A stretch of 64,000 bases of DNA from Ottowia flava. Lineage in GTDB: Bacteria > Pseudomonadota > Gammaproteobacteria > Burkholderiales > Burkholderiaceae_C. Positions within the stretch are counted from its first letter, which is position 1, and every line of letters begins with the position of its first letter. Under the pieces are notes generated by a model. The model was not told the origin of the DNA. It ran no database searches and was given only the letters and a program-made list of their open reading frames with translations. Below, one piece after another: positions 1 through 64,000 of the stretch. The translations under genes were made by a program, and so were the position numbers. Where the stretch lies: assembly GCF_008017535.1 (NCBI RefSeq), contig NZ_VRUA01000002.1, positions 248,001-312,000 on the forward strand. Reading direction: 5' to 3'.

Positions 1-84
1 TTCGTCGACGTGCGGGTTGATGTGCTCGTCGATGTAGCGCTTGAGCGTGTCGCGGACCTGCTCGTGTTCGTGCGTCAGCTGCAT
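1..84 (-). CDS. Acyl-CoA dehydrogenase, N-terminal fragment cut by window edge
   Basis: Only the first 28 codons lie in the window. They begin MQLTHEHEQVRDTL, a helix typical of the N-terminal domain of flavin-dependent acyl-CoA dehydrogenases. A good ribosome site (GGAG, about 6 nt before the ATG) supports the start. The gene follows the carboxyltransferase by 42 nt on the same strand, so it is probably the fourth gene of that operon. In known leucine and acyclic-terpene pathways a dehydrogenase makes the alpha,beta-unsaturated acyl-CoA that the carboxylase then uses. The family call is an inference from a short sequence plus context. Confidence 0.6.
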   Translation of the reverse strand, partial: MQLTHEHEQVRDTLKRYIDEHINPHVDE

Positions 85-126
85 GGGTGTCTCCTCGGAT
101 TTTTGGCTCTCGAACCGACGGGCGCG

Positions 127-1770
127 TCACATGCGCGCCACGCCGAACTGCATGGGCCGAACTTCGCGCGCCGCGCCTTCGGCGATCGTGTCCAGGCAAA
201 AACGCAGCACGGCGCGCGTGTCGCGCGGGTCGATCACGCCGTCGTCCAGCAACAGGCCGCTGGTGTAGAAGGCGTCGGCCTGCGCTTCGAACATGGCGAC
301 GATCTGCTCGTACTGCGCTTGCGATTCGGCCGGGTCGGGCGTCAGGCCTTTGCGCGCCAGGCCGGCCTCGGTCACGATCTGCATGGTGCGGGCGGCCTGC
401 TCGCCGCCCATCACCGCGGTCTTGGCGCCGGGCCAGCTGAACAGGAAGCGCGGTGCGTAGCCGCGTCCGCACATGCCGTAGTTGCCCGCCCCAAAGCTGG
501 CGCCGCACTGGATGGTGAGCTGCGGCACCGTGGCGTTGGTCACCGCCTGGATCATCTTGCTGCCGTGCTTGATCATCCCGCCCTGTTCGCTGTCCTTGCC
601 GACCATGTAGCCGGTGGTGTTTTGCAGGTAGACGATGGGGTGCCCGAGCTGGCACATCCATTGGATGAAGTGCGTGGCCTTGTTGGCGCCCGCCACGTCG
701 ATCGGCCCGTTGTTGCTGATGATGCCGACGCGGTGACCGCCGATGCGGGCCTGCACGCACAGCGTAGGCGCGCCGTACAGCGGCTTGAATTCCAGCAGGT
801 CGGAACCATCCACGATGCGCGCCATCACCTCGCGCATGTCGACCGGCTCGCGGTGGTGCGGCGGCATCAGGCCGAGCAGATCGTCGGCGCCGAAGTGCGG
901 CTCCAATGCTTCTGAATTCATAGCTGCCCGCGCAGATGTATCTAGCGCCACAGGCCGATTCGACTCAGAAAACCCGCGGATGACGGCGCGCGCCATGCCC
1001 AGCGCCTGCCGGTCGTTCTCGGCCAGGTATTCGCCCAGGCCCGACACGCCGGTGTGCATCTCGGCGCCGCCCAGCTCTTCTTCGGTAGCGATTTCACCCG
1101 TCGCCGCTTTCAGCAAGGGCGGGCCAGCGAGGAAGGCGCGCGAGCGGCCGCGCACCATGATCACGATGTCAGACAGGCCCGGCATGTACGCACCGCCCGC
1201 CGTGCCCGAACCGTGCTGCACCGTGACCACCGGCAGCCCCGCCGCCGAATGCCGCGCCAGGTTGCGGAACAGCGAGCCGCCGTGCACGAAGCCTTCGACG
1301 CGGTAGCGCATCAGGTTGGCGCCCGCGCTTTCAACCAGGTGGATGAAGGGCAGGCGGTTTTGCAGTGCGATCTCCTGCACGCGCAGGATCTTGTCGAGCC
1401 CGCGCTCCTGGATCGCGCCGGCCTCGATGCCCGAGTCGCTCGCCACCACCATGCAGCGCACGCCTTCGATGAAGCCGATGCCCGCCAGCATGCCGCCGCC
1501 CGGCACCGATTTGGCCGGGTCGCGCCGATCCTGCAGGTAGCCGGCCAGCGTGCACAGCGGCAGCCACGGCGCACCCGGGTCGAGCAGCAGCGCGACGCGC
1601 TCGCGCGGCAGCAGTTGCCCGCGTTTGTCGAACTGCGGCTTGGCGCGCGCTGACGCATCGGCCGCGCGCGCTTCAAGCGCACGCCAGGCAGCGATGCGCT
1701 CCAGCGTGGCGGCGCGGCGCGCCTGGGCCTGCTCGCCCTGGGAATTCCAATGGGAAGAGAACACGCTCAT
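127..1770 (-). CDS. Biotin-dependent acyl-CoA carboxylase, carboxyltransferase (beta) subunit, AtuC/MccB-like
   Basis: The 547-residue protein has the two crotonase-like halves of a carboxyltransferase. The N-terminal half contains GSGTAGGAYMPG (about residue 187) and the acyl-CoA-site stretch LAGPPLLKAATGEIATEEE. The C-terminal half contains the glycine-rich oxyanion segment CGASFGAGNYGMCGRGY (about 420-440) and GGEQAARTM. This subunit moves CO2 from biotin to an unsaturated acyl-CoA. The motifs fit geranyl-CoA or 3-methylcrotonyl-CoA carboxylase better than propionyl-CoA carboxylase, but substrate is not decided. No biotin carboxylase subunit is in the window. Its ATG overlaps the SDR stop in ATGA, indicating translational coupling. 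Residues about 266-289 are an in-frame copy of dispersed repeat R1 at the linker between the halves (see findings). Confidence 0.85.
   Translation of the reverse strand: MSVFSSHWNSQGEQAQARRAATLERIAAWRALEARAADASARAKPQFDKRGQLLPRERVALLLDPGAPWLPLCTLAGYLQDRRDPAKSVPGGGMLAGIGFIEGVRCMVVASDSGIEAGAIQERGLDKILRVQEIALQNRLPFIHLVESAGANLMRYRVEGFVHGGSLFRNLARHSAAGLPVVTVQHGSGTAGGAYMPGLSDIVIMVRGRSRAFLAGPPLLKAATGEIATEEELGGAEMHTGVSGLGEYLAENDRQALGMARAVIRGFSESNRPVALDTSARAAMNSEALEPHFGADDLLGLMPPHHREPVDMREVMARIVDGSDLLEFKPLYGAPTLCVQARIGGHRVGIISNNGPIDVAGANKATHFIQWMCQLGHPIVYLQNTTGYMVGKDSEQGGMIKHGSKMIQAVTNATVPQLTIQCGASFGAGNYGMCGRGYAPRFLFSWPGAKTAVMGGEQAARTMQIVTEAGLARKGLTPDPAESQAQYEQIVAMFEAQADAFYTSGLLLDDGVIDPRDTRAVLRFCLDTIAEGAAREVRPMQFGVARM
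915..967 (-). repeat. R1 repeat copy inside the carboxyltransferase gene
   Basis: In the sense of the gene this reads CATCTGCGCGGGCAGCTATG with the usual AT-rich tail. It adds residues ALDTSARAAMNSEA in frame between the two domains of the carboxyltransferase. Same orientation and reading phase as the copy in proA. Confidence 0.75.
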
Positions 1771-2651
1771 GAACTGAACACTTTCGGCGTGACGTAGCGA
1801 TGAAAGCCGTCGAAGGGGCGCACCGCTGCGCGCTGCTGCACCTCGGTCGGTGCAGCCACCTGGCCCCAGCCCATGCGCACCTGCGGGCGGGCGCCGTCGA
1901 TGCGCAGCACCGTGCCGCTGATGAAGCTGGCTGCCGGGCTGAGCAAGAACACGATGCCCGCCGACACCTCAGCCTCGGTGGCAAAGCGCCCGAGCGGCAC
2001 GGTGTGCCGCATCTGGCGCAGCATGTCGCCCGCCTCGGGCGGGTAGTGGTCCATCCCGCTGGACGCGATGTAGCCCGGCGCCACCGCGTTGACGCGCACG
2101 CCACTCGTCGCCCATTCGACGGCGGCGGTTTCGGTGAAGCTGACCATGCCCGCGCGCGCCGCACCGCTGTGCGCCATGCCGGGCATGGAGCCCCAGATGT
2201 CGGCCACGATGTTGACAATGGCGCCGCCATTCGCCTGCATGCTCTGCAGGAAGCACTCGCGGGCCATCAGAAAGCCGCCGGTCAGGTTGGTGTCGACCAC
2301 CGCCTGCCAGCCCTTGGCGCTGATCTTTTCTGCCGGCGTCATGTACTGGCCACCGGCGTTGTTGACCAGCGCGTCGATCCGGCCCTGCGCCTGCACGATG
2401 CCCGCCACGGTGGCGCGCACCGCGTCTTCCTGGCGGATGTCGCACACCGCGTGGCTGGCGCGGCCCCCGTCCTGGACGATCTCGTCCTGCGTGGTGCGCA
2501 GCTTGTCGCCGTTGCGGCCGATCAGCACCACGTGCGCGCCCAGCGCCGCCAGCTCGTGCGCCGTGCAACGCCCGATGCCGGAACCACCGCCGGTCACCAC
2601 CACCACCTGCCCGGCCAGCAGGCCGGGCGCGAACACACTGCGGTACGTCAT
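1767..2651 (-). CDS. Short-chain dehydrogenase/reductase, trans-2-enoyl-CoA reductase-like (AtuB position)
   Basis: A 294-residue Rossmann protein with the NAD(P) motif TGGGSGIG (about residues 19-26) and NNAGGQY. Where classical SDRs have Tyr-x3-Lys, this protein reads HSGAARAGM, so the tyrosine and lysine positions are His and Arg. As I recall, this motif is typical of peroxisomal-type trans-2-enoyl-CoA reductases, related to dienoyl-CoA reductases. An acyl-CoA substrate is therefore likely. The ATG at 2651 overlaps the upstream TetR stop (ATGA) and the stop overlaps the carboxyltransferase start (ATGA), so all three are translationally coupled. The gene order TetR, SDR, carboxyltransferase, dehydrogenase resembles the atu cluster of Pseudomonas. 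The exact reaction is inferred. Confidence 0.75.
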   Translation of the reverse strand: MTYRSVFAPGLLAGQVVVVTGGGSGIGRCTAHELAALGAHVVLIGRNGDKLRTTQDEIVQDGGRASHAVCDIRQEDAVRATVAGIVQAQGRIDALVNNAGGQYMTPAEKISAKGWQAVVDTNLTGGFLMARECFLQSMQANGGAIVNIVADIWGSMPGMAHSGAARAGMVSFTETAAVEWATSGVRVNAVAPGYIASSGMDHYPPEAGDMLRQMRHTVPLGRFATEAEVSAGIVFLLSPAASFISGTVLRIDGARPQVRMGWGQVAAPTEVQQRAAVRPFDGFHRYVTPKVFSS

Positions 2652-3295
2652 GCTTCCCCCGTGAAGAGCTTCATGGCCTGAGCGCTGATTTCGTCGAGCG
2701 TCATCGGACCGTCGACCGAATACCACTGCACCGCCCAGTGCAGCGCGCCAAAGATCAGCAGGCGCGCAGCGCCTGGCTTCGCCTTGATATGGCCCGAGCG
2801 GTGCAACGCGCGCAGCACCGGGATCCAGACCGATTCGTACGCGTCCTTGATTTGCGTCACGTCGGCCCGTTGCTCCGGCGTGAGCGATCGCCACTCGTAC
2901 AGCATCACTGGGATGAAATCGCTGTACGGGCCCAAGAGCACTTCAAAGTGGTGGCGGATCAGCGCGCGCAGCTTGTCGTGCGCCGACGCGCCGGCGCCCA
3001 GCGCCTTCAGCGTGTCGCTCTGTGTGACCGCCACGCGTGCCATACCTTCCTGCATGACCGCATGCAGCAAGGCCTGCTTGCTCTGAAAGAAATAGAAGGG
3101 GGAGCCGCTTTGCATGTCCGCCGCCGCGGCGATGTCGCGCGTGCTGGTGGCGTCAAAGCCCTTGGTGCGAAACAGCTTGGCTGCAGCAGCGATCAGCGCC
3201 TGGCGGCGGTTGCCTTCATCGCGCTCGGCCGCCGTCTTGGGCGGGCGACCGCGGCGCGGTGCGGGCGTGGTCGGGGTGGGCTCTGGGCGCTCCAT
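2648..3295 (-). CDS. TetR-family transcriptional regulator, first gene of the acyl-CoA operon
   Basis: A 215-residue protein. A basic, proline-rich N-terminal arm (RRGRPPKTAAERDE) is followed by the TetR helix-turn-helix at about residues 30-76, including LFRTKGFDATSTRDIAAAAD and the SPFYFFQSKQALL recognition region. The rest is a helical ligand-binding domain. TetR regulators of this kind usually repress their own operon and release DNA on binding an acyl-CoA or similar ligand. Its position as the first, translationally coupled gene of the operon supports autoregulation. The 290 bp upstream, up to the purT stop, has no gene and contains an imperfect CAAGCG/GTTTGC palindrome proposed as operator. 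The ligand cannot be told from the sequence. Confidence 0.85.
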   Translation of the reverse strand: MERPEPTPTTPAPRRGRPPKTAAERDEGNRRQALIAAAAKLFRTKGFDATSTRDIAAAADMQSGSPFYFFQSKQALLHAVMQEGMARVAVTQSDTLKALGAGASAHDKLRALIRHHFEVLLGPYSDFIPVMLYEWRSLTPEQRADVTQIKDAYESVWIPVLRALHRSGHIKAKPGAARLLIFGALHWAVQWYSVDGPMTLDEISAQAMKLFTGEA

Positions 3296-3326
3296 TCACG
3301 CAGCATAGCAAGGCTTTCTATTTTCG

Positions 3327-3338
3327 CCAAGCGTTTGC
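3327..3338. promoter_or_regulatory. Candidate TetR operator upstream of the acyl-CoA operon
   Basis: CCAAGCGTTTGC is an imperfect palindrome centred on CG (8 of 12 positions symmetric), about 32 bp before the TetR start codon. Several acyl-CoA-responsive TetR regulators bind AAACG/CGTTT-type sites. The call is weak because the symmetry is incomplete. Confidence 0.3.
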
Positions 3339-3585
3339 TTTGTAAAAATGAACGACGCCCCATTTGGGCAAATCGCCGATGTGAAATGGCTCGAATGGCT
3401 TTGAGCGCAGGCACAGAACGCTCGCGCGAACATACCGACGATCGGCTGGGACCGCGCGCCACCCCCTGTCGATTCGTTGACTGCCCCGCGTGGGCAGCGG
3501 TACGCGGCGAACACGTGCAGGCGCGCCGACGCATCGGTGCGTGCGAGCGCTCAGCGGTTTGCGGGGCCGCCGCTCGCGCGGCGCG

Positions 3586-4806
3586 CTAGCCTGCGGCGCG
3601 TGGCCGCACGCGGCCAGCCACGCGCTTGGCCTTGTCGCGCGCGCGGTCTGCGTCCTCATCCCGCGCCAGCGCCACGCCCATGCGGCGCTTGCTGAAGCTT
3701 TCGGGCTTGCCGAACAGGCGCAACTCGGTCCCGGGTTCGCGCAGGGCATCGGCCACGCCGTCGAAGACGATGCCTTCGGCGTCCACGCCACCGTAGATCA
3801 CGGCGCTGGCGCCGGGCGTCTTCAGGCCGGTGTCGACCGGCAGACCCAGGATGGCGCGCGCGTGCAGCTCGAACTCGTTCTGCCACTGCGTGATCAGGGT
3901 GACCATGCCGGTGTCGTGCGGGCGCGGGCTGACTTCGCTGAACCAGACCTGGTCGCCCTTGACGAACAGCTCCACACCGAACAGACCCTGGCCGCCCAGG
4001 TCGGCGGTGACCGCTTCGGCGATGCGTTGCGCCTCGGCCAGCGCGGCGGGGTTCATGGGGTGCGGCTGCCAGCTTTCGACGTAGTCGCCGCTGACCTGCA
4101 GGTGGCCGATGGGCGCGCAGAAATGCGTTTCCACTTGCCCGTCCACGCCCAGCGCGCGCACGGTAAGCAGCGTGATCTCGTAGTCGAAGTCGATGAAGCC
4201 TTCGACGATCACGCGGCCGTGGCTCACGCGGCCGCCCGCCATGGCGACCTCCCAGGCATTTTGCACATCAGCGAGGCCGTCGATCTTGCTCTGGCCCTTG
4301 CCGCTGCTGCTCATCACCGGCTTGACGACGCAGGGGTAGCCAATGGCGGGTTGGCCGTCGGTACCGTCGATAGCGGCCTGCAGTTCGGCCGCCGAATCGC
4401 AGAAGCGGTACGGGCTGGTTGGCAAGCCCAGGGTTTCTGCGGCGAGGCGGCGGATGCCTTCGCGGTCCATGGTCAGGCGGGCGGCGCGCGCGGTGGGGAT
4501 CACGCGCACGGTGCCGGCGGCCTCCAGCGCTTCCAGCACGGGCGTGGCGATGGCCTCGATCTCCGGCACGACCAGCATCGGCTTTTCACGCTCGATCAGC
4601 GCGCGCAGCGCGTCGGGGTCGCTCATCGTGATGGTGTGCGCGTGGTGCGCCACCTGCTGGCCGGGCGCGTTGGCGTAGCGGTCAACAGCGATGGTTTCAA
4701 CACCCAGGCGTTGCAGCGCGATCAGAACTTCCTTGCCCAGCTCGCCGCTGCCCAGCAGCATGACGCGGGTGGCCGAAGGGGACAAAGGGGTGCCGAGCGT
4801 GGTCAT
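3586..4806 (-). CDS. purT: Formate-dependent phosphoribosylglycinamide formyltransferase
   Basis: The 406-residue protein is an ATP-grasp enzyme of the PurT family (E. coli PurT is 392 residues). The N-terminal domain has [19 protein letters not shown] and VPEIEAIAT. The ATP-grasp core has [12 protein letters not shown] and the metal-binding stretch [18 protein letters not shown]. PurT makes formylglycinamide ribonucleotide from GAR, formate and ATP, the folate-independent third step of purine synthesis. It appears monocistronic, with R1 upstream and the TetR-operon promoter region downstream. The tail is slightly extended and basic ([12 protein letters not shown]). Confidence 0.95.
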
Positions 4807-4830
4807 GAAGTGCAGTCCGGAAAACCTTGA

Positions 4831-4895
4831 TTGCTATGAATTAAGAAGCTGCGAGCGCAAGTGGCTGTGGGGCCAGAGGTCATTTTGGCTTGAAA
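4831..4895 (-). repeat. R1 repeat copy between psd and purT
   Basis: Directly after the psd stop codon, in psd sense: an AT-rich lead, CCCCACAGCCACTTGCGC, an AGCTTC segment and ATTCATAGCAA. It fills the gap between the two genes. Confidence 0.8.
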
Positions 4896-5744
4896 TCAGC
4901 CCAGCGCCTTGCCCATCGCCTCGCCCATGCGCACGCCGCGACCGGGCGCCCAGTCGGGGTTGAATTTGAGCGTGCCGTGCGGCCACAGCAGCACGACGGT
5001 GGAGCCCAGCAGAAAGCGCCCCATCTCCGCGCCCTGCGCCAGCGTGACCGGCGGCTCGTTGTACGACCAACGCCGCACGTCGCCGGTGCGCGGTGGGTTG
5101 ACCACGCCATGCCACACCGTGGCCATGCTGCCGACGATGGTCGCGCCGACCAGCACCAGCACGAAGGGGCCGCGCGCGGTGTCGAACACGCACACCACGC
5201 GCTCGTTGCGCGCGAATAGGCCGGGCACGCCGCGCGCCGTGGTCGGGTTGACCGAAAACAAATCGCCCGGCACGTACACCATCTGCGTCAGCCGCCCGGC
5301 GCAGGGCATGTGGATGCGGTGGTAGTCCTTGGGGCTGAGGTACAGCGTGGCGAACTGTCCGTTGTCGAACTCGGTGGCCAGACGCGCATCGCCCGCCAGC
5401 AGCGCGCGGGTGCTGTAGCTGTGGCCCTTGGCCTGGAAAATCTGGTCGCGCTCGATCGGCCCGAACTGGCTGATGGCGCCGTCCACTGGGCAGACGTAGT
5501 CTGCCACCGCCAGCGGGCGGGCACCCTCGCGCAGCGGCCGCGTGAAGAAGTCGTTGAAGCTCGCGTAGCTGGTGATGTCGGGGTTGGCGGCCTCGGCCAT
5601 GTCCACGCCGTAGCGCGCGACAAAACGGCGGATGACGGCGTGGGTCATCTGGCCGCCGTGCAGGCCGGCCCCCCAGCCGGCCAATTGGGTCAACAACTTC
5701 TTGGGCAGCAGGTACTGCGGCAGGACGGCAAGGCGGTCAGACAT
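4896..5744 (-). CDS. psd: Phosphatidylserine decarboxylase proenzyme
   Basis: The 282-residue protein carries the self-cleavage motif LGST at about residue 245. There the serine becomes the pyruvoyl cofactor and the chain splits into beta and alpha subunits. Other family features are SYASFNDFFTRPL, CPVDG and KDYHRIHMP. The enzyme converts phosphatidylserine to phosphatidylethanolamine at the inner membrane, and PssA for the preceding step is encoded at 12172-12810. The ATG at 5744 was chosen because MSDRLAVLPQYLLPKK matches the family start. Upstream codons in frame would overlap the divergent gene beginning at 5770. Confidence 0.95.
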   Translation of the reverse strand: MSDRLAVLPQYLLPKKLLTQLAGWGAGLHGGQMTHAVIRRFVARYGVDMAEAANPDITSYASFNDFFTRPLREGARPLAVADYVCPVDGAISQFGPIERDQIFQAKGHSYSTRALLAGDARLATEFDNGQFATLYLSPKDYHRIHMPCAGRLTQMVYVPGDLFSVNPTTARGVPGLFARNERVVCVFDTARGPFVLVLVGATIVGSMATVWHGVVNPPRTGDVRRWSYNEPPVTLAQGAEMGRFLLGSTVVLLWPHGTLKFNPDWAPGRGVRMGEAMGKALG

Positions 5745-5769
5745 AGACGCCGATTCTAGAGAGGGCGCA

Positions 5770-6339
5770 ATGGGACAATCGGCCACGCGCCCGGCAGCAT
5801 GGCCGCGCAGCGCACGGTGGGGATGCATGGCAGGTACAAGGGGGTGCCGCTGGGCGATCGCCGGAACATTGGCACTGCTGGTGCTGGGCGCATTGGCACT
5901 GTGGGCCAGCGAACGCCCGGTCCCGCTGTCGGTCTGGTGGGACCGTCAGATGGGCGGGCGCCAGTTTGCGCTGCACGGCATCACGATGGAAACGCCTGCC
6001 GGCTGCGCGCGCTACAGCGGCGCGACAGACAGCAGAAGCATTGTTTTCCGCTGCGTGGCCGGCCCCAAAACCTTTGCCGGGGTGCAGATCGGCTTCGAGT
6101 TCGATTCCCTGCAGGCCGTGGCCCGCACGCGGCCCTACACCGAGTCGTACCAGGAAACCGAGGAGACGGTGGAGATGGTGCTGGGCCCGAAGCAGGGGTT
6201 GCGCTACAGCTTTCCCACCATCTACGTCAAACGCCACCAGGTCAGCGTGGCGGGCGATTCGCGCCGTCTGCTGCAGCCCTTTGTGCAGGAGTTGCTGCGG
6301 CACCCGGCGGTAAGCGACGAGCAAGTCGCGCAGCGCTGA
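5770..6339 (+). CDS. Uncharacterised membrane-anchored protein
   Basis: I do not recognise this protein. From the ATG at 5770 (preceded by GAGAGGG) it has 189 residues. An alternative ATG at 5827 would give 170. An N-terminal basic stretch is followed by one hydrophobic segment (IAGTLALLVLGALALWA), then a soluble domain of about 140 residues with two cysteines (GCARYSG and FRCVAGP). The topology suggests an inner-membrane anchor with a periplasmic domain. It starts 25 bp from psd on the opposite strand, so the two share a promoter region. Its GC content and codon use resemble its neighbours. Confidence 0.6.
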   Translation: MGQSATRPAAWPRSARWGCMAGTRGCRWAIAGTLALLVLGALALWASERPVPLSVWWDRQMGGRQFALHGITMETPAGCARYSGATDSRSIVFRCVAGPKTFAGVQIGFEFDSLQAVARTRPYTESYQETEETVEMVLGPKQGLRYSFPTIYVKRHQVSVAGDSRRLLQPFVQELLRHPAVSDEQVAQR

Positions 6340-6369
6340 AACCCAGCGCGCCGGGGTCGAGCGCGCGCC

Positions 6370-7068
6370 TTACTCCGGTTGGCCGAGCGTCAGGGCGATC
6401 TCGCCCACGCGTTCGATCTTGCCGGTGATCCGGTCGCCGGGCTGCACCGGGCCGACGCCCTCGGGCGTGCCGGTGTAGATCAAATCGCCCGGCTGCAGGT
6501 GGTAGTACTCAGACAGGTTGGAGATCACCTCGGGTACGCTCCAGATCAGGTCCTTCAGGTCGGCGTTCTGCTTGACGGCGCCGTTCACGCTGAGCTGGAT
6601 GTTGCCGCTGTCGATCAGGCCGACCTCGCTCACCGGCACCAGCGGGCTGATGACGGCGGCGTTCTCGAAATCCTTGCCGAAATCCCACGGGCGGCCCATC
6701 TCGCGCGACTTGATCTGCAGGTCGCGCCGCGTCATGTCCAGGCCACAGGCGTAGCCCCACACGCAGTCTTTGGCCTGCTCGGGCGTGACGCGGAAGGCCG
6801 GCCGCCCGATGGCGATGACCAGTTCCATCTCGTAGTGGTAGTTCTGGGTGCCCAGCGGGAAGGGGATCGTCGAGCCGGTGGCCACCAGGTCGATCGGGGT
6901 CTTGTTGAAGTAGAACGGCGGTTCGCGATCCGGGTCGAAGCCCATCTCGCGCGCATGGGCCGCGTAGTTGCGGCCGACGCAGAAGATGCGGCTGACGGCG
7001 TACCGCTGGTCGCTGCCGCGCACGGGCACGGCGGCTTGCGGGGCGGGCGGGAAGACGTAGTTGCTCAT
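6370..7068 (-). CDS. Fumarylacetoacetate hydrolase-family protein, probable fumarylpyruvate hydrolase
   Basis: The 232-residue protein is a compact FAH-domain enzyme. It has FCVGRNYAAHAREM near the start, the metal-binding region NYHYEMELVIAIG and the C-terminal motif GDLIYTGTPEGVGPVQPGD. It follows the gentisate dioxygenase on the same strand with a 55-bp gap filled by repeat R1. In the gentisate pathway a hydrolase of this family splits fumarylpyruvate (or maleylpyruvate) into pyruvate and fumarate (or malate). The maleylpyruvate isomerase expected in the glutathione-dependent version is absent from this window. Substrate is inferred from the neighbour. Confidence 0.85.
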   Translation of the reverse strand: MSNYVFPPAPQAAVPVRGSDQRYAVSRIFCVGRNYAAHAREMGFDPDREPPFYFNKTPIDLVATGSTIPFPLGTQNYHYEMELVIAIGRPAFRVTPEQAKDCVWGYACGLDMTRRDLQIKSREMGRPWDFGKDFENAAVISPLVPVSEVGLIDSGNIQLSVNGAVKQNADLKDLIWSVPEVISNLSEYYHLQPGDLIYTGTPEGVGPVQPGDRITGKIERVGEIALTLGQPE

Positions 7069-7074
7069 GCTGAA

Positions 7075-7123
7075 TTGCTATGAATTAAGAAGCTGCTTGC
7101 GCAGATGGTTGTAGGGCTGGCGG
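7075..7123 (-). repeat. R1 repeat copy between gentisate dioxygenase and hydrolase
   Basis: Near-consensus copy reading, in gene sense, CCCTACAACCATCTGCGCA, then AGCAGCTTC and ATTCATAGCAATTC. It starts within a few bases of the dioxygenase stop and ends just upstream of the hydrolase start. Confidence 0.85.
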
Positions 7124-8197
7124 TCAAAAATCTTCGTAAAAACCCAGCGCGCGCTGCATCGGCGCATCGTCCACGTGGAACAGGTAGGCGTCCTGCCCCT
7201 GGGCGCGGTGCGTCACTTCGGCGTGCGTCGGGATCGCCAGCGTATCGCCTTCCGACCAGGTCAGGGTCACGCCGTCGATCTGCGACTCGCCCTGCCCTTC
7301 GATCACGTGGACGACGCTGCTGGCCGAGCGCTTGCGCGGCGCAAAATCTTCGCCCGCGCGCAGCAGTTGCGCCGAGAAGCCCAGCGTAGGCAGGCAGCTG
7401 CGGCCGGTTTCGGGGTTGACGTACGCCAGCTGCACCGCCTCGCCGCGCGGCGTGACACCGGCCAGCGCGCCCAGCGCTTCGCGCACGTCCTGCCAAGGGA
7501 AGCGGATCTGCGGGTAGTCGGCCCGCTGCGCCTGGCCCAGCGACGCGTACGGCAGCAGGCCGGCGCGGCGGTACTTGCTCTGCGACGCATCGGGCTCGGC
7601 GCGCGCGTGTTGCGAAGGGCCTTCGATGGCGTAGCTGGCTTCCATGGCGTAGACCATCGGCAGGTCAAGCGCGTCCAGCCAGACCACCGGGCCGCTGCCT
7701 TCGTGGCCGTGCTCGTGCCAGTTCAGGGCGGGCGTCAGGATCAGGTCGCCCTTCTCCATCGGGCACTTTTCGCCGTTGACGGTGGTGAAGCCGCCGCTGC
7801 CTTCGATCACGAAGCGCACGGCTGTGGGCGTGTGGCGGTGGTTGGGCGCGACTTCGCCCGGCAGGATCAGCTGCATGCCGACGTAGATCGTCGGCGTGGC
7901 CACCAGCTTGTCGAGGCCGTGGCCCGGGTTGCACAGCACCAGCACGCGGCGCTCGGCCTTTTCGATGGGCGTGAGCTCGCCGGCACGCAGCAGGTGCGGG
8001 CGCACGTCCTGATAGCGCCACATAAAGGGCTGCGTGGCGCGCGCCGGCTTGCCGCGCGGCAGCAGCCCCCGCAGCTGCGGCCACAAGGGCGCGACCGACA
8101 GGTCGTTGATCGCCTTCAGGTACTCCGGCGGCAGATCTTCCAAACGACCGAGCGATTCGGCGTGGCCGAGCGAACTGACAGCATCCAAGGGGTTCAT
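7124..8197 (-). CDS. Gentisate 1,2-dioxygenase
   Basis: The 357-residue protein is a bicupin. The first cupin (about residues 100-175) carries the iron-binding pattern [15 protein letters not shown] and, downstream, NWHEHGHEG. The second cupin (about 275-345) reads [17 protein letters not shown] and [10 protein letters not shown] and looks degenerate, as usual in the family. The enzyme opens the ring of gentisate with O2 and Fe(II) to give maleylpyruvate. A strong ribosome site (AGGAG, 5 nt before ATG) precedes it. Two palindromes lie 60-95 bp upstream. With the FAH hydrolase it forms a two-gene aromatic catabolic operon whose inducer is probably gentisate or a precursor. Confidence 0.92.
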
Positions 8198-8259
8198 GGT
8201 GTCTCCTGGCGCGGCTGTGTGCGTGCCCGCGCCGTGGTGTCGGCCTCACGCCAACTTAT

Positions 8260-8277
8260 TCATATGCATGCTTATGA
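8260..8277. promoter_or_regulatory. Candidate MarR-type operator of the gentisate operon
   Basis: TCATATGCATGCTTATGA is an 18-bp palindrome with one mismatched pair (16 of 18 symmetric). It lies 62 bp upstream of the dioxygenase ATG in an AT-rich island. Its size and TATGCATG-like core fit MarR-family operators that often control aromatic catabolism. No marR gene is in the window, so the regulator must be elsewhere. Confidence 0.55.
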
Positions 8278-8279
8278 TC

Positions 8280-8293
8280 TTAACCATGGTCAA
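8280..8293. promoter_or_regulatory. Second palindrome in the gentisate/ABC divergent region
   Basis: TTAACCATGGTCAA is symmetric at 12 of 14 positions and begins 3 bp after the first palindrome. Together they make a 34-bp double-operator-like block between the divergent dioxygenase and ABC transporter genes. Confidence 0.35.
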
Positions 8294-8380
8294 GCTTGGC
8301 CGCAAGTTTCGCTAGCACGCAAGGGGTATCCGTCCTAGGGTCGCATCTTGCGCCGGCGCGGCCGCGGGCACAATGGCCGT

Positions 8381-9325
8381 ATGTCCGATCTGGCCCTGCT
8401 GCACGCCCGCGACCTCGTCAAACATTACGGCGACACGCGCGTGGTGGACGGGGTGTCCTTCCACATCGCGCCGGGCGAATGTCTGGGCGTGATTGGCCCC
8501 AACGGCGCCGGCAAAACGACCACCATCCGCCTGTGCCTGGGCCTGACGGCGGCGAACGCGGGGCAGATCCACTACTTTGAGCGCGAGGACGGCCAGGCGC
8601 TGGCCATGCCGCACGACGCGCTCGCGATCAAGGCGCGCCTGGGCGTGGTGTCGCAGTTCGATTCGCTCGACCCGGACTTCAGCTGCGCCGAAAACCTGGT
8701 CGTGTTCGGCCGCTACTTCGGCCTGCCGCGCGCCGAGCTGGCCGAACGCGTGCCGCCGCTGCTCGAATTTGCCGCGCTCACCCACAAGGCGGACGCCAAG
8801 CCGGGCGAGTTGTCGGGCGGCATGAAGCGCCGGCTGTCGTTGGCGCGCGCCCTCATCAACAACCCCGACCTGCTGCTGCTCGACGAGCCCACCACCGGGC
8901 TCGATCCGCAAGCGCGCCACCTGATGTGGGAGCGCCTGCAGATGCTGGTGTCGGGCGGCAAGTCGATCCTGCTGACCACGCACTTCATGGACGAGGCCGA
9001 GCGCCTGTGCCACCGGCTGCTGGTGCTGGACCACGGCCGCAAGATCGCGGAAGGTCGTCCGCGCGAGCTGATCGCCGAGCACCTGGAGCCCGAAGTGATC
9101 GAGGTCTACGGCCCCGGCGCGCGCGCCCTGGTCGGCGACCCGCTGGCCGCGCACGCCGAGCGCGTCGAGCAAAGCGGCGACACCGTCTTCTTCTACACCC
9201 ACAACGCGCGCGCCCTGCTGCAGGCGCTGCAAGCCCACCCGCAGCTGCGCACGCTGCACCGCCCGGCGAACCTGGAGGACCTGTTCCTCAAGCTCACCGG
9301 GCGCCAGATCCGCGAGGACGGTTGA
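8381..9325 (+). CDS. ABC transporter ATP-binding protein, NodI-type
   Basis: The 314-residue protein has one ABC ATPase domain: Walker [10 protein letters not shown] (about residues 38-46), Q-loop [14 protein letters not shown], signature LSGGMKRR (about 145), Walker [14 protein letters not shown] and the H-loop [15 protein letters not shown]-terminal extension of about 80 residues is typical of the NodI subfamily. It pairs with the permease 66 bp downstream, and the gap is largely an R1 copy. NodI/NodJ homologues outside rhizobia are general exporters of unknown lipid or saccharide cargo, so no nodulation role is implied. ATG 8381 is chosen because [17 protein letters not shown] begins the domain. 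Confidence 0.9.
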
Positions 9326-9331
9326 TGGCCC

Positions 9332-9382
9332 AATCACCCTCCCGCCCTACAACCGCTTGCGCGGCCAGCTGCGTATTCAGGA
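9332..9382 (+). repeat. R1 repeat copy between ABC ATPase and permease genes
   Basis: Sense-oriented copy reading CGCCCTACAACCGCTTGCGC, then GGCCAGCTGCG. It occupies the intercistronic space and ends just before the permease ribosome site (AGGAG). Confidence 0.75.
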
Positions 9383-9391
9383 GCACGAACA

Positions 9392-10234
9392 ATGTCTGAC
9401 GCCCCTGCCGACGCGGCGCCTGCCGTGCCCGCCAGCGCCGCGCCCTCGGTCTGGGCGCCGCCGCAAGTGTCGATGCGCTGGTGGCCCGTGTTCCAGCGCA
9501 ACCTGCTGGTCTGGCGCAAGTTGGCCGTGCCCAGCCTGCTGGCCAACATCGGCGAGCCGCTGCTGTGGCTGGTCGCCTTCGGCTACGGCCTGGGCAGCAT
9601 GATCGGGCGCGTGCCCACCAACGGGCAGGAGGTGCCCTACATCCTGTTTCTGGCCAGCGGCTCGATCTGCATGAGCGCCATGAACGCGGCCAGCTTCGAG
9701 GCGCTCTACTCCACCTTCTCGCGCATGCACGTGCAGAAAACCTGGGACGGCATCCTCAACACCCCCGTGCAGTTGGACGACGTGGTGCTGGCCGAAATGC
9801 TTTGGGCGGGCTTCAAGGCGCTGTTCTCCGCCACCGCCATCCTGGGCGTGATGCTGGCACTGGGCATCAGCCACAGCCCCAAGCTGGTGCTGGTGTTGCC
9901 GATCCTGCTGCTCACCGGCGTCACCTTCGCCAGCCTGGCGCTGGTGTTCAACGCCAAGGCCAAGGGCTACGACTTCTTCACCTACTACTTCGCGGTGTTC
10001 CTGTCGCCGATGATGTTCCTATCCGGCGTCTTCTTCCCGCGCCAGCAACTGCCCGCCTTCGCGCAGGCCATCACCGACTGGCTGCCGCTGACCGCGGCCG
10101 TGGAGCTGGTGCGTCCGTTGTTTCTGGACCAATGGCCTGCGCATCCCCTGCGCCACCTGCTGGTGCTCGTGGTCTACGCCGTCGCCGGCTTCTGGGTCGC
10201 ACTGGCTTTTACGCGACAGCGATTTCGGGCCTGA
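9392..10234 (+). CDS. ABC-2 type permease, NodJ-type
   Basis: The 280-residue protein has an N-terminal cytosolic tail and about six hydrophobic helices. These include VPSLLANIGEPLLWLVAFGYG, the family region PYILFLASGSICMSAMNAAS and FLSPMMFLSGVFFPRQQLP (the ABC-2 signature). It should form the membrane channel of the exporter energised by the preceding ATPase. An AGGAG sits 8 nt before the ATG. A single permease gene implies a homodimer. The cargo is unknown. Confidence 0.88.
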   Translation: MSDAPADAAPAVPASAAPSVWAPPQVSMRWWPVFQRNLLVWRKLAVPSLLANIGEPLLWLVAFGYGLGSMIGRVPTNGQEVPYILFLASGSICMSAMNAASFEALYSTFSRMHVQKTWDGILNTPVQLDDVVLAEMLWAGFKALFSATAILGVMLALGISHSPKLVLVLPILLLTGVTFASLALVFNAKAKGYDFFTYYFAVFLSPMMFLSGVFFPRQQLPAFAQAITDWLPLTAAVELVRPLFLDQWPAHPLRHLLVLVVYAVAGFWVALAFTRQRFRA

Positions 10235-10273
10235 CGCGGCAATGCCGCACCCGTCGTCGGCGACCGATTTACT

Positions 10274-10330
10274 CACTTTTCAATAGCTGCCTGCGCAGAC
10301 TGCTGTAGGGTTGAAGCCTGATATCGCTTG
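10274..10330 (-). repeat. R1 repeat copy between convergent permease and MFS genes
   Basis: On the minus strand: CTTCAACCCTACAGCAGTCT, then GCGCAGGCAGCTATTG and an AT tail. It lies in the 170-bp gap between two converging genes. Confidence 0.85.
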
Positions 10331-10404
10331 AATCTGCGTCTCGCCCGGCCCATGCGACCGAGATGCTCTGACAGAGCGTTGCCGCGCCGTTGGATGGCGC
10401 CCGC

Positions 10405-12057
10405 TTAGGCGTGCCGCGCCGTCGTCTCGCGCACCGCGCGGCGCACTACCGGCGGCTCTTCGCCCAGGTGAAAGGCGAGCTTGCGTTCGCGCAGTCCGGC
10501 GTCGGCGGCGCTGACGCGGTCGAAGCGGCGCAGGTGCTCTGTCCACGAGGCGTCTTCGATCACCTCGACAAAGCGGCCGGGGTCGTTCACATCCGACAGC
10601 AGCTCCCAGGTCAGCGCCCCCTGGCGCAGGCGGGCACGGCGGCTCTCGTCCATCAGCGCGCGGAATTCGTCGGCGCGCGCCGGGTCGATCTGGTATTCGA
10701 TGGTGACCAACACGTGGCCGTGCGCGGGCGGCTCGGCCACGCGCGGGTGCGGCATTGGGCCGGCGGGCGTTGGGTCTTCCATCACGCCGCGGTCGGGCCA
10801 GCGCCAGTTCACCAGGGCCATGATCAGCGCGCCGCTGACGGCGCCCGCGGCCAGCGCCACCGGCACGCTGCTCCACGTGGCCACCTGGCCCCACACCGCC
10901 GCACCGGCTGCGCTGGCGCCCATGATGGCCATCTGGTACATCGACATGCCGCGCGCGCGCACCCAGTCGGGCAGGCTCAGTTGCGCGGACACACTGAGCG
11001 AGTTGGCTGTGGTCAGCCACGCCGCGCCGCCCACCGCCATCGCCGCCGCGCCCAGCCACAGGCTCTTGTTGAAGGCCATCACCGCCATGGTGAGCGCCTG
11101 GGTGGTCGCGCCCAGCAGCACGAGCCGGTCGCGCGACAGCTTCTGGCGCAGGCGCGGCAGCGCAAAACTGGACGCCACCGCGCCCCCGCCCATGGCCGCC
11201 AGCAGCACGGTGAAGGTGCCGGCGTTGCCGCCCTCGATGTTGCGCGCCACCAGCGGCAGCAGCGCCATCAGCGCGGTGGAGTGAAAGAAGAAGATCGCGA
11301 TGCGCGCCAGCACGCCCTTGAGGTGGTAGGACTGCGCAACGTACTGCAGGCCCACGCGCATGGCGCCGGTGAGGCGCTCGCGCCCCAGCGGGTCGACCCG
11401 GTGTTCACGCTGCCAACGCGAAATGACCACCGCCGCGGCGATCGACAGCAACGCGTTCAGCAGGAACACCCAGGCGCTGCCCAGCGCCGCGATGATGGCC
11501 CCGGCGATCAGCGGCCCGAGAATGCGCGAGGTGTTCATCGACACCCCGTTCAGCGCCAGCGCCGCCGGCAGCTTGCTGCGCGGCACCAGCTCGGGAACGA
11601 TGGCCGAAAACACCGGCCAGCGCAGCGCCAGGCCCACGCCGTTCAGGAAGATCAGCATCAACAACAGCGGCGGCGTCATCATCCCCGAAAACACCGCCAG
11701 CGACAGCACCACGCCCACCACCGCCACCCACAACTGGGTGAACAGCAGGAAGCGCTTGCGGTCCAGGATGTCGGCCAGCGCGCCCGAAGGCAAGCCCAGC
11801 AGAAACACCGGCAGCGTGGCCGCCGTCTGCACCAGCGCCACCCAGATCGGCTTGGACGTCAGCGTGGTCATCAGCCACGCCGAGGCCACGTCGTTCATCC
11901 ACATGCACAGGTTGGCGATCAGCCAGGTGCTCCACAGCATGGTGAACACGCTGTGCCGGAAGGGCGCCAGGGCGCTCAGCTCATCGGGGTCGATGGCGGG
12001 CGCGGATGAGGGCGTGTCGCGGCGGCTGTCGGGCATGGGCGCTTGATCATAGGCCAA
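10405..12057 (-). CDS. MFS transporter of the EntS/DUF894 type with C-terminal monooxygenase-like domain
   Basis: The 550-residue protein has a long MFS region (about residues 30-420) with alternating hydrophobic helices and the intracellular loop GALADILDRKRF. It starts with FRHSVFTMLWSTWLIANLCMWMNDVASAW, quoted only to its helix order, which is typical of the MFS_3 (enterobactin exporter-like) group. A soluble tail of about 110 residues (VLVTIEYQIDPARADEF, then GALTWELLSDVNDPGRF) looks like an antibiotic-biosynthesis-monooxygenase-type fold, a known addition in this group. It is probably a drug or metabolite exporter. The start is uncertain between 12057 and a second ATG at 12036; neither has a clear ribosome site. 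Confidence 0.8.
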   Translation of the reverse strand: MAYDQAPMPDSRRDTPSSAPAIDPDELSALAPFRHSVFTMLWSTWLIANLCMWMNDVASAWLMTTLTSKPIWVALVQTAATLPVFLLGLPSGALADILDRKRFLLFTQLWVAVVGVVLSLAVFSGMMTPPLLLMLIFLNGVGLALRWPVFSAIVPELVPRSKLPAALALNGVSMNTSRILGPLIAGAIIAALGSAWVFLLNALLSIAAAVVISRWQREHRVDPLGRERLTGAMRVGLQYVAQSYHLKGVLARIAIFFFHSTALMALLPLVARNIEGGNAGTFTVLLAAMGGGAVASSFALPRLRQKLSRDRLVLLGATTQALTMAVMAFNKSLWLGAAAMAVGGAAWLTTANSLSVSAQLSLPDWVRARGMSMYQMAIMGASAAGAAVWGQVATWSSVPVALAAGAVSGALIMALVNWRWPDRGVMEDPTPAGPMPHPRVAEPPAHGHVLVTIEYQIDPARADEFRALMDESRRARLRQGALTWELLSDVNDPGRFVEVIEDASWTEHLRRFDRVSAADAGLRERKLAFHLGEEPPVVRRAVRETTARHA

Positions 12058-12081
12058 CCAACGGCTTGGCGTGATGCTCCG

Positions 12082-12125
12082 GTTGCTATGCTTTCGGAAG
12101 CTGCCTGCGCAATGCCAGCAACAGC
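12082..12125 (-). repeat. Degenerate R1 repeat copy downstream of pssA
   Basis: Minus strand: CATTGCGCAGGCAGCTTCCG, then AAAGCATAGCAA. The CCCTAC part has diverged. It lies in the 114-bp gap between pssA and the MFS gene. Confidence 0.6.
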
Positions 12126-12171
12126 GACAGGCCTGATTGTTTTTTGAAACCTGTGCGCGTAGCAGTAGGTA

Positions 12172-12810
12172 TCAAAACTTCGGTAGGCGGATGCGACTGA
12201 TCATGAGCGAGCCGGACAGCGCATACAGCAGCACCAGCGGGTGCAGCGTGAAGCCCGCGATGCGGACGGAGCCGCCCCACAGGTTCGGCCCGATCGCGCC
12301 CATCGCTGCCGCCACCCAGAGCAGCAGCACCAGCAGGATGGACGTCGGAATCGGCGTGCCTTCGAAGTACTTCACCTTGTCGCCGCCGTCCGACAGGGCT
12401 TCGGCGGTGACGTTGAAGCGCGCGAGCCGCGACACACCGCAGGCCACGAAAAAACCCAGCACGACGCGGTCCCACAGGCCCTGCATGCCACAGCCGTAGG
12501 CGATCAGCGCCGGCGCCACGCCGAAGGAGATGACATCGGCCAGCGAATCCAGCTCGCGCCCCAGCAGCGAAGACTTCTGCCGCCAGCGCGCCACGCGGCC
12601 GTCGAAGATGTCGAACACCAGCGCAGCAACCACCAGCGCGCACGCGTAATAGATGTGCTGCACGCTGCCGACCTGGATGTAGGTGATGATGGCGAACATC
12701 GCCCCCACGCCGCACACGGCGTTGCCCAGGGTGAACCAGTCCGCGAGGTGGAACTCGCGGATCATGGAAAACGGTTTGGGCTTGTGCGCTGGGGTATTCG
12801 GGTCGCTCAT
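12172..12810 (-). CDS. pssA: CDP-diacylglycerol--serine O-phosphatidyltransferase
   Basis: The 212-residue membrane enzyme has the CDP-alcohol phosphotransferase signature DG-x2-AR-x8-G-x3-D-x3-D, seen as DGRVARWRQKSSLLGRELDS followed by LAD. Hydrophobic helices surround it. It makes phosphatidylserine, the substrate for Psd (4896-5744). The protein ends abruptly in MISRIRLPKF. Many relatives continue further, and an R1-like repeat begins shortly after the stop, so a truncated C-terminus is possible but unproven. The catalytic part is complete. Confidence 0.9.
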   Translation of the reverse strand: MSDPNTPAHKPKPFSMIREFHLADWFTLGNAVCGVGAMFAIITYIQVGSVQHIYYACALVVAALVFDIFDGRVARWRQKSSLLGRELDSLADVISFGVAPALIAYGCGMQGLWDRVVLGFFVACGVSRLARFNVTAEALSDGGDKVKYFEGTPIPTSILLVLLLWVAAAMGAIGPNLWGGSVRIAGFTLHPLVLLYALSGSLMISRIRLPKF

Positions 12811-12846
12811 CGCCGCCAGTGTGCCGCGCGCACGGTGGAACGCCTG

Positions 12847-13824
12847 TCAGCCAAGGCCGCGAATCGCCCCCGGTGCGGGCTCAGCCACCCGGCGCTCCAG
12901 AGCGTCGATGAACAGCGCGGCCACGTCGCAGCCGGTCTGCTGCGTGATTTCCTGAAAGGCCGTGGGGCTGGTGACGTTGATCTCGGTCACCTTGGTGCCG
13001 ATGATGTCCAGCCCGATCAGCAGCAGCCCGCGCGGCGCCAGCACCTGCCCGATGGCGCGCGCCGTGGCGCGGTCGGTGTCGGTGAGCGGTTGCGCCACGC
13101 CCTTGCCGCCTGCGGCCAGGTTGCCGCGCACCTCGCTGCCTTGCGGGATGCGCGCCAGGCAGAAGGGCACGGGCTCGCCGTCGATGATCAGCACGCGCTT
13201 GTCGCCCTCCACGATTTCGGGCAGGAACTTCTGCACCATCAGCGTAACTGCGCCATGGTGGTTGAGCGTCTCGATGATGCTGCCCAGGTTCAGGCCATCG
13301 GCTTTCACGCGGAAGATGCCCATGCCGCCCATGCCGTCAAGCGGCTTGCAGATGATGTCCTGGTGCTCGGCGTGAAAGGCACGCACGTCGTCGGCCGAAC
13401 GGGTGACCAGGGTCGGGCCGATGAACTGCGGGAACTCCATCACCGCGAGCTTCTCGGGGTGCTCGCGCAGCGAAGCCGGTCGGTTGATGACGCGGGCGCC
13501 CTCGCGCTCCGCCTGCGACAAAAGGTGCGTGCAATAAATGAATTCGGCGTCGAACGGCGGGTCCTTGCGCATCAGCACGGCGTCGACGTCGCGCAGCGCG
13601 ACCGCGCGCGGTTCGCTGGCGCTGTACCAGTTCGCACTGTCCCCCGTCAGCGTGATGTCGCGCACCGTCGCCATCACCGGCTGGCCGCTTTGCCAGCGGA
13701 TGTCGCGCGGCTCGCAGGCCGTGAGCTGGTGCCCGCGCCGCGCCGCCTCGCGCATCATGGCGAAGGTGGTGTCCTTGTAGATCTTGAAGTGGTCGAGCGG
13801 GTCGGCGATGACGAGCAGGTTCAT
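12847..13824 (-). CDS. gshB: Glutathione synthetase
   Basis: The 325-residue ATP-grasp enzyme matches the proteobacterial GshB length. It begins MNLLVIADPLDHFKIYKDTTF. It carries the pre-ATP-grasp MRKDPPFDAEFIY motif, the ATP-site stretch IICKPLDGMGGMGIFRV and the metal-binding end LIGLDIIGTKVTEINVTSPT. It adds glycine to gamma-glutamylcysteine. gshA lies 3.4 kb upstream on the same strand, separated by benE and kup. Confidence 0.96.
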   Translation of the reverse strand: MNLLVIADPLDHFKIYKDTTFAMMREAARRGHQLTACEPRDIRWQSGQPVMATVRDITLTGDSANWYSASEPRAVALRDVDAVLMRKDPPFDAEFIYCTHLLSQAEREGARVINRPASLREHPEKLAVMEFPQFIGPTLVTRSADDVRAFHAEHQDIICKPLDGMGGMGIFRVKADGLNLGSIIETLNHHGAVTLMVQKFLPEIVEGDKRVLIIDGEPVPFCLARIPQGSEVRGNLAAGGKGVAQPLTDTDRATARAIGQVLAPRGLLLIGLDIIGTKVTEINVTSPTAFQEITQQTGCDVAALFIDALERRVAEPAPGAIRGLG

Positions 13825-13881
13825 GGGTGACAGTCCGGTTCACACAGCGGCGCACGCAGCCGCCGGGGCCGCCATCTTGCC

Positions 13882-15075
13882 TTATCGCGCCGGGTCTTGC
13901 GCGCCTGGGGCCGTGCGCCGCCACTGCGCGATGGCCAGCGCCAGCGCACCGGCGACAACGCCCCAAAAGGCCGAGCCAATGCCCCACAGCGTGACACCCG
14001 AGAGCGTGACGAGGAAGGTGATGACGGCCGGTTCGCGGTGCGCTTCGTCCTTGACTGCGGCGACCAGGCCGTTGCCGATGGTGGCCAGCAGCGCCAGCCC
14101 GGCGATGGCCGCGACCAGTTCCTTCGGGAAAGCGGTCAGCAGCCCCGTCACGGCCGCGCCGAACAGGCCGACCAGCACGTAGAACACCCCGCAGGCCACG
14201 GCGGCGGTGTAGCGCCGGTCGCGGTCCGGGTGCGCCTCCGGCCCCATGCAAATGGCGGCGGTGATCGCACTGAGGTTGAGCGCGTACCCGCCAAACGGTG
14301 CCAGCATCAGCGTGGCGATGCCCGTGAGGCTGATCAAGCGGCTGATCGGCATGTCGTAGCCCGCGGCCCGGATCGCGGCCACGCCCGGCAGGTTCTGCGA
14401 CGCCATGGTCACCACGAAGAGCGGCAGCGCCAGGCTCACGGCCGCCTGCCACGTGAAGTGCGGTGTGGTCCAGACCGGGTGCGCCCATTCCCACTGCACG
14501 GCCGACCAACCGATCCGCCCCTGGGCCGCGGCGATGGCGATGCCCACCAGCAGCGTGATCGGCACCGCGTAGCGCGGCAGCAGGCGCTTGCCGAGCAGGT
14601 ACGCGACAAGCATCGCGATGACCAGCAGCGGCGCCGTCTGCGCGGCCGAAAACGCCGACATCCCAAAGCGCGCCAGCACGCCCGCCAGCAGCGCCGACGC
14701 GATGGCCATGGGGATGCGGTTCATCACGCGCGCAAACCACCCGGTGGCCCCCGCCAGCGTGATCAACACGGCGCAGACGATGAAGGCGCCCACCGCTTCG
14801 TGCATCGAGTAGCCCATGCCCGCGCTGGCCAGCACGGCCGCGCCGGGCGTGCTCCAGGCGATCATCACCGGCTGCTTCAGCCACAGCGAGGGCAACGCCG
14901 TGGTCAACCCCATGCCCAGGCCCAGCGCCCACATCCAGGACGTGGTCTGCTCGGGTGTGGCGCCAAAGGCCTGTGCGGCCTGGAACACCAGCGCGACGGA
15001 ACTGGTGAAGCCTACCAGCACGGCCACGAAACCGGCGACGACCGCCGAGACGCTCAGGTCGCGAAAGAAGCTCAT
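13882..15075 (-). CDS. benE: Benzoate/H+ symporter family transporter (BenE)
   Basis: The 397-residue integral membrane protein has about twelve hydrophobic segments. Family stretches are WSTPGAAVLASAGMGYSMHE and ALNLSAITAAICMGPEAHPD. BenE proteins import benzoate with protons in characterised cases, but many homologues have unknown substrates. No benzoate catabolic genes are adjacent, although the window has a gentisate ring-cleavage operon. The ATG at 15075 (MSFFRDLSVSAVVAGF) matches the family start. It is 57 bp upstream of gshB. Confidence 0.85.
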   Translation of the reverse strand: MSFFRDLSVSAVVAGFVAVLVGFTSSVALVFQAAQAFGATPEQTTSWMWALGLGMGLTTALPSLWLKQPVMIAWSTPGAAVLASAGMGYSMHEAVGAFIVCAVLITLAGATGWFARVMNRIPMAIASALLAGVLARFGMSAFSAAQTAPLLVIAMLVAYLLGKRLLPRYAVPITLLVGIAIAAAQGRIGWSAVQWEWAHPVWTTPHFTWQAAVSLALPLFVVTMASQNLPGVAAIRAAGYDMPISRLISLTGIATLMLAPFGGYALNLSAITAAICMGPEAHPDRDRRYTAAVACGVFYVLVGLFGAAVTGLLTAFPKELVAAIAGLALLATIGNGLVAAVKDEAHREPAVITFLVTLSGVTLWGIGSAFWGVVAGALALAIAQWRRTAPGAQDPAR

Positions 15076-15109
15076 GCGGCGCTGCGGCGCGCGGAGACGA
15101 CGCGGCAAA

Positions 15110-15168
15110 AAACTATCAAATCAATAGCTGCCTGCGCAGGTGGCCGTAGGGCTGCAGACACAAAACAC
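15110..15168 (-). repeat. R1 repeat copy between kup and benE
   Basis: Directly follows the kup stop in kup sense: GCAGCCCTACGGCCACCTGC, then GCAGGCAGCTATTGATTTGA. Near-consensus. Confidence 0.85.
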
Positions 15169-17040
15169 TTAAATTTCAACTTTGGAGCCCAGCTCGACCA
15201 CAGCGTTGCTTGGCAGGTTCAGGAACTCGGCCGCGGCGGTGGCGCTGTGGTGCATCTGGGCGAACAGCTTCTCGCGCCACGGCATCATGCCGGAGCCGAT
15301 AGTGGGCGTGACGATGTCGCGCGAGAGGAAGTAGCTGGTCGACATCGGGTTGAGTTTGATGCCGCGCGCCGACAGCAGCGCCAGCGCCTTGGGCAGGTCC
15401 TGGTCGTTCTTGAAACCGTAGTGCACGATGACCTGCCAGCAGTCGTGGCCGAGCGAATCGACCTGCAGGCGCTTGTCCATCCCGATCCAGGGCACTTCGT
15501 GGCTGCGCACGGTGACGAACAGGTTCTGCTCGTGCAGCACCTTGTTGTGCTTGAGGTTGTGCAGCATGGCGTTGGGCACAACGTCGGGCTGCGAGGTCAT
15601 GAACACGGCCGTGCCTTCCACCCGCGCGGGTGGCGAGACGAAGACCGATTCGAGGAAGGTCTTGAGGTCAATCGCCGAGGCGCGCAGCGTGCGCACCAGC
15701 AGGTCGCGCCCGTCCTTCCAGGTGATCATCAGCATGAAGATGGCGCCGCCGATCAGCAGCGGGAACCAGCCGCCCTCGAACAGCTTGAGCAGGTTGGAGC
15801 TGAAGAAGGCCAGATCGACCGTGAAGAAAAAGCCCGTGGCGCCCAGGCACAGCCACAGCGGGTAGCCCCAGCCGTAGCGGATCACAAAGAAGGTGAGCAC
15901 GGTGGTGATCAGCATGTCGAGCGTGACGGCAATGCCGTAAGCAGCGGCCAGGTTGCTGGACGAACGGAACAGCACAACGGCCAGCACGATCAGCGCGAAC
16001 AGCGTCCAGTTGACGAAGGGCATGTAGATCTGGCCCGTGTCCTTGGTGCTGGTGTGGCGGATCTGCAGGCGCGGCAGGTAGCCCAGCTGGATGACCTGCT
16101 TGGTCACGCTGAACGCGCCGCTGATCAGCGCCTGCGACGCGATCACCGTGGCCATGGTTGCCATGCCCACCAGCGGCAGCGCAAACCAGTCGGGCGCGAG
16201 GTGGAAGAACGGGTTCTTCACCGCCTCGGGCTCGGCCAGCAGCAGCGCACCCTGGCCAAAGTAGTTAAGCGTGAGCGCGGGCATCACGATCGAGAACCAG
16301 GCGATGCGGATCGGCTTCTTGCCGAAGTGCCCCATGTCGGCGTAGAGCGCCTCGCCCCCGGTCACGCACAGCACCACAGCGCCGAGAATGATGAAGGCCG
16401 TGCCGGGCTGGCGCCAGATGAAACCCAGCGCGTGGTGCGGGCTGAGGGCGCTCAAGATCTCGGGGTGATCAACGATGTGGTAAACGCCCAGCGACGCGAT
16501 GGTGGCAAACCACACCAGCATCACCGGTCCGAAGAACTTGCCGATGCCGGCCGTCCCGCGTTTTTGCACCCAGAACAGCAGAAACAGCACGACCAAGGTG
16601 AGCGGAATCACGGCCTTGGTGAAGGTGGGCGAGACGACTTCCAGCCCCTCCACCGCCGACAGCACCGAGATGGCCGGGGTGATGACGCCATCGCCGTAGA
16701 ACAGGCAGGTGCCGAAGATGCCGATCAGCAGCATCCACTTGCGCAGCGCGGGTGCCTTGTCCTTCACCGATTGCGACGCCAGCGCCAGCATGGCGACCAG
16801 ACCGCCCTCGCCGTGGTTGTCGGCGCGCAGCACCAGCGTCACGTACTTCAGCGAGACGATGATCGTCAGCGTCCAGAAGATGATGGACAGCACGCCGTAG
16901 ACGTTGGCGTGCGTGAAAGGCACATGGCCGGAGCCGAACACCTCCTTCACGGCGTACAGCACGCTGGTGCCGATGTCGCCGTAGACCACGCCGATGGCGC
17001 CCACGGTCAGGGCGGGAAGGGAGGATTTGGAGTCAGACAC
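15169..17040 (-). CDS. kup: Low-affinity K+/H+ symporter Kup
   Basis: The 623-residue protein matches the usual Kup length. The first half has about twelve hydrophobic helices, starting [20 protein letters not shown] and including [20 protein letters not shown], both hallmarks of the KUP/HAK family. The last ~170 residues form a hydrophilic cytoplasmic domain. Kup takes up K+ with protons, especially at acid pH. It sits between gshB-benE and gshA on the same strand. Glutathione gates K+ efflux in many Gram-negatives, so the proximity may be meaningful, but this is speculation. Confidence 0.95.
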
Positions 17041-17202
17041 AGATCAGGTCAGTGGCATCGCGCACGGGACGTGAGCGTAAACGACTTCCCGGCGACGCGG
17101 GCAACAACAAGCGGTCGGGGCGCCAGATGGCAACCATACAGGGCTTGGGTGTCGGTAGCGAGAAGGGCGGCCGGTCTGCGCTGTCCGAAGGCGCCCTTGC
17201 GG

Positions 17203-18492
17203 TCAGGCCAGGGCTTCCAGTTCGGGATCGGTCGCTTCCAGCTCGTAGCTGGCGGCCACCAGGGCCAGGCGGCCGATCACGCCGTACATGTAAAAGCGGT
17301 TGGGCGCGCTAGCGCCAGCCTTGACGCCCGGCTTGGGCAGCTGGGTGTTGTTGGCAAAGGCCAGCGGCACAAAGCGCGCGCCGGGGGCGTTCAGGCTCTC
17401 GTCCTCACCGCGGTCGGCGTGCACGCGGTAGAAGCCACCCACCACATAGCGGTCGATCATGTAGACCACCGGCTCGGCCACCGCGTCGTGGATGCGCTCG
17501 TTGGTCAGCACGCCTTCCTGGATGATCACCTCGCCGTGCGGCACTTCGGGCAGCGCCTTGCCACGCGTGGGTTTGCTGCCCAACTGCGCCAGTTCCTTGG
17601 CGTCGCGAACGGTCATGATGCCCATGCCGCGCGTGCCCTGATCGGCCTTGACGACGACGAAGGGCTTCTCGTTGATGCCGTATTCCTTGTACTTGCGGCG
17701 GATCTTGGTCAGCAGCGCGTCCACGTTGCTGCGCAGGCACTCGCCGCCGCTGGGCTCGTGGATGTCGATCTCGCCGCAGCTGGCGAACAGCGGGTTGATC
17801 AGCCAGGGATCGACCCCGATCAACTTTCCGAAACGCTTGGCCACTTCTTCGTAGCACTGGAAGTGGCGGCTCTTGCGCCGCACGCTCCAACCCGCCTGCA
17901 ACGGCGGCAGCAGGTACTGCTCATGCAGGTCTTCCAGAATGCCCGGGGCACCCGCCGACAGGTCGTTGTTCAGCAGGATCGTGCACGGGTCGAAATGCTT
18001 GAGCCCCACTCTGTAGCGCGTGCGCTGCGCGGGCTCGAAGGTGATCTTCTCGCCATCCGGCAGGGCGTAAGACACGGCGCGCTTGACCGCCGGGTCGATC
18101 GAGCCGAAGCGCACGTTCAGCCCCGCCATCCGGAAGATCTCCTGCAGCCGCGCCAGGCTGGCCAGGTAGAAACTGCTCGGCTTGCCGTTTTCCGGCACGA
18201 TCAGCAGGTTGCGCGCCTCGGGGCAGATCTTCTCGATCGCCGCCTGTCCGGCCTGCACCGCCAGCGGCAGCATGTCCGGCGACAGGTTGTGCCAGCCGTC
18301 CGGGTACAGGTTGGTATCCACTGGCGAGAGCTTGAAGCCCGCATTGCGGATATCCACCGAGCAGTACAGCGGTGGCGTGTGCTCCATCCACTCCAGGCGG
18401 AACCAGCGCTCGATCACCGGCGTGGCGTCCAGGATGCGCTGCTCCAGCTCGTTGATGGGGCCCGTGAGGGCGGTGATGAGGTGGGGGACCAT
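17203..18492 (-). CDS. gshA: Glutamate--cysteine ligase, proteobacterial gshA type
   Basis: The 429-residue protein matches the GshA form found in betaproteobacteria rather than the E. coli form. Diagnostic stretches are DIRNAGFKLSPVDTNLYPDG, LLNNDLSAGAPGILEDLHEQ and FVVVKADQGTRGMGIMTV. It catalyses the first, ATP-dependent step of glutathione synthesis. ATG 18492 was preferred over the longer frame because MVPHLITALTGPINELEQRI is the family start. No strong ribosome site is visible. A 162-bp gap to kup shows nothing notable. Confidence 0.93.
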   Translation of the reverse strand: MVPHLITALTGPINELEQRILDATPVIERWFRLEWMEHTPPLYCSVDIRNAGFKLSPVDTNLYPDGWHNLSPDMLPLAVQAGQAAIEKICPEARNLLIVPENGKPSSFYLASLARLQEIFRMAGLNVRFGSIDPAVKRAVSYALPDGEKITFEPAQRTRYRVGLKHFDPCTILLNNDLSAGAPGILEDLHEQYLLPPLQAGWSVRRKSRHFQCYEEVAKRFGKLIGVDPWLINPLFASCGEIDIHEPSGGECLRSNVDALLTKIRRKYKEYGINEKPFVVVKADQGTRGMGIMTVRDAKELAQLGSKPTRGKALPEVPHGEVIIQEGVLTNERIHDAVAEPVVYMIDRYVVGGFYRVHADRGEDESLNAPGARFVPLAFANNTQLPKPGVKAGASAPNRFYMYGVIGRLALVAASYELEATDPELEALA

Positions 18493-18643
18493 GGTGCGGG
18501 TAGTCGGGCGGCGCGGAGCGCGATCAAGCCCGCAGTGTAGTGGCACGGCCGCCCGTTACCGCATCAGCGGCCGCCTTGCACAGAACGCGCGGCGCGAGTG
18601 CGTCGCGCCGGCGGTCGACGGCGTCAGCCGGCCGGAGAAGCGT

Positions 18644-19966
18644 TCACCCGCGCACCTCACCCTCGCCCAGCACCACCCATTTCAGCGAAGTCAGCCCTTC
18701 CAGGCCGACTGGGCCGCGGGCGTGGAACTTGTCGGTGCTGATGCCGATTTCGGCGCCCAGTCCGTATTCGAAACCGTCGGCAAAGCGCGTGCTGGCGTTG
18801 ACCATGACGCTGGCCGAATCGACTTCGCGCAGGAAACGCTGCGCGTGCCCGTGGTCCGTGGTGAGAATGGCGTCGGTGTGGTGGCTGGAGTAGCGGTTGA
18901 TGTGCTCGATCGCCTCGTCCACGCCGGCCACGACCTTGATGCTGAGAATGGGGGCGAGGTATTCCTCCGACCAGTCCTGCTCCGTTGCCGGCACCAATTT
19001 CACTATTTTTTTTGTAGCTGCTTGCGCAGACGGCTGTAGGGCTGAGCAGAGATTTGATTCAAGAATAGCCAAGGACTCGGGATCGCAGCGCATTTCCACG
19101 CCCTTGGCCGCCAGCACGGCGCCGATGCGCGGCAGGAAGGCGGGCGCCACGCCGCGCGCGACCAGCAGGCTCTCGGTCGCGTTGCAAGGACTGTATTTCT
19201 GGGTCTTGGCGTTGTCCGTCACCTTGACGGCCAGGTCCAGATCGCTCGGGTCGTCGACATAGGTGTGGCAGTTGCCGTCCAGGTGCTTGATGACGGGCAC
19301 CTTGGCTTCGGCGCTGATGCGCTCGATCAGGCCCTTTCCGCCGCGCGGGATGATCACGTCGACAAAGTCCGGCATGGCGATCAGGTGGCCCACCGCGGCG
19401 CGGTCGGTGGTCGGCACCAATTGCACGGCTTCGCGCGGCAGCCCGGCGATCTGCAGCGCTTGCTGCACCAGTGCCGCCAAGGCTGTGTTGGAATCGATCG
19501 CCTCGCTGCCGCCACGCAGGATGCAGGCGTTGCCGCTCTTGATCGACAGGCTGGCCGCCTCGATCGTGACGTTGGGGCGGCTTTCGTAAATCATGCCGAA
19601 CACGCCGATCGGCACGCGCATCTGGCCGACGCGGATGCCGCTGGGCTGTTGGCGCAGGGAGACAACGTCGCCAATCACATCGGGCATGGCCGCCAGTTGC
19701 TCGCAGCCCTCGGCGCAGGTTTCGAGGATGGCTGGCGTGAGTTTGAGACGATCGACCATCGGCTCGGCCAGACCGGCATCGCGCGCGCGCGCCAGATCGC
19801 GCTGGTTGGGCGCTTGCAGCGCGTCGGTCTGCTCGCGCAGCAGCCGCGCCAGCTCGCGCAGGGCGCGGTTGCGCGCAGCAATGCCCGAGCGGGCCATGGC
19901 GCGCGAGGCGGCGCGGGCCTGCGAGCCCAGCAGTTGCATGGTTTCGGCGACGTTGGAGGCATTCAT
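18644..19966 (-). CDS. proA: Gamma-glutamyl phosphate reductase with repeat-derived insertion
   Basis: The 440-residue protein is a full ProA (E. coli: 417). The catalytic cysteine lies in [12 protein letters not shown] (about residue 259). Other family stretches are [20 protein letters not shown] and [20 protein letters not shown]. It reduces gamma-glutamyl phosphate to the semialdehyde in proline synthesis. Residues about 299-324 ([19 protein letters not shown] and the next few) correspond to an R1 repeat copy. They lengthen the protein by roughly the excess over E. coli, with no frame change. The ATG at 19966 has GAGGTG upstream. proB is not in the window. Confidence 0.93.
18994..19070 (-). 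repeat. R1 repeat copy inside proA
   Basis: In proA sense: CTCAGCCCTACAGCCGTCTG, then CGCAAGCAGCTAC and an A-rich tail. This is a near-consensus R1 element read in frame as [14 protein letters not shown]. Its TCT-GCG-CAA-GCA-GCT codons use the same phase as the copy in the carboxyltransferase gene. Confidence 0.85.
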
Positions 19967-20399
19967 CACCTCATTTTCCCAAAAAGCAACCGGGGTGGTC
20001 GCCAACGCCAGGCAAGCCCGTGAACGGCGACTTGAGTTGACGGGGTGATGTTGCGGTGCGCCTGGGCCTGTTCAGCCGATTCATAGGACATTTCACCGTC
20101 CCATGCCCCTTTTTGCCACCGTGAAATAAGTCGCGCCTGGATCGCAAACACCAGCCGATGCCGCCCGAAGTCTGTCTCCTTTCAAGCAGTGGCGTTGCAG
20201 CCATCCCACGGCACGCAAGGTGTTTTTGCGCCGGCAACCATGCAATCCATCACACGAACTCCGCACACATGCCTGCGCCCCCATTGCGATGGAATCAGAC
20301 GGCCGATTACATTGGACTCCAGCAAGCCGCGCAGCGCCCAGGCAATGCCCAGCGAGCCTTTTTCTCTCTTCACCTCACTCATTTCAAACAAGGAAGCAC
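19967..20399. other. Intergenic region between proA and the roadblock gene
   Basis: 433 bp without a convincing gene. It holds an inverted pair ATTTCAC (20090-20096) and GTGAAAT (20121-20127) with a 24-bp spacer. A weak promoter-like TTGCGA-17-TTACAT lies about 90-120 bp before the downstream ATG. No R1 copy is visible. Confidence 0.4.
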
Positions 20400-20759
20400 A
20401 TGGCTACGATCAAACAAACCCTCGACGAATTGATGACTCTGGATGGCGCCATGTGCGCGGCCGTGGTCGACTCCGCCTCCGGCATGATGCTGGGCTCCAT
20501 CGGTACCGGCGTGGACCTGGAAGTGGCCGCCGCCGGCAACACCGAAGTGGTGCGCGCCAAGATGAAGACCATGCGCTCGCTCGGTCTGAACGACGTCATC
20601 GAAGACATCCTGATCACGCTGGGCAAGCAGTACCACATCCTGCGCCCGTCGGCCCGCAAGGAAGGCGTGTTCATCTACTACGTGCTGGACAAGCAGCGCG
20701 CCAACCTGGCCATGGCCCGTCGCAAGACCGCCGACGTGGACAAGGAAATGAACTTCTGA
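20400..20759 (+). CDS. Roadblock/LC7-like domain protein
   Basis: The 119-residue soluble protein reads as a single alpha/beta domain. It has LDGAMCAAVVDSASGMMLGS near the start and EVVRAKMKTMRSLGLNDVIED in the middle. The end has IYYVLDKQRANLAMARRKTA. I read it as Roadblock/LC7 (profilin-like), a fold often used by partners of small GTPases such as MglA or by two-component-like modules. No GTPase gene is adjacent. AAGGA precedes the ATG, and a strong intrinsic terminator follows the stop by about 20 nt, so it is monocistronic. The family call is from pattern only. Confidence 0.65.
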   Translation: MATIKQTLDELMTLDGAMCAAVVDSASGMMLGSIGTGVDLEVAAAGNTEVVRAKMKTMRSLGLNDVIEDILITLGKQYHILRPSARKEGVFIYYVLDKQRANLAMARRKTADVDKEMNF

Positions 20760-20780
20760 TCCTGGCCGGATCGTCCAACA

Positions 20781-20809
20781 AAAAGCCCCGGCATGCCGGG
20801 GCTTTTTTT
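20781..20809 (+). terminator. Rho-independent terminator after the roadblock gene
   Basis: A perfect 12-bp-arm hairpin, AAAAGCCCCGGC then AT then GCCGGGGCTTTT, is followed by a run of T. It starts 22 nt after the stop codon. The symmetric A and T flanks could let it also work on the opposite strand for the regulator gene ending at 20896. Confidence 0.95.
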
Positions 20810-20895
20810 ATGAGAACGGTGCGTACGGCGCAGGAAGGTCGGCACTAGGAGAGGCACGATTCGCCTCAAGCCAAGCGGGAGAACGTCAGCGCGAC

Positions 20896-21108
20896 TCAGC
20901 CCTGACCGTCGGCATCACCGGCATTGTCTTCGCCGTGATCGCCCGGGGTCCATTGCACCCCGTTCTGCGTAAGGTAGTCGCGGATCAGCTTGCGCACCAC
21001 CTGTGAGGGGGTGACGTCCAGCGAAGCACAGAGGGCTTCAAACGCGCGCTTCTTGGACGGGTCAATCAACACCGTCAGTCGCGCAGTTTTCTGTTCAAGC
21101 TTTGGCAT
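20896..21108 (-). CDS. Small ribbon-helix-helix (CopG/Arc-like) DNA-binding protein
   Basis: From the ATG at 21108 the protein has 70 residues. The ribbon-helix-helix unit is KTARLTVLIDPSKKRAFEAL followed by CASLDVTPSQVVRKLIRDYL, the classic strand-helix-turn-helix of the MetJ/Arc/CopG fold. The acidic, disordered tail ends GEDNAGDADGQG. RHH proteins bind as dimers to short palindromes and commonly repress themselves. Exactly such a palindrome lies 7 bp upstream of the start and overlaps a TACAAT -10-like box. No toxin gene is adjacent, so an antitoxin role is not supported. Confidence 0.8.
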   Translation of the reverse strand: MPKLEQKTARLTVLIDPSKKRAFEALCASLDVTPSQVVRKLIRDYLTQNGVQWTPGDHGEDNAGDADGQG

Positions 21109-21115
21109 ATGCGTC

Positions 21116-21132
21116 CAATGGGATTCCCATTG
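21116..21132. promoter_or_regulatory. Perfect palindromic operator overlapping the RHH-gene promoter
   Basis: CAATGGGATTCCCATTG is a perfect inverted repeat (8-bp arms, 1-bp centre), 7 bp upstream of the RHH start codon. On the minus strand TACAAT overlaps its upstream arm and can serve as a -10 box, so binding would block transcription. Confidence 0.65.
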
Positions 21133-21281
21133 TAAGAAGAACCGCATGTGTTGGCCCGTGCGGCGGGCATCGGCCTCGCGCCAAAGCCGGCGCTAGCGTG
21201 AAATGTGCCGCACGAGCGACAGGCCACGCCTTGCGATCGATCCAGGCACACGCGCATCCGTCCCGCGCCGCGAGGCGCCAA

Positions 21282-22358
21282 TCACACCCTGGACACCGGC
21301 CGGCTGACCGCTTTTCCGCACGCGCCGCACAGGCTTTGCGCCAGCCGGTGCAACGCTGCCCAGGGCTGCGCCGGCCAACCAGGGTGTTTCAACCCCTTGA
21401 CGATCCCATCGACCTGCTGTGCCGCCTGCAGCAAGCCATGCAGTTGCAGATCGGTCATATGCGGCAGCACGCGCTCAAACAGCCGTTCGCGCAAGCCCCA
21501 GATGCGCTGTTCACGCAGGGCCATTGGCAATGGGCGGCCCTGGCCCAGTGCGTCCTTGACGCGCTTGAGCGCACGGATGTCCTCGGCCAGCGTGTAGTGG
21601 ACCAGCACTTCGGACTCGCCTTCGGCCTGCAAGCCGTCCAGCATGCGCTGCACGCGCTCGCGCCGACCGGCCAGCACGGCCTCGCTCAGCTTGAATACGT
21701 CAAAGCGCGCGACGTTCAACACCGCGGCCTCGATCTGCTCGGCGCTGAGTTCGCCCGCCGGGTAAAGCAAACCCAGCTTGGTGATTTCCTGGTGTGCCGC
21801 CAGCAGGTTGCCTTCCACGCGATCGGCAAAGAAGCTGAGCGTTCTTTGCCCCGCTTCGCCAGCCGCCACGCGTTGCCCCTGGGCCGCCAGCCGCGCCGCA
21901 ATCCATGGCGGGAGCGCATGGCGCTCCACCGGATCGATCTGGACCGTGGCGCCGGCGCCGTCGAGCGCAGCGAACCAGGCCCCCGTGCGCGTGGCCTTGT
22001 CCAGCCGCGGCAGCAGCACCAGCGTCAGCGTGCTGTCATTGCCCGCGGCACCTTCGGCGATCTGCTGCAGCGCAGCGCTGCCGTCCTTGCCGGGCTTGCC
22101 CGACGGAATGCGGATCTCGATCAGTTGCTTGTCGGCAAACAGGCTCAGGCTGTTGCCGGCCGCGAGCACCGAGCCCCAGTCGAAGTGGGCGCCCTGCACG
22201 GTGTGCACGGTGCGCTCGGTGTAGCCCTGGGTGCGCGCGGCCTCCCGGATGGCGTCGGCCGCTTCCTGCACCAACAGGGGCTCATCGCCGTGCACGGTGT
22301 ACAGCGGCCGCAGCGTTTTCTGCAGATGCGTCAGGAGTTGAGGCGCTGGCAGTTGCAT
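21282..22358 (-). CDS. holA: DNA polymerase III, delta subunit
   Basis: The 358-residue protein follows the HolA layout. The N-terminal AAA+-like part has LYTVHGDEPLLVQEAADAIR and SLFADKQLIEIRIPSGKPGK. The middle has FFADRVEGNLLAAHQEITKL, the best conserved HolA stretch, and the C-terminal collar region follows. Delta opens the beta clamp within the clamp loader. ATG 22358 (MQLPAPQLLTHLQK) has GGAA upstream and fits the family start. It lies 52 bp downstream of lptE in the leuS-lptE-holA order common in proteobacteria. Confidence 0.93.
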   Translation of the reverse strand: MQLPAPQLLTHLQKTLRPLYTVHGDEPLLVQEAADAIREAARTQGYTERTVHTVQGAHFDWGSVLAAGNSLSLFADKQLIEIRIPSGKPGKDGSAALQQIAEGAAGNDSTLTLVLLPRLDKATRTGAWFAALDGAGATVQIDPVERHALPPWIAARLAAQGQRVAAGEAGQRTLSFFADRVEGNLLAAHQEITKLGLLYPAGELSAEQIEAAVLNVARFDVFKLSEAVLAGRRERVQRMLDGLQAEGESEVLVHYTLAEDIRALKRVKDALGQGRPLPMALREQRIWGLRERLFERVLPHMTDLQLHGLLQAAQQVDGIVKGLKHPGWPAQPWAALHRLAQSLCGACGKAVSRPVSRV

Positions 22359-22410
22359 CGGGTTCCGGTCGTTCAGCTGCGGCGTGCCATGCGCGCCAGC
22401 AGACAACAGA

Positions 22411-22911
22411 TCACAGGTGGGCGGTCGCCAGCCGGCGCATGACCTGCTGGACGATGTCGCTCTGCATGTTCTGGTAGAGCATCAGCCCTTCCTGCTCCTT
22501 CGACAACGCGGCCGATTCGGCATAGCTCTGGTCGATCTGGCGCGTGATCTCGGACATGGGCAGCAACTCGCGTCCATCCGCGGTGCGCAGCCGGAAGCTG
22601 AAGCGGATGCGCAGCGTCAACTCGCGCACCTCGCCGGTGGCCGTCACGCTCACCACCACCCGTTCGCGCACGTCGCCCGGGCTTTCCAGCACCGCTTCGG
22701 CCTTGCCGAGCTGCGCCGGGTCGGTGATGACCTGCACGCTGCCCGTGCCCTCCAGCTGCCGACGCAGCTCGGTCCCCAGGGTGGACGTGGCCGGCATCGC
22801 CAGCGCGATGCTGCGGAAGGCGAACTTCGGCGGCTTGCGCAGCGCGAAGCCGCAGGCGGTGAACAGGGGCGCCGTCAGGGCGGCACCGAACAGCGTGCGG
22901 CGGCGCGCCAT
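22411..22911 (-). CDS. lptE: LPS-assembly lipoprotein LptE
   Basis: The 166-residue protein has a lipoprotein signal ending in LFTAC (Cys20). The mature part has the LptE features CGFALR, LVSVTATGEVRELTLRIRFS-type beta strands and a final helix YQNMQSDIVQQVMRRL. LptE plugs and supports LptD, which inserts lipopolysaccharide in the outer membrane. It begins one base after the leuS stop, and holA follows, a widely conserved order that strongly supports the call. Confidence 0.93.
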   Translation of the reverse strand: MARRRTLFGAALTAPLFTACGFALRKPPKFAFRSIALAMPATSTLGTELRRQLEGTGSVQVITDPAQLGKAEAVLESPGDVRERVVVSVTATGEVRELTLRIRFSFRLRTADGRELLPMSEITRQIDQSYAESAALSKEQEGLMLYQNMQSDIVQQVMRRLATAHL

Positions 22912-22912
22912 G

Positions 22913-25606
22913 TCAGGCCACCACCACGTTGACCAGTCGGCCGGGCACCACGATGACCTTCTTCACCGCGCCCTCACCGCTGTGCTTGGCAAACGCCTCG
23001 CTGGCCAGCGCGGTTTTCTCGATGTCGTCCTTGCTGGCGCCGGCCGGCACCTGAATCGCCCCGCGCAACTTGCCGTTGACCTGCAGCATCAATTCCACCT
23101 CGTCCAGCTTGAGCGCATCCTCGTCCGGCTTGGGCCAGGGCGCGTCCAGCAACGCGCCCTGCACCGCCTCGAAGCCCAGCGCCTTCCACAGCGCGTGCGT
23201 CATGTGCGGCGTGACCGGGTACAGCACGCGCAGCAGCACCGAAAAGCCTTCGGCCAGCGCGGCCTGGTCGCCCACCGAGCCATCGGACTTGAAGCCCTCC
23301 AGCGCGTTCAGCAGCTTCATCGCGCCGGACACCACGGTGTTGTACTGCAGGCGCTGGTAGTCGTAGTCGATCTGGCCCAGCACGCTGTGCACCTCGTGCC
23401 GCAAGCCCTTGGCGTTCTTGCTGAATTCAATGCCATTCTTGCCTGCAGCGCTCGCCAATACTGCGCTGGCAGCTATGTTATTCATAGCATTCAGCTTGAC
23501 GCCGAAGTTCCACACGCGGCGCAGGAAGCGGTAGCTGCCTTCGACGGCCGCGTCGTTCCACTCCAGCGTGGCCTCGGGCGGCGCGGTGAACATGGTGTAC
23601 AGGCGTGCGGTGTCGGCGCCGTACTTTTCGATCAGGTCCTGCGGGTCCACGCCGTTGTTCTTGGACTTGGACATGGTGCCCACGCCCTCGTAGTCGATCA
23701 GCGTGCCGGCGGGCAAGTCGCCCACCGCCTTGTTCAGCTTGGCGCCCACCTGGTGGCCGTCGGCGTCCATCACGGGGTCGATGTCGGCCGGCCAGAAATA
23801 TTCCTTGCCACCCTTGGCGGTGCGGCGCGAATAGATGTGGTTGAGCACCATGCCCTGCGTCAGCAGTTTGGTGAAGGGCTCGTCAATCTTCACCAAGCCC
23901 AGGTCGCGCATCACCTTGGTCCAGAAGCGCGCGTACAGCAGGTGCAGGATGGCGTGTTCGATACCGCCGATGTACTGGTCCATCGGCATCCAGTACTCGG
24001 TGCCGCCGGCGACCATGGCCTCGGCGTTCTTCGGGTCGCAGTAGCGCATGAAGTACCAGGACGAGTCGATGAAGGTGTCCATCGTGTCCGTCTCGCGCCG
24101 CGCCGGCTTTCCACAGCACGGGCAATCGACCTTCAGAAACGCCTCGGACTTGTTCAGCGGGTTGCCGCTGCCGTCGGGCACCAGGTCCTGCGGCAAGACG
24201 ACGGGCAGGTCCCTCTCGGGCACGGGCACGGTGCCGCACGCGTCGCAATGGATCATGGGGATCGGCGTGCCCCAGTAGCGCTGGCGGCTGATGCCCCAGT
24301 CGCGCAGGCGCCAGGTGGTCTTCTTCTCGCCCAGGCCTTTTTGTTCCAGCGCGTGGGCAACGGCGTTGACCGCCTCGGGGTAGCTCATGCCGCTGAACGT
24401 GTCCGAATTGATGGTCACGCCGCGCTGCTTGTCGGCGTACCAGTCCTGCCACTGGCTGTGGTTGTAGGTCTCGCCGTCGATGTGCACCACTTGGGTGATC
24501 GGCAGGCCGTACTTCAACGCGAAAGCAAAGTCGCGTTCGTCGTGCGCGGGCACGCCCATGACGGCGCCGTCGCCGTAGCTCATCAGCACGTAGTTACCAA
24601 CCCACAGCGGGACTTCCTCGCCGGTCAGCGGGTGCACCACGTTCAGGCCAGTGGGCATGCCTTCCTTGTCTCTCAGCGCCAGTTCGGCCTCGGTCGTGCC
24701 GCCCTGCTTGCACTTTTCAATGAAGGCCGCCAGTTCGGGGTTGCCTTGCGCGGCGTGGGTGGCCAGCGGGTGCTCGGCCGCGACGGCGCAGAAGGTCACG
24801 CCCATGATGGTGTCGGCGCGCGTGGTGAACACGTACATGCGCCCTTCCTGGATCGGCTGCCCGTCCGCGCCGCGGATGTCGTGGGTGAAGGCGAAGCGCA
24901 CACCGGCGCTCTTGCCAATCCAGTTTTCCTGCATCAGGCGCACGCGATCGGGCCAGCCGGTGAGCGTCGCCTTGTCGTTGCCGAGCTGCACGTGGTCGAG
25001 CAGCTCTTGCACGTAGTCGGTGATCTTCAGGTAGTAGCCGGGGATCTCGCGCTTTTCCACCGGCGCGCCGGTGCGCCAGCCCTTGCCGTCGATCACCTGC
25101 TCGTTGGCCAGCACCGTCTGGTCGACCGGGTCCCAGTTGACGACCTGGGTCTTGCGGTAGGCGATGCCTTTTTCCAGCATCTTCAAGAACAGCCACTGGT
25201 TCCAGCGGTAGTAGTCGGGGTCGCAGGTGGCGACTTCGCGGCTCCAGTCGATGGCCAAGCCCATGGCCTGCATTTGCCCTTTCATGTAGGCGATGTTCTC
25301 GTAGGTCCACTTGGCCGGCGGCACACCGTTTTTTAGCGCCGCGTTCTCGGCCGGCAGGCCGAAGGCGTCCCAGCCCATGGGCATCAGCACGTTGTAGCCC
25401 TGCATGCGCAGCTGGCGCGCCAGCATGTCGTTGATGGTGTAGTTGCGCACGTGCCCCATGTGCAGCTTGCCGCTGGGGTAGGGCAACATGGAACAGGCGT
25501 AGTATTTTTTCTTGTTCGGGTCTTCCGTCACCCGGTAGGCGTCCTGGGCTTGCCAGTCGGCCTGGGCAGCCTGCTCGACGCGGCGATGGTCGTAGGTTTC
25601 TTGCAT
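22913..25606 (-). CDS. leuS: Leucyl-tRNA synthetase
   Basis: The 897-residue class I synthetase (E. coli: 860) has the HIGH-equivalent HMGH in [15 protein letters not shown] (about residue 50). The CP1 editing domain has [15 protein letters not shown], the KMSKS loop is [12 protein letters not shown] (about 645) and the anticodon-binding region is C-terminal. It charges tRNA-Leu. The ATG at 25606 ([15 protein letters not shown]) is preferred to the TTG two codons upstream. Residues about 702-725 ([20 protein letters not shown]) are a possible R1-type in-frame insertion. Confidence 0.96.
23440..23500 (+). repeat. Possible R1-variant copy inside leuS
   Basis: Plus strand AATACTGCGCTGGCAGCTAT followed by GTTATTCATAG resembles a second R1 subfamily (GCGCTGGCAGCTAT core). 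It runs antisense to leuS and lies at a point where the protein is about 10 residues longer than E. coli LeuRS. Confidence 0.45.
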
Positions 25607-25660
25607 GCGCAAATTGTAGGCGCGCGGCGCAGGCCGACCGGGCGGCTCAGGAATCCGACA

Positions 25661-25720
25661 TCACTACAAAAAAAGGAGCTGCCCGCGCAATCCGCTGTAG
25701 GGCCAGAGGCCGAAATGACC
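25661..25720 (-). repeat. R1 repeat copy between exbD and leuS
   Basis: Minus strand: GGCCCTACAGCGGATTGCGC, then GGGCAGCTCC and a T-rich tail. It lies in the 152-bp gap downstream of exbD. Confidence 0.8.
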
Positions 25721-25758
25721 CAGAATCCGGCTCGACGCCCCCGTGGGTGGCGCGCGCC

Positions 25759-26205
25759 CTATTGCGACGCCGCAGGCACCGGCGGCGCGGCGCCCGTCGG
25801 GTCGGCCACAAAGCCGATGCGGTTCAGCCCGGCCTTTTGCGCCTCGCCCATCACCTCGACCACGCGGCCGTAGGGCACGCCGCTGTCGGCGCGCAGCTGC
25901 ACTTCGGTTTCAGGATTGAGCTTGGCCGCGCCCTGCAATTCGTTGGCCAGCTCGCCCTGCGACACCGGCTTGTCGTTGAAGAAGGCCTGGCCGGTCTTGT
26001 CGACCACCACCGTCACGAACTTGGGCGGATCGCCCGGTTTGGCCGCGTCCGTCTTCGGCAGATCCAGCCGGATCGAGCTGGCCAGCAGCGGCGCCGTGAT
26101 GATGAAGATCACCAACAGCACCAGCATCACGTCCACCAGCGGCGTGACGTTGATGTCGCTCATGGGCTCGGAGCCCTTGGTGCGTTCCAGTCGTCCGAAT
26201 GCCAT
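25759..26205 (-). CDS. exbD: ExbD/TolR-family biopolymer transport protein
   Basis: The 148-residue protein has a short cytosolic N-terminus (MSDINVTPLVDVMLVLLVIF) with the essential transmembrane aspartate in the LVDVML segment. One membrane helix and a periplasmic domain ending VVEVMGEAQKAGLNRIGFV follow. With ExbB it uses the proton gradient to energise TonB. tolA, tolB and pal are not nearby, so ExbD is likelier than TolR. It lies 164 bp after exbB with an R2 element between them. Confidence 0.88.
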   Translation of the reverse strand: MAFGRLERTKGSEPMSDINVTPLVDVMLVLLVIFIITAPLLASSIRLDLPKTDAAKPGDPPKFVTVVVDKTGQAFFNDKPVSQGELANELQGAAKLNPETEVQLRADSGVPYGRVVEVMGEAQKAGLNRIGFVADPTGAAPPVPAASQ

Positions 26206-26255
26206 AAGTCAAAGTTTCCTTGCGCCGGCCACGCTCAGATGCGCCACTGACGAAC

Positions 26256-26369
26256 GCACAGCCCCCGCCCCCACCAGCGAACGCGATGGCCGGACCTGAG
26301 CCGGCCAATCGCGTTGTCCCCCCTCCCGCAGGAGAGAGGGGAAGGCGCGAAGCGACTCAGGGGGGTGCA
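26256..26369 (-). repeat. R2 repeat copy between exbB and exbD
   Basis: Reads in exbB sense from immediately after the exbB stop: TGCACCCCCCTGAGTCGC, a pyrimidine-rich stretch, GGGAGGGGGGACAACGC, then the conserved hairpin at 26280-26315 and TCGCTGG. One of three copies in the window. Confidence 0.85.
26280..26315 (-). other. R2 36-nt hairpin
   Basis: Minus strand: left arm AACGCGATTGGCCGG, loop CTCAGGT, right arm CCGGCCATCGCGTT. Fourteen pairs with one bulged T. Stem sequence differs from the other two R2 hairpins, but pairing and the loop pattern CKCRGGT are kept. Confidence 0.85.
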
Positions 26370-27008
26370 TCAATGCCCCGCCATGAGCTCGCGCAAATCG
26401 CGCGCAAAGCCTTCCAGCTCGGCCTCGATCCGGCCAATCGTGCGGCCGAACCAGTTGTAGGCGAGCACGGCGGGAATGGCCACAGCCAGGCCGGCGGCGG
26501 TCATGATCAGCGCCTCGCCCACCGGGCCGGCGACCTTGTCGATGCCGATCTGGTTGGCGGCGGCGATGCTGGTCAGCGCGTGGTAGATGCCCCAGACGGT
26601 GCCCAGCAGGCCGACGAAGGGCGCGGTGGAGCCCACCGTGGCCAGCAGCACCTGGCCGAACTGCAGGCGGCCCATGGTGGCATGCAGCGTGTCGCGCAGC
26701 ACGCGGGTCAACTGCTGCGCACGGTCACCGGCCGCGGCCAGCGTGCCACCGGCGGGGCGCTGCGTGGCGGCGATCAGCGGCGTGACCAGCTGGCCCTTGT
26801 CGAAGCCGCCGATGCGCGTGGCCGCTTCGTCCAGCGACGGCGCCTGCCAGAACGCGGTAACGCTGCGCGCCACGTCGCTGCTCGCGCGGCGCAGCATCCA
26901 GGCCTTGTAGAGGATGACCACCCAGCTGGCGATCGACATGAGCAGCAGCAGGATGGCCACGGCCTTGCCGATGGCGTCGCTCTGCGAAAAGACGTGTTGG
27001 AGGTTCAT
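26370..27008 (-). CDS. exbB: ExbB/TolQ/MotA-family proton channel protein
   Basis: The 212-residue protein has three hydrophobic segments: IGKAVAILLLLMSIASWVVI near the N-terminus, VLLATVGSTAPFVGLLGTVW in the middle and IMTAAGLAVAIPAVLAYNWF near the end. The GSTAPFVGLLGTVWGI motif is diagnostic of MotA/TolQ/ExbB proteins. It forms the pentameric channel that harvests proton flow for TonB-dependent uptake with ExbD. A TonB-dependent receptor is encoded at 60718-62868. No tonB gene is visible here. Confidence 0.9.
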   Translation of the reverse strand: MNLQHVFSQSDAIGKAVAILLLLMSIASWVVILYKAWMLRRASSDVARSVTAFWQAPSLDEAATRIGGFDKGQLVTPLIAATQRPAGGTLAAAGDRAQQLTRVLRDTLHATMGRLQFGQVLLATVGSTAPFVGLLGTVWGIYHALTSIAAANQIGIDKVAGPVGEALIMTAAGLAVAIPAVLAYNWFGRTIGRIEAELEGFARDLRELMAGH

Positions 27009-27034
27009 GGTCTGAAGTTACCTGATTCGGGGGT

Positions 27035-27847
27035 TCAGCGAAGGTTCAGCACGTCGTACATGTCATACAAACCGTTGCGCTTGTCGGCCAGGAAGCGCGC
27101 GGCGCGCAGTGCGCCCTGGGCGTAGCCCTGGCGATTGGAAGATTTGTGGCTGATCTCGATGCGCTCGCCGGTGCCAGCGAACAGCACGGTGTGGTCGCCC
27201 ACGATGTCGCCACCGCGGATGGTGGCAAAGCCGATGGTGGACGGGTCGCGCTCGCCGGTGTGGCCAAAGCGCTCGTACACGGCGCAGTCCTTCAGGTCGC
27301 GGCCCAGGGCTTCGGCGATGACTTCGCCCATCTTCAGCGCGGTGCCGCTGGGCGCGTCCACCTTGTGGCGGTGGTGCGCCTCGATCACCTCGATGTCGTA
27401 GCCGGTGGACAGGGCCTTGGCGGCCATTTCCAGCAACTTGAAGGTGACATTCACACCGACACTCATGTTCGGTGCAAAGACGACCGGAATGTCCTTGGCC
27501 GCCGCGGTGATGTCGGCCTTTTGTTCATCCGAGAAGCCCGTGGTGCCGATGACGAGGCCCACGCCGTTCTTCTGGCAGGCGGCGAGGTGCGCCATGGTCG
27601 CCTCGGGGCGGGTGAAGTCGATCAGCACGCGGGCCGGCTTCAGGCCCGTGTCCAGGTCGGCCGTCACCTTGACGCCCGATGCCCAGCCAGCGGGAGCGCC
27701 CGCGTCCTGGCCCAGGGCAGGGCTGTCGCTGCGGTCCAGTGCACCGGCCAGCGCGCAGTCGCCGGACTGGCGGATGGCGTCGATCAGCATCTGGCCCATG
27801 CGCCCACTGGCGCCGGCAACAGCGATGGGCAAAGCAGAAAATGTCAT
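27035..27847 (-). CDS. dapB: 4-hydroxy-tetrahydrodipicolinate reductase
   Basis: The 270-residue protein fits DapB length. The NAD(P) site is [14 protein letters not shown] at the start. The catalytic motif is [20 protein letters not shown] and the substrate loop NMSVGVN. It reduces hydroxy-tetrahydrodipicolinate in lysine and diaminopimelate synthesis. The ATG at 27847 begins [15 protein letters not shown]. Longer in-frame translation upstream has no family support. It sits 26 bp before exbB and 64 bp after bamE on the same strand. Confidence 0.96.
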
Positions 27848-27911
27848 GCAGTCTTTCAGTTTGGCGAGCGCCACGCGCCCACCTGTGCACCCTTGCGGTG
27901 CGCAGACCAGC

Positions 27912-28484
27912 TTACCGCTGCGGCTCCAGGGGTGGGTAACTACCGGCAGGGCGGGGCTGCGCCTCCTGCGTCGCCGACCCTGCGCCTGTCCCGGCGCCCT
28001 CGCCCTCGCTCGGCGCGGGAAACTTGGCGAGTTGTTCTTCGGTGGCCTCCAGCTGAGGCACCTTGACCTTTTTCGTGCGCGTGATGCGCTGCACGAACTC
28101 GGCCTCGCTGGGCATCTCGTCGCCCTCGTGGCGCTCAAGCAGGTCGTCCTTGAAGAACAGCGAGAGCTTGTAATGCTGTTCCGGCACGCCCTGGCGCTTC
28201 ATGGTGAAGACGTAGTCCCAGCGGTTGCCGTGGAACACGCTGGTCATCAGCGGCGTGCCCAGCACGTCACGCACCTGCAGGCGCGTCATGCCGGGCTGCA
28301 GCTGGGCCACCTGCTCCTTGGAGACGAAGTTGCCCTGCACCACTTCGGGCTTGTACAGGGTGATTGCGTCGGCCATGCTGCGCGTGGCCGAATCGAAGCT
28401 GCTGCAGGCCCCCAGGCCGCAGACCAGCGCTACCAGCATGACCGGACGGATCATGCGGGCATGGGGTCGAGAAATGTCCACCAT
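27912..28484 (-). CDS. bamE: Outer membrane assembly lipoprotein BamE (SmpA/OmlA)
   Basis: The protein has a lipoprotein signal with lipobox CGLGAC (Cys27 from the ATG at 28484, or Cys17 from 28454). The BamE fold is recognisable from [37 protein letters not shown] and [11 protein letters not shown]. It is longer than E. coli BamE (113 residues) because of a proline- and glutamate-rich tail of about 60 residues. BamE stabilises the BAM complex that folds outer membrane proteins. It is divergent from fur, a conserved arrangement in betaproteobacteria. Confidence 0.92.
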
Positions 28485-28562
28485 GAATCCGAGCTCATGC
28501 ACAATACGAGCCGGACATTGTAGCGGTGCGCATTTTTCGCGCGCTGCGCAACCCGGGACGGC

Positions 28563-29027
28563 ATGGACACCATCGACGAACTCAAGAGCACTGGCCTGAA
28601 GGCCACGCTGCCGCGCCTGAAGATCCTCGAGATCTTCCAGAAGGCCGATCAGCGGCACATGACAGCGGAAGACGTCTACCGCCTGCTGCTGGCCGAGCAG
28701 TCCGATATCGGACTGGCCACGGTGTACCGCGTGCTCACGCAGTTTGAACAGGCGGGCATCCTGAACCGCAACCACTTCGAGGCCGGCAAGGCGGTCTACG
28801 AGCTGCGCGACGACCAGCACCACGACCATCTGGTGTGCCTGGACTGCGGTCACGTAGAAGAGTTCTACGACCCCGAGATTGAAAAGCGCCAGAACGCGGT
28901 GGCCAAGGCCAAGGGCTTTCACATCGCCGATCATGCACTGAGCCTGTACGCCAACTGCACCAAGACCGACTGCCCCTACCGCGCGGCTGCGGCACCTGGC
29001 TCAGGTATTCGCCGGCCGGCGACCTGA
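28563..29027 (+). CDS. fur: Ferric uptake regulator
   Basis: The 154-residue protein has the winged helix ([20 protein letters not shown] and [19 protein letters not shown]). The dimerisation domain carries metal ligands [16 protein letters not shown] and a second Cys pair in NCTKTDCPY. With Fe(II) it represses iron uptake genes. I see no clear Fur box in the 78-bp region shared with bamE. The C-terminal [10 protein letters not shown] extension is slightly longer than in E. coli. Confidence 0.97.
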
Positions 29028-29044
29028 CAGCGGAAATTCACCAA

Positions 29045-29110
29045 GAATCGGCCTCCAGCGCACGGCAGGTCTGCGCAGATAGCTATTAATAATATAGCTA
29101 TCTGCCGACT
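29045..29110 (+). repeat. R1-variant repeat between convergent fur and hprK
   Basis: Contains AATCGGCCTCCAGCGC, then TCTGCGCAGATAGCTATT, the second R1 subfamily with its core mirrored to form the hairpin at 29075-29105. Confidence 0.65.
29075..29105. terminator. Perfect 12-bp hairpin between fur and hprK
   Basis: GCAGATAGCTAT, a 7-nt loop, then ATAGCTATCTGC. Arms are perfectly complementary. Being symmetric and between convergent genes, it may stop or stabilise transcripts from both sides. There is no long T run, so a classical intrinsic terminator is uncertain. Confidence 0.5.
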
Positions 29111-29122
29111 CAAGCACGCGCC

Positions 29123-30079
29123 TCAGACTTCTGCGTCGCGCTCCATGGCCTTGCGGTGTCGCTCGACGAATTCCTGGTAGGTATCGATGCCACGCAACTG
29201 CAGGATGTGGTTGCGCACCGCCGCCTCGACCAGCACAGCGATGTTGCGGCCCGCCACCACCTGGATGATGGCCTTCTGGATCGGCACGCCCAGCACCTCC
29301 TGCGTCAGCGGCTCATAGGGCATGCGCTCGTAGTCGCGCTCCATCGTTTCGCGCCGCACCAGGTGCACGATCAGCTTGAGCCGCATGCGCCGGCGAACCG
29401 CCGTCTCACCGAAGATGGCACGGATGTCGAGCAGACCAATGCCACGCACTTCCAGCAGGTTCTGCAGCAGCTCGGGGCAGCGCCCTTCGATGGTGGTCTG
29501 GTTGATGCGGAACAGGTCGACCGCGTCGTCGGCCACCAGCCCATTGCCGCGCGAGATCAGCTCCAACCCCAGTTCGCTTTTGCCCAGGCCGGATTCCCCC
29601 GTGATCAGCACGCCCAGGCCCAGGATGTCCATGAACACGCCGTGCATGGTCGTGCGGTTGGCAAAGTGCTTGGACAGGTAGGCCCGCAGCACGTCGACGA
29701 CGAAAGCGGCCGACTCGTGGGTGGCGAACAGCGGAATCTGCGCCCGCTCGCACATCGACACCAGGGCTTCGGGCGCGGCCTGTCCGTCGCACAGCACCAG
29801 CACCGGCGGCTCCAGCGTGACGATGCGCGAGATGCGGCGTGCACAATCTTCCGGCGCGGCGTTGGTCAAGTAGGCGATTTCGCGTGTGCCGAGGATCTGC
29901 ACACGGTACGGATGGATGTAGTTCAGGTAGCCAACCAGGTCGGCGCTGGACTGCGCCTCGCGGACGGCCACCTCGTCGAAACGCCGCTCCGAGGCGCCCA
30001 GCCCGGCGATCCATTGCCAGCGCAGGCTGGCGCGGTGGTCCTCGAACAGGACATCGGCACTGATGACGGTGGGCTTCAT
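29123..30079 (-). CDS. hprK: HPr kinase/phosphorylase
   Basis: The 318-residue protein has the HprK N-terminal domain (about residues 1-125). The kinase core has the Walker A loop [20 protein letters not shown] (about 155-165), the acidic DDAVDLFRI and the signature [20 protein letters not shown]. In proteobacteria it acts with the nitrogen-PTS. It belongs to the conserved hpf-ptsN-hprK group on the minus strand. The rapZ gene often found next is replaced here by convergent fur. Confidence 0.96.
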
Positions 30080-30158
30080 GGCGCAGTTGCAGCGAAGGGT
30101 AGCCGCAGTCTATGCGAAGCCGTCACGGGGCGGTCTTCGCCCGCTCAGAGGGCTGATG

Positions 30159-30626
30159 TCAGGCCGCTTGTGCGGGCTGCCACTGGGCGATCAGCCCGTG
30201 CAGGTCTTCGACGCTGGCGGCCGACTTGACGCGCTCGCGCAGGTTGCTGTCGCTCAGCAACTCGGCAATCTCGGACAGAATTTCCAGGTGCTTTTGCGTC
30301 GCCGCCTCGGGCACCAGCAGAAAGATCAGCAACCCGACGGGCTGCTCGTCCGGGGCGTCGAAGCCGATGGGCTGCGCCAACTGCAGCACAGCGGCCATCG
30401 GCGCCTTCAGGCCCTTGATGCGCCCGTGTGGAATGGCCACGCCGTGGCCCAGGCCCGTGGAGCCCAGGCGCTCACGCGCGAACAGGCTGTCGGTGATCAG
30501 GGCGCGCGAGAGACCGTGCAGGTTCTCGAACAGCAGGCCGGCTTCCTCGAACGCCCGCTTCTTGCTGGTGGCGTCGACGCCCACCAGCACTTGCGAGGCC
30601 GGGAGAATGGATGCGAGACGGTTCAT
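30159..30626 (-). CDS. ptsN: PTS IIA-Ntr component
   Basis: The 155-residue protein carries the phospho-accepting His67 in GHGVAIPHGRI and the fold elements GFDAPDEQPVGLLIFLLVPE and HLEILSEIAELLSD. PtsN takes phosphate from NPr and regulates potassium transport and nitrogen-linked functions. It stands between hpf and hprK on the same strand, a conserved order. rpoN is not adjacent in this window. Confidence 0.96.
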   Translation of the reverse strand: MNRLASILPASQVLVGVDATSKKRAFEEAGLLFENLHGLSRALITDSLFARERLGSTGLGHGVAIPHGRIKGLKAPMAAVLQLAQPIGFDAPDEQPVGLLIFLLVPEAATQKHLEILSEIAELLSDSNLRERVKSAASVEDLHGLIAQWQPAQAA

Positions 30627-30795
30627 GGCTTAGGGGCCGAATTATGCCCTGCACAGATCAAGAAACGACACCGGTGGCAACAGGCGCCGGCGCACGACAA
30701 CGGTGGACTCGGGTAATAAGTCCGCCAAACCACCAGATCGGGCCGTGACCCGAACCGGCTGCAAGCGCGGCATTGTGCAGCATCCAGAAAGCGTT

Positions 30796-30825
30796 CAAGC
30801 CGCCCGGTGAAACCGGCGCGGCTTG
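30796..30825 (-). terminator. Stem-loop in the hpf-ptsN gap
   Basis: CAAGCCGCCCGGT, GAA, ACCGGCGCGGCTTG forms a 13-pair stem with one bulge, about 55-85 nt after the hpf stop. There is no T run on the transcribed strand, so it may be an attenuator or RNA stabiliser between hpf and ptsN. Confidence 0.55.
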
Positions 30826-30839
30826 CAGTGGGTTTTTGA

Positions 30840-30857
30840 GGCCGCCCGGAGGCGGCC
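30840..30857 (-). other. UNCG-type hairpin just after hpf
   Basis: On the transcribed strand GGCCGCC, TCCG, GGCGGCC gives a 7-bp stem closed by a C(UCCG)G tetraloop of the very stable UNCG class. It starts 23 nt after the hpf stop and precedes the second stem-loop. Confidence 0.6.
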
Positions 30858-30880
30858 GTGAAATGCCTGGCAGAACGTCC

Positions 30881-31213
30881 TTACACCAGGTGCTTGGCGG
30901 CGACCGCCCGGTCGTGCGACTGCACCTTGTCCTTGTGACGTACCACCTGGCGGTCCAGCTTGTCCATCAATTCGTCGACGGCAGCGTAAAGGTCTTCGTG
31001 TGCGCTTTCGGCAAACAGGTCGTTGCCCTTGACGCGAATGGTGCATTCGGCGCGCTGGCGTTTGTCCTTTTCCTTCTGGTTTTCAACCGAGAGCAACACC
31101 TTGACGTCCACCATCTGATCAAAGTGCCGTGTGACCCGGTCAAGCTTGCTGGTCACATAGCCGCGCAAGGCAGGGGTAACTTCCAGATGGTGTCCGCTGA
31201 TCGTCAAGTTCAT
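30881..31213 (-). CDS. hpf: Ribosome hibernation-promoting factor
   Basis: The 110-residue protein is a short-form HPF/YfiA protein: [40 protein letters not shown] and the basic [11 protein letters not shown] end. It binds the small ribosomal subunit in stationary phase and helps form inactive 100S ribosomes. It heads the ptsN-hprK group. Its upstream region holds an inverted repeat and two TGAC-N3-GTCA palindromes shared with divergent corA. Confidence 0.95.
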
Positions 31214-31249
31214 GTAGGGCCTCCATTCCTGACGGGATAAACGGCCGGC

Positions 31250-31268
31250 GCACCACCGGTTGTGGTGC
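31250..31268. promoter_or_regulatory. Inverted repeat upstream of hpf
   Basis: GCACCAC, 5-nt centre CGGTT, GTGGTGC: 7-bp perfect arms, 36-55 nt upstream of the hpf ATG. It could be an operator or a hairpin in the hpf leader. Confidence 0.45.
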
Positions 31269-31280
31269 CCTGGCCACCCA

Positions 31281-31318
31281 TGACTGCGTCAGATCGCTGA
31301 GGTCATGACGCCGTCATG
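31281..31318. promoter_or_regulatory. Paired TGAC-N3-GTCA palindromes between hpf and corA
   Basis: TGACTGCGTCA at 31281-31291 and CATGACGCCGTCATG at 31304-31318 (perfect 7-1-7). Both share TGAC-N3-GTCA and their centres are 25 bp apart. The second can be read as a dimeric operator of an unidentified regulator. Confidence 0.5.
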
Positions 31319-31573
31319 CAAGCTCACTATGCCTGTGATCGGAGCGCGTGGCAACGGTCGCCATCAATTCCCGGCGACCCTGCTGAGACCGCCCCCAAAA
31401 CGCCTGGCCAATGCCATAATCCGAGGGTTTTTCCTCACTCGAAAGCCCCGCCTTGGAACCCGTCCCGAGTCGCTAGCTTTCGCTCCCTGGGATCCGCTGG
31501 CGCGGGGGGCTGAAAGCCATCACACCCTGCTGCGCCGCACCGTCCTGCCCCGAAATCCCCAGGGAGTCTGCCC

Positions 31574-32560
31574 ATGCTCAACGTTTTCACGCTGTCGAAC
31601 GGACGGCTGTTTCAGGAAGAAATCGAATCCCTCGAGGAGCTCTCCAAGTTCCGCCCGATCTGGGTGGACCTGGAAGAACCCACGACCGAAGAAAAGCGCT
31701 GGGTGCGCCAGTACTACGGCCTGTCGATTCCGGAAGACGCGATCGACGACGACATTGAAGAGTCGGCCCGCTTCTACGAAGAAGACAACGGCGAGCTGCA
31801 CATCCGCAGCGACTTCCTGGTGGCCGACCCCGACGAGCCGCAGCAGGTGCGCGTGGCCTTCATCCTGAACATGACCAACGAGCTGCTGCGCAGCCACGGC
31901 GTGCTGTTCTCGATCCACGACGAAACGGTGCCCGCCTTTCGCCTGCTGCGCATGCGCGCGCGGCGCATGCCCGGGCTGCTGGCCGACGCCAAGGAAGTGC
32001 TGCTCAAGCTGTTCGACGCCGACGCCGAGTACTGCGCCGACACGCTGGAAGGCGTTTACGACGAGCTGGAAACGGCCAGCAAGAAGGTGCTGGACGGCAA
32101 CGTGGGTGACGAGGTCGCCAGCGAGGTGCTGGGCGCCATCGCCCGCCAGGAAGACATGAACGGGCGCATCCGCCGCAACGTGATGGACACGCGCCGCGCC
32201 GTCAGCTTCCTGATGCGCAGCAAGATGCTGGACGCCGAGCAGTTCGAAGAAGCCCGCCAGATCCTGCGCGACATCGATTCGCTGGACAGCCACACCACCT
32301 TCCTGTTCGACAAGATCAACTTCCTGATGGACGCCACGGTCGGTTTCATCAACATCAACCAGAACAAGATCATCAAGCTGTTCTCGGTGGCCAGCGTCGC
32401 GCTGCTGCCGCCGACGCTGATTGCCAGCGTGTACGGGATGAACTTCAAGGTCATGCCCGAGCTGGAATGGCAGTATGGCTACGCCTGGGGCATCGGCCTG
32501 ATGATCGCCAGCGCGCTGCTTCCGATGTGGTATTTCCGGCGGCGCGGCTGGTTGAAGTGA
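31574..32560 (+). CDS. corA: Magnesium/cobalt transporter CorA
   Basis: The 328-residue protein has a large cytosolic N-terminal domain. It ends in two transmembrane helices (IIKLFSVASVALLPPTLIAS and WGIGLMIASALLPMWYFRRR) separated by the signature YGMNF (about residue 286). The helix before the first membrane segment (DKINFLMDATVGFININQNK) lines the pore in CorA structures. It forms a pentameric Mg2+ channel. An R2 element begins three bases after the stop. Confidence 0.96.
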   Translation: MLNVFTLSNGRLFQEEIESLEELSKFRPIWVDLEEPTTEEKRWVRQYYGLSIPEDAIDDDIEESARFYEEDNGELHIRSDFLVADPDEPQQVRVAFILNMTNELLRSHGVLFSIHDETVPAFRLLRMRARRMPGLLADAKEVLLKLFDADAEYCADTLEGVYDELETASKKVLDGNVGDEVASEVLGAIARQEDMNGRIRRNVMDTRRAVSFLMRSKMLDAEQFEEARQILRDIDSLDSHTTFLFDKINFLMDATVGFININQNKIIKLFSVASVALLPPTLIASVYGMNFKVMPELEWQYGYAWGIGLMIASALLPMWYFRRRGWLK

Positions 32561-32563
32561 AGG

Positions 32564-32690
32564 GCACCCCCCTGAGGCGCTGACGCGCCTTCCCCCCTCT
32601 CTCTGCGCGCTGCGCGCTTCGGGAGGGGGGACAACGCCAGTTGCCGGCGCGGGTCCGGCAACGGCGTTCGCTGGGCTGTTGGCCGGGCGC
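32564..32690 (+). repeat. R2 repeat copy after corA
   Basis: Starts immediately after the corA stop: GCACCCCCCTGAGGCGC, a pyrimidine stretch, GGGAGGGGGGACAACGCC, then the hairpin at 32633-32668 and TTCGCTGGG. The upstream CCCCCCTC and GAGGGGGG can also pair. Confidence 0.85.
32633..32668 (+). other. R2 36-nt hairpin
   Basis: Left arm AACGCCAGTTGCCGG, loop CGCGGGT, right arm CCGGCAACGGCGTT. Fourteen pairs with one bulged A near position 7. Same architecture as the hairpins at 26280 and 53735, with compensated stem differences. Confidence 0.85.
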
Positions 32691-32767
32691 GCGGATTGGG
32701 GCGGTCGGGTGAATTGGGTGTGCTGGGCGTACCGCGGCGCGCTTCGACACACGTGCGCCAAGCGATG

Positions 32768-32825
32768 AAATTCAGATGAAATCACCCCTCCACCCTACAC
32801 CCACCTGCGCGAACAGCTCCCGTTT
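32768..32825 (+). repeat. R1 repeat copy between convergent corA and mtnN
   Basis: Plus strand: TCCACCCTACACCCACCTGC, then GCGAACAGCTCC. It ends directly at the mtnN stop codon. Confidence 0.8.
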
Positions 32826-33617
32826 TCAGAGCATCTCAAAGAACCTATCGAGCGTGGTGGCGCTGTAGCGGCTGGCGACGGTGTCGATGAAGCGAGTGAA
32901 GTCGACGTGGGCGCTGTCGTCGGCGCGGTCGGAGATGGTGCGCAGGGCGGCCAGGGGGATGCCGTAGTCGTGGCAGACCTGGGCGACGGCGGCGCCTTCC
33001 ATTTCGACGGCCAGGGCGTCCGGCAGACGCTGGCGCAGGGCCTGGCTTTCGGCGCTGGTGGCGACGAAGCGGTCGCCGCTGACGATCAGGCCGTCGTGCA
33101 GGCGCGGGGCGTGCAGCGCGAATTCTTGCACCGCGGCGGCGCCCAGCGCTTCCTCGGGCCGCACGAGGACCTGCTCTGTGGCGGCGCGCAGCGTGGCGCT
33201 CAGGCCCGCGTCGGCCTCGAACAGGGCGCGCCCGTACAGCGGAACTTCGTGCGGCGGGAACAGGGGCGAGGCGTCCATGTCGTGCTGCAGGAAGGCGTCC
33301 GCCAGTACCACGTCGCCCACGCGCACGCCCTGCCCCAGACCGCCGGCGACGCCGGTGAAGACGATATGGGTGACGCCAAAGCGCTCGATCAGCGCGGTGG
33401 CGGTGGTCGCGGCGGCCACCTTGCCGATGCGCGACAGCACGGCGACGACCTCGTGCCCGCGCCAGTGGCCGACCCAGAAGTCGCGCCCGGCGGCGGACTG
33501 GCGCTGCTCGTCGGGCAGCGTCTTCAGCACCTCGCTCAGCTCCTGGTGCATCGCGCTCATCAGGCCGATGCGGCGCGGCGAATTCAAAGCGAAAAACCCT
33601 TCACGCCCTACAACCAT
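32826..33617 (-). CDS. mtnN: 5'-methylthioadenosine/S-adenosylhomocysteine nucleosidase
   Basis: The protein (263 residues from the ATG at 33617) belongs to the PNP/UDP phosphorylase superfamily: RRIGLMSAMHQELSEVL at the start, FTGVAGGLGQGVRVGDVVLA, the ribose-site ALAVEMEGAAVAQV and RTISDRADDSAHVDF. It cleaves methylthioadenosine and S-adenosylhomocysteine to adenine and the thioribose product. No ATG lies between the fold start (RRIGLM) and the R1 repeat upstream. Either the ATG inside the repeat is used, or a TTG at 33587 preceded by GAAGGG. The repeat therefore shapes the N-terminus. Confidence 0.9.
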   Translation of the reverse strand: MVVGREGFFALNSPRRIGLMSAMHQELSEVLKTLPDEQRQSAAGRDFWVGHWRGHEVVAVLSRIGKVAAATTATALIERFGVTHIVFTGVAGGLGQGVRVGDVVLADAFLQHDMDASPLFPPHEVPLYGRALFEADAGLSATLRAATEQVLVRPEEALGAAAVQEFALHAPRLHDGLIVSGDRFVATSAESQALRQRLPDALAVEMEGAAVAQVCHDYGIPLAALRTISDRADDSAHVDFTRFIDTVASRYSATTLDRFFEML

Positions 33618-33650
33618 CTGCGCAAGCAGCTATCTAATCAATAGCGAATG
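33588..33650 (+). repeat. R1 repeat copy overlapping the mtnN start
   Basis: Near-consensus: CACGCCCTACAACCATCTGC, then GCAAGCAGCTATCTAATCAA and TAGCGAA. It is antisense to fadD and mtnN. Its CAT complement gives the ATG at 33617, and the same bases encode MVVGRE of the long mtnN frame. Confidence 0.85.
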
Positions 33651-33658
33651 TCAGCCGA

Positions 33659-35377
33659 CTAATTGACCGAAACGGTGCCCGCTGCCGGCGCAGCGGCCGG
33701 GGCGGGCGCGTCGCGCAGCTCGCGGCGCAGCACCTTGCCAACGGGGGTTTTGGGCAGTTCGGTGCGGAACTCGATGACGCGCGGGCGCTTGTAGCCGGTG
33801 AGGTTGTCGTGGCAGAACTGGCGCACGGCGTCTTCGGTGAGCGCCGGGTCTTTTTTGACGATGACGAGCTTGACGGCCTCGCCCATGCGCTCGTCCGGCA
33901 CGCCAACGGCGGCCACTTCGAGCACGCCGGGCATGGCGGCCACGACGTCTTCCACTTCGTTCGGGTAGACGTTGAAGCCGCTGACCAGGATCATGTCCTT
34001 CTTGCGGTCGACTATTTTTGTGTAGCCGCGCTCGTCCATCACACCGATGTCGCCCGAGCGGAAGTAGCCGTCGGCCGTCATGACCTTGGCGGTTTCATCG
34101 GGCCGCTGCCAGTAGCCGGCCATGACCTGCGGGCCCTTGATGCCGATCTCGCCCGGCTGGCCGAGCGGCACCTCGTTGCCCGCATCGTCCAGGATCTTGA
34201 TGTAGGTGCTGGGGATCGGCAGGCCGATGGTGCCGGTGAATTCCTTGTTGGTCACCGGGTTGCAGGTGGCCGAGGGGCTGGTTTCGGACAGACCGTAGCC
34301 CTCACAGATCGGGCAGCCGGTCTTTTCGAGCCAGAGCTTGGCCACCGCGCCCTGCACCGCCATGCCGCCACCGACCGACACCTTCAGGTTCTTCCAGTTC
34401 ACGGTGTTGAAGTCGGGGTGGTGCGCCAGCCCGTTGAACAGGGTGTTGACGGCCGGAAAGCTGTGAAAGGTGTGCTTGGACAGCTCTTTCAGCGTGGCGG
34501 GCAGATCGCGCGGGTTGGGGATCAGGATGGTCTTGCCTCCCGTGCGCATGCTCAGCATCATGTTCACCGTGAAGGCGAAGATATGGTAGAGCGGCAGCGC
34601 GCAGATGTTGGTGGACTGCTCGCCGGCCGGCACCCGCTTCATCGCGGGGTCGTTCCAGGCCTCGGACTGCAGCACGTTGGCGATCACGTTGCGGTGCAGC
34701 AGCATCGCGCCCTTGCTGACGCCGGTGGTGCCGCCGGTGTATTGCAGCACGGCGATGTCGTCTGGCGCGATGGCCGGCGCGCTGAAGGGCGCGCCACGGC
34801 CCTTGGCCACCGCATCGTTGAAGCGCACGGCGCCGGGCAGGCGGTAGGCCGGCACCAGCTTCTTGACCTTGCGCACCACGAAGTTGACGATCAGCCCTTT
34901 CAGCCCGCCCAGGCGGTCGCCCATGCTGGCCAGCACCACGTGCTTGACCGGCGTGCTGGCGATGCACTTGTCCAGCGTGGCGGCGAAGTTCTCGATGATG
35001 ACGATGGCCTTGGCGCCGGAATCCTTCAGCTGGTGCTCCAGCTCGCGCGCGGTGTAGAGCGGGTTGACGTTCACCACGACGTAGCCCGCGCGCAGGATGG
35101 CCGCCACAGTGGCGGGGTACTGGGGCACGTTGGGCATCATGATGGCCACGCGGTCACCGCGCGCCAGGCCCAGGCTCTGCAGGTAGGCCGCCAGCGCGCG
35201 GCTTTGCGCGTCGGTGTCGGCGTAGCTGAAGTCCTTGCCCATGAAGCTGTACGCCGCGCGGTCGGCGTACTTCTTGAAGCTCTCCTCGATCAGCGCCACC
35301 AGCGACGGGTACTGCGTCTCGTCGATGTCGGCGGGAACGCCTTCCGGGTAGTGCTTGAGCCAGATGCGCTCGGTCAT
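33659..35377 (-). CDS. fadD: Long-chain fatty acid--CoA ligase
   Basis: The 572-residue adenylate-forming enzyme has the P-loop YTGGTTGVSKGAMLLHRN (about residue 214), EGYGLSETSP, the hinge region YFRSGDIGVMDERGY and the catalytic-lysine end LPKTPVGKVLRREL. It activates fatty acids to acyl-CoA at the inner membrane. A short alanine/proline tail (APAPAAAPAAGTVSVN) is unusual but not alarming. The 244-bp upstream region holds no gene. Acyl-CoA from this enzyme could feed the operon at 1-3295 only indirectly. Confidence 0.92.
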   Translation of the reverse strand: MTERIWLKHYPEGVPADIDETQYPSLVALIEESFKKYADRAAYSFMGKDFSYADTDAQSRALAAYLQSLGLARGDRVAIMMPNVPQYPATVAAILRAGYVVVNVNPLYTARELEHQLKDSGAKAIVIIENFAATLDKCIASTPVKHVVLASMGDRLGGLKGLIVNFVVRKVKKLVPAYRLPGAVRFNDAVAKGRGAPFSAPAIAPDDIAVLQYTGGTTGVSKGAMLLHRNVIANVLQSEAWNDPAMKRVPAGEQSTNICALPLYHIFAFTVNMMLSMRTGGKTILIPNPRDLPATLKELSKHTFHSFPAVNTLFNGLAHHPDFNTVNWKNLKVSVGGGMAVQGAVAKLWLEKTGCPICEGYGLSETSPSATCNPVTNKEFTGTIGLPIPSTYIKILDDAGNEVPLGQPGEIGIKGPQVMAGYWQRPDETAKVMTADGYFRSGDIGVMDERGYTKIVDRKKDMILVSGFNVYPNEVEDVVAAMPGVLEVAAVGVPDERMGEAVKLVIVKKDPALTEDAVRQFCHDNLTGYKRPRVIEFRTELPKTPVGKVLRRELRDAPAPAAAPAAGTVSVN

Positions 35378-35621
35378 GGGGCCGGTACTCCTTCAGTTGA
35401 ACGCCGCCGGGCAGGGCGACGCAGGGGGAAGCGAACGGCCGCGCGGTGCACGGCCAGAACCTCGCATTGTGTGACCTGATGTTCCGGCGAGGTACTGGCG
35501 TTTTCCTGAGTCACCCGAACGCGACACCTGAAGTACCGCTAAGAGATACTTTTCGCACGGTCGTTCGAAAACAGCACTGCGCCGCAATCCCGGGCGGTTG
35601 CTGGCCCCGCCCGGCGTGAGG

Positions 35622-37055
35622 TCATTCGATCGCCTTGCCGATGTCCTCGACCACCTTCTTGGCGTCGCCGAACACCATCATGGTCTTGGGCATGTAGAAC
35701 AGCTCGTTGTCCAGACCGGCGTAGCCCGCGGCCATGGAGCGCTTGTTCACGATCACCGATTTGGCCTTGTAGGCCTCCAGGATCGGCATGCCGTAGATCG
35801 AGCTGCCCTTTTGCAGCGCGGCCGGGTTCACCACGTCGTTGGCGCCCAGGATGATGGCGACGTCGGCCTGGCCGAATTCGCCGTTGACGTCTTCCATCTC
35901 GTGCACCTGATCGTAGGGCACTTCGGCCTCGGCCAGCAGCACGTTCATGTGGCCGGGCATGCGGCCGGCGACGGGGTGAATGGCGTACTTCACGTCGACG
36001 CCCTTGGCCACCAGCTTGTCGACCAGTTCCTTCACGGCGTGCTGGGCGCGCGCCACCGCCAGGCCGTAGCCGGGGACGATGATCACGCTGTCGGCGTTGC
36101 TGAGCATGAAGGCCGCGTCGTCGGCGCTGCCGGTCTTGACCGGGCGCTGCTCCTGCGTGCCGGTGGCGACGGCGGCTTCACCGCCAAAGCCGCCCAGGAT
36201 CACGTTGAAGAACGATCGGTTCATCGCCTTGCACATGATGTAACTCAGGATCGCGCCGGAGCTGCCCACCAGCGAGCCGGCAATGATCAGCATGCTGTTG
36301 TTCAGGCTGAAGCCGATGCCCGCGGCGGCCCAGCCGGAGTAGCTGTTCAGCATGGACACCACCACCGGCATGTCGGCGCCGCCGATGGGGATGATCAGCG
36401 TCACGCCGATGATGAAGCCCAGCAGGCACACCAGCACGAAGTCCATCGTGCTCTGCGAATGCCAGAAGCCGAAGATGAAGAACAGCGCGGCCAGGCCCAG
36501 CGCCAGGTTCAGCCAGTGCTGGCCGGGGAACTGCACCGGCGCGCCCTGGAACAGGCGGAACTTGGACTTGCCCGACAGCTTGCCCCAGGCGATGACGGAG
36601 CCGCTGAAGGTCACCGCGCCGATGAAGGCGCCCAGCGCCAGCTCGATCCGGTTGCCGCCCGGAATCTGGCCGCCCACGCCGTTCACCGGGTGGTCGGCGA
36701 TGCCGAAGGCCCAGGGCTCGATGGCCGCCGCGCCGGCGATGAACACCGCCGCCAAGCCGATCATGCTGTGGAAGAACGCCACCAGCTCGGGCATCTTGGT
36801 CATCTCGACGGTCTTGGCGCGCCAGGCGCCGTAACCGCCGCCGACCACCAGGCCCAGCAGCACCCAGCCCAGGCCGGCGGCCGAGCCAGCCAGCTTGACG
36901 ATCAGCGCGGCCGTGGTCAGCACGGCGATGGTCATGCCCGCCATGCCGAACAGGTTGCCGCGGATCGAGGTGGTGGGGTGGCTCAGGCCCTTCAGGGCCT
37001 GAATGAAGCAAACGCTGGCGATCAGGTACAGCAGCGTGACGAGGTTCATGCTCAT
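35622..37055 (-). CDS. pntB: NAD(P) transhydrogenase subunit beta
   Basis: The 477-residue protein has about nine membrane helices followed by the NADP(H)-binding domain III (about residues 300-477). Domain III includes VIIVPGYGLAVARAQHAVKE, HPVAGRMPGHMNVLLAEA and GANDVVNPAAL. With the two alpha polypeptides it couples proton entry to NADPH formation. AGGAG lies 9 nt before the ATG at 37055, partly at the end of an R1 fragment. It is the last gene of the pntA1-lipoprotein-pntA2-pntB operon. Confidence 0.96.
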   Translation of the reverse strand: MSMNLVTLLYLIASVCFIQALKGLSHPTTSIRGNLFGMAGMTIAVLTTAALIVKLAGSAAGLGWVLLGLVVGGGYGAWRAKTVEMTKMPELVAFFHSMIGLAAVFIAGAAAIEPWAFGIADHPVNGVGGQIPGGNRIELALGAFIGAVTFSGSVIAWGKLSGKSKFRLFQGAPVQFPGQHWLNLALGLAALFFIFGFWHSQSTMDFVLVCLLGFIIGVTLIIPIGGADMPVVVSMLNSYSGWAAAGIGFSLNNSMLIIAGSLVGSSGAILSYIMCKAMNRSFFNVILGGFGGEAAVATGTQEQRPVKTGSADDAAFMLSNADSVIIVPGYGLAVARAQHAVKELVDKLVAKGVDVKYAIHPVAGRMPGHMNVLLAEAEVPYDQVHEMEDVNGEFGQADVAIILGANDVVNPAALQKGSSIYGMPILEAYKAKSVIVNKRSMAAGYAGLDNELFYMPKTMMVFGDAKKVVEDIGKAIE

Positions 37056-37072
37056 CGGATGTTTCTCCTCTT

Positions 37073-37092
37073 TTTATAGCTGCTTGCGCTTA
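37073..37092 (-). repeat. Truncated R1 repeat between pntA2 and pntB
   Basis: Directly at the pntA2 stop: GCGCAAGCAGCTATAAAAAG. The CCCTAC half is missing. The element leads into the pntB ribosome site. Confidence 0.6.
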
Positions 37093-37407
37093 TTTGGCGG
37101 GCGCCGGAGCGACTTTTTTATCTTTTTTCTTGAACATCTCGAGCATCCGGCGCGTGACCAGGAAGCCGCCGAAGATGTTGACCGCGGCCAGCGCCACCGC
37201 CGCCACGCCCAGCGCCTTGCCCACCGTGCCTTCGGTCAGTGCCGCGGCCAGCATGGCGCCGACGATGACGATGGCCGAGATGGCGTTGGTCACCGCCATC
37301 AGCGGCGTGTGCAAGGCGGGCGTTACCGTCCACACCACGTGGTAGCCCACGTAGATGGCCAGCACGAAGATGATCAGGTTGATGAGGGTGGGCGACACGA
37401 TGTCCAT
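37090..37407 (-). CDS. pntA2: NAD(P) transhydrogenase subunit alpha, part 2
   Basis: The 105-residue membrane protein corresponds to the C-terminal membrane helices of E. coli PntA: LINLIIFVLAIYVGYHVVWT, HTPLMAVTNAISAIVIVGAM and GGFLVTRRMLEMFKKKDKK. In the three-polypeptide form of the enzyme this part is a separate gene. It ends in a basic lysine-rich tail and is followed after 34 bp by pntB. Confidence 0.95.
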   Translation of the reverse strand: MDIVSPTLINLIIFVLAIYVGYHVVWTVTPALHTPLMAVTNAISAIVIVGAMLAAALTEGTVGKALGVAAVALAAVNIFGGFLVTRRMLEMFKKKDKKVAPAPAK

Positions 37408-37456
37408 GGCGATCTCCAGGGGCGGGCTGGCGTCAGGCGTTGCAGGAAAAACAGGC

Positions 37457-38317
37457 TTACTCGCGGTCGACGCGCGGCACGGGCGCCGGCGGCGTGACCT
37501 GCGTGGCGCGGGCGGGCGGCGGCGCTTTCACCGCGGGCGGCGGTGGCGGCAGGCCGATGCGCGGGCCGTACGGGAACTGCGGCACGGCCAGGCGGCCGCT
37601 GCCACCCGCGGCGCGCGCGGCGGCAGCGAACTGGCGCGCCCACTGCGTGGCCGGCGCGCCGGCCAGCAGAAAGTCGTTGGGGTTGCGCGTGACCGGCTCG
37701 ATCAGCGCCATGTCGAACAGCGCATGCGCTTCCAGGGCCGGGCCGTTTTCGGCCGGGACGCGGTACGACACCCAGCTGCGCGGGCGCAGGGACCAGCCCC
37801 GGCTGTCCAGCCACTGGTACATCACCGCGTTCTGGCGCTGCATCCAGCCGTCGAAGTCGGCGTCGCGGCGCATGCGCAGGCAGTGGCCGTCGGGGCCCGG
37901 CACCACTTCCTGGTTCATCGCCAGCGGGCAGTGCGCCATGCCGGGGGCGGACGCCGCGGTCTGCACCACCACGATGGCCAGCCACTGGCCGTCGTCGCGG
38001 CGCCAGCCGGCCACGCGCGTGGGGGCATTCGGGCCGGTGACGGGCACGGGCGAATCGCCGGCCAGCCAGGGGGCGTTGAAATGGCCCAGATCAACCCAGG
38101 TGCCCACGTTGGCGGGCGGCACGGTGATCAGCGGCGCCTGCGTTCCCTGGACGGTGCCGGCGACGGTGCCTTGGGCGGAGTCGGCGGGCGTCGCGCGTGG
38201 CGCGGCGCAGCCGGCCAGCACAGCCCCCAGCGCGAGGGCGGACAGCGCCAGCGCCGGGCGGCGCAGGCGAACGGATCGGGTGGCCGGTTGGGCCGGTGCA
38301 GAAGGTGTGGCGGTCAT
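37457..38317 (-). CDS. Uncharacterised lipoprotein within the pnt operon
   Basis: I do not recognise a family. From the ATG at 38317 the protein has 286 residues. It starts with a basic N-terminus and a hydrophobic signal ending in AVLAGC (Cys37, a lipobox). A mature domain with two cysteines (AHCPLAMNQ and GHCLRMRR) and many tryptophans follows. The last ~35 residues are proline-rich (GLPPPPPAVKAPPPARATQ). It lies on the operon strand, 23 bp after pntA1 and 49 bp before pntA2, so it is probably co-transcribed. It may be a periplasmic or outer-membrane protein with no direct part in transhydrogenation. Confidence 0.65.
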   Translation of the reverse strand: MTATPSAPAQPATRSVRLRRPALALSALALGAVLAGCAAPRATPADSAQGTVAGTVQGTQAPLITVPPANVGTWVDLGHFNAPWLAGDSPVPVTGPNAPTRVAGWRRDDGQWLAIVVVQTAASAPGMAHCPLAMNQEVVPGPDGHCLRMRRDADFDGWMQRQNAVMYQWLDSRGWSLRPRSWVSYRVPAENGPALEAHALFDMALIEPVTRNPNDFLLAGAPATQWARQFAAAARAAGGSGRLAVPQFPYGPRIGLPPPPPAVKAPPPARATQVTPPAPVPRVDRE

Positions 38318-38340
38318 GGCGTAAAACTGAGCCAGGAAAA

Positions 38341-39501
38341 TCACTTGCGCGTCACCGTACCCTGATGGGCCATCAGGCAGGCGGCGACGATGTCGTCTTC
38401 CGCGTCGATCCGGAAGGTGGCGGCCGGCTCGCCCTTGGCGGCGGGCGGGAGCACCAGCTTCAGGAAGTCGAGCACGTTGCGCGCGTACAGCGCGGAGGCG
38501 TCCGCGCCCACGCGCGCCGCCAGGTTGGTGTCACCGATGATGGTCACACCGTGTTTGGACACGATCTTGTCGGCCTCGGTCAGGGGGCAGTTGCCGCCCA
38601 CCGTGCCGTCCGGGTTGGGCGCGCCCTTGCCGGCGGCCATGTCGACGATGACCGAGCCCGGCTTCATGCTCTTGACCATGTCTTCGGTGATCAGCACGGG
38701 CGCGGCGCGGCCGGGGATCAGCGCGGTGGAAATCACCACGTCGGCCTGGGCCACGCGCTTGGCGACCTCGACCTTCTGGCGCTCCAGCCAGCTCGGCGGC
38801 ATCGGCTTGGCGTAGCCGCCCACGCCTTCGGCGGCTTCTTTTTCTTCCGCCGTTTCGTAAGGCACGTCGATGAACTTGCCGCCCAGCGATTCGATCTGCT
38901 CCTTGACGCTGGGGCGCACGTCGCTCGCCTCGATCACGGCGCCCAGGCGCTTGGCCGTGGCGATCGCCTGCAGACCGGCCACGCCGACGCCCAGAATGAC
39001 CACGCGCGCCGCCTTCACGGTGCCGGCGGCGGTCATCAGCATGGGGAAGAATTTCGGGTAATGGTCGGCCGCGGTGATGACGGCCTTGTAGCCGGCGATG
39101 TTGGCCTGGCTGGACAACACGTCCATGCTTTGCGCGCGCGTGGTGCGCGGCGCCGCTTCCAGGGCAAAGGCGGTGAGGTTGGCGGCGGCCAGGCGCTGCA
39201 GGCCATCGGCGTTGAAGGGCTCCAGCATGCCGACCAGCACGGCGCCCGGCTTCATCTGGGCCAGTTCGGCGTCATTGGGCAGGCGCACTTTCAGCACCAT
39301 CTCGGCGCCCAGCGCGCGGGCAGCGTCGGTGATCTCGGCGCCCGCGGCGTGGTAGGCCTCGTCCGTCGCGCTGGCGCGCAGGCCGGCGCCCGACTGCACC
39401 ATGACCTGGTGGCCTTGGGCGACGAGCTTCTTGGCCGTCTCCGGCGTCACGGCCACGCGGGTTTCTCCAGCCGCCGTTTCAGCGGGCACGCCAATCTGCA
39501 T
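38341..39501 (-). CDS. pntA1: NAD(P) transhydrogenase subunit alpha, part 1
   Basis: The 386-residue soluble NAD(H)-binding domain I begins MQIGVPAETAAGETRVAVTP. It carries the Rossmann motif VVILGVGVAGLQAIATAKRL, the RQD-loop equivalent in SSQANIAGYKAV and VIVDMAAGKGAPNPDGTVGG. It heads the pnt operon. The order pntA1, lipoprotein, pntA2, pntB is unusual only in the inserted second gene. Confidence 0.96.
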   Translation of the reverse strand: MQIGVPAETAAGETRVAVTPETAKKLVAQGHQVMVQSGAGLRASATDEAYHAAGAEITDAARALGAEMVLKVRLPNDAELAQMKPGAVLVGMLEPFNADGLQRLAAANLTAFALEAAPRTTRAQSMDVLSSQANIAGYKAVITAADHYPKFFPMLMTAAGTVKAARVVILGVGVAGLQAIATAKRLGAVIEASDVRPSVKEQIESLGGKFIDVPYETAEEKEAAEGVGGYAKPMPPSWLERQKVEVAKRVAQADVVISTALIPGRAAPVLITEDMVKSMKPGSVIVDMAAGKGAPNPDGTVGGNCPLTEADKIVSKHGVTIIGDTNLAARVGADASALYARNVLDFLKLVLPPAAKGEPAATFRIDAEDDIVAACLMAHQGTVTRK

Positions 39502-39662
39502 GGCACGTCTCCTCGTGATTCAGGTCATGCGGGCGGCGCCGGGGCGGCGGCCCTGTATCAAATAGTGCCGGCGAGCTTAACAGACGACCAGCCCGCCAAC
39601 GCTGTCCGCTGACGCTCTGGCGACGCCCTGCCCCACCGCGGGCGCCGGCCCATAATCGCCGC

Positions 39663-40151
39663 ATGACAACGAAGCGATGGAAGCCCAGCGTGACCGTGGC
39701 CGCCGTGATCGAGCAGGATGGCCGCTACCTGCTGGTGGAGGAGCACACCGCCGACGGGCTGCGCCTGAACACGCCGGCCGGCCACCTGGAGCCGGGCGAA
39801 TCGCCCCAGGACGGCGCCGTGCGCGAAGCGCTGGAGGAAACCGGCCGCCATTTCACGCCCGAGGCGCTGCTGGGCGTCTACCTGGCCGCGTCGCCCGACA
39901 GCGCGGGCACGCCGACCACCTGGGTGCGCTTTGCCTTCTGCGGCCGCGCCAGCGCGCCGGTGCCGGGCCAGGCGCTGGACGCCGGCATCGTGCGCACGCT
40001 GTGGCTGACGCCCGCCGAGGTCGAAGCCAGCCAGGAACGCCACCGCAGCCCGCTGGTCTGGCGCTGTGTGCAGGACCATGTGCTCGGCCAGCGCTTTGCG
40101 CTGGCGGCGGTGCAGACCGACGCCAGCGCGACCCCCGGCGCCGCGGCCTGA
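39663..40151 (+). CDS. Nudix hydrolase, NudJ-like
   Basis: The 162-residue protein has a complete Nudix box, GHLEPGESPQDGAVREALEE followed by TGR (about residues 41-63), matching Gx5Ex7REUxEExGU. The start KWKPSVTVAAVIEQDGRYLL-like region (here RWKPSVTVAAVIEQDGRYLL) and the late WLTPAEVEA fit NudJ phosphatases, which act on HMP-PP and nucleoside phosphates. In many proteobacteria nudJ is directly upstream of mnmA. Here mnmA lies 3.8 kb further on, on the same strand. Confidence 0.88.
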   Translation: MTTKRWKPSVTVAAVIEQDGRYLLVEEHTADGLRLNTPAGHLEPGESPQDGAVREALEETGRHFTPEALLGVYLAASPDSAGTPTTWVRFAFCGRASAPVPGQALDAGIVRTLWLTPAEVEASQERHRSPLVWRCVQDHVLGQRFALAAVQTDASATPGAAA

Positions 40152-40207
40152 GCCGGCGCACGCGGGCGGCGCGCCGTGGCGCGGTCTGATCACGCCGCTG
40201 CCGCCAC

Positions 40208-40270
40208 CGTTTGCAAGCAGAATCGGTCTCGCGCCCTACAAGCACCTGCGCAGGCAGCTATGGTTTTTGA
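40208..40270 (+). repeat. R1 repeat copy 1 of a tandem pair
   Basis: AAGCAGAATCGGTCTC, then GCGCCCTACAAGCACCTGCG and CAGGCAGCTATGG. Near-consensus, sense to the Nudix gene. Confidence 0.85.
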
Positions 40271-40295
40271 CAATCGACCGAGGCGGTTGATAAAT

Positions 40296-40357
40296 ATGCT
40301 TCAAATCACCCCTCAGCCCTAGAACTACCTGCGCAAGCAGCTTCCAACTTGATAGCA
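40296..40357 (+). repeat. R1 repeat copy 2 of a tandem pair
   Basis: CTTCAAATCACCCCTCAGCC, then CTAGAACTACCTGCGCA and AGCAGCTTCC, ending TGATAGC. It follows copy 1 by 25 bp and ends 22 bp before the TauE gene. Confidence 0.85.
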
Positions 40358-40378
40358 CACCCGCTCACCTGACCCGCC

Positions 40379-41143
40379 ATGGACGCCCTCTCCCAGTTCC
40401 TTTTGCTCGCCACCGCCGCCTTCGGCGCGGGCGTGCTCAACGCCATTGCCGGCGGCGGCACCTTCCTGACCTTCCCCGCCCTGGTCTACACCGGCGTGCC
40501 GCCCATCGCCGCCAACGCCACCAGCGCGCTGGCCGTGTCGCCCGGCTACCTGGGCAGCACGCTGGGCTTCCGGCCCGAGCTGGCCGCCCAGCCGCGCAGC
40601 CTGCTGGTGCGCGAAATGCTGATCTGCGCCGTCGGCGGCGTGGCCGGCGCGCTGCTGCTGCTGGTGACGCCCGCCAAGGTCTTTGAAGGCGTCGTGCCGT
40701 GGCTGCTGCTGTTCGCCACCGCGCTGTTCGCCCTGGGCCCCAGCATCGCGCGCTGGGCCGGCTCGGCCGACGGCGGCGCGTCGCCGCTGTGGCGCAACGT
40801 GGGGCTGGCGGTGGTCGCCGTGTACGGCGGTTACTTCAACGGCGGCCTGGGCATTTTGCTGATGGCGCTGTATCTGCTGGTCGGCGTGACGCAGCTGAAC
40901 ACCGTCAACGCGCTGAAGAATTTGAATTCCTTCGTACTATCGGTGCTGTCCGTCGTCGCCTTCGCCATCGGCGGCGCCATCGTCTGGAAACAAGCGCTGC
41001 TGATGGCCGTGTTCGCCACCTTCGGCGGCTTTGCCGGCGCCCGGCTGGCCAAGCGCCTGCCCGTGGCGTGGGTGCGCGCCATTGTCATCGTCACCGGGCT
41101 GGCGATGAGCGTGCTGTTCTTCATGCGCAGCAGCGCGGGCTGA
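40379..41143 (+). CDS. TauE/SafE-family sulfite/organic anion exporter
   Basis: The 254-residue membrane protein has about eight hydrophobic segments. Family features are GAGVLNAIAGGGTFLTFPAL near the start and the repeat-like VYGGYFNGGLGILLMALYLL in the second half. TauE/SafE proteins export sulfite, sulfoacetate or related anions; the substrate here is unknown. It begins after the tandem R1 copies in the region that separates the Nudix gene from mnmA. Confidence 0.88.
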   Translation: MDALSQFLLLATAAFGAGVLNAIAGGGTFLTFPALVYTGVPPIAANATSALAVSPGYLGSTLGFRPELAAQPRSLLVREMLICAVGGVAGALLLLVTPAKVFEGVVPWLLLFATALFALGPSIARWAGSADGGASPLWRNVGLAVVAVYGGYFNGGLGILLMALYLLVGVTQLNTVNALKNLNSFVLSVLSVVAFAIGGAIVWKQALLMAVFATFGGFAGARLAKRLPVAWVRAIVIVTGLAMSVLFFMRSSAG

Positions 41144-41347
41144 GCGGCGGCGCGCGCCGCCTCCCGGGCGGGCGAGAGCGGCCCACGCCCGCCTCATCGG
41201 TCACGCGGCCGCGCTGCGGCAGCGCCATGCACCGTGTCCGGCGCAATTGGCCTCCCCCGCGTAGGCACGGCCGGCTCGGGCGAACCTGTCCGCCGCGCAC
41301 GGCCACCAGCACTTTGACGCCGCCAATCCTTCAGAACGCTCCGCAGA

Positions 41348-41462
41348 TTGACCGACGTCAACAAGCCTCAGGCGATGTTTTGACCGATTTGCATGTATTT
41401 TTGTACTACTCATTGACTGAAATCGGTAGCAAGTTTTAACATTTAAGTCAACTACCGTTGAC
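41348..41462. promoter_or_regulatory. Cluster of six TTGAC/GTCAA motifs
   Basis: TTGAC at 41348, 41380, 41413 and 41458; GTCAA at 41357 and 41447. Two of these form inverted pairs (41348-41361 with a 4-bp centre; 41447-41462 with a 6-bp centre). The motif is expected about 0.2 times in 115 random bp. Confidence 0.45.
41413..41442 (+). promoter_or_regulatory. Candidate sigma-70 promoter for the lectin-like gene
   Basis: TTGACT, 18-bp spacer, TAACAT (4 of 6 in the -10). It lies 34-63 bp before the chosen ATG, embedded in the TTGAC cluster. Confidence 0.45.
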
Positions 41463-41475
41463 GCCAAAAAAACCG

Positions 41476-42435
41476 ATGCGCTGCCGCCACACCGACACCC
41501 CGCCCTCACTTCCCCACGGGGTACGCCTTGGCCTGCTCATGGCGGTCTGGTTTACCAGCGCCGCTGCCGCGCAGGCGCAGCACGTGAACGAAACCCAGAG
41601 CTTCAGAGGCGCCGCCGCTCCTGGCTGGACGCTGCTGGGTGCCGCAACCTTGTCCAACAACCCGGCCGGCGAAGGCTGGCTGCGCCTGACGGGCAGCGGG
41701 GCCGGAGAAGCCAATATCCAGGGAGGCGCGGTCTTCGATACCCCTGTGCTGGCCACGCAGGGCGTGGACATCCGTTTCACGTACCAGGTGGATGGAGATG
41801 CCGATGGCTTCACGGTATTCGCCATCGATGGCAGCACCGCCAGCCCTTCGCTCGCCCCCAGTCCTCCGTTTTATGGTCACCGCCTGGGCTACGTGGGTAT
41901 GCCGGGGGGCTATGTGGCCGCAGGCTTCAACGAATATTTTGGCTTGGCCTACTTGTTCCACTGTGTCCCCGAGGTTTCCTCTAAGCCGTGCGGTGGGGCA
42001 CAGACCGAGACGGAGCAGGTGGTCGCACTGGGGTCTGTCCAGGCCGGCTCGCCACCAACCAACACCGCACTTGACTGGGCGTCGGCCGTCGGGAAGATCA
42101 AAGTGCCAAGCACGAGGGTGGTGCACACCGGCAGGGTCACCTTGACACCGGCCCCCGACGTCACCATGACGATCGAGATTGACGGCACCCCCGTGCTGAC
42201 CACGCCGTTGATGGTGGCGGGCCAGCCGATGCCCGGCATGGCTGCGCTGCCTGCCACACTGAAGTTCGGCTTCAGCGGCGCCTTCGGCGCCTGGCGAGCG
42301 AGTCACGACATTCGCGACGTCACCATCGTCAGCGGGCGCGCGCCCACCGCGGTACCAACGACCTCGCTGGGCGGCCTGGCCGCCTTGGCCGCGTTGCTGA
42401 CGGCTGCGCTCGCCTGGCGCCGCCAACGGGGCTGA
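41476..42435 (+). CDS. Exported L-type-lectin-like protein with C-terminal sorting signal
   Basis: The 319-residue protein starts with a signal peptide (LGLLMAVWFTSAAAAQAQ). The middle resembles bacterial L-type (legume-like) lectin domains: DIRFTYQVDGDADGFTVFAI, RLGYVGMPGGYVAAGFNEYF and a late beta strand MTIEIDGTPVLTTPLM. The end, AVPTTSLGGLAALAALLTAA then LAWRRQRG, has the tripartite layout of an exosortase or IPTL-CTERM-type sorting signal: short motif, hydrophobic helix, basic tail. It is probably surface-anchored and sugar-binding. The start is uncertain; a TTG at 41458 is possible, and neither has a strong ribosome site. The lectin call is from motif reading only. Confidence 0.6.
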   Translation: MRCRHTDTPPSLPHGVRLGLLMAVWFTSAAAAQAQHVNETQSFRGAAAPGWTLLGAATLSNNPAGEGWLRLTGSGAGEANIQGGAVFDTPVLATQGVDIRFTYQVDGDADGFTVFAIDGSTASPSLAPSPPFYGHRLGYVGMPGGYVAAGFNEYFGLAYLFHCVPEVSSKPCGGAQTETEQVVALGSVQAGSPPTNTALDWASAVGKIKVPSTRVVHTGRVTLTPAPDVTMTIEIDGTPVLTTPLMVAGQPMPGMAALPATLKFGFSGAFGAWRASHDIRDVTIVSGRAPTAVPTTSLGGLAALAALLTAALAWRRQRG

Positions 42436-42567
42436 ACGGCCCACGCCACCAGAGCGCCGCCGCCGCGGCGCGGATTTGGCTCGCCAGCCGCTTGCGATTG
42501 GCCACCACCGCGTGCGCCGATCTTGTTGCGGCTACTACCACGCCGCTCCGTGGCCGCGCCGATCGGT

Positions 42568-42623
42568 GCTTGCTATGTTTTCAGCAGCTATTGGCGCAGA
42601 TGGTTGTTGGGCCGGCGCCCGAT
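42568..42623 (-). repeat. R1 repeat copy after the periplasmic binding protein
   Basis: In gene sense immediately after the stop: GCCCAACAACCATCTGCGCC, then AATAGCTGCTGAAAACATAG. It lies between two convergent genes. Confidence 0.75.
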
Positions 42624-43763
42624 TCAGCGCTGAAACTTGCCGTTGCGCCCGATGATCGACAGTTCCACGTAGTTCAAGCCGGTGTGGTCGGTGGGGCTGA
42701 AGCCCAGCTCCAGGCCGCCCAGGTTCAGGTGGTTGATGCTGTTGAGCGCGTCAATGACCTTGGCGCGCGTCGGGCTGGGGCCGGCGCGGCGCAGCGCCTC
42801 GACCAGCACCTTGGCGCTGGCAAAGCCCTCCATCACCTGCGGCGACAGCTCTCCCTTGCCCTTGAGCAGGGCCAGCGCCTCGCGGTTGATCGGCACGCCC
42901 AGCGCACGTTCGCTCGGGAACACCTGGGTCACCACCACGCCGTGCGCGTGCTCACCCAGCTGCTTGATGAAACCGGCCGACGCGTTGTTCGACACGGTCA
43001 GCACCTGCGCGGCCGAACCGGCCTGGCGCAGCGCCTTGACGCCGCCGCTCACGGCCACGCTGGAGCCGATCCACAGCACGGCCTGTGCCTGCTTGTCGAT
43101 CAGCGTCTTGACGATGGCCGCGTAGTCAGGCTTTTCCCGGTCGGCCTTGATGACGGCCACGGGCTGCTTGCCTGCGGCGGCAAAGCCTTTCATGGCGCCG
43201 GCCAGGCAGTCGGCGCCAAAGCTGTCGTCCACGTGCACCACGGCCACGCGCTCCAGCGTGATCTCGTGCAGGTGGCGAATGGCGCGCTCGGTCTCGGCCT
43301 GGTAGCTGGAGCGCACGTTGAACACGTACGGGTTGACCGGTGTGTGGAACACCATGGCGCCGGTGGACGGGGCGACCAGCGCCAGCTTGTGCTGGGCCAG
43401 CAGCGGCAGGATGGCCTCGGTGTGCGGGGTGGCGCGACTCATGAACAGCGCGACCACGTTGTCCTGCTCGATCAGCTTCTTGGCGTTCTCGGCCGCGCGC
43501 GGCGGCTTGAAGTTGTCGTCCAGCGTGATCAGCTTGATCTTCTCGCCATGAATGCCGCCTTGCGCGTTGACGTGGTCCAGATAGGCGCGCACGCCCACCA
43601 GCGTTTCGCCCACGCTGGCGGCCACCGGGCCGGTGACGGAGGTGGTCTGGCCGATCAGGATGTCGGCCTGCGCGGGCAGGGCCACGGCCAGGCCGCAGGC
43701 GATCAAGGTGGGCGCCAGCCAACGGCGAGTCCAATGGCGGGGAGAGATGCGAGAGGTTTTCAT
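42624..43763 (-). CDS. Branched-chain amino acid-type ABC transporter substrate-binding protein
   Basis: The 379-residue protein has a signal peptide ending LAVALPAQA. Its type I periplasmic fold is LivJ-like: IGQTTSVTGPVAASVGETLV, LDDNFKPPRAAENAKKLIEQ and the hinge region VVHVDDSFGADCLAG. No permease or ATPase genes lie nearby, so it is an orphan binding protein, common in Burkholderiales. A hairpin with a T-rich tract stands in its 5' leader. No clear ribosome site precedes the ATG at 43763. The ligand is unknown. Confidence 0.85.
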   Translation of the reverse strand: MKTSRISPRHWTRRWLAPTLIACGLAVALPAQADILIGQTTSVTGPVAASVGETLVGVRAYLDHVNAQGGIHGEKIKLITLDDNFKPPRAAENAKKLIEQDNVVALFMSRATPHTEAILPLLAQHKLALVAPSTGAMVFHTPVNPYVFNVRSSYQAETERAIRHLHEITLERVAVVHVDDSFGADCLAGAMKGFAAAGKQPVAVIKADREKPDYAAIVKTLIDKQAQAVLWIGSSVAVSGGVKALRQAGSAAQVLTVSNNASAGFIKQLGEHAHGVVVTQVFPSERALGVPINREALALLKGKGELSPQVMEGFASAKVLVEALRRAGPSPTRAKVIDALNSINHLNLGGLELGFSPTDHTGLNYVELSIIGRNGKFQR

Positions 43764-43830
43764 CGACAGCAAAACCAGAAGCCCTGGCGTGCAACAACAG
43801 CGCAGCCGACGCAGCGCCGCGCCAGCGCTC

Positions 43831-43859
43831 AAGAAAAAGGAACCCCCTGAACAGGGGGT
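43831..43859 (-). terminator. Terminator-like hairpin in the leader of the binding-protein gene
   Basis: Minus strand: ACCCCCT, loop GTTC, AGGGGGT, then TCCTTTTTCTT. It lies 68-96 nt upstream of the binding-protein ATG and points toward it. It is either an attenuator or the end of an undetected minus-strand transcript. Confidence 0.55.
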
Positions 43860-43949
43860 GCGGCGAGTGTGCCAACGGCGGCGGCCTGCTGCCATGCGCA
43901 ATAACCCGTAGGTATTCGTCGCCCATGTCGCGCTGCGGATAATCGGGGG

Positions 43950-45116
43950 ATGCAAGCCAAGCAACGCATCGTGGTGGGCCTCTCGGGCGGGGTCGATTCG
44001 GCCGTGACCGCCTGGCTGCTTAAAAAAGCGGGTCACGAGGTGGTCGGCATCTTCATGAAGAACTGGGAAGACGACGACGACAGCGAGTACTGCTCGTCCA
44101 ACGTCGACTTCGTGGACGCTGCCGCCGTGGCCGATGTAATCGGCATCGAGATCGAGCACGTCAACTTCGCCGCCGACTACAAGGACCGCGTGTTCGCCGA
44201 ATTCCTGCGCGAATACTCGGCCGGCCGCACGCCCAACCCCGACGTGCTGTGCAACGCCGAGATCAAGTTCAAGGCGTTTCTGGACCACGCCCTGCGCCTG
44301 GGCGCTGAAAAAATCGCCACGGGCCATTACGCACGGGTGCGCTTGAACGCGGCCACCGCGCGCCACGAACTGCTCAAAGGCCTGGACCCCGCCAAAGACC
44401 AGAGCTACTTCCTGCACCGGCTCACGCAGGCGCAGCTCGCCAAGACGCTGTTCCCCGTGGGCGAGCTGCACAAGACCGAGGTGCGACGCATCGCCGCCGA
44501 GATCGGCCTGCCGAACGCCAGAAAGAAGGATTCGACCGGCATCTGCTTCATCGGCGAGCGGCCGTTCCGCGAATTCCTCAACCGCTACCTGCAGACGAAG
44601 CCCGGCCCGATCAAGGACGAGCGCGGCCGCAAGATCGGCGAGCACGTCGGCCTGAGCTTCTACACGCTGGGCCAGCGCCAGGGCCTGGGCATTGGCGGCG
44701 TGCGCGAAAAAGGCGCGCAGCGCGGTGGGGGCGACCACTCGCCGTGGTTCGTGGCGCGCAAGGACATGGCGACCAACACGCTGTACGCCGTGCAAGGCCA
44801 CGACCACCCCTGGCTGCTGTCGCACGAGCTGGTGTTTGACGACCTGTCCTGGACCGCAGACGCCGCGCCCGCGACCGGCGCCTACGCTGCCAAGACGCGC
44901 TACCGCCAGGCCGACGCGCCCTGCACCCTGGCAGGCGGCCCCACGCCCGCCAGCCGCGTGCTGCGCTTTGCCGAGCCGCAATGGGCCGTCACCCCGGGCC
45001 AAAGCGCCGTGCTGTACGACGGCGAGGTCTGCCTGGGCGGCGGCGTGATCGCCAGCGCCGAGACGCTGGCGGAGGACGCGGCGAGCGCGCCCGAACGCGC
45101 CGCCGCGCGCGCCTGA
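43950..45116 (+). CDS. mnmA: tRNA-specific 2-thiouridylase
   Basis: The 388-residue protein has the PP-loop SGGVDSAV (about residues 12-19), [17 protein letters not shown], and the two catalytic cysteines in [12 protein letters not shown] (about 101) and DSTGICFIG (about 200), plus a C-terminal beta-barrel. It thiolates U34 of tRNA for Lys, Glu and Gln using persulfide sulfur. GGGG precedes the ATG. It is separated from the Nudix gene by four features, whereas the pair is adjacent in many proteobacteria. Confidence 0.97.
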
Positions 45117-45147
45117 ACCGGGCGGTGCGCGCTCAGGCAGGGCGCAC

Positions 45148-45217
45148 CAATTTTCAAGCAAAATCGACCTTCAGCCCTACAGCCACCTGCGTAACCAGCT
45201 CCTTATTTGGTAGCAAA
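45148..45217 (+). repeat. R1 repeat copy after mnmA
   Basis: CAATTTTCAAGCAAAATCGA, CCTTCAGCCCTACAGCCACC, then TGCGTAACCAGCTCC and TTGGTAGCAAA. A full-length copy sense to mnmA and between convergent genes. Confidence 0.85.
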
Positions 45218-45247
45218 TGGACAGATGCATCGGGAAGATACGGGTGC

Positions 45248-46156
45248 TCAGCCCGCTTCCGCTGTCGCACGCACTGCGTCCACCAGCGCCGTCAGCGCGG
45301 CCGACTTCATGCGCGCGCTGGGGTAGTACAGGTAGAAGTGCTCGGCCGGCGGCAGCCAGTCGGGCAGCACGGCGCGCAAGCGCCCCGCTTGCAACCCCGC
45401 GCGCGCCTGCACTTCGTACACATAGGCCAAACCCAGCCCGGCTTCGGCCAGGGCCAGCGCGGCGGCGCTGTCGTTCACGGTGACGGCGCCGTCGGTGCGC
45501 ACGTCCACCGTGCGACCGGCACGGGTGAATTGCCAGCGGTACAGCGCGCCGCTGCCAAAGCGCAGCTGGATGCAGCGGTGCTGCGCCAGATCGGCCGGCA
45601 CGGCGGGCGTGCCGTGCGCGGCCAGGTAGGCCGGCGTGCCGACCACCGTGAAGGCCAGCGGCGCGCCGACGGGCAGCGCCACCATGTCGGCCTGCAGCTG
45701 TTCACCAAAGCGCACGCCAGCGTCAAAACCGTCCTGCACGATGTCGACCAGGGTGTCGCTGCACACCAGTTCCACCGCAATGCGCGGGTGCTCGGCCTGC
45801 AACCGCGCCAGCACCGGCGCCAGCACGGAGCGCGCGGCCATGTGCGGCAGGGTCAGGCGCAGCGTGCCGCTGGGCGTGGCGGCCTGCTCGCGCACGGCGG
45901 CCAGCGCGTCGCGCACGTGGGCCAGCGCCGGCGCCAGGGTCGCCAACAGCTGCTGGCCGGCCTCGGTCGGGGCGACGCTGCGCGTGGTCCGGTGCAACAG
46001 GCGCAGGCCCAGGCGCGCTTCCAGCGCGCGCAGCCGGTGGCTGAGGGCCGACGGCGTCACGCCCAGCGTGGCGGCAGCCTGGCGGAAGCTGCGCGCGTCG
46101 GCCACAGCGGCGAAGGCGGCCAGGTCGTCCAATGAGGGCGGCAGGGTCTCATTCAT
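45248..46156 (-). CDS. LysR-family transcriptional regulator next to an aldo/keto reductase
   Basis: The 302-residue protein has the N-terminal winged helix-turn-helix (DDLAAFAAVADARSFRQAAA, TLGVTPSALSHRLRALEARL) and a periplasmic-binding-like sensor domain of about 200 residues (LVCSDTLVDIVQDGFDAGVR). It is divergent from the aldo/keto reductase gene with 72 bp between starts, the typical layout for LysR control of a neighbour. The inducer is unknown. Confidence 0.9.
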   Translation of the reverse strand: MNETLPPSLDDLAAFAAVADARSFRQAAATLGVTPSALSHRLRALEARLGLRLLHRTTRSVAPTEAGQQLLATLAPALAHVRDALAAVREQAATPSGTLRLTLPHMAARSVLAPVLARLQAEHPRIAVELVCSDTLVDIVQDGFDAGVRFGEQLQADMVALPVGAPLAFTVVGTPAYLAAHGTPAVPADLAQHRCIQLRFGSGALYRWQFTRAGRTVDVRTDGAVTVNDSAAALALAEAGLGLAYVYEVQARAGLQAGRLRAVLPDWLPPAEHFYLYYPSARMKSAALTALVDAVRATAEAG

Positions 46157-46178
46157 GAACTTGGCTCAGTAAATCGTG

Positions 46179-46194
46179 AATCGATCAGGCGATT
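46179..46194. promoter_or_regulatory. Candidate LysR binding site
   Basis: AATCG, 6-bp centre ATCAGG, CGATT forms a perfect 5-bp-arm inverted repeat of LysR-site size, in the middle of the 72-bp gap between the regulator and the reductase gene. Confidence 0.5.
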
Positions 46195-46228
46195 ATCAAA
46201 TTGACTGCGCTGCTTTACGCTTGTTGGC

Positions 46229-47269
46229 ATGAACACACGCACCTCCTCCCCTTCTTCTTCAACCGCTGTCGCGGCGCGCGCGCTGGGCCACGTGCTGCCG
46301 CCGGTCTTTCCGATCGGCCTGGGTTGCATGGGCATGAGCGAGTTCTACGGCGACAGCGACGACGCCGAATCGCTGGCCACGCTAACGCGTGCGGTCGAGC
46401 TGGGCGTGACCCTGTTCGACACCGCCGACACCTACGGCCTGGGCGCCAACGAGGCGCTGCTGGGCCGCTTTCTGGCCGAAGGCGGCAACGCCCTGCGCGA
46501 CCGGCTGGTGCTCGCGACCAAGTTCGGCATCGTGCGCGCGCCGGGCGTGTACGAGCGCCGCATCGACAACTCGCCCGCCTACATCCGCGCAGCGTGCGAG
46601 GCCTCGCTGCAGCGCCTGGGCGTGGACCACATCGACCTGTACTACTGCCACCGACGTGACACCGCGGTGCCGATCGAGGACGTGGTCGGCGCCATGGCCG
46701 AGCTGGTGCAGGCCGGCAAGGTGCGCGCCATCGGCCTGTCGGAAGTCAGCGCCGACACGCTGCGGCGCGCCCACGCCGTACACCCGATCGCCGCGGTGCA
46801 ATCCGAATATTCGCTGTGGGCGCGCGAAGCCGAGCACGACATGCTGCCGCTGTGCGCCGAGCTGGGCGTGGGCTTTGTCGCCTACAGCCCGCTGGGCCGC
46901 GCCTTCCTGACCGGCGCACTGGACACCGGCGCGCTGGCCCAGAACGACTTTCGCGCCCACCACCCGCGCTTTCAGGGCGAGGCGGCCCAGGCCAACGCGG
47001 CGCTGGTCGCGCATCTGGGCGCGCTGGCGGCCAGCTGGGGCTTGTCTAACGCGCAGCTGGCCCTGGCCTGGCTGCTGGCCAAGCAGCCGCATGGGGTGCC
47101 GATCCCCGGCACGCGGCGCCAGCGCTGGCTCGAGCAGAACGTGGCTGCCGCAGGCGTGCGCCTGAGCGCCGAGCAGATGGCCGCCGTGGAAGCCGTCTTC
47201 ACCCCCGACGCGGCCCAGGGCGCGCGCTACCCCGAAGCCGGCTGGGCCGGCATGGAAACCCGGACCTGA
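46229..47269 (+). CDS. Aldo/keto reductase
   Basis: The 346-residue TIM-barrel enzyme shows the family tetrad. The Asp and Tyr lie in [18 protein letters not shown], the Lys in [10 protein letters not shown] and the His in DLYYCHRRD. The NADP-binding end has [20 protein letters not shown]. It probably reduces carbonyl compounds with NADPH; the substrate is unknown. It is divergent from and probably regulated by the adjacent LysR protein. Confidence 0.9.
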
Positions 47270-47360
47270 TCGTCCCACGCCACCAACGCGGGCGCCGCCT
47301 GCCTGCACGAAACAGGCCAATTGCCGATAATGCTGGGTTGCCCTTTTGGGACCCCCCGCA

Positions 47361-50348
<2,988 letters not shown>

Positions 50349-50409
50349 CGGCTTCGGGGCCCAGTTCCGATCAGTCCGCCTACGCAGCCGCCAGTCGGCG
50401 AGACCTGTA

Positions 50410-51315
50410 TCAGCCTGGACCGTGTCCGAGCAAACACTCTGTGAGCAAACGCGCCGCAGTGGTGAGGCGTTTGCGGGGAGGATACAGCAGGTGGAACGGC
50501 CTCGAACGCCCGCGCATTTGCGGCAACACCTCAACCAGTCGCCCCCTCGATAGGTCCTCCTTCACCGCAAAGTCATAGGTTTGGCAAATGCCAAGCCCTT
50601 GCGCGGCAAGCGAAACGGTCGCCAGGACATCCCCGGACACTGCAAAGGTGACAGGAGGTTGCCAGTCCACCGGTTCGCCTTCGACTTGCAGCAGCCAAGG
50701 CACAACACGTCCGGTGCTTGGCAGCACAAACGGCAGACATCGGTGCTGTGCGAAGTCGCTCAGGCCGCTCGGTGGCGCCCGCTCTGCCAGGTACTGAGGC
50801 GCCGCGACCAAACACAACGCCGCTTGCTCCAGCAAGCGCGCCTGGATCTCGCGCTCAGGTGGCGCGCCCAGACGGATCGCTAAGTCAAACCCTTCGGCCA
50901 CCAAATCCACATTGCGATTGGTGATATCGATGTCCAACTCGATGAGGGGATAAAGGCGCGTGAACCTGGCCAAATACTCTGGCAGTCGGTGGTGTCCGTA
51001 GGTGGTGGGTGCCGTCAACCGAACCCTGCCTTGGGGCGCACCGTCGCTGTCACGCAACTCGCGCTCCACCGCTTCAATCTGGGCCAGAGCACCCTGAGCA
51101 TGCTCCCAATACTGACGCCCTTTTTCCGTCAGACTGAGGCGTCGTGTGCTTCGGCGCAACAGTTGGCAGCGTAACCGCGCCTCAAGCCGCGCTACGGCGC
51201 GGCTCACGACAGAGGGCGTCGTCGCCAACGCGACCGCCGCGGCGCTCATCGAGCCCAACTCCACGACCACGACAAAGGCCTCCAGATCGGGTACATGGTC
51301 AAACCTACGACCCAC
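50410..51315 (-). CDS. LysR-family transcriptional regulator next to a DJ-1/PfpI protein
   Basis: The 301-residue protein starts at a GTG (51315). The winged helix is FVVVVELGSMSAAAVALATT then PSVVSRAVARLEARL. The sensor domain includes TAPTTYGHHRLPEYLARFTR and GLGICQTYDFAVKEDLSRGR, a layout common to the CrgA-like group. It is divergent from a DJ-1/PfpI-family gene across a 100-bp AT-rich region. It is somewhat richer in AT codons than its neighbours. Confidence 0.88.
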   Translation of the reverse strand: MGRRFDHVPDLEAFVVVVELGSMSAAAVALATTPSVVSRAVARLEARLRCQLLRRSTRRLSLTEKGRQYWEHAQGALAQIEAVERELRDSDGAPQGRVRLTAPTTYGHHRLPEYLARFTRLYPLIELDIDITNRNVDLVAEGFDLAIRLGAPPEREIQARLLEQAALCLVAAPQYLAERAPPSGLSDFAQHRCLPFVLPSTGRVVPWLLQVEGEPVDWQPPVTFAVSGDVLATVSLAAQGLGICQTYDFAVKEDLSRGRLVEVLPQMRGRSRPFHLLYPPRKRLTTAARLLTECLLGHGPG

Positions 51316-51334
51316 TTTTGCTCCAAAGGTAAAA

Positions 51335-51378
51335 ATAAATTGTCATTAACCTACTTTATCTCGCTCTGAGCAATTTAT
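51335..51378. promoter_or_regulatory. Long-spaced inverted repeat between the LysR and DJ-1 genes
   Basis: ATAAATTG at 51335-51342 and CAATTTAT at 51371-51378 are perfect 8-bp arms with a 28-bp spacer, in the AT-rich divergent promoter region. They may be two half-site clusters for the LysR tetramer. Confidence 0.45.
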
Positions 51379-51415
51379 AAAGTTCGGCTTTTCTTTCATT
51401 CACAAGGCGCACCGC

Positions 51416-52108
51416 ATGTCCGAGCCCACTTCACTCCCTCTGTTATTTGTGCTGACCAGCCACGGCCTTACGGGCAGGACCGGAAAGCCGACGGGTTATT
51501 ACCTGCCCGAAGTCACGCATCCGCTCACCGTGTTGCAAGCAGCCGGAATCCCCGTGGAATTTGCATCGATTCAAGGCGGCGAGCCGCCGGTGGATGGCTT
51601 GGATCTGAGCGATCCAGACAACGCCCGGTACTGGAGCGATCCTGCTTTCCGCGCCGCCGTCCGCCAAACTACTGCGCTCGCCCGAGTCGACCCTGCGCGC
51701 TATGCGGGCATCTTCTTCGCGGGCGGTCACGGCGCCATGTGGGACTTCCCCTCCAACCAAGCTGTGCACCACGTTACGCGCCACATCTATGAAGCTGGCG
51801 GAATCGTGGGAGCCGTCTGCCACGGGCCTGCGGCGCTGGTGAATGTCACCTTGAGCAACGGTCGACCACTTGTGGCGGGCCGCCAATTGGCCGCCTTCAC
51901 CAACGCCGAGGAGCAAGCCGTTGGTTTGAGCGAAGTGGTCCCATTTTTACTCGCTGACAGCCTGATCGCTCAGGGCGCGCAGCATCTGCCAGCAGCCAAC
52001 TGGACGCCGCAGGTTGTGGTCAATGGAGCCCTTATCACCGGGCAGAACCCTCAGTCGGCGCGCGGCGTGGGTGAGGCGCTGCGCGACGCCTGGATCCAAC
52101 ACCTATAA
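51416..52108 (+). CDS. DJ-1/PfpI-family protein (type 1 glutamine amidotransferase-like)
   Basis: The 230-residue protein has the Hsp31-like layout: GKPTGYYLPEVTHPLTVLQA with a conserved Glu, the core YAGIFFAGGHGAMWDFP, and the nucleophile elbow VGAVCHGPAALV with its cysteine. Members act as glyoxalase III, deglycase-like or chaperone proteins under carbonyl or oxidative stress. It is divergent from the LysR regulator. Base composition is less GC-rich than the surrounding housekeeping genes, which could reflect later acquisition. Confidence 0.88.
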   Translation: MSEPTSLPLLFVLTSHGLTGRTGKPTGYYLPEVTHPLTVLQAAGIPVEFASIQGGEPPVDGLDLSDPDNARYWSDPAFRAAVRQTTALARVDPARYAGIFFAGGHGAMWDFPSNQAVHHVTRHIYEAGGIVGAVCHGPAALVNVTLSNGRPLVAGRQLAAFTNAEEQAVGLSEVVPFLLADSLIAQGAQHLPAANWTPQVVVNGALITGQNPQSARGVGEALRDAWIQHL

Positions 52109-52164
52109 CTCTTTAGTCCGCTACAAAAACAGAAGCGCAACGCATGTTTACGGGGCAGGCAGGA

Positions 52165-52419
52165 TCAGATTCGTAGCAAGATCGATCCGATCGTGAATGC
52201 GCCCTGACGTGCAGTCGACCGCATGACTTTCCCGTGCCGCCCGCGCCGCCGCAAGGCAGCCCGGGGCAAGGGGTCTTCAGTTTTTGTGAAGGCTGGCGCC
52301 GGTCCAGTGTCCAGCACGCACCAGCGCGCGTGCCACGTCGCCGAGCACCACGCGCGCGCGCGCCCCATGCTGCCGAGCTCGCAGACTTTGGCGAAGTAAC
52401 GCAGCTGGCGCAGTTCCAT
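52165..52419 (-). pseudogene. Remnant of a LysR-family regulator gene
   Basis: An open frame of 84 codons starts MELRQLRYFAKVCELGSMGR. This matches the first helix and turn of LysR regulators (MELRQLRYFxxVxELGSM). The expected continuation (a second helix and recognition helix) is missing: after about residue 22 the sequence loses all family resemblance, and no LysR sensor domain follows on any frame. It is best read as a deletion or rearrangement remnant. The adjoining 52484-52575 sequence is equally featureless. Confidence 0.6.
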
Positions 52420-52574
52420 GGGGCTAGGGCCAGCGACGCGGCGCGCCCTGCAGGGCGCACGCCGGCCGCCAGACGAGGCGCTGGTCGCGGGTTGGGGTGG
52501 CGCAGACCGTGGGCATGCACCATGCTAGCGCGTTGGCACCGACGCAGGCGCTGCCCCGCCCTTCGACTGAATAG

Positions 52575-52650
52575 GCATCAAATCGGCCATTGAAGCTACA
52601 ACCGCCAGCGCTGACAGCTACCAAACAAATAGCAGGCGCTGGCACATAAG
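52575..52650 (+). repeat. R1-variant repeat copy upstream of the rhodanese gene
   Basis: CATCAAATCGGCCATTGAAG, then CCAGCGCTGACAGCTACC and AGCAGGCGCTGGC. This is the second R1 subfamily with GCGCT instead of GCGCA; part is repeated in inverse order. Confidence 0.55.
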
Positions 52651-52724
52651 CTTCTGACGAAACTGTATTTGCCGGGCACCTCTGCGTGGCGACAATACAG
52701 GGTTTGCCTCGTGAAAACGGCCCC

Positions 52725-53678
52725 ATGTCGCCCCTGATCCGATTCCTGCTCGCCCTGCCTGCGCTGCTGTGGGCTTCCATCGCCTGCGCGGCCACGCCAT
52801 TGATCGGCCCGGCGGAGCTGAAGTCGTTGGCCGACCAGGGCGCGGTCCGCATCGTCGACGTGCGCGAAGCCGAGGCCTACGCCCTGCAGCATGTGCCGGG
52901 CGCGGTGTCGGCGCCCTACCTGACGCGCTGGCGCGGGCCGGCGACCAATCCTGGCCTGCCACCGTCGCAGGGTGCGTTGACCGCGCTGGTGCAATCGCTG
53001 GGCCTGACGCCCGAGACGCGCACCGTGCTGGTCTATACCGGCACCGATTCGAGCGATTTCGCCACCGCGGCGCGCGCGTACTGGACGCTCAAGAGCCTGG
53101 GCGCGCAGAACCTCTCGATCCTGAATGGCGGGCTGAACGCCTGGCGCAGTGCGGGCCTGCCGGTGAGCAACCAGGCGGCGGTGGCGCCGCGCAGCCAGTG
53201 GCAACCGACCTTCAACTCGCAGTGGTTGGCCACGCGCGAGGACGTGCGGGCGCTGCTCGGCCAGCCCGGTGCGGTGCTGGTGGATTCGCGACCGGCGCCG
53301 TTCTATCAGGGGCGTGTGCAGGTCGACCTGGCGCACGCCAAGGGCACGCTGCCGGGCGCCATCAACCAGGACAGCGATCTGTACTTTGAACTGGGCAGCG
53401 CCGTGCTGATGGACAAGGACAGCCTGCAGGCCGAGGCCGACAAGGCCCACGCCAAGCCCGAGCAGACCGTCGTGACGTTCTGCAACGCCGGGCACTGGAG
53501 CGCCACCGACTGGTTCGTCCGCTCCGAGCTGCTGGGCGAGCCCAACGTGAAGCTGTACGCCGGTTCGGTCATCGACTGGAGCCAGGCTCCGCAGGCGCTG
53601 CCGATGGTCAACGAGCCGACGCGCGCCGAAAAGCTGCGTCAAATGTTGGCGACCTGGGTGCAGCGGAATATCAAGTGA
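52725..53678 (+). CDS. Exported thiosulfate sulfurtransferase with two rhodanese domains
   Basis: The 317-residue protein has a signal peptide (FLLALPALLWASIACA) and two rhodanese domains. The first (about residues 25-155) has IVDVREAEAYALQHVPGAVS but a Thr where the catalytic Cys would be (VYTGTDSSDF). The second (about 170-300) has VDSRPAPFYQG and the active cysteine in TFCNAGHWSATDWF. An inactive first and active second domain is the usual rhodanese design. Location is probably periplasmic. It precedes a YeeE/YedE transporter, suggesting sulfur-compound processing coupled to uptake. Confidence 0.9.
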   Translation: MSPLIRFLLALPALLWASIACAATPLIGPAELKSLADQGAVRIVDVREAEAYALQHVPGAVSAPYLTRWRGPATNPGLPPSQGALTALVQSLGLTPETRTVLVYTGTDSSDFATAARAYWTLKSLGAQNLSILNGGLNAWRSAGLPVSNQAAVAPRSQWQPTFNSQWLATREDVRALLGQPGAVLVDSRPAPFYQGRVQVDLAHAKGTLPGAINQDSDLYFELGSAVLMDKDSLQAEADKAHAKPEQTVVTFCNAGHWSATDWFVRSELLGEPNVKLYAGSVIDWSQAPQALPMVNEPTRAEKLRQMLATWVQRNIK

Positions 53679-53681
53679 ACA

Positions 53682-53790
53682 CCACCCTGATGTGCCTGCG
53701 GCGTCTTCACTCCGCTCTCTTCGGGAGGAGGGACAACGCCGATGCCCGGCGCAGGTCCGGGCATGGCGTTTGCTGGAGGGCAGCGTCCGT
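53682..53790 (+). repeat. R2 repeat copy after the rhodanese gene
   Basis: Starts four bases after the stop: CACCACCCTGATGTGCC, TCGGGAGGAGGGACAACGCC, the hairpin at 53735-53770, then TTGCTGGAGGG. It lies within the 169-bp gap before the YeeE/YedE gene. Confidence 0.85.
53735..53770 (+). other. R2 36-nt hairpin
   Basis: Left arm AACGCCGATGCCCGG, loop CGCAGGT, right arm CCGGGCATGGCGTT. Fourteen pairs with one bulged G near position 7. Confidence 0.85.
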
Positions 53791-53847
53791 CTCATTGCTT
53801 CGGGGTTGGCCGACCAGCGCGTGCTTAAGCAAGCAAGAATTCAAACG

Positions 53848-54996
53848 ATGACAACGCTCACCTCTCCTCTTTCCGCGGCCGATGCTGCGCCGGTTGGCAC
53901 AGCGCCAGCCCCCAGCCTCTGGGCCATGCGCGCCCCCCTGGCATTGACCATCGCCGCCTTGTTCGGCTGGCTGCTGTGGTCGGTGTCGGCGCGGCAGGCC
54001 TTGCTGCTGCTGGTCGGTGTCGGGCTGGGCTGGGGCCTGGCAGCGGCGCGCTTCGGCTTCACCACGGGCTGGCGCATGCTGGTCGAGCAGCGCGATCCGG
54101 CGGGCGTCTACGGGCAACTGGTTTTGCTGGCGCTGCTGGCGGCGCTCAGCATGCCGATGCTCGGTCATTTCCCCGAAACTCACGCCGCGCTGGGGCCGCT
54201 GTCGGTCAGCCTGCTGGTGGGCGCCTTCGTGTTCGGGCTGTGCATGCAGATCGCCGACGGCTGCGGCTCGGGCACGCTGTACAAGGCCGGGCTGGGTGTG
54301 CCGCTGAACATGGCGATCCTGCCGATGTTCGCCATCGGCAGCTTTCTCGGTTCGGCCCAGCTCAACGACTGGCTGGCGCTGGGCGCGCTGGAGCCGGTCG
54401 GTCTGGTCGACCGCCTGGGCGCGGGCCCGGCGCTGGGGGCCACGCTGATCGCCCTGGCCGTGGCGGCCGCGGGCGTCGCAGGGTGGACGGGCAAGGGCTT
54501 GCGCGGTATGCCGCGGCGCTGGTTCTGGGGCGCACTGGTGCTGGCGCTGTTCGCCGCGCTCAACCTCTTCGTCGCCGGCCAGCCCTGGGGCGTGGTGTAC
54601 GGCTTTGGTCTGTGGGCGGCCAAGGCGGCGACCGCGCTGGGCCTGTTCGACCCGACACAGAACGCCTTCTGGAGCGACCCCGGCCACGCGCAGCGCCTGC
54701 ACCAGACGCTGCTGCTCGATGTGACCAGCATCACCAACATCGGCATCTTGGCCGGCGCGCTGTGGGTGGCGCCCAAGCGCCCGCAGAACGCGCGGCCCCT
54801 CACCGGCACGCAATGGCTGGTGGGCTTGGCCGCAGGCTTGCTGATGGGCTACAGCTCGCGCTTGGCCTTTGGCTGCAACGTGGGCGCCATGGTCAGCGGC
54901 ATCAGCACCGGCAGCCTGCACGGCTGGATCTGGGTGCCGATGGCCTTTCTGGGCACCTTGGTCGGGCTGCGCGTGCGCCGCCATTTCAAGTTCTGA
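53848..54996 (+). CDS. YeeE/YedE-family thiosulfate/sulfur transporter (TsuA-like)
   Basis: The 382-residue protein has about nine or more hydrophobic helices. It shows the family's cysteine-containing motifs in each half: FGLCMQIADGCGSGTLYKAG and LAFGCNVGAMVSGISTGSLH. In TsuA such cysteines hand thiosulfate through the membrane. ATG 53848 follows a poor ribosome site, but family alignment supports the start near MTTLTSPLSAADAAP. The upstream exported rhodanese and a 55-residue downstream protein suggest a small sulfur-uptake operon. Confidence 0.85.
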   Translation: MTTLTSPLSAADAAPVGTAPAPSLWAMRAPLALTIAALFGWLLWSVSARQALLLLVGVGLGWGLAAARFGFTTGWRMLVEQRDPAGVYGQLVLLALLAALSMPMLGHFPETHAALGPLSVSLLVGAFVFGLCMQIADGCGSGTLYKAGLGVPLNMAILPMFAIGSFLGSAQLNDWLALGALEPVGLVDRLGAGPALGATLIALAVAAAGVAGWTGKGLRGMPRRWFWGALVLALFAALNLFVAGQPWGVVYGFGLWAAKAATALGLFDPTQNAFWSDPGHAQRLHQTLLLDVTSITNIGILAGALWVAPKRPQNARPLTGTQWLVGLAAGLLMGYSSRLAFGCNVGAMVSGISTGSLHGWIWVPMAFLGTLVGLRVRRHFKF

Positions 54997-55009
54997 GAGG
55001 GGCGACGCC

Positions 55010-55177
55010 ATGACCCGCACCGCCACCCGCCGCTGGATTTTCTGGGCTGCCCTGGTCGGCTTCGTCGCGTGGGACGTCGCCGCCTCCGACCCCATCAACG
55101 TGCGGCTGGAGCCGCCGATTTTTGCCGCCGGCTCGGGCTTGCCCACCAGCAGCGGGCACTGCGCCATGCCCAAGTGA
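55010..55177 (+). CDS. Small single-helix protein downstream of the YeeE/YedE gene
   Basis: 55 residues. A ribosome site (GAGAGGGG) precedes the ATG, which lies 14 nt after the transporter stop. The sequence has a basic start, one hydrophobic segment (WIFWAALVGFVAWDVAA) and a short tail with one cysteine near the end (GHCAMPK). It could be a membrane-anchored or secreted peptide. Its spacing and ribosome site argue for a real, co-transcribed gene. I know no family for it. The single Cys might take part in sulfur transfer; this is speculation. Confidence 0.6.
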   Translation: MTRTATRRWIFWAALVGFVAWDVAASDPINVRLEPPIFAAGSGLPTSSGHCAMPK

Positions 55178-55228
55178 CGGCTCGGGCAGGCGCGCAGACC
55201 GCCCCGCCCTTCTCGCTGCGGCGGCACA

Positions 55229-55285
55229 TACATAGCTCTTCATTTGATAGCTGCTCGCGCAGAACCCTCCAGGGCGAACGGCCTT
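55229..55285 (-). repeat. R1 repeat copy between the small gene and the M48 protease gene
   Basis: Plus strand CATAGCTCTTCATTTGATAG, then CTGCTCGCGCAGAACCC. It is opposite in orientation to both neighbours. Confidence 0.7.
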
Positions 55286-55396
55286 TTTTCTCAAGAATCC
55301 CGTCCGCAAATGCCCTGCGCGCTTGTCCGACGCGCGGCGCCCCGGTCGCCGGGTACGATCGGCCCATTCCCCCGACGACCGACTGAGGAGCCCCGC

Positions 55397-56215
55397 ATGT
55401 CCCACCGCACACTGGCCGCCCTGGCCGCCACCGCCCTGCTTGCCGCCGGCTGCGGCACCACCACCACGGGCAGCGTGGCCTCCGGTGGCGGCAGCCGCTC
55501 TCAGCTGCTGCTGGTCTCGTCCGAAACGGTGATGCAACAGTCGCTGCAGTACTACAACGAACAGAACAACGAAGCGCGCTCCGACGGCACGCTGATCACC
55601 AGCGGCCCCGAATACAACCGCGTGCGCAACGTCATGCAGCGTCTGGTGCCGCAGGTCGGCGCCTTCCGCCCCGACGCCGCGAAGTGGCCCTGGCAGCTGG
55701 TGCTGATCAACGAAGACACCGTCAACGCCCACGTCATGGCGGGCGGCAAGATCACCTTCTACACCGGGCTGATCCGCAAGCTGAAGCTGACCGACGACGA
55801 GATCGCCGCCGTCATGGGCCACGAAATGGCGCACGCGCTGCGCGAGCACTCGCGCGAGAAGATGTCGCAGTCGGCGGCGGGCGATCTGGCGGTGTCGATC
55901 GGCGGCGCGCTGCTCGGGCTGGGCAGCGGCGCCACGCAACTGGCCAGCATGGGCAAGCAGTTGGCGCTGGATCTGCCGTTCTCGCGCAGCATGGAAAGCG
56001 AAGCCGACCTGTACGGCCTGGAGCTGGCCGCGCGTGCCGGCTACGACCCGCGCGCGGCCATCACGCTGTGGCAGAAGATGGCGCAACAAGGCGGCGGCAG
56101 CGGCCCGGGCTTCATGTCGACGCACCCTTCATCGGGCGACCGCATCGCCGCGCTGCAACAGGCCGTGCCGCGCGTCATGCCGCTGTACGAGGCGGCGCGC
56201 AGCGGCAAGCGCTGA
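55397..56215 (+). CDS. M48-family metalloprotease lipoprotein
   Basis: The 272-residue protein has a lipoprotein signal ending LLAAGC (Cys19), so it is likely outer-membrane anchored, like the LoiP/YggG group. The zinc motif HEMAH (about residues 142-146) and the third ligand in ESEADLYGLELAA are present. The later HPSSGDRIAALQ is typical of M48 lipoproteins. Such proteases degrade misfolded periplasmic or outer-membrane proteins. GAGGAG lies 8 nt before the ATG. A strong terminator follows. Confidence 0.93.
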   Translation: MSHRTLAALAATALLAAGCGTTTTGSVASGGGSRSQLLLVSSETVMQQSLQYYNEQNNEARSDGTLITSGPEYNRVRNVMQRLVPQVGAFRPDAAKWPWQLVLINEDTVNAHVMAGGKITFYTGLIRKLKLTDDEIAAVMGHEMAHALREHSREKMSQSAAGDLAVSIGGALLGLGSGATQLASMGKQLALDLPFSRSMESEADLYGLELAARAGYDPRAAITLWQKMAQQGGGSGPGFMSTHPSSGDRIAALQQAVPRVMPLYEAARSGKR

Positions 56216-56232
56216 GCGGCGAGCGCGCCCGG

Positions 56233-56260
56233 CGGTCCGGCGGCCTGCCGGCCGTTTTTT
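56233..56260 (+). terminator. Rho-independent terminator after the M48 gene
   Basis: CGG-T-CCGGC, loop GGCCT, GCCGGCCG: an eight-pair stem with one bulged T, then six T residues. It starts 18 nt after the stop codon. Confidence 0.85.
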
Positions 56261-56263
56261 CAT

Positions 56264-56322
56264 GCCATTCAGGGTCGCAGCCCTACAACCATCTGCGCGG
56301 CCAGCTATGGTTTTGATACTCA
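56264..56322 (+). repeat. R1 repeat copy after the M48 terminator
   Basis: CATTCAGGGTCGCAGCCCTA, then CAACCATCTGCGCGGCCAGC and TATGGTTTTG. It lies just beyond the terminator, between convergent genes. Confidence 0.85.
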
Positions 56323-56347
56323 GCGCAGCGTCAAAAGGCCGCTCACT

Positions 56348-57340
56348 TCAGGCCAGCGCCGCCCGCCGTGCGAAGCGCACCACCGTCACACCCTCGCGCG
56401 CCTGACGCACCGACGGCATCACCAGCACGCAGTCGTCGTAAGGCGTGACCACGGCGTCGCCCTCGCCGGGGCCGTCGTGGTGGCCGATCACGGTGCCGGC
56501 TTTCTCAAACACTTCCAGCCCGGTGAAGTCGCCGACAAAGGCGAAGCGCTCGCTGCGCGCCACGGCGGCGCCGTCCACCGTCAGGGCCCATTGCCGCGGC
56601 GCATCGGGCAGGCGCCAGCCGGGCAACTTTTCGGCCAGCGTGCCCGCGCCGACGCAGCCGCTTTCCTGAAGGAAGCGCAGGCTCATGTCCTGCGCGACGG
56701 CGCGGCTGCTCAGGTCGCCATGAAAGCCGCATTCGATCAAGAGCGAGCGCACATCGCCCGCCTGCCCGTCCGGCAGCCCAAAACGGCCGAAGTCGCGCAT
56801 GCGCACGCCGTCCTTGTGGCCCGCGTCGATGACGATGTGCTCGGGCGCCCGCAGCGCCCGGGCCAACTGCAGGTTGCGCGGCTGCACGCCGGTCAGCAGC
56901 AGCGGCGCGCTGGGTTCGTGCATGGAATGCAGGTCCAGCAGCCAGTCGGCGCGCTCAACAAAGGGGCGCAATTCGGCGGCGCGGCGGCGTTCCAGGCTTT
57001 CGCCGCCGGCCATGCGCTCGGCGCTCCACTGGCGGTTCAGGTCTTCTTCGACGAAGCGCGCGGCGTCGGTGTTCGGCAGGCTGAAGCGGTCGAACGCGGC
57101 CAGGTTGCAAAAGGCCAGCGTCAAGCTGCCCACGTCGGGCCGCACGCCGGCTTCCAGCAAGCCCTGGAGTGCCCAGGCGCCGCAGACTTCGTTGCCGTGG
57201 ATCAGCGCGCTGAGCATCACGGCGCGGCCGGGGCGCCCGCTGTCGAAATGCCAGACGCCTTCGACACCGGTGTTGCCCGTGCGCCAGGGCGCGATGTCGG
57301 GCAGCGGCAGGTGAAATGGCAGAGGGGCGGGACGGCTCAT
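56348..57340 (-). CDS. Succinylglutamate desuccinylase/aspartoacylase-family hydrolase
   Basis: The 330-residue protein has the zinc carboxypeptidase-like motif IHGNE (His48-Glu51), the third ligand in WLLDLHSMHEPSAP and a late catalytic segment LIECGFHGD. A C-terminal beta domain follows. Family members remove acyl groups from N-acyl amino acids; the substrate is unknown. Its ATG overlaps the stop of the Bug-type binding protein in ATGA, so the enzyme and the binding protein are co-expressed and may share a carboxylate substrate. Confidence 0.85.
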   Translation of the reverse strand: MSRPAPLPFHLPLPDIAPWRTGNTGVEGVWHFDSGRPGRAVMLSALIHGNEVCGAWALQGLLEAGVRPDVGSLTLAFCNLAAFDRFSLPNTDAARFVEEDLNRQWSAERMAGGESLERRRAAELRPFVERADWLLDLHSMHEPSAPLLLTGVQPRNLQLARALRAPEHIVIDAGHKDGVRMRDFGRFGLPDGQAGDVRSLLIECGFHGDLSSRAVAQDMSLRFLQESGCVGAGTLAEKLPGWRLPDAPRQWALTVDGAAVARSERFAFVGDFTGLEVFEKAGTVIGHHDGPGEGDAVVTPYDDCVLVMPSVRQAREGVTVVRFARRAALA

Positions 57341-58317
57341 TGCTCGATCTTGGCGAATTGCACGATCTTCTGGTACTTGGCGATCTCGCTTTGCAGGAAG
57401 GGGCCGATCGCCACGTCGGGCGCCGCCACGGTGGAGCCGGTGGCCTCCATCTTCTTGCGGAAGTCGGGCGACTTCAGCACCTCGGTCAGCGCGGTCTTGA
57501 GCTTGGCGGTAACGGCGTCGGGCAGCTTGGCCGGGCCCATCAGCACGAACCAGCTGCCGATGTCCATGCCCTTGAGCTGCTTGTGCTCGCCCAGCGCGGG
57601 AATGTCGGCCGTCAGCGGCGAGCGCTTGGCCTCGGTCGTGCCCAGCGCGACCACCTTGCCCGCCTTGATGTGCGGCAGACCGCTGGACAGCACGAACACG
57701 CCGAATTCGAGGTTGCCCCCGACCAGGTCGTTGGTCAGCGGCGCCACGCCGCGGTAGGGGATGTGCGTCATGAACAGGCCCGCGCGTTCCTTGACCATCT
57801 CGCCGGCCAGGTGCAGGGCCGTGCCCACGCCCGAGCTGCCGTAGCTGTACTTGCCGGGCGCCGCCTTCACCTTGGCGATGAATTCGTCGATGTTCTTCAC
57901 GCCCGAGGCGTTGGACGCCACCAGCACCATCGGCTGCGAAGCCACCAGGCCGATCGGCGTGAAGTCTTTCAGGTCGTACTTGACGTTCTTGGTCACCAGC
58001 TTGTTGATGGCGACTTCGTTGTTGGCGCCCACGAACAGCGTGTAGCCGTCGGGCGCTGCGTTGGCCGCCTTCTGCGCGCCGATGGCACCGCCCGCGCCGC
58101 CCACGTTCTCGATCACCACCGGCACGCCCAGCTGCTTGCCGAGTGCGTCACCCACGTGGCGGCCGGTAAGGTCGGTACTGCCACCGGCCGGGTAGCCGAC
58201 GATGATGGTGATGGGCTTGGCGGGGTACGCGCCCTGCGCGAAAGCTGCGGGCGCCAGCAGCGCCAGCGCACAGGCGCCCAGCAGGCGGGTACGGCGGGAC
58301 AGGTGGGGAAAGGACAT
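57337..58317 (-). CDS. Bug/TctC-family tripartite tricarboxylate receptor
   Basis: The 326-residue protein has a signal peptide (LLGACALALLAPAAFAQ) and the Bug fold. It shows PAKPITIIVGYPAGGSTDLT, the ligand loop ENVGGAGGAIGAQKAANAAP and YGSSGVGTALHLAGEMVK. These periplasmic proteins bind carboxylates or amides and are very numerous in Burkholderiales. TctA and TctB are absent, so it is an orphan receptor coupled to the downstream hydrolase. Confidence 0.92.
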   Translation of the reverse strand: MSFPHLSRRTRLLGACALALLAPAAFAQGAYPAKPITIIVGYPAGGSTDLTGRHVGDALGKQLGVPVVIENVGGAGGAIGAQKAANAAPDGYTLFVGANNEVAINKLVTKNVKYDLKDFTPIGLVASQPMVLVASNASGVKNIDEFIAKVKAAPGKYSYGSSGVGTALHLAGEMVKERAGLFMTHIPYRGVAPLTNDLVGGNLEFGVFVLSSGLPHIKAGKVVALGTTEAKRSPLTADIPALGEHKQLKGMDIGSWFVLMGPAKLPDAVTAKLKTALTEVLKSPDFRKKMEATGSTVAAPDVAIGPFLQSEIAKYQKIVQFAKIEQ

Positions 58318-58477
58318 CGAGAAAACTCCAGAAAAAGCGCGGGCCGGTCAGGGGGCGCAGCGCAGGTCGATGGGCCGATTGTCACCAAAACGTCATGCGC
58401 TCGACCAACTGGCTGGCACTTGCGTGCCATGGATTTCCCGCAGGGGTCGACCGCTCTGCACGCATCACGCGCGCACG

Positions 58478-58541
58478 AATTTCAGACGAAATCGAGCTGC
58501 AGCGCTTGATGGGCTTGCGCGAACAGCTATCGAATCAATAG
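58478..58541 (+). repeat. R1 repeat copy downstream of pyrF
   Basis: CGAATTTCAGACGAAATCGA, GCTGCAGCGCTTGATGGGC, TTGCGCGAACAGCTATC, TCAATAG. It abuts the pyrF stop and is antisense to pyrF. Confidence 0.75.
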
Positions 58542-59387
58542 TTAAATCATTCGTGCGGCGTGCAGCGCCGCACGCGTGGCCTGCGCCGCGGCGCGCGCTG
58601 CGTCGCGGAAGTCCGTGCCGCTGCTCGCGTACAGGATGGCGCGCGAGCTGTTGACGATCACCGGCCCAGTGGTGGCGCCCGCCGCATCACCGCGCCAGCC
58701 TGCCTTGACCGTGGCGGCGGCATCGCCCCCTTGCGCGCCGACGCCGGGGATCAGCAATGGCAACGTGGCCGCCAGTTCGCGCACGCGTTCGATCTCCTGC
58801 GGGTAGGTGGCGCCCACCACCAGGCCGAGCTGGCCGTTGAGGTTCCACGGCCCCGCGGCCAGGCGCGCGACGTGCTCGTACAGCAGCGGCTGCCCGTCCA
58901 CGCTGGCCAGGCGCTGGTTCTGCAGATCGTCACCGCCAGGGTTGGAGGTGCGGCACAGCAGGAAGGCGCCCTTGTTCTTGTACTGCAGGTAGGGCGCGAC
59001 CGAGTCGAAGCCCATGAACGGCGACAAGGTGACGGCGTCGGCCTCGTAGCGCTCGAAGGCTTCCTTGGCGTACTGCTCGGCGGTGGAGCCGATGTCGCCG
59101 CGCTTGGCGTCCAGGATGATCGGCACCTTGGGCGCGATCTCGCGCATGCGGCGCATCAGGCGTTCGAGCTGCGGCTCGGCGCGGTGCGCGGCGAAGTAGG
59201 CGATCTGCGGCTTGAAGGCCATCGCCAGGTCGGCCGTGGCTTCGACGATGGCCACGCAAAAATCGAAGATGCCTTCGGCGTCGCGCGTGATGCCGGTGGG
59301 AAAGCGCGTGGGCTCCGGGTCCAGCCCGACGCACAGCATCGACTGGTTCAGGCTTTCGGCCTGGCGCAACTGCTCGAGAAAGTTCAT
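58542..59387 (-). CDS. pyrF: Orotidine 5'-phosphate decarboxylase, type 2
   Basis: The 281-residue TIM-barrel enzyme has the type 2 catalytic motif DAKRGD (Asp93-Lys95-Asp98). Other stretches are VGLDPEPTRFPTGI, KPQIAYFAA and LIPGVGAQGGD. It makes UMP. The ATG at 59387 (MNFLEQLRQAESLNQSM) fits the family start better than the ATG six codons upstream. It is divergent from serC. Confidence 0.95.
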   Translation of the reverse strand: MNFLEQLRQAESLNQSMLCVGLDPEPTRFPTGITRDAEGIFDFCVAIVEATADLAMAFKPQIAYFAAHRAEPQLERLMRRMREIAPKVPIILDAKRGDIGSTAEQYAKEAFERYEADAVTLSPFMGFDSVAPYLQYKNKGAFLLCRTSNPGGDDLQNQRLASVDGQPLLYEHVARLAAGPWNLNGQLGLVVGATYPQEIERVRELAATLPLLIPGVGAQGGDAAATVKAGWRGDAAGATTGPVIVNSSRAILYASSGTDFRDAARAAAQATRAALHAARMI

Positions 59388-59540
59388 GGCGCCGATTCTA
59401 GGCAAGCAGCCTGCGCGCTCAAACCGCCAAGTCCGCGCCGGTCAACGCGCGCGCGGGCGGGGGCGGGGGCGGCCTAGAATTCCTGGCTTCGCGCCCGAGC
59501 GGGCGCACCTCGCATCCGTGAACGCCGTTCACCCGCCGCC

Positions 59541-60674
59541 ATGACTCAACCCGCTGTTCGCCCCGCCTGCCCCAACTTCTCGTCCGGCCCCTGCGCCAAG
59601 CGCCCGGGTTACGACGTGTCCGCGCTCGATCTGCGTGCGCTGGGGCGATCGCACCGGTCGGCGCTGGGGCGCGAGCTGCTGGAGCGCGCCTGCACGGAAA
59701 GTGCGCGCATCCTGGGCCTGCCGGCCGGCTACCGCATTGGCATCGTGCCCGCGTCCGACACCGGCGCCGTGGAGATGGCGATGTGGAGCCTGCTCGGCCC
59801 GCGCGGCGTCGACGTGCTGGCCTGGGAGACCTTCGGGCTGACCTGGGTGAACGACCTGGTCAACCAGCTCAAGCTGGGCGATCTGAACGTATACAAAGCC
59901 CCGTACGGCGCGCTGCCCGATCTGGCGCAGGCCGATTTCGGCCGTGACGTGGTCTTCACCTGGAACGGCACCACCAGCGGCGTCTGCGTGCCCAACGGCG
60001 ACTGGATCGCGGCCGACCGCGAAGGCCTGACGATCTGCGACGCCACCAGCGCCGCCTTCAGCATGGACCTACCCTGGGACAAGCTCGACGTGGTCACCTT
60101 CTCATGGCAGAAGGCGCTGGGTGGCGAAGGCGCGCACGGCATGCTGGTGCTGAGCCCGCGCGCCGTGGCGCGCCTGGAAAGCCACCGCCCTGCGTGGCCC
60201 ATGCCCAAGATCTTCCGCATGACCAGCACCGGCGCCGACCGCCAGCCCGCGTTGATGGAAGCCATCTTCCGCGGCGACACCATCAACACCCCGTCGATGC
60301 TGTGCGTGGCCGACTACCTGGATGCGCTGCAATGGGCGGATGCCGCTAGCGGTGTGCCCGGCTTGATGGCGCGCAGCCGCGCCAACCTGAAGGCCATCGA
60401 GGACTTCGTCGCCACGCACCCCTGGATCCACTTCCTGGCGCAGACCGAGGCCACACGCTCGTGCACCAGCGTGTGCCTGACGGTCGACCTGCCGGATGCG
60501 CAAGTCAAGCAGATGGCCAAGCTGCTTGAAGCCGAGGGCGTGGCCTACGACATCGCCGCGTACAAGGACGCGCCCGCGGGGCTGCGCATCTGGTGCGGCG
60601 CGACCGTGGAAGCCAGCGACGTGGCCGCGCTCATGCCGTGGCTGAAGTGGGCCTACGAGCAGGTCAAGTTCTAA
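59541..60674 (+). CDS. serC: Phosphoserine aminotransferase (serC, shorter-type family)
   Basis: The 377-residue PLP enzyme starts [20 protein letters not shown]. It has the PLP lysine in [15 protein letters not shown] (about residue 191) and the substrate loop [17 protein letters not shown]. It resembles the phosphoserine aminotransferase group first seen in alphaproteobacteria and Methanosarcina rather than E. coli SerC. The reaction is 3-phosphohydroxypyruvate plus glutamate to phosphoserine. I cannot exclude a different substrate. An R1 copy follows the stop directly. Confidence 0.85.
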
Positions 60675-60676
60675 GC

Positions 60677-60717
60677 CAAAACCGTTCCCCGCCTTAGTCC
60701 CACCTGCGCAAGCAGCT

Positions 60718-60719
<2 letters not shown>
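60677..60719 (+). repeat. R1 repeat copy between convergent serC and the TonB receptor gene
   Basis: AAAACCGTTCCCCGCCTTAG, then TCCCACCTGCGCAAGCAGCT. It runs into the receptor's stop codon, so the repeat supplies bases of the 3' boundary. Confidence 0.8.
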
Positions 60720-62868
<2,149 letters not shown>

Positions 62869-63140
62869 GAAGCATCCAGAGGCCCGGGCGGCACGCGCAT
62901 GGCGGCAAGCCCCCCGGGCAAAAAAGGGCAGAAAACGGCCAACACCGACCTGTAGGGACAGCGCCGCCGATCTAAAAAGACAAGAAAAATCCAAGGCGCC
63001 ACACCGCGGGTCAAGGCACGGCGGGCGATAACGGCCCGCGCTGGGCGCGCGAAGCCCACGCGCTGACGGCCCGGCGCACGACGCGCGAGGGCCGGGGTAT
63101 CAGAAGCGTGGGGAAGTGGCGCGAGCGCCAGGCAGGCCGC
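62869..63140. other. Upstream region of the TonB receptor
   Basis: 272 bp. On the minus strand a TTGACC-17-GATTTT pair could be a weak promoter, and T-rich tracts follow. No terminator, riboswitch or clear operator is visible. Confidence 0.35.
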
Positions 63141-63557
63141 TCAGGCCGCTGCAGGCGGGGCGCGGGCGCTGTAGGGTGCGCCGCTGGGCGCTCTGTGTAC
63201 CGGCGCGCGCCACAAGGGCAGCGGCGTGGCCGCGGTCTGCACCACGGGCACCGCCGGCGGCGCAAAGCCCGGCGCGTCGGCGTGGGCCAGTTGGTCCAGC
63301 AGGCGGCAGTCCAGCGCGCCGTGGCCCGCGAAAAGCCGACCCAGCCAGTCGTCAGCGCCGTGGGCGTGGCCCGCGGGTGCGGCGCTGTGATCGTGCCCAA
63401 CCGCAGCGCCTCCCGCCGGGACGGCAGGACCGTGCAGTGCAGCCGCGTGAAAGCCCTGGTGCCACTGCCCCAGCGTCTGGCCCAACACCAGCACGAGCGC
63501 GAACACCGCCCACCAGCGGGCGGGCAGCGATCGGCGAAGTGGGGGTTGCGGGGCCAT
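63141..63557 (-). CDS. Uncharacterised exported protein upstream of the Zn receptor
   Basis: From the ATG at 63557 the protein has 138 residues. It has one hydrophobic N-terminal helix (WWAVFALVLVLGQTLGQW), a His-rich stretch (HDHSAAPAGHAHGADDW) and a segment LDCRLLDQLAHADAP. It ends in a proline/alanine-rich tail. I recall similar small DUF2946-like proteins beside metal-linked TonB receptors, but the match is uncertain. It is on the receptor's strand, 272 bp upstream, and begins 33 bp after purC. A metal-linked function is an inference from its histidines and neighbour. Confidence 0.6.
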   Translation of the reverse strand: MAPQPPLRRSLPARWWAVFALVLVLGQTLGQWHQGFHAAALHGPAVPAGGAAVGHDHSAAPAGHAHGADDWLGRLFAGHGALDCRLLDQLAHADAPGFAPPAVPVVQTAATPLPLWRAPVHRAPSGAPYSARAPPAAA

Positions 63558-63589
63558 CGGATCGGATGCGGTGTCGGCCAGTGTCGGCG

Positions 63590-64000
63590 TCAGCCCAGCA
63601 GGCGTTGCATCGCCTCGCGGTACTTGGCCGCGGTGTTGGCGACGACGTCGTCGGGCAGGCGCGGCGGCGGCGGGGCCTTGGCCCACGGCGCACCGTCAAC
63701 GGTGACCTGCTCCAGCCAGTCGCGCAGGTACTGCTTGTCGAAGCTGGGCGGGTTGACGCCTTCGCGGTACTGGTCGGCTGGCCAGTAGCGGGACGAATCG
63801 GGTGTAAGCACCTCGTCCATCAGCACCAGTTCGCCCGCGGGGTTCAGACCAAATTCGAACTTGGTGTCGGCAATGATGATGCCCTTTTTCAGCGCGATCT
63901 CGGCCGCGCGCGTGTACAGCGCAATGGCGGTATCGCGGATCTGCGCGGCCAGCTTGTCGCCGACCATCTCCACGGTCCGCTCGTAGGTGATGTTCTCGTC
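63590..64000 (-). CDS. purC: Phosphoribosylaminoimidazole-succinocarboxamide synthase, C-terminal part
   Basis: The 3' 136 codons are in the window; the start lies beyond the edge. The visible part includes [40 protein letters not shown] and the [11 protein letters not shown] end, all diagnostic of PurC (SAICAR synthase) of the longer bacterial/eukaryotic form. The enzyme joins aspartate to CAIR in purine synthesis. purT for an earlier step lies at 3586-4806. Confidence 0.95.

Follow-up and report, generated by a model that had tools for sequence, protein, structure and literature searches.

A dispersed multi-hairpin repeat linked to stop codons in Ottowia and related genera

A structured repeat behind exbB, corA and a rhodanese gene

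Three copies of a repeat lie in gene sense behind the stop codons of exbB, corA and a gene for a rhodanese-domain protein, within a 64-kb stretch of the Ottowia flava genome (positions 248,001 to 312,000 of contig NZ_VRUA01000002.1; hereafter the window; Table 1). These copies had first been noticed from the sequence alone. Their location was confirmed both in the sequence and by a covariance model, and Pfam identifies the upstream genes as members of the ExbB/MotA/TolQ, CorA and rhodanese families. With filters off, the model matched the window at 26246-26367 (minus strand), 32565-32697 (plus) and 53680-53802 (plus), with E values of 1.5e-24 to 6.1e-20 against 0.15 for the next best match in the window, the training set of the model containing all three copies (a model built from the three copies alone, R1, was replaced by a second, R2). 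The gap from the stop codon to the first conserved box is 2, 4 and 1 nt, respectively.

The repeat is a dispersed unit of about 110-140 nt, composed of an unpaired C-rich box followed by three hairpins (H1, H2 and H3) and sometimes by a fourth (H4). The 36-nt hairpin that the sequence-only reading described is real and covarying, and corresponds to H3, the third hairpin of this larger element. The H3 stem comprises 14 pairs and its loop 7 nt; loop and stem foot are conserved and the middle is variable, a pattern partly set by the search pattern. In all three copies each arm is paired by its own partner strand, as had been claimed; the one-bulge shape described as common to them holds as a fold, with the bulge of the exbB copy placed about two pairs further in. 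A constant fifth hairpin was sought and was present in 1 of 44 strict copies having H4.

Table 1. Copies of the repeat, their third hairpins and the adjacent genes (positions in the window)
Feature	Position	Strand	Description
exbD	25759..26205	-	downstream of copy 1, same direction
Copy 1	26246..26369	-	after exbB, before exbD, same direction; box CACCCCCCTGAG, H1, H2, H3; H4 not clear
H3 of copy 1	26280..26315	-	stem AACGCGAT-T-GGCCGG / CCGGCC-ATCGCGTT, loop CTCAGGT
exbB	26370..27008	-	upstream of copy 1; MotA/TolQ/ExbB family (Pfam)
corA	31574..32560	+	upstream of copy 2; CorA family (Pfam)
Copy 2	32561..32697	+	after corA; next gene convergent
H3 of copy 2	32633..32668	+	stem AACGCC-A-GTTGCCGG / CCGGCAAC-GGCGTT, loop CGCGGGT
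Phosphorylase superfamily gene	32826-33617	-	convergent neighbour of copy 2
Rhodanese-domain protein gene	52686..53678	+	upstream of copy 3 (Pfam)
Copy 3	53679..53802	+	between rhodanese gene and sulphur-transport gene
H3 of copy 3	53735..53770	+	stem AACGCC-G-ATGCCCGG / CCGGGCAT-GGCGTT, loop CGCAGGT
Sulphur-transport protein gene (PF04143)	53848..54996	+	follows copy 3; start codon as chosen by the analyst

Distribution, placement and covariation of the repeat

Searching the genome and its relatives with the covariance model, as the sequence-only reading had suggested, revealed many further copies: 61 in this Ottowia genome, none of them within a called gene, with copies in 22 of 29 genomes of the genus and 64 of 150 of the family, and at least 100 copies in each of seven genus members (among at most 123 scored candidates). 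A strict sequence pattern retrieved 25 copies and its reversed version none. Each of the hairpins H1, H2 and H3 can be recognised in copies from other genera, and copies occur as tandem pairs at three loci (L192, L049 and L138). No two copies in this genome are more than 91% alike, so there is no sign of recent spread within it. Rfam 15 gave no match in the window at gathering score, and one match, away from the element, at E ≤ 1; nor did it reveal a non-coding RNA gene behind C5:4129, a copy with no called sense neighbour. A single query, a relative's copy, had no match in a phage collection searched in distant mode.

Linkage to stop codons is general, not absolute. In this genome 55 of the 61 copies are in gene sense and begin in the interval from 11 nt upstream to 21 nt downstream of the end of a stop codon ("near" being defined as −15 to +30 nt from a sense stop), and 58 have an upstream gene in the same sense. 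Forty-nine of these 58 lie at most 9 nt from the stop, compared with 6.2 expected under uniform placement in free intergenic space. The linkage, whose absence from further copies had been proposed as evidence against the original observation, extends to 47 of 55 distinct copies in other Ottowia (from 56 matches) and to 18 of 20 in other genera (27 loci found, 17 searched and 21 matches, of which a weak opposite-strand match at L141 was left out). Of 16 copies in four syntenic regions, 3 had no sense stop before them, two of these representing one divergent site common to two genomes (G025 and G027); genes were called with a home-made codon model, and at least one true stop escaped it.

The stops themselves show no preference for TGA (38/55 near copies vs 291/381 genes, p = 0.24), and corA orthologs carrying the element end in TGA, TAA or TAG. 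TGA as a DNA target was rejected on account of this usage, which matches that of the genes; it is therefore the stop as a translation signal, and not as a DNA word, that marks the spot. The downstream gene runs in the same direction for 54/61 copies (vs 259/381, p = 0.0007), an excess not repeated in the other genera (13/20), and convergent gene ends follow 7/61 copies here, where they are under-represented, and 7/20 in the other-genera set. A median of 105.5 nt separates the end of the element from the next same-direction gene. The exbB/exbD copy sits inside a likely operon, and in the catechol operon of a plasmid from Achromobacter a match to the half of the element running from the box to H2 begins 3 nt past the dioxygenase gene.

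At exbB/exbD, corA and rhodanese, some orthologous junctions have the element and others lack it, which shows gain or loss. The element is carried at 9 of 25 exbB loci (5 of 30, more distant at 45-54% identity, being omitted from the count), at 11 of 25 corA loci (an N-terminal fragment, L256, being omitted from 26) and at 1 of 12 rhodanese loci. One site of gain or loss is apparently an overlapping junction, the stop at this apparent element junction reading ATGA in 10 of 11 other species. The suggestion of a mobile, REP-like unit is borne out to the extent that orthologous sites differ in whether they carry the element; a route driven by RAYT proteins, as for GTAG-tagged REPs, is not supported (see below).

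The fold is kept while the letters change, as had been claimed, and covariation exceeded that of shuffled controls in both alignments that we used. Alignment A4 covers 59 of the 61 copies in this genome (E ≤ 1e-5) and, being fitted to the model, is biased towards it. Standard pairs make up 94.3% of its pair cells, and the proposed refutation by uncompensated stem changes in further copies was not borne out. This alignment holds 182 double-change cells, distributed over 22 of 28 pairs, whereas shuffles averaged 48.6 with none of 500 reaching 182, and partners slid out of register gave 16-39. H3 covaries at 13 of its 14 pairs in this genome, outer and inner stem pairs included. A MAFFT alignment of 71 copies (A2; 3 of 74 strict copies dropped for low box score) gave 96 double-change cells vs 26.7, over 13 pairs; for H3 alone the values were 71 vs 16.4 (0/500 shuffles) by cells, and 6 vs 4.0 by pairs with double changes, a count that 17 of 500 shuffles also attained. 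H3 contains few G-U pairs (8 among 615 pairs in the 42 segments, out of 61, that were folded), and one H1 pair keeps an uncorrected mismatch in 25/59 copies. Because G-U intermediates are so scarce in H3, and because matched changes could equally arise if one arm of a DNA palindrome were copied from the other, covariation alone is not proof of an RNA role.

The lengths of the C-runs in the box, the H2 5' arm and the H2 3' arm also vary together in the 50 of 61 copies that could be parsed. For the box and the H2 3' arm r = 0.54, with 1 of 5000 permutations as high, common ancestry being still contained in this value. We regard this three-way covariation as a hint only.

Possible function and alternative explanations

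We propose, at a probability of about 0.5, that the repeat is a dispersed, REP-like intercistronic element working at the mRNA level. The transcribed box, unpaired and about 11 nt long, would occupy the mRNA channel while the ribosome terminates, allowing H1-H3 to fold right at the leading edge of the ribosome. The G+C-rich hairpins would then stop 3'-to-5' exonucleases, shielding the upstream message once cleavage or Rho-dependent release has occurred. They might also uncouple translation, so that the downstream gene is expressed at a lower level relative to the upstream one. Copies may have spread by a route that is not evidently RAYT, with placement at stop codons due to selection, targeting or both. 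The position fits the possible action on mRNA ends that the sequence-only reading put forward. We counted covariation, stop position, replication, same-direction genes, operon sites, and gain and loss for action at the mRNA level, and counted against it the rarity of G-U in H3 (a pattern less common where the constraint is on RNA only), the likeness of at most 91%, the half-met 15-nt rule (see below), the off-stop copies and gene direction in the other genera.

A possible but rather unlikely alternative is selfish DNA in the form of a non-autonomous repeat (MITE- or REP-like), the hairpins of which would be read as folded single-stranded DNA by a transposase or recombinase, any effect on mRNA being a by-product. 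Orthologous junctions with and without the element, the tandem pairs, the few G-U pairs in H3 and the loop and stem foot kept around a variable middle (partly a search-pattern effect) all agree with this explanation, and CGTC-tagged REPs likewise have no dedicated transposase in the published description (PMC3733652). However, a DNA enzyme would be blind to which TGA, TAA or TAG is in frame, and yet 58/61 copies are in sense and 49 of those 58 close to the stop; mobilization by RAYT in particular is difficult to reconcile with a 99% complete genome (G005) that holds 48 copies and no Y1_Tnp match.

We consider it improbable that the repeat is a transcription terminator or a Rho-linked 3'-end signal closing transcription units. 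Its place directly after stop codons, its C-rich leader followed by strong G+C hairpins, and the spacing to the next same-direction gene, which leaves room for a promoter, would suit such a signal, but it is also found between exbB and exbD and apparently at the ATGA junction, and convergent ends are under-represented here, though not in the other-genera set. An intrinsic terminator was rejected: at least four T within 45 nt past H3 occurred in only 3 of 56 anchored copies (of 61).

Template switching, in which one arm of a DNA palindrome is copied from the other, could generate covariation with no selection on the fold and would explain why the changes are mainly double Watson-Crick changes with few G-U steps, but it appears very unlikely given the uncorrected H1 mismatch and the recognisability of H1, H2 and H3 across genera, and it leaves position and sense unexplained.

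Action at the mRNA level could also take a more specific, highly speculative form that we hold to be very doubtful: a translation-termination element with a leader sized for ribosome cover, in which the box C-run and the H2 5' arm would compete for the same G-run, the presence or absence of the ribosome thereby setting the fold and the fate of the mRNA, and whose position at stop codons would result from a translation- or RNA-linked insertion route not so far known from bacteria. The joint variation of the C-run lengths is the hint for this form.

If the mRNA-level proposal is right, a structured mRNA element fixed at stop codons occurs in many genera of one family, in numbers ranging from a few to more than 100 copies per genome, and species differ in which operon junctions carry it. 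Nature would thereby have supplied a replicated experiment on how 3' hairpins after stops tune operon expression, and would bear on why dispersed palindromes occupy gene ends.

Comparison with known repeats and attC sites

Integron attC sites are imperfect, bulged hairpins behind stop codons, with variable letters, a kept structure and RYYYAAC/GTTRRRY boxes. The repeat resembles them in its bulged imperfect hairpin after a stop and in keeping structure over letters. The feet of H3 in strict copies read GGACAAC and GTTCGCT or GTTTGCT (letters demanded by the search pattern), and GGACAAC/GTTCGCT do not fit the attC boxes; exbB, corA and rhodanese keep the same neighbours across species, and are therefore not cassettes.

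As expected of REP elements, the repeat forms many dispersed extragenic palindromic copies, all 61 in this genome lying outside called genes. It shares with E. coli REP/BIME sequences the character of short dispersed palindromes at gene ends, E. coli REPs having reportedly been studied by Liang et al. in 2015, as cited in the RepRanger paper. REPs are described as being 20-40 bp long (PMC3733652), compared with three to four hairpins plus a leader box here. While 55/61 of our copies are at a stop, 446 of 4,072 E. coli REPs lie within 15 nt of one according to RepRanger (PMC12306157), or 260 of 496 in an earlier study that it quotes. REPs at most 15 nt from a stop are reported to stall ribosomes and reduce translation (PMC12306157); H1 starts within 15 nt of the stop in only 29/55 near copies, so that this E. 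coli rule is satisfied by about half.

The GTAG and CGTC REP superfamilies, as described in PMC3733652, likewise consist of dispersed hairpins whose stems vary; they often lie close to the ends of genes and carry an unpaired tag. Our copies do not track RAYT genes: this genome has one Y1_Tnp (C23:30025) with none of the 61 listed copies nearby, and G005 has no match at E ≤ 1e-3, so that a RAYT gene is not needed. GTAG or its complement occurs anywhere in only 3/61 own copies and is absent from the H3 foot, where the 4 nt before AACGC are GGAC in 37 of 43 matching copies (of 61); with no unpaired GTAG tag and no RAYT gene flanked by copies, a RAYT-driven GTAG REP was rejected. CGTC or GACG appears somewhere in 37/61 own copies (TGACGC, of H1 type, in 21/61), and the H3 3' foot reads GGCGTC in 4/61 own and 8/17 other-genus copies, where CGTC is paired inside the stem. 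CGTC REPs have an unpaired tag, an 8-9 bp stem and a 4-5 nt loop (PMC3733652), and, the paired tag and the size of H3 not agreeing with that class, a CGTC REP was rejected as well.

In our literature search for the same repeat, the only direct candidate among the matches listed was the Betaproteobacterial repeat BRE (Hot et al. 2011, PMC3110155), which, compared by its description, may be related to or identical with the repeat reported here. BRE is described as being about 90 bp long with a G+C content of about 69% and usually intergenic, some copies overlapping gene ends by a few bases and some being in tandem; its hosts are Bordetella and Comamonadaceae (Polaromonas, Delftia and Acidovorax), with at most 29 copies per genome reported, and one copy region yields the small RNAs bprJ1 and bprJ2. 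Neither "stop codon" nor "hairpin" appears in the main text of that paper. BRE is a unit of about 75-91 bp, in tandem, in Betaproteobacteria, compared with about 110-140 nt, tandem pairs and a family-wide distribution for the repeat described here.

A covarying fold shared by dispersed copies

The three element copies that the sequence-only reading described in the window, behind exbB, corA and a rhodanese gene, are present there as stated. A MAFFT alignment gives GGACAACGC plus GCGTTYGCTGG as common to all three, and each folds better than its shuffle mean (z -2.65, -3.95 and -1.74 for copies 1, 2 and 3), copy 3 least so, with 0, 0 and 13 of 200 shuffles folding as well, respectively. They are also the only window matches at E <0.1 to a covariance model whose 71 training copies include these three. 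In the whole O. flava genome (4.12 Mb; genus Ottowia, Comamonadaceae) the model finds 61 copies.

The anatomy of the element was drawn from 74 distinct strict copies, that is, those found by sequence pattern, and from an alignment of 71 of these. Behind the stop codon come a box and the hairpins H1, H2, H3 and, in part of the copies, H4; H3 is the hairpin described in the sequence-only reading. The commonest form of H1 retains one mismatch, and in other genera the order of parts is unchanged while the top of H3 differs (six alignments). The C-run lengths of the box and of the 5' and 3' arms of H2 co-vary: of the 50 O. flava copies that could be parsed, 16 have 6/6/6 and 9 have 5/5/5.

Parts of the element in gene sense, tandem pairs, and partial matches on annotated plasmids
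Feature	Form or extent	Place or occurrence
Spacer	usually 0-10 nt	stop codon to box
Box	CACCCCCCTGAG	first part behind stop codon
H1	e.g. GGCGC-TGAC-GCGCC; variants GCGGC/GCCGC, GCCGC/GCGGC	
H2	C-run versus G-run; loop length variable	
H3	14 pairs, one bulge, 7-nt loop; then GCTGG	
H4	GGCCTGCTCCGCGGCC	after GCTGG; 44/74 strict copies, 22/61 O. flava copies
Head-to-tail tandem pairs		L192:2984-3226, L049:3990-4274, L138:1354-1615
Achromobacter pestifer plasmid	box to H2	begins 3 nt behind catechol 2,3-dioxygenase gene; flanking genes same direction
Comamonas testosteroni pCNB	H2 to H4	between arsC and arsenic transporter
Diaphorobacter plasmid		between dioxygenase gene and aldolase-family gene

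In the 71-row alignment standard pairs fill 93.4% of pair cells, and both sides have changed in 96 cells, affecting 13 pairs, as compared to 26.7 cells in shuffles (a statistic that, here and below, ignores the shared ancestry of the copies). Sliding the partners by 1-3 columns lowers pairing to 40-54%. H3 alone is 98.3% paired, with 71 double-change cells versus 16.4 in shuffles; two weaker measures of this hairpin are the number of pairs with double changes (6, reached by 17 of 500 shuffles) and that of further pair types (13, reached by 10 of 500). Since the strict patterns fixed some letters at the stem feet, the 59 O. flava copies found by the model are the fairer set; in their alignment, which was fitted to the model and is biased towards it, 94.3% of pairs are standard and 182 cells carry double changes (48.6 in shuffles), in 22/28 pairs overall and 13/14 in H3. 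Among the 615 H3 pairs of 42 folded segments 8 are G-U; this scarcity counts against an RNA-only reading of the fold.

Sense orientation and abutment to stop codons

Gene calls, made with a codon-usage caller trained on the window, place the upstream gene in sense for 58 of the 61 O. flava copies (3 otherwise), and none of the 61 inside a called gene. Fifty-five begin between -15 and +30 nt from the stop, with an actual spread of -11 to +21 nt. Distances of at most 9 nt were found for 49/58, where uniform placement predicts 6.2 and the maximum in 20,000 simulations was 18. This linkage was replicated in 47/55 distinct copies from other Ottowia genomes and in 18/20 from other genera, leaving 6/61, 8/55 and 2/20 genuine exceptions in the three sets. 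Stop usage follows that of other genes (TGA precedes 38 of the 55 stop-linked O. flava copies and ends 291/381 genes, p = 0.24). The next gene runs in the same direction for 54/61 O. flava copies versus 259/381 called genes (p = 0.0007) and for 47/55 copies in other Ottowia; the 20 copies of other genera present no such excess (13/20).

Four regions of other Ottowia, picked for synteny and not for copies, yielded 16 model matches. Eleven begin at -11 to 0 nt of a called sense stop and one at 38 nt; another sits 1 nt behind a stop missed by the caller (DDDIPF-stop, which we take to be the end of SSB), and three lack a sense stop in front, two of these representing one divergent site. At this intergenic site (G025:C1 ~245931, G027:C1 ~530047) both species carry a copy without a sense stop, an orthologous exception.

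Spread and turnover at orthologous junctions

Within the genus, 22/29 genomes carry the element, in 1 to at least 122 copies each, and the covariance-model search found none in the other 7. The wider scans used stricter filters and scored few candidates, so that their counts are lower bounds: at least 64/150 genomes and 57/141 genera of the family; at least 7/250 genomes of an order sample, 6 of the same family and one (G271) of another; and at least 3/185 of a class sample, where the one outside the family (G438) matched at E 9.6e-4 only. The 43 stretches that a pattern scan retrieved from a contig collection belong to Ottowia, to a Comamonadaceae isolate and to MAGs whose label is Ottowia, Rubrivivax, Burkholderiales or at best a phylum. 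Annotated plasmids gave partial matches only, in 5 records, none covering more than 52% of the query, and, in a second search, in 3.

Orthologous sites differ in the presence of the element. It lies directly behind the stop in 9/25 ExbB loci (in L217 the match is at the opposite end of the gene, and L225 is cut by a contig end), and it is found in 11/25 CorA loci (L233 likewise cut) and 1/12 rhodanese loci; among the ortholog pairs compared in syntenic regions across five genomes, 8 have the element and 11 lack it. Of the 11 rhodanese loci without the element, 10 have a stop that reads ATGA and overlaps a likely start codon of the following gene; in the two genomes used for the synteny comparison, the gap between the called genes is -4 nt. 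In O. flava the element directly follows the stop and the two genes stand apart. In G027, a species without the element at the exbB/exbD junction, the two genes are 12 nt apart. We infer insertion instead of loss at these sites, most safely for rhodanese. Element-bearing corA genes end in TGA, TAA or TAG, and therefore the stop codon is not brought by the element. No two O. flava copies are more than 91% alike, which gives no sign of a very recent burst.

Some empty junctions are occupied by a different repeat. This second repeat (GCCCCCACGCT...GCCCCCCGAGGGGGC), which certain Ottowia species lacking the element carry at these junctions, is in tandem behind corA (L238, L240) and reversed before exbD, between exbB and exbD (L203, L204, L208); in the window it is not above chance.

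Possible role and known repeats

The element is structured, lies in sense, abuts stop codons and has been gained or lost. H1 mostly begins 8-20 nt behind the stop, the box usually 0-9 nt, so that H1 would start where a ribosome positioned at the stop codon has its leading edge. The hairpins may then block exonucleases at the 3' side and separate cistrons. A competing idea, that of a selfish DNA hairpin, accounts for the gain and loss, but leaves the sense orientation and stop-codon precision unexplained without strong selection. As in REPs, an mRNA role and a selfish DNA hairpin can go together.

No Rfam family matches the element; a weak BcKCsr7 match at window 20746-20808 (+; E 0.21, 26.9 bits versus a gathering score of 59) is most likely chance. 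T-runs are rare after H3, and the GTAG tag is absent. A search for Y1_Tnp (RAYT-type) transposases found one gene in O. flava, distant from every listed copy, and none in G005, a genome with 48 copies. In G027, another Ottowia genome, it gave 20 matches (L096 and others); some have the same score and others are two frame fragments of a single gene, and they probably represent an active IS200-like element. Our literature search, thin on subscription journals, found no description of this element's stop-codon link among the papers listed. RepRanger (PMC12306157) describes REPs lying no more than 15 nt from stops and refers to a ribosome-stalling study, and PMC3733652 counts Bordetella repeats as one of the REP-like families without a tag. 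According to PMC3733652, CGTC-tagged REPs are without a dedicated transposase, so that the missing RAYT link does not count against them; however, they have an unpaired tag and stems of 8-9 bp, whereas at the foot in our element CGTC is found only as paired bases, and in a minority of copies. The nearest repeat among the papers listed, judging by the part of its description available (PMC3110155), is the Beta-proteobacterial repeat element (BRE).
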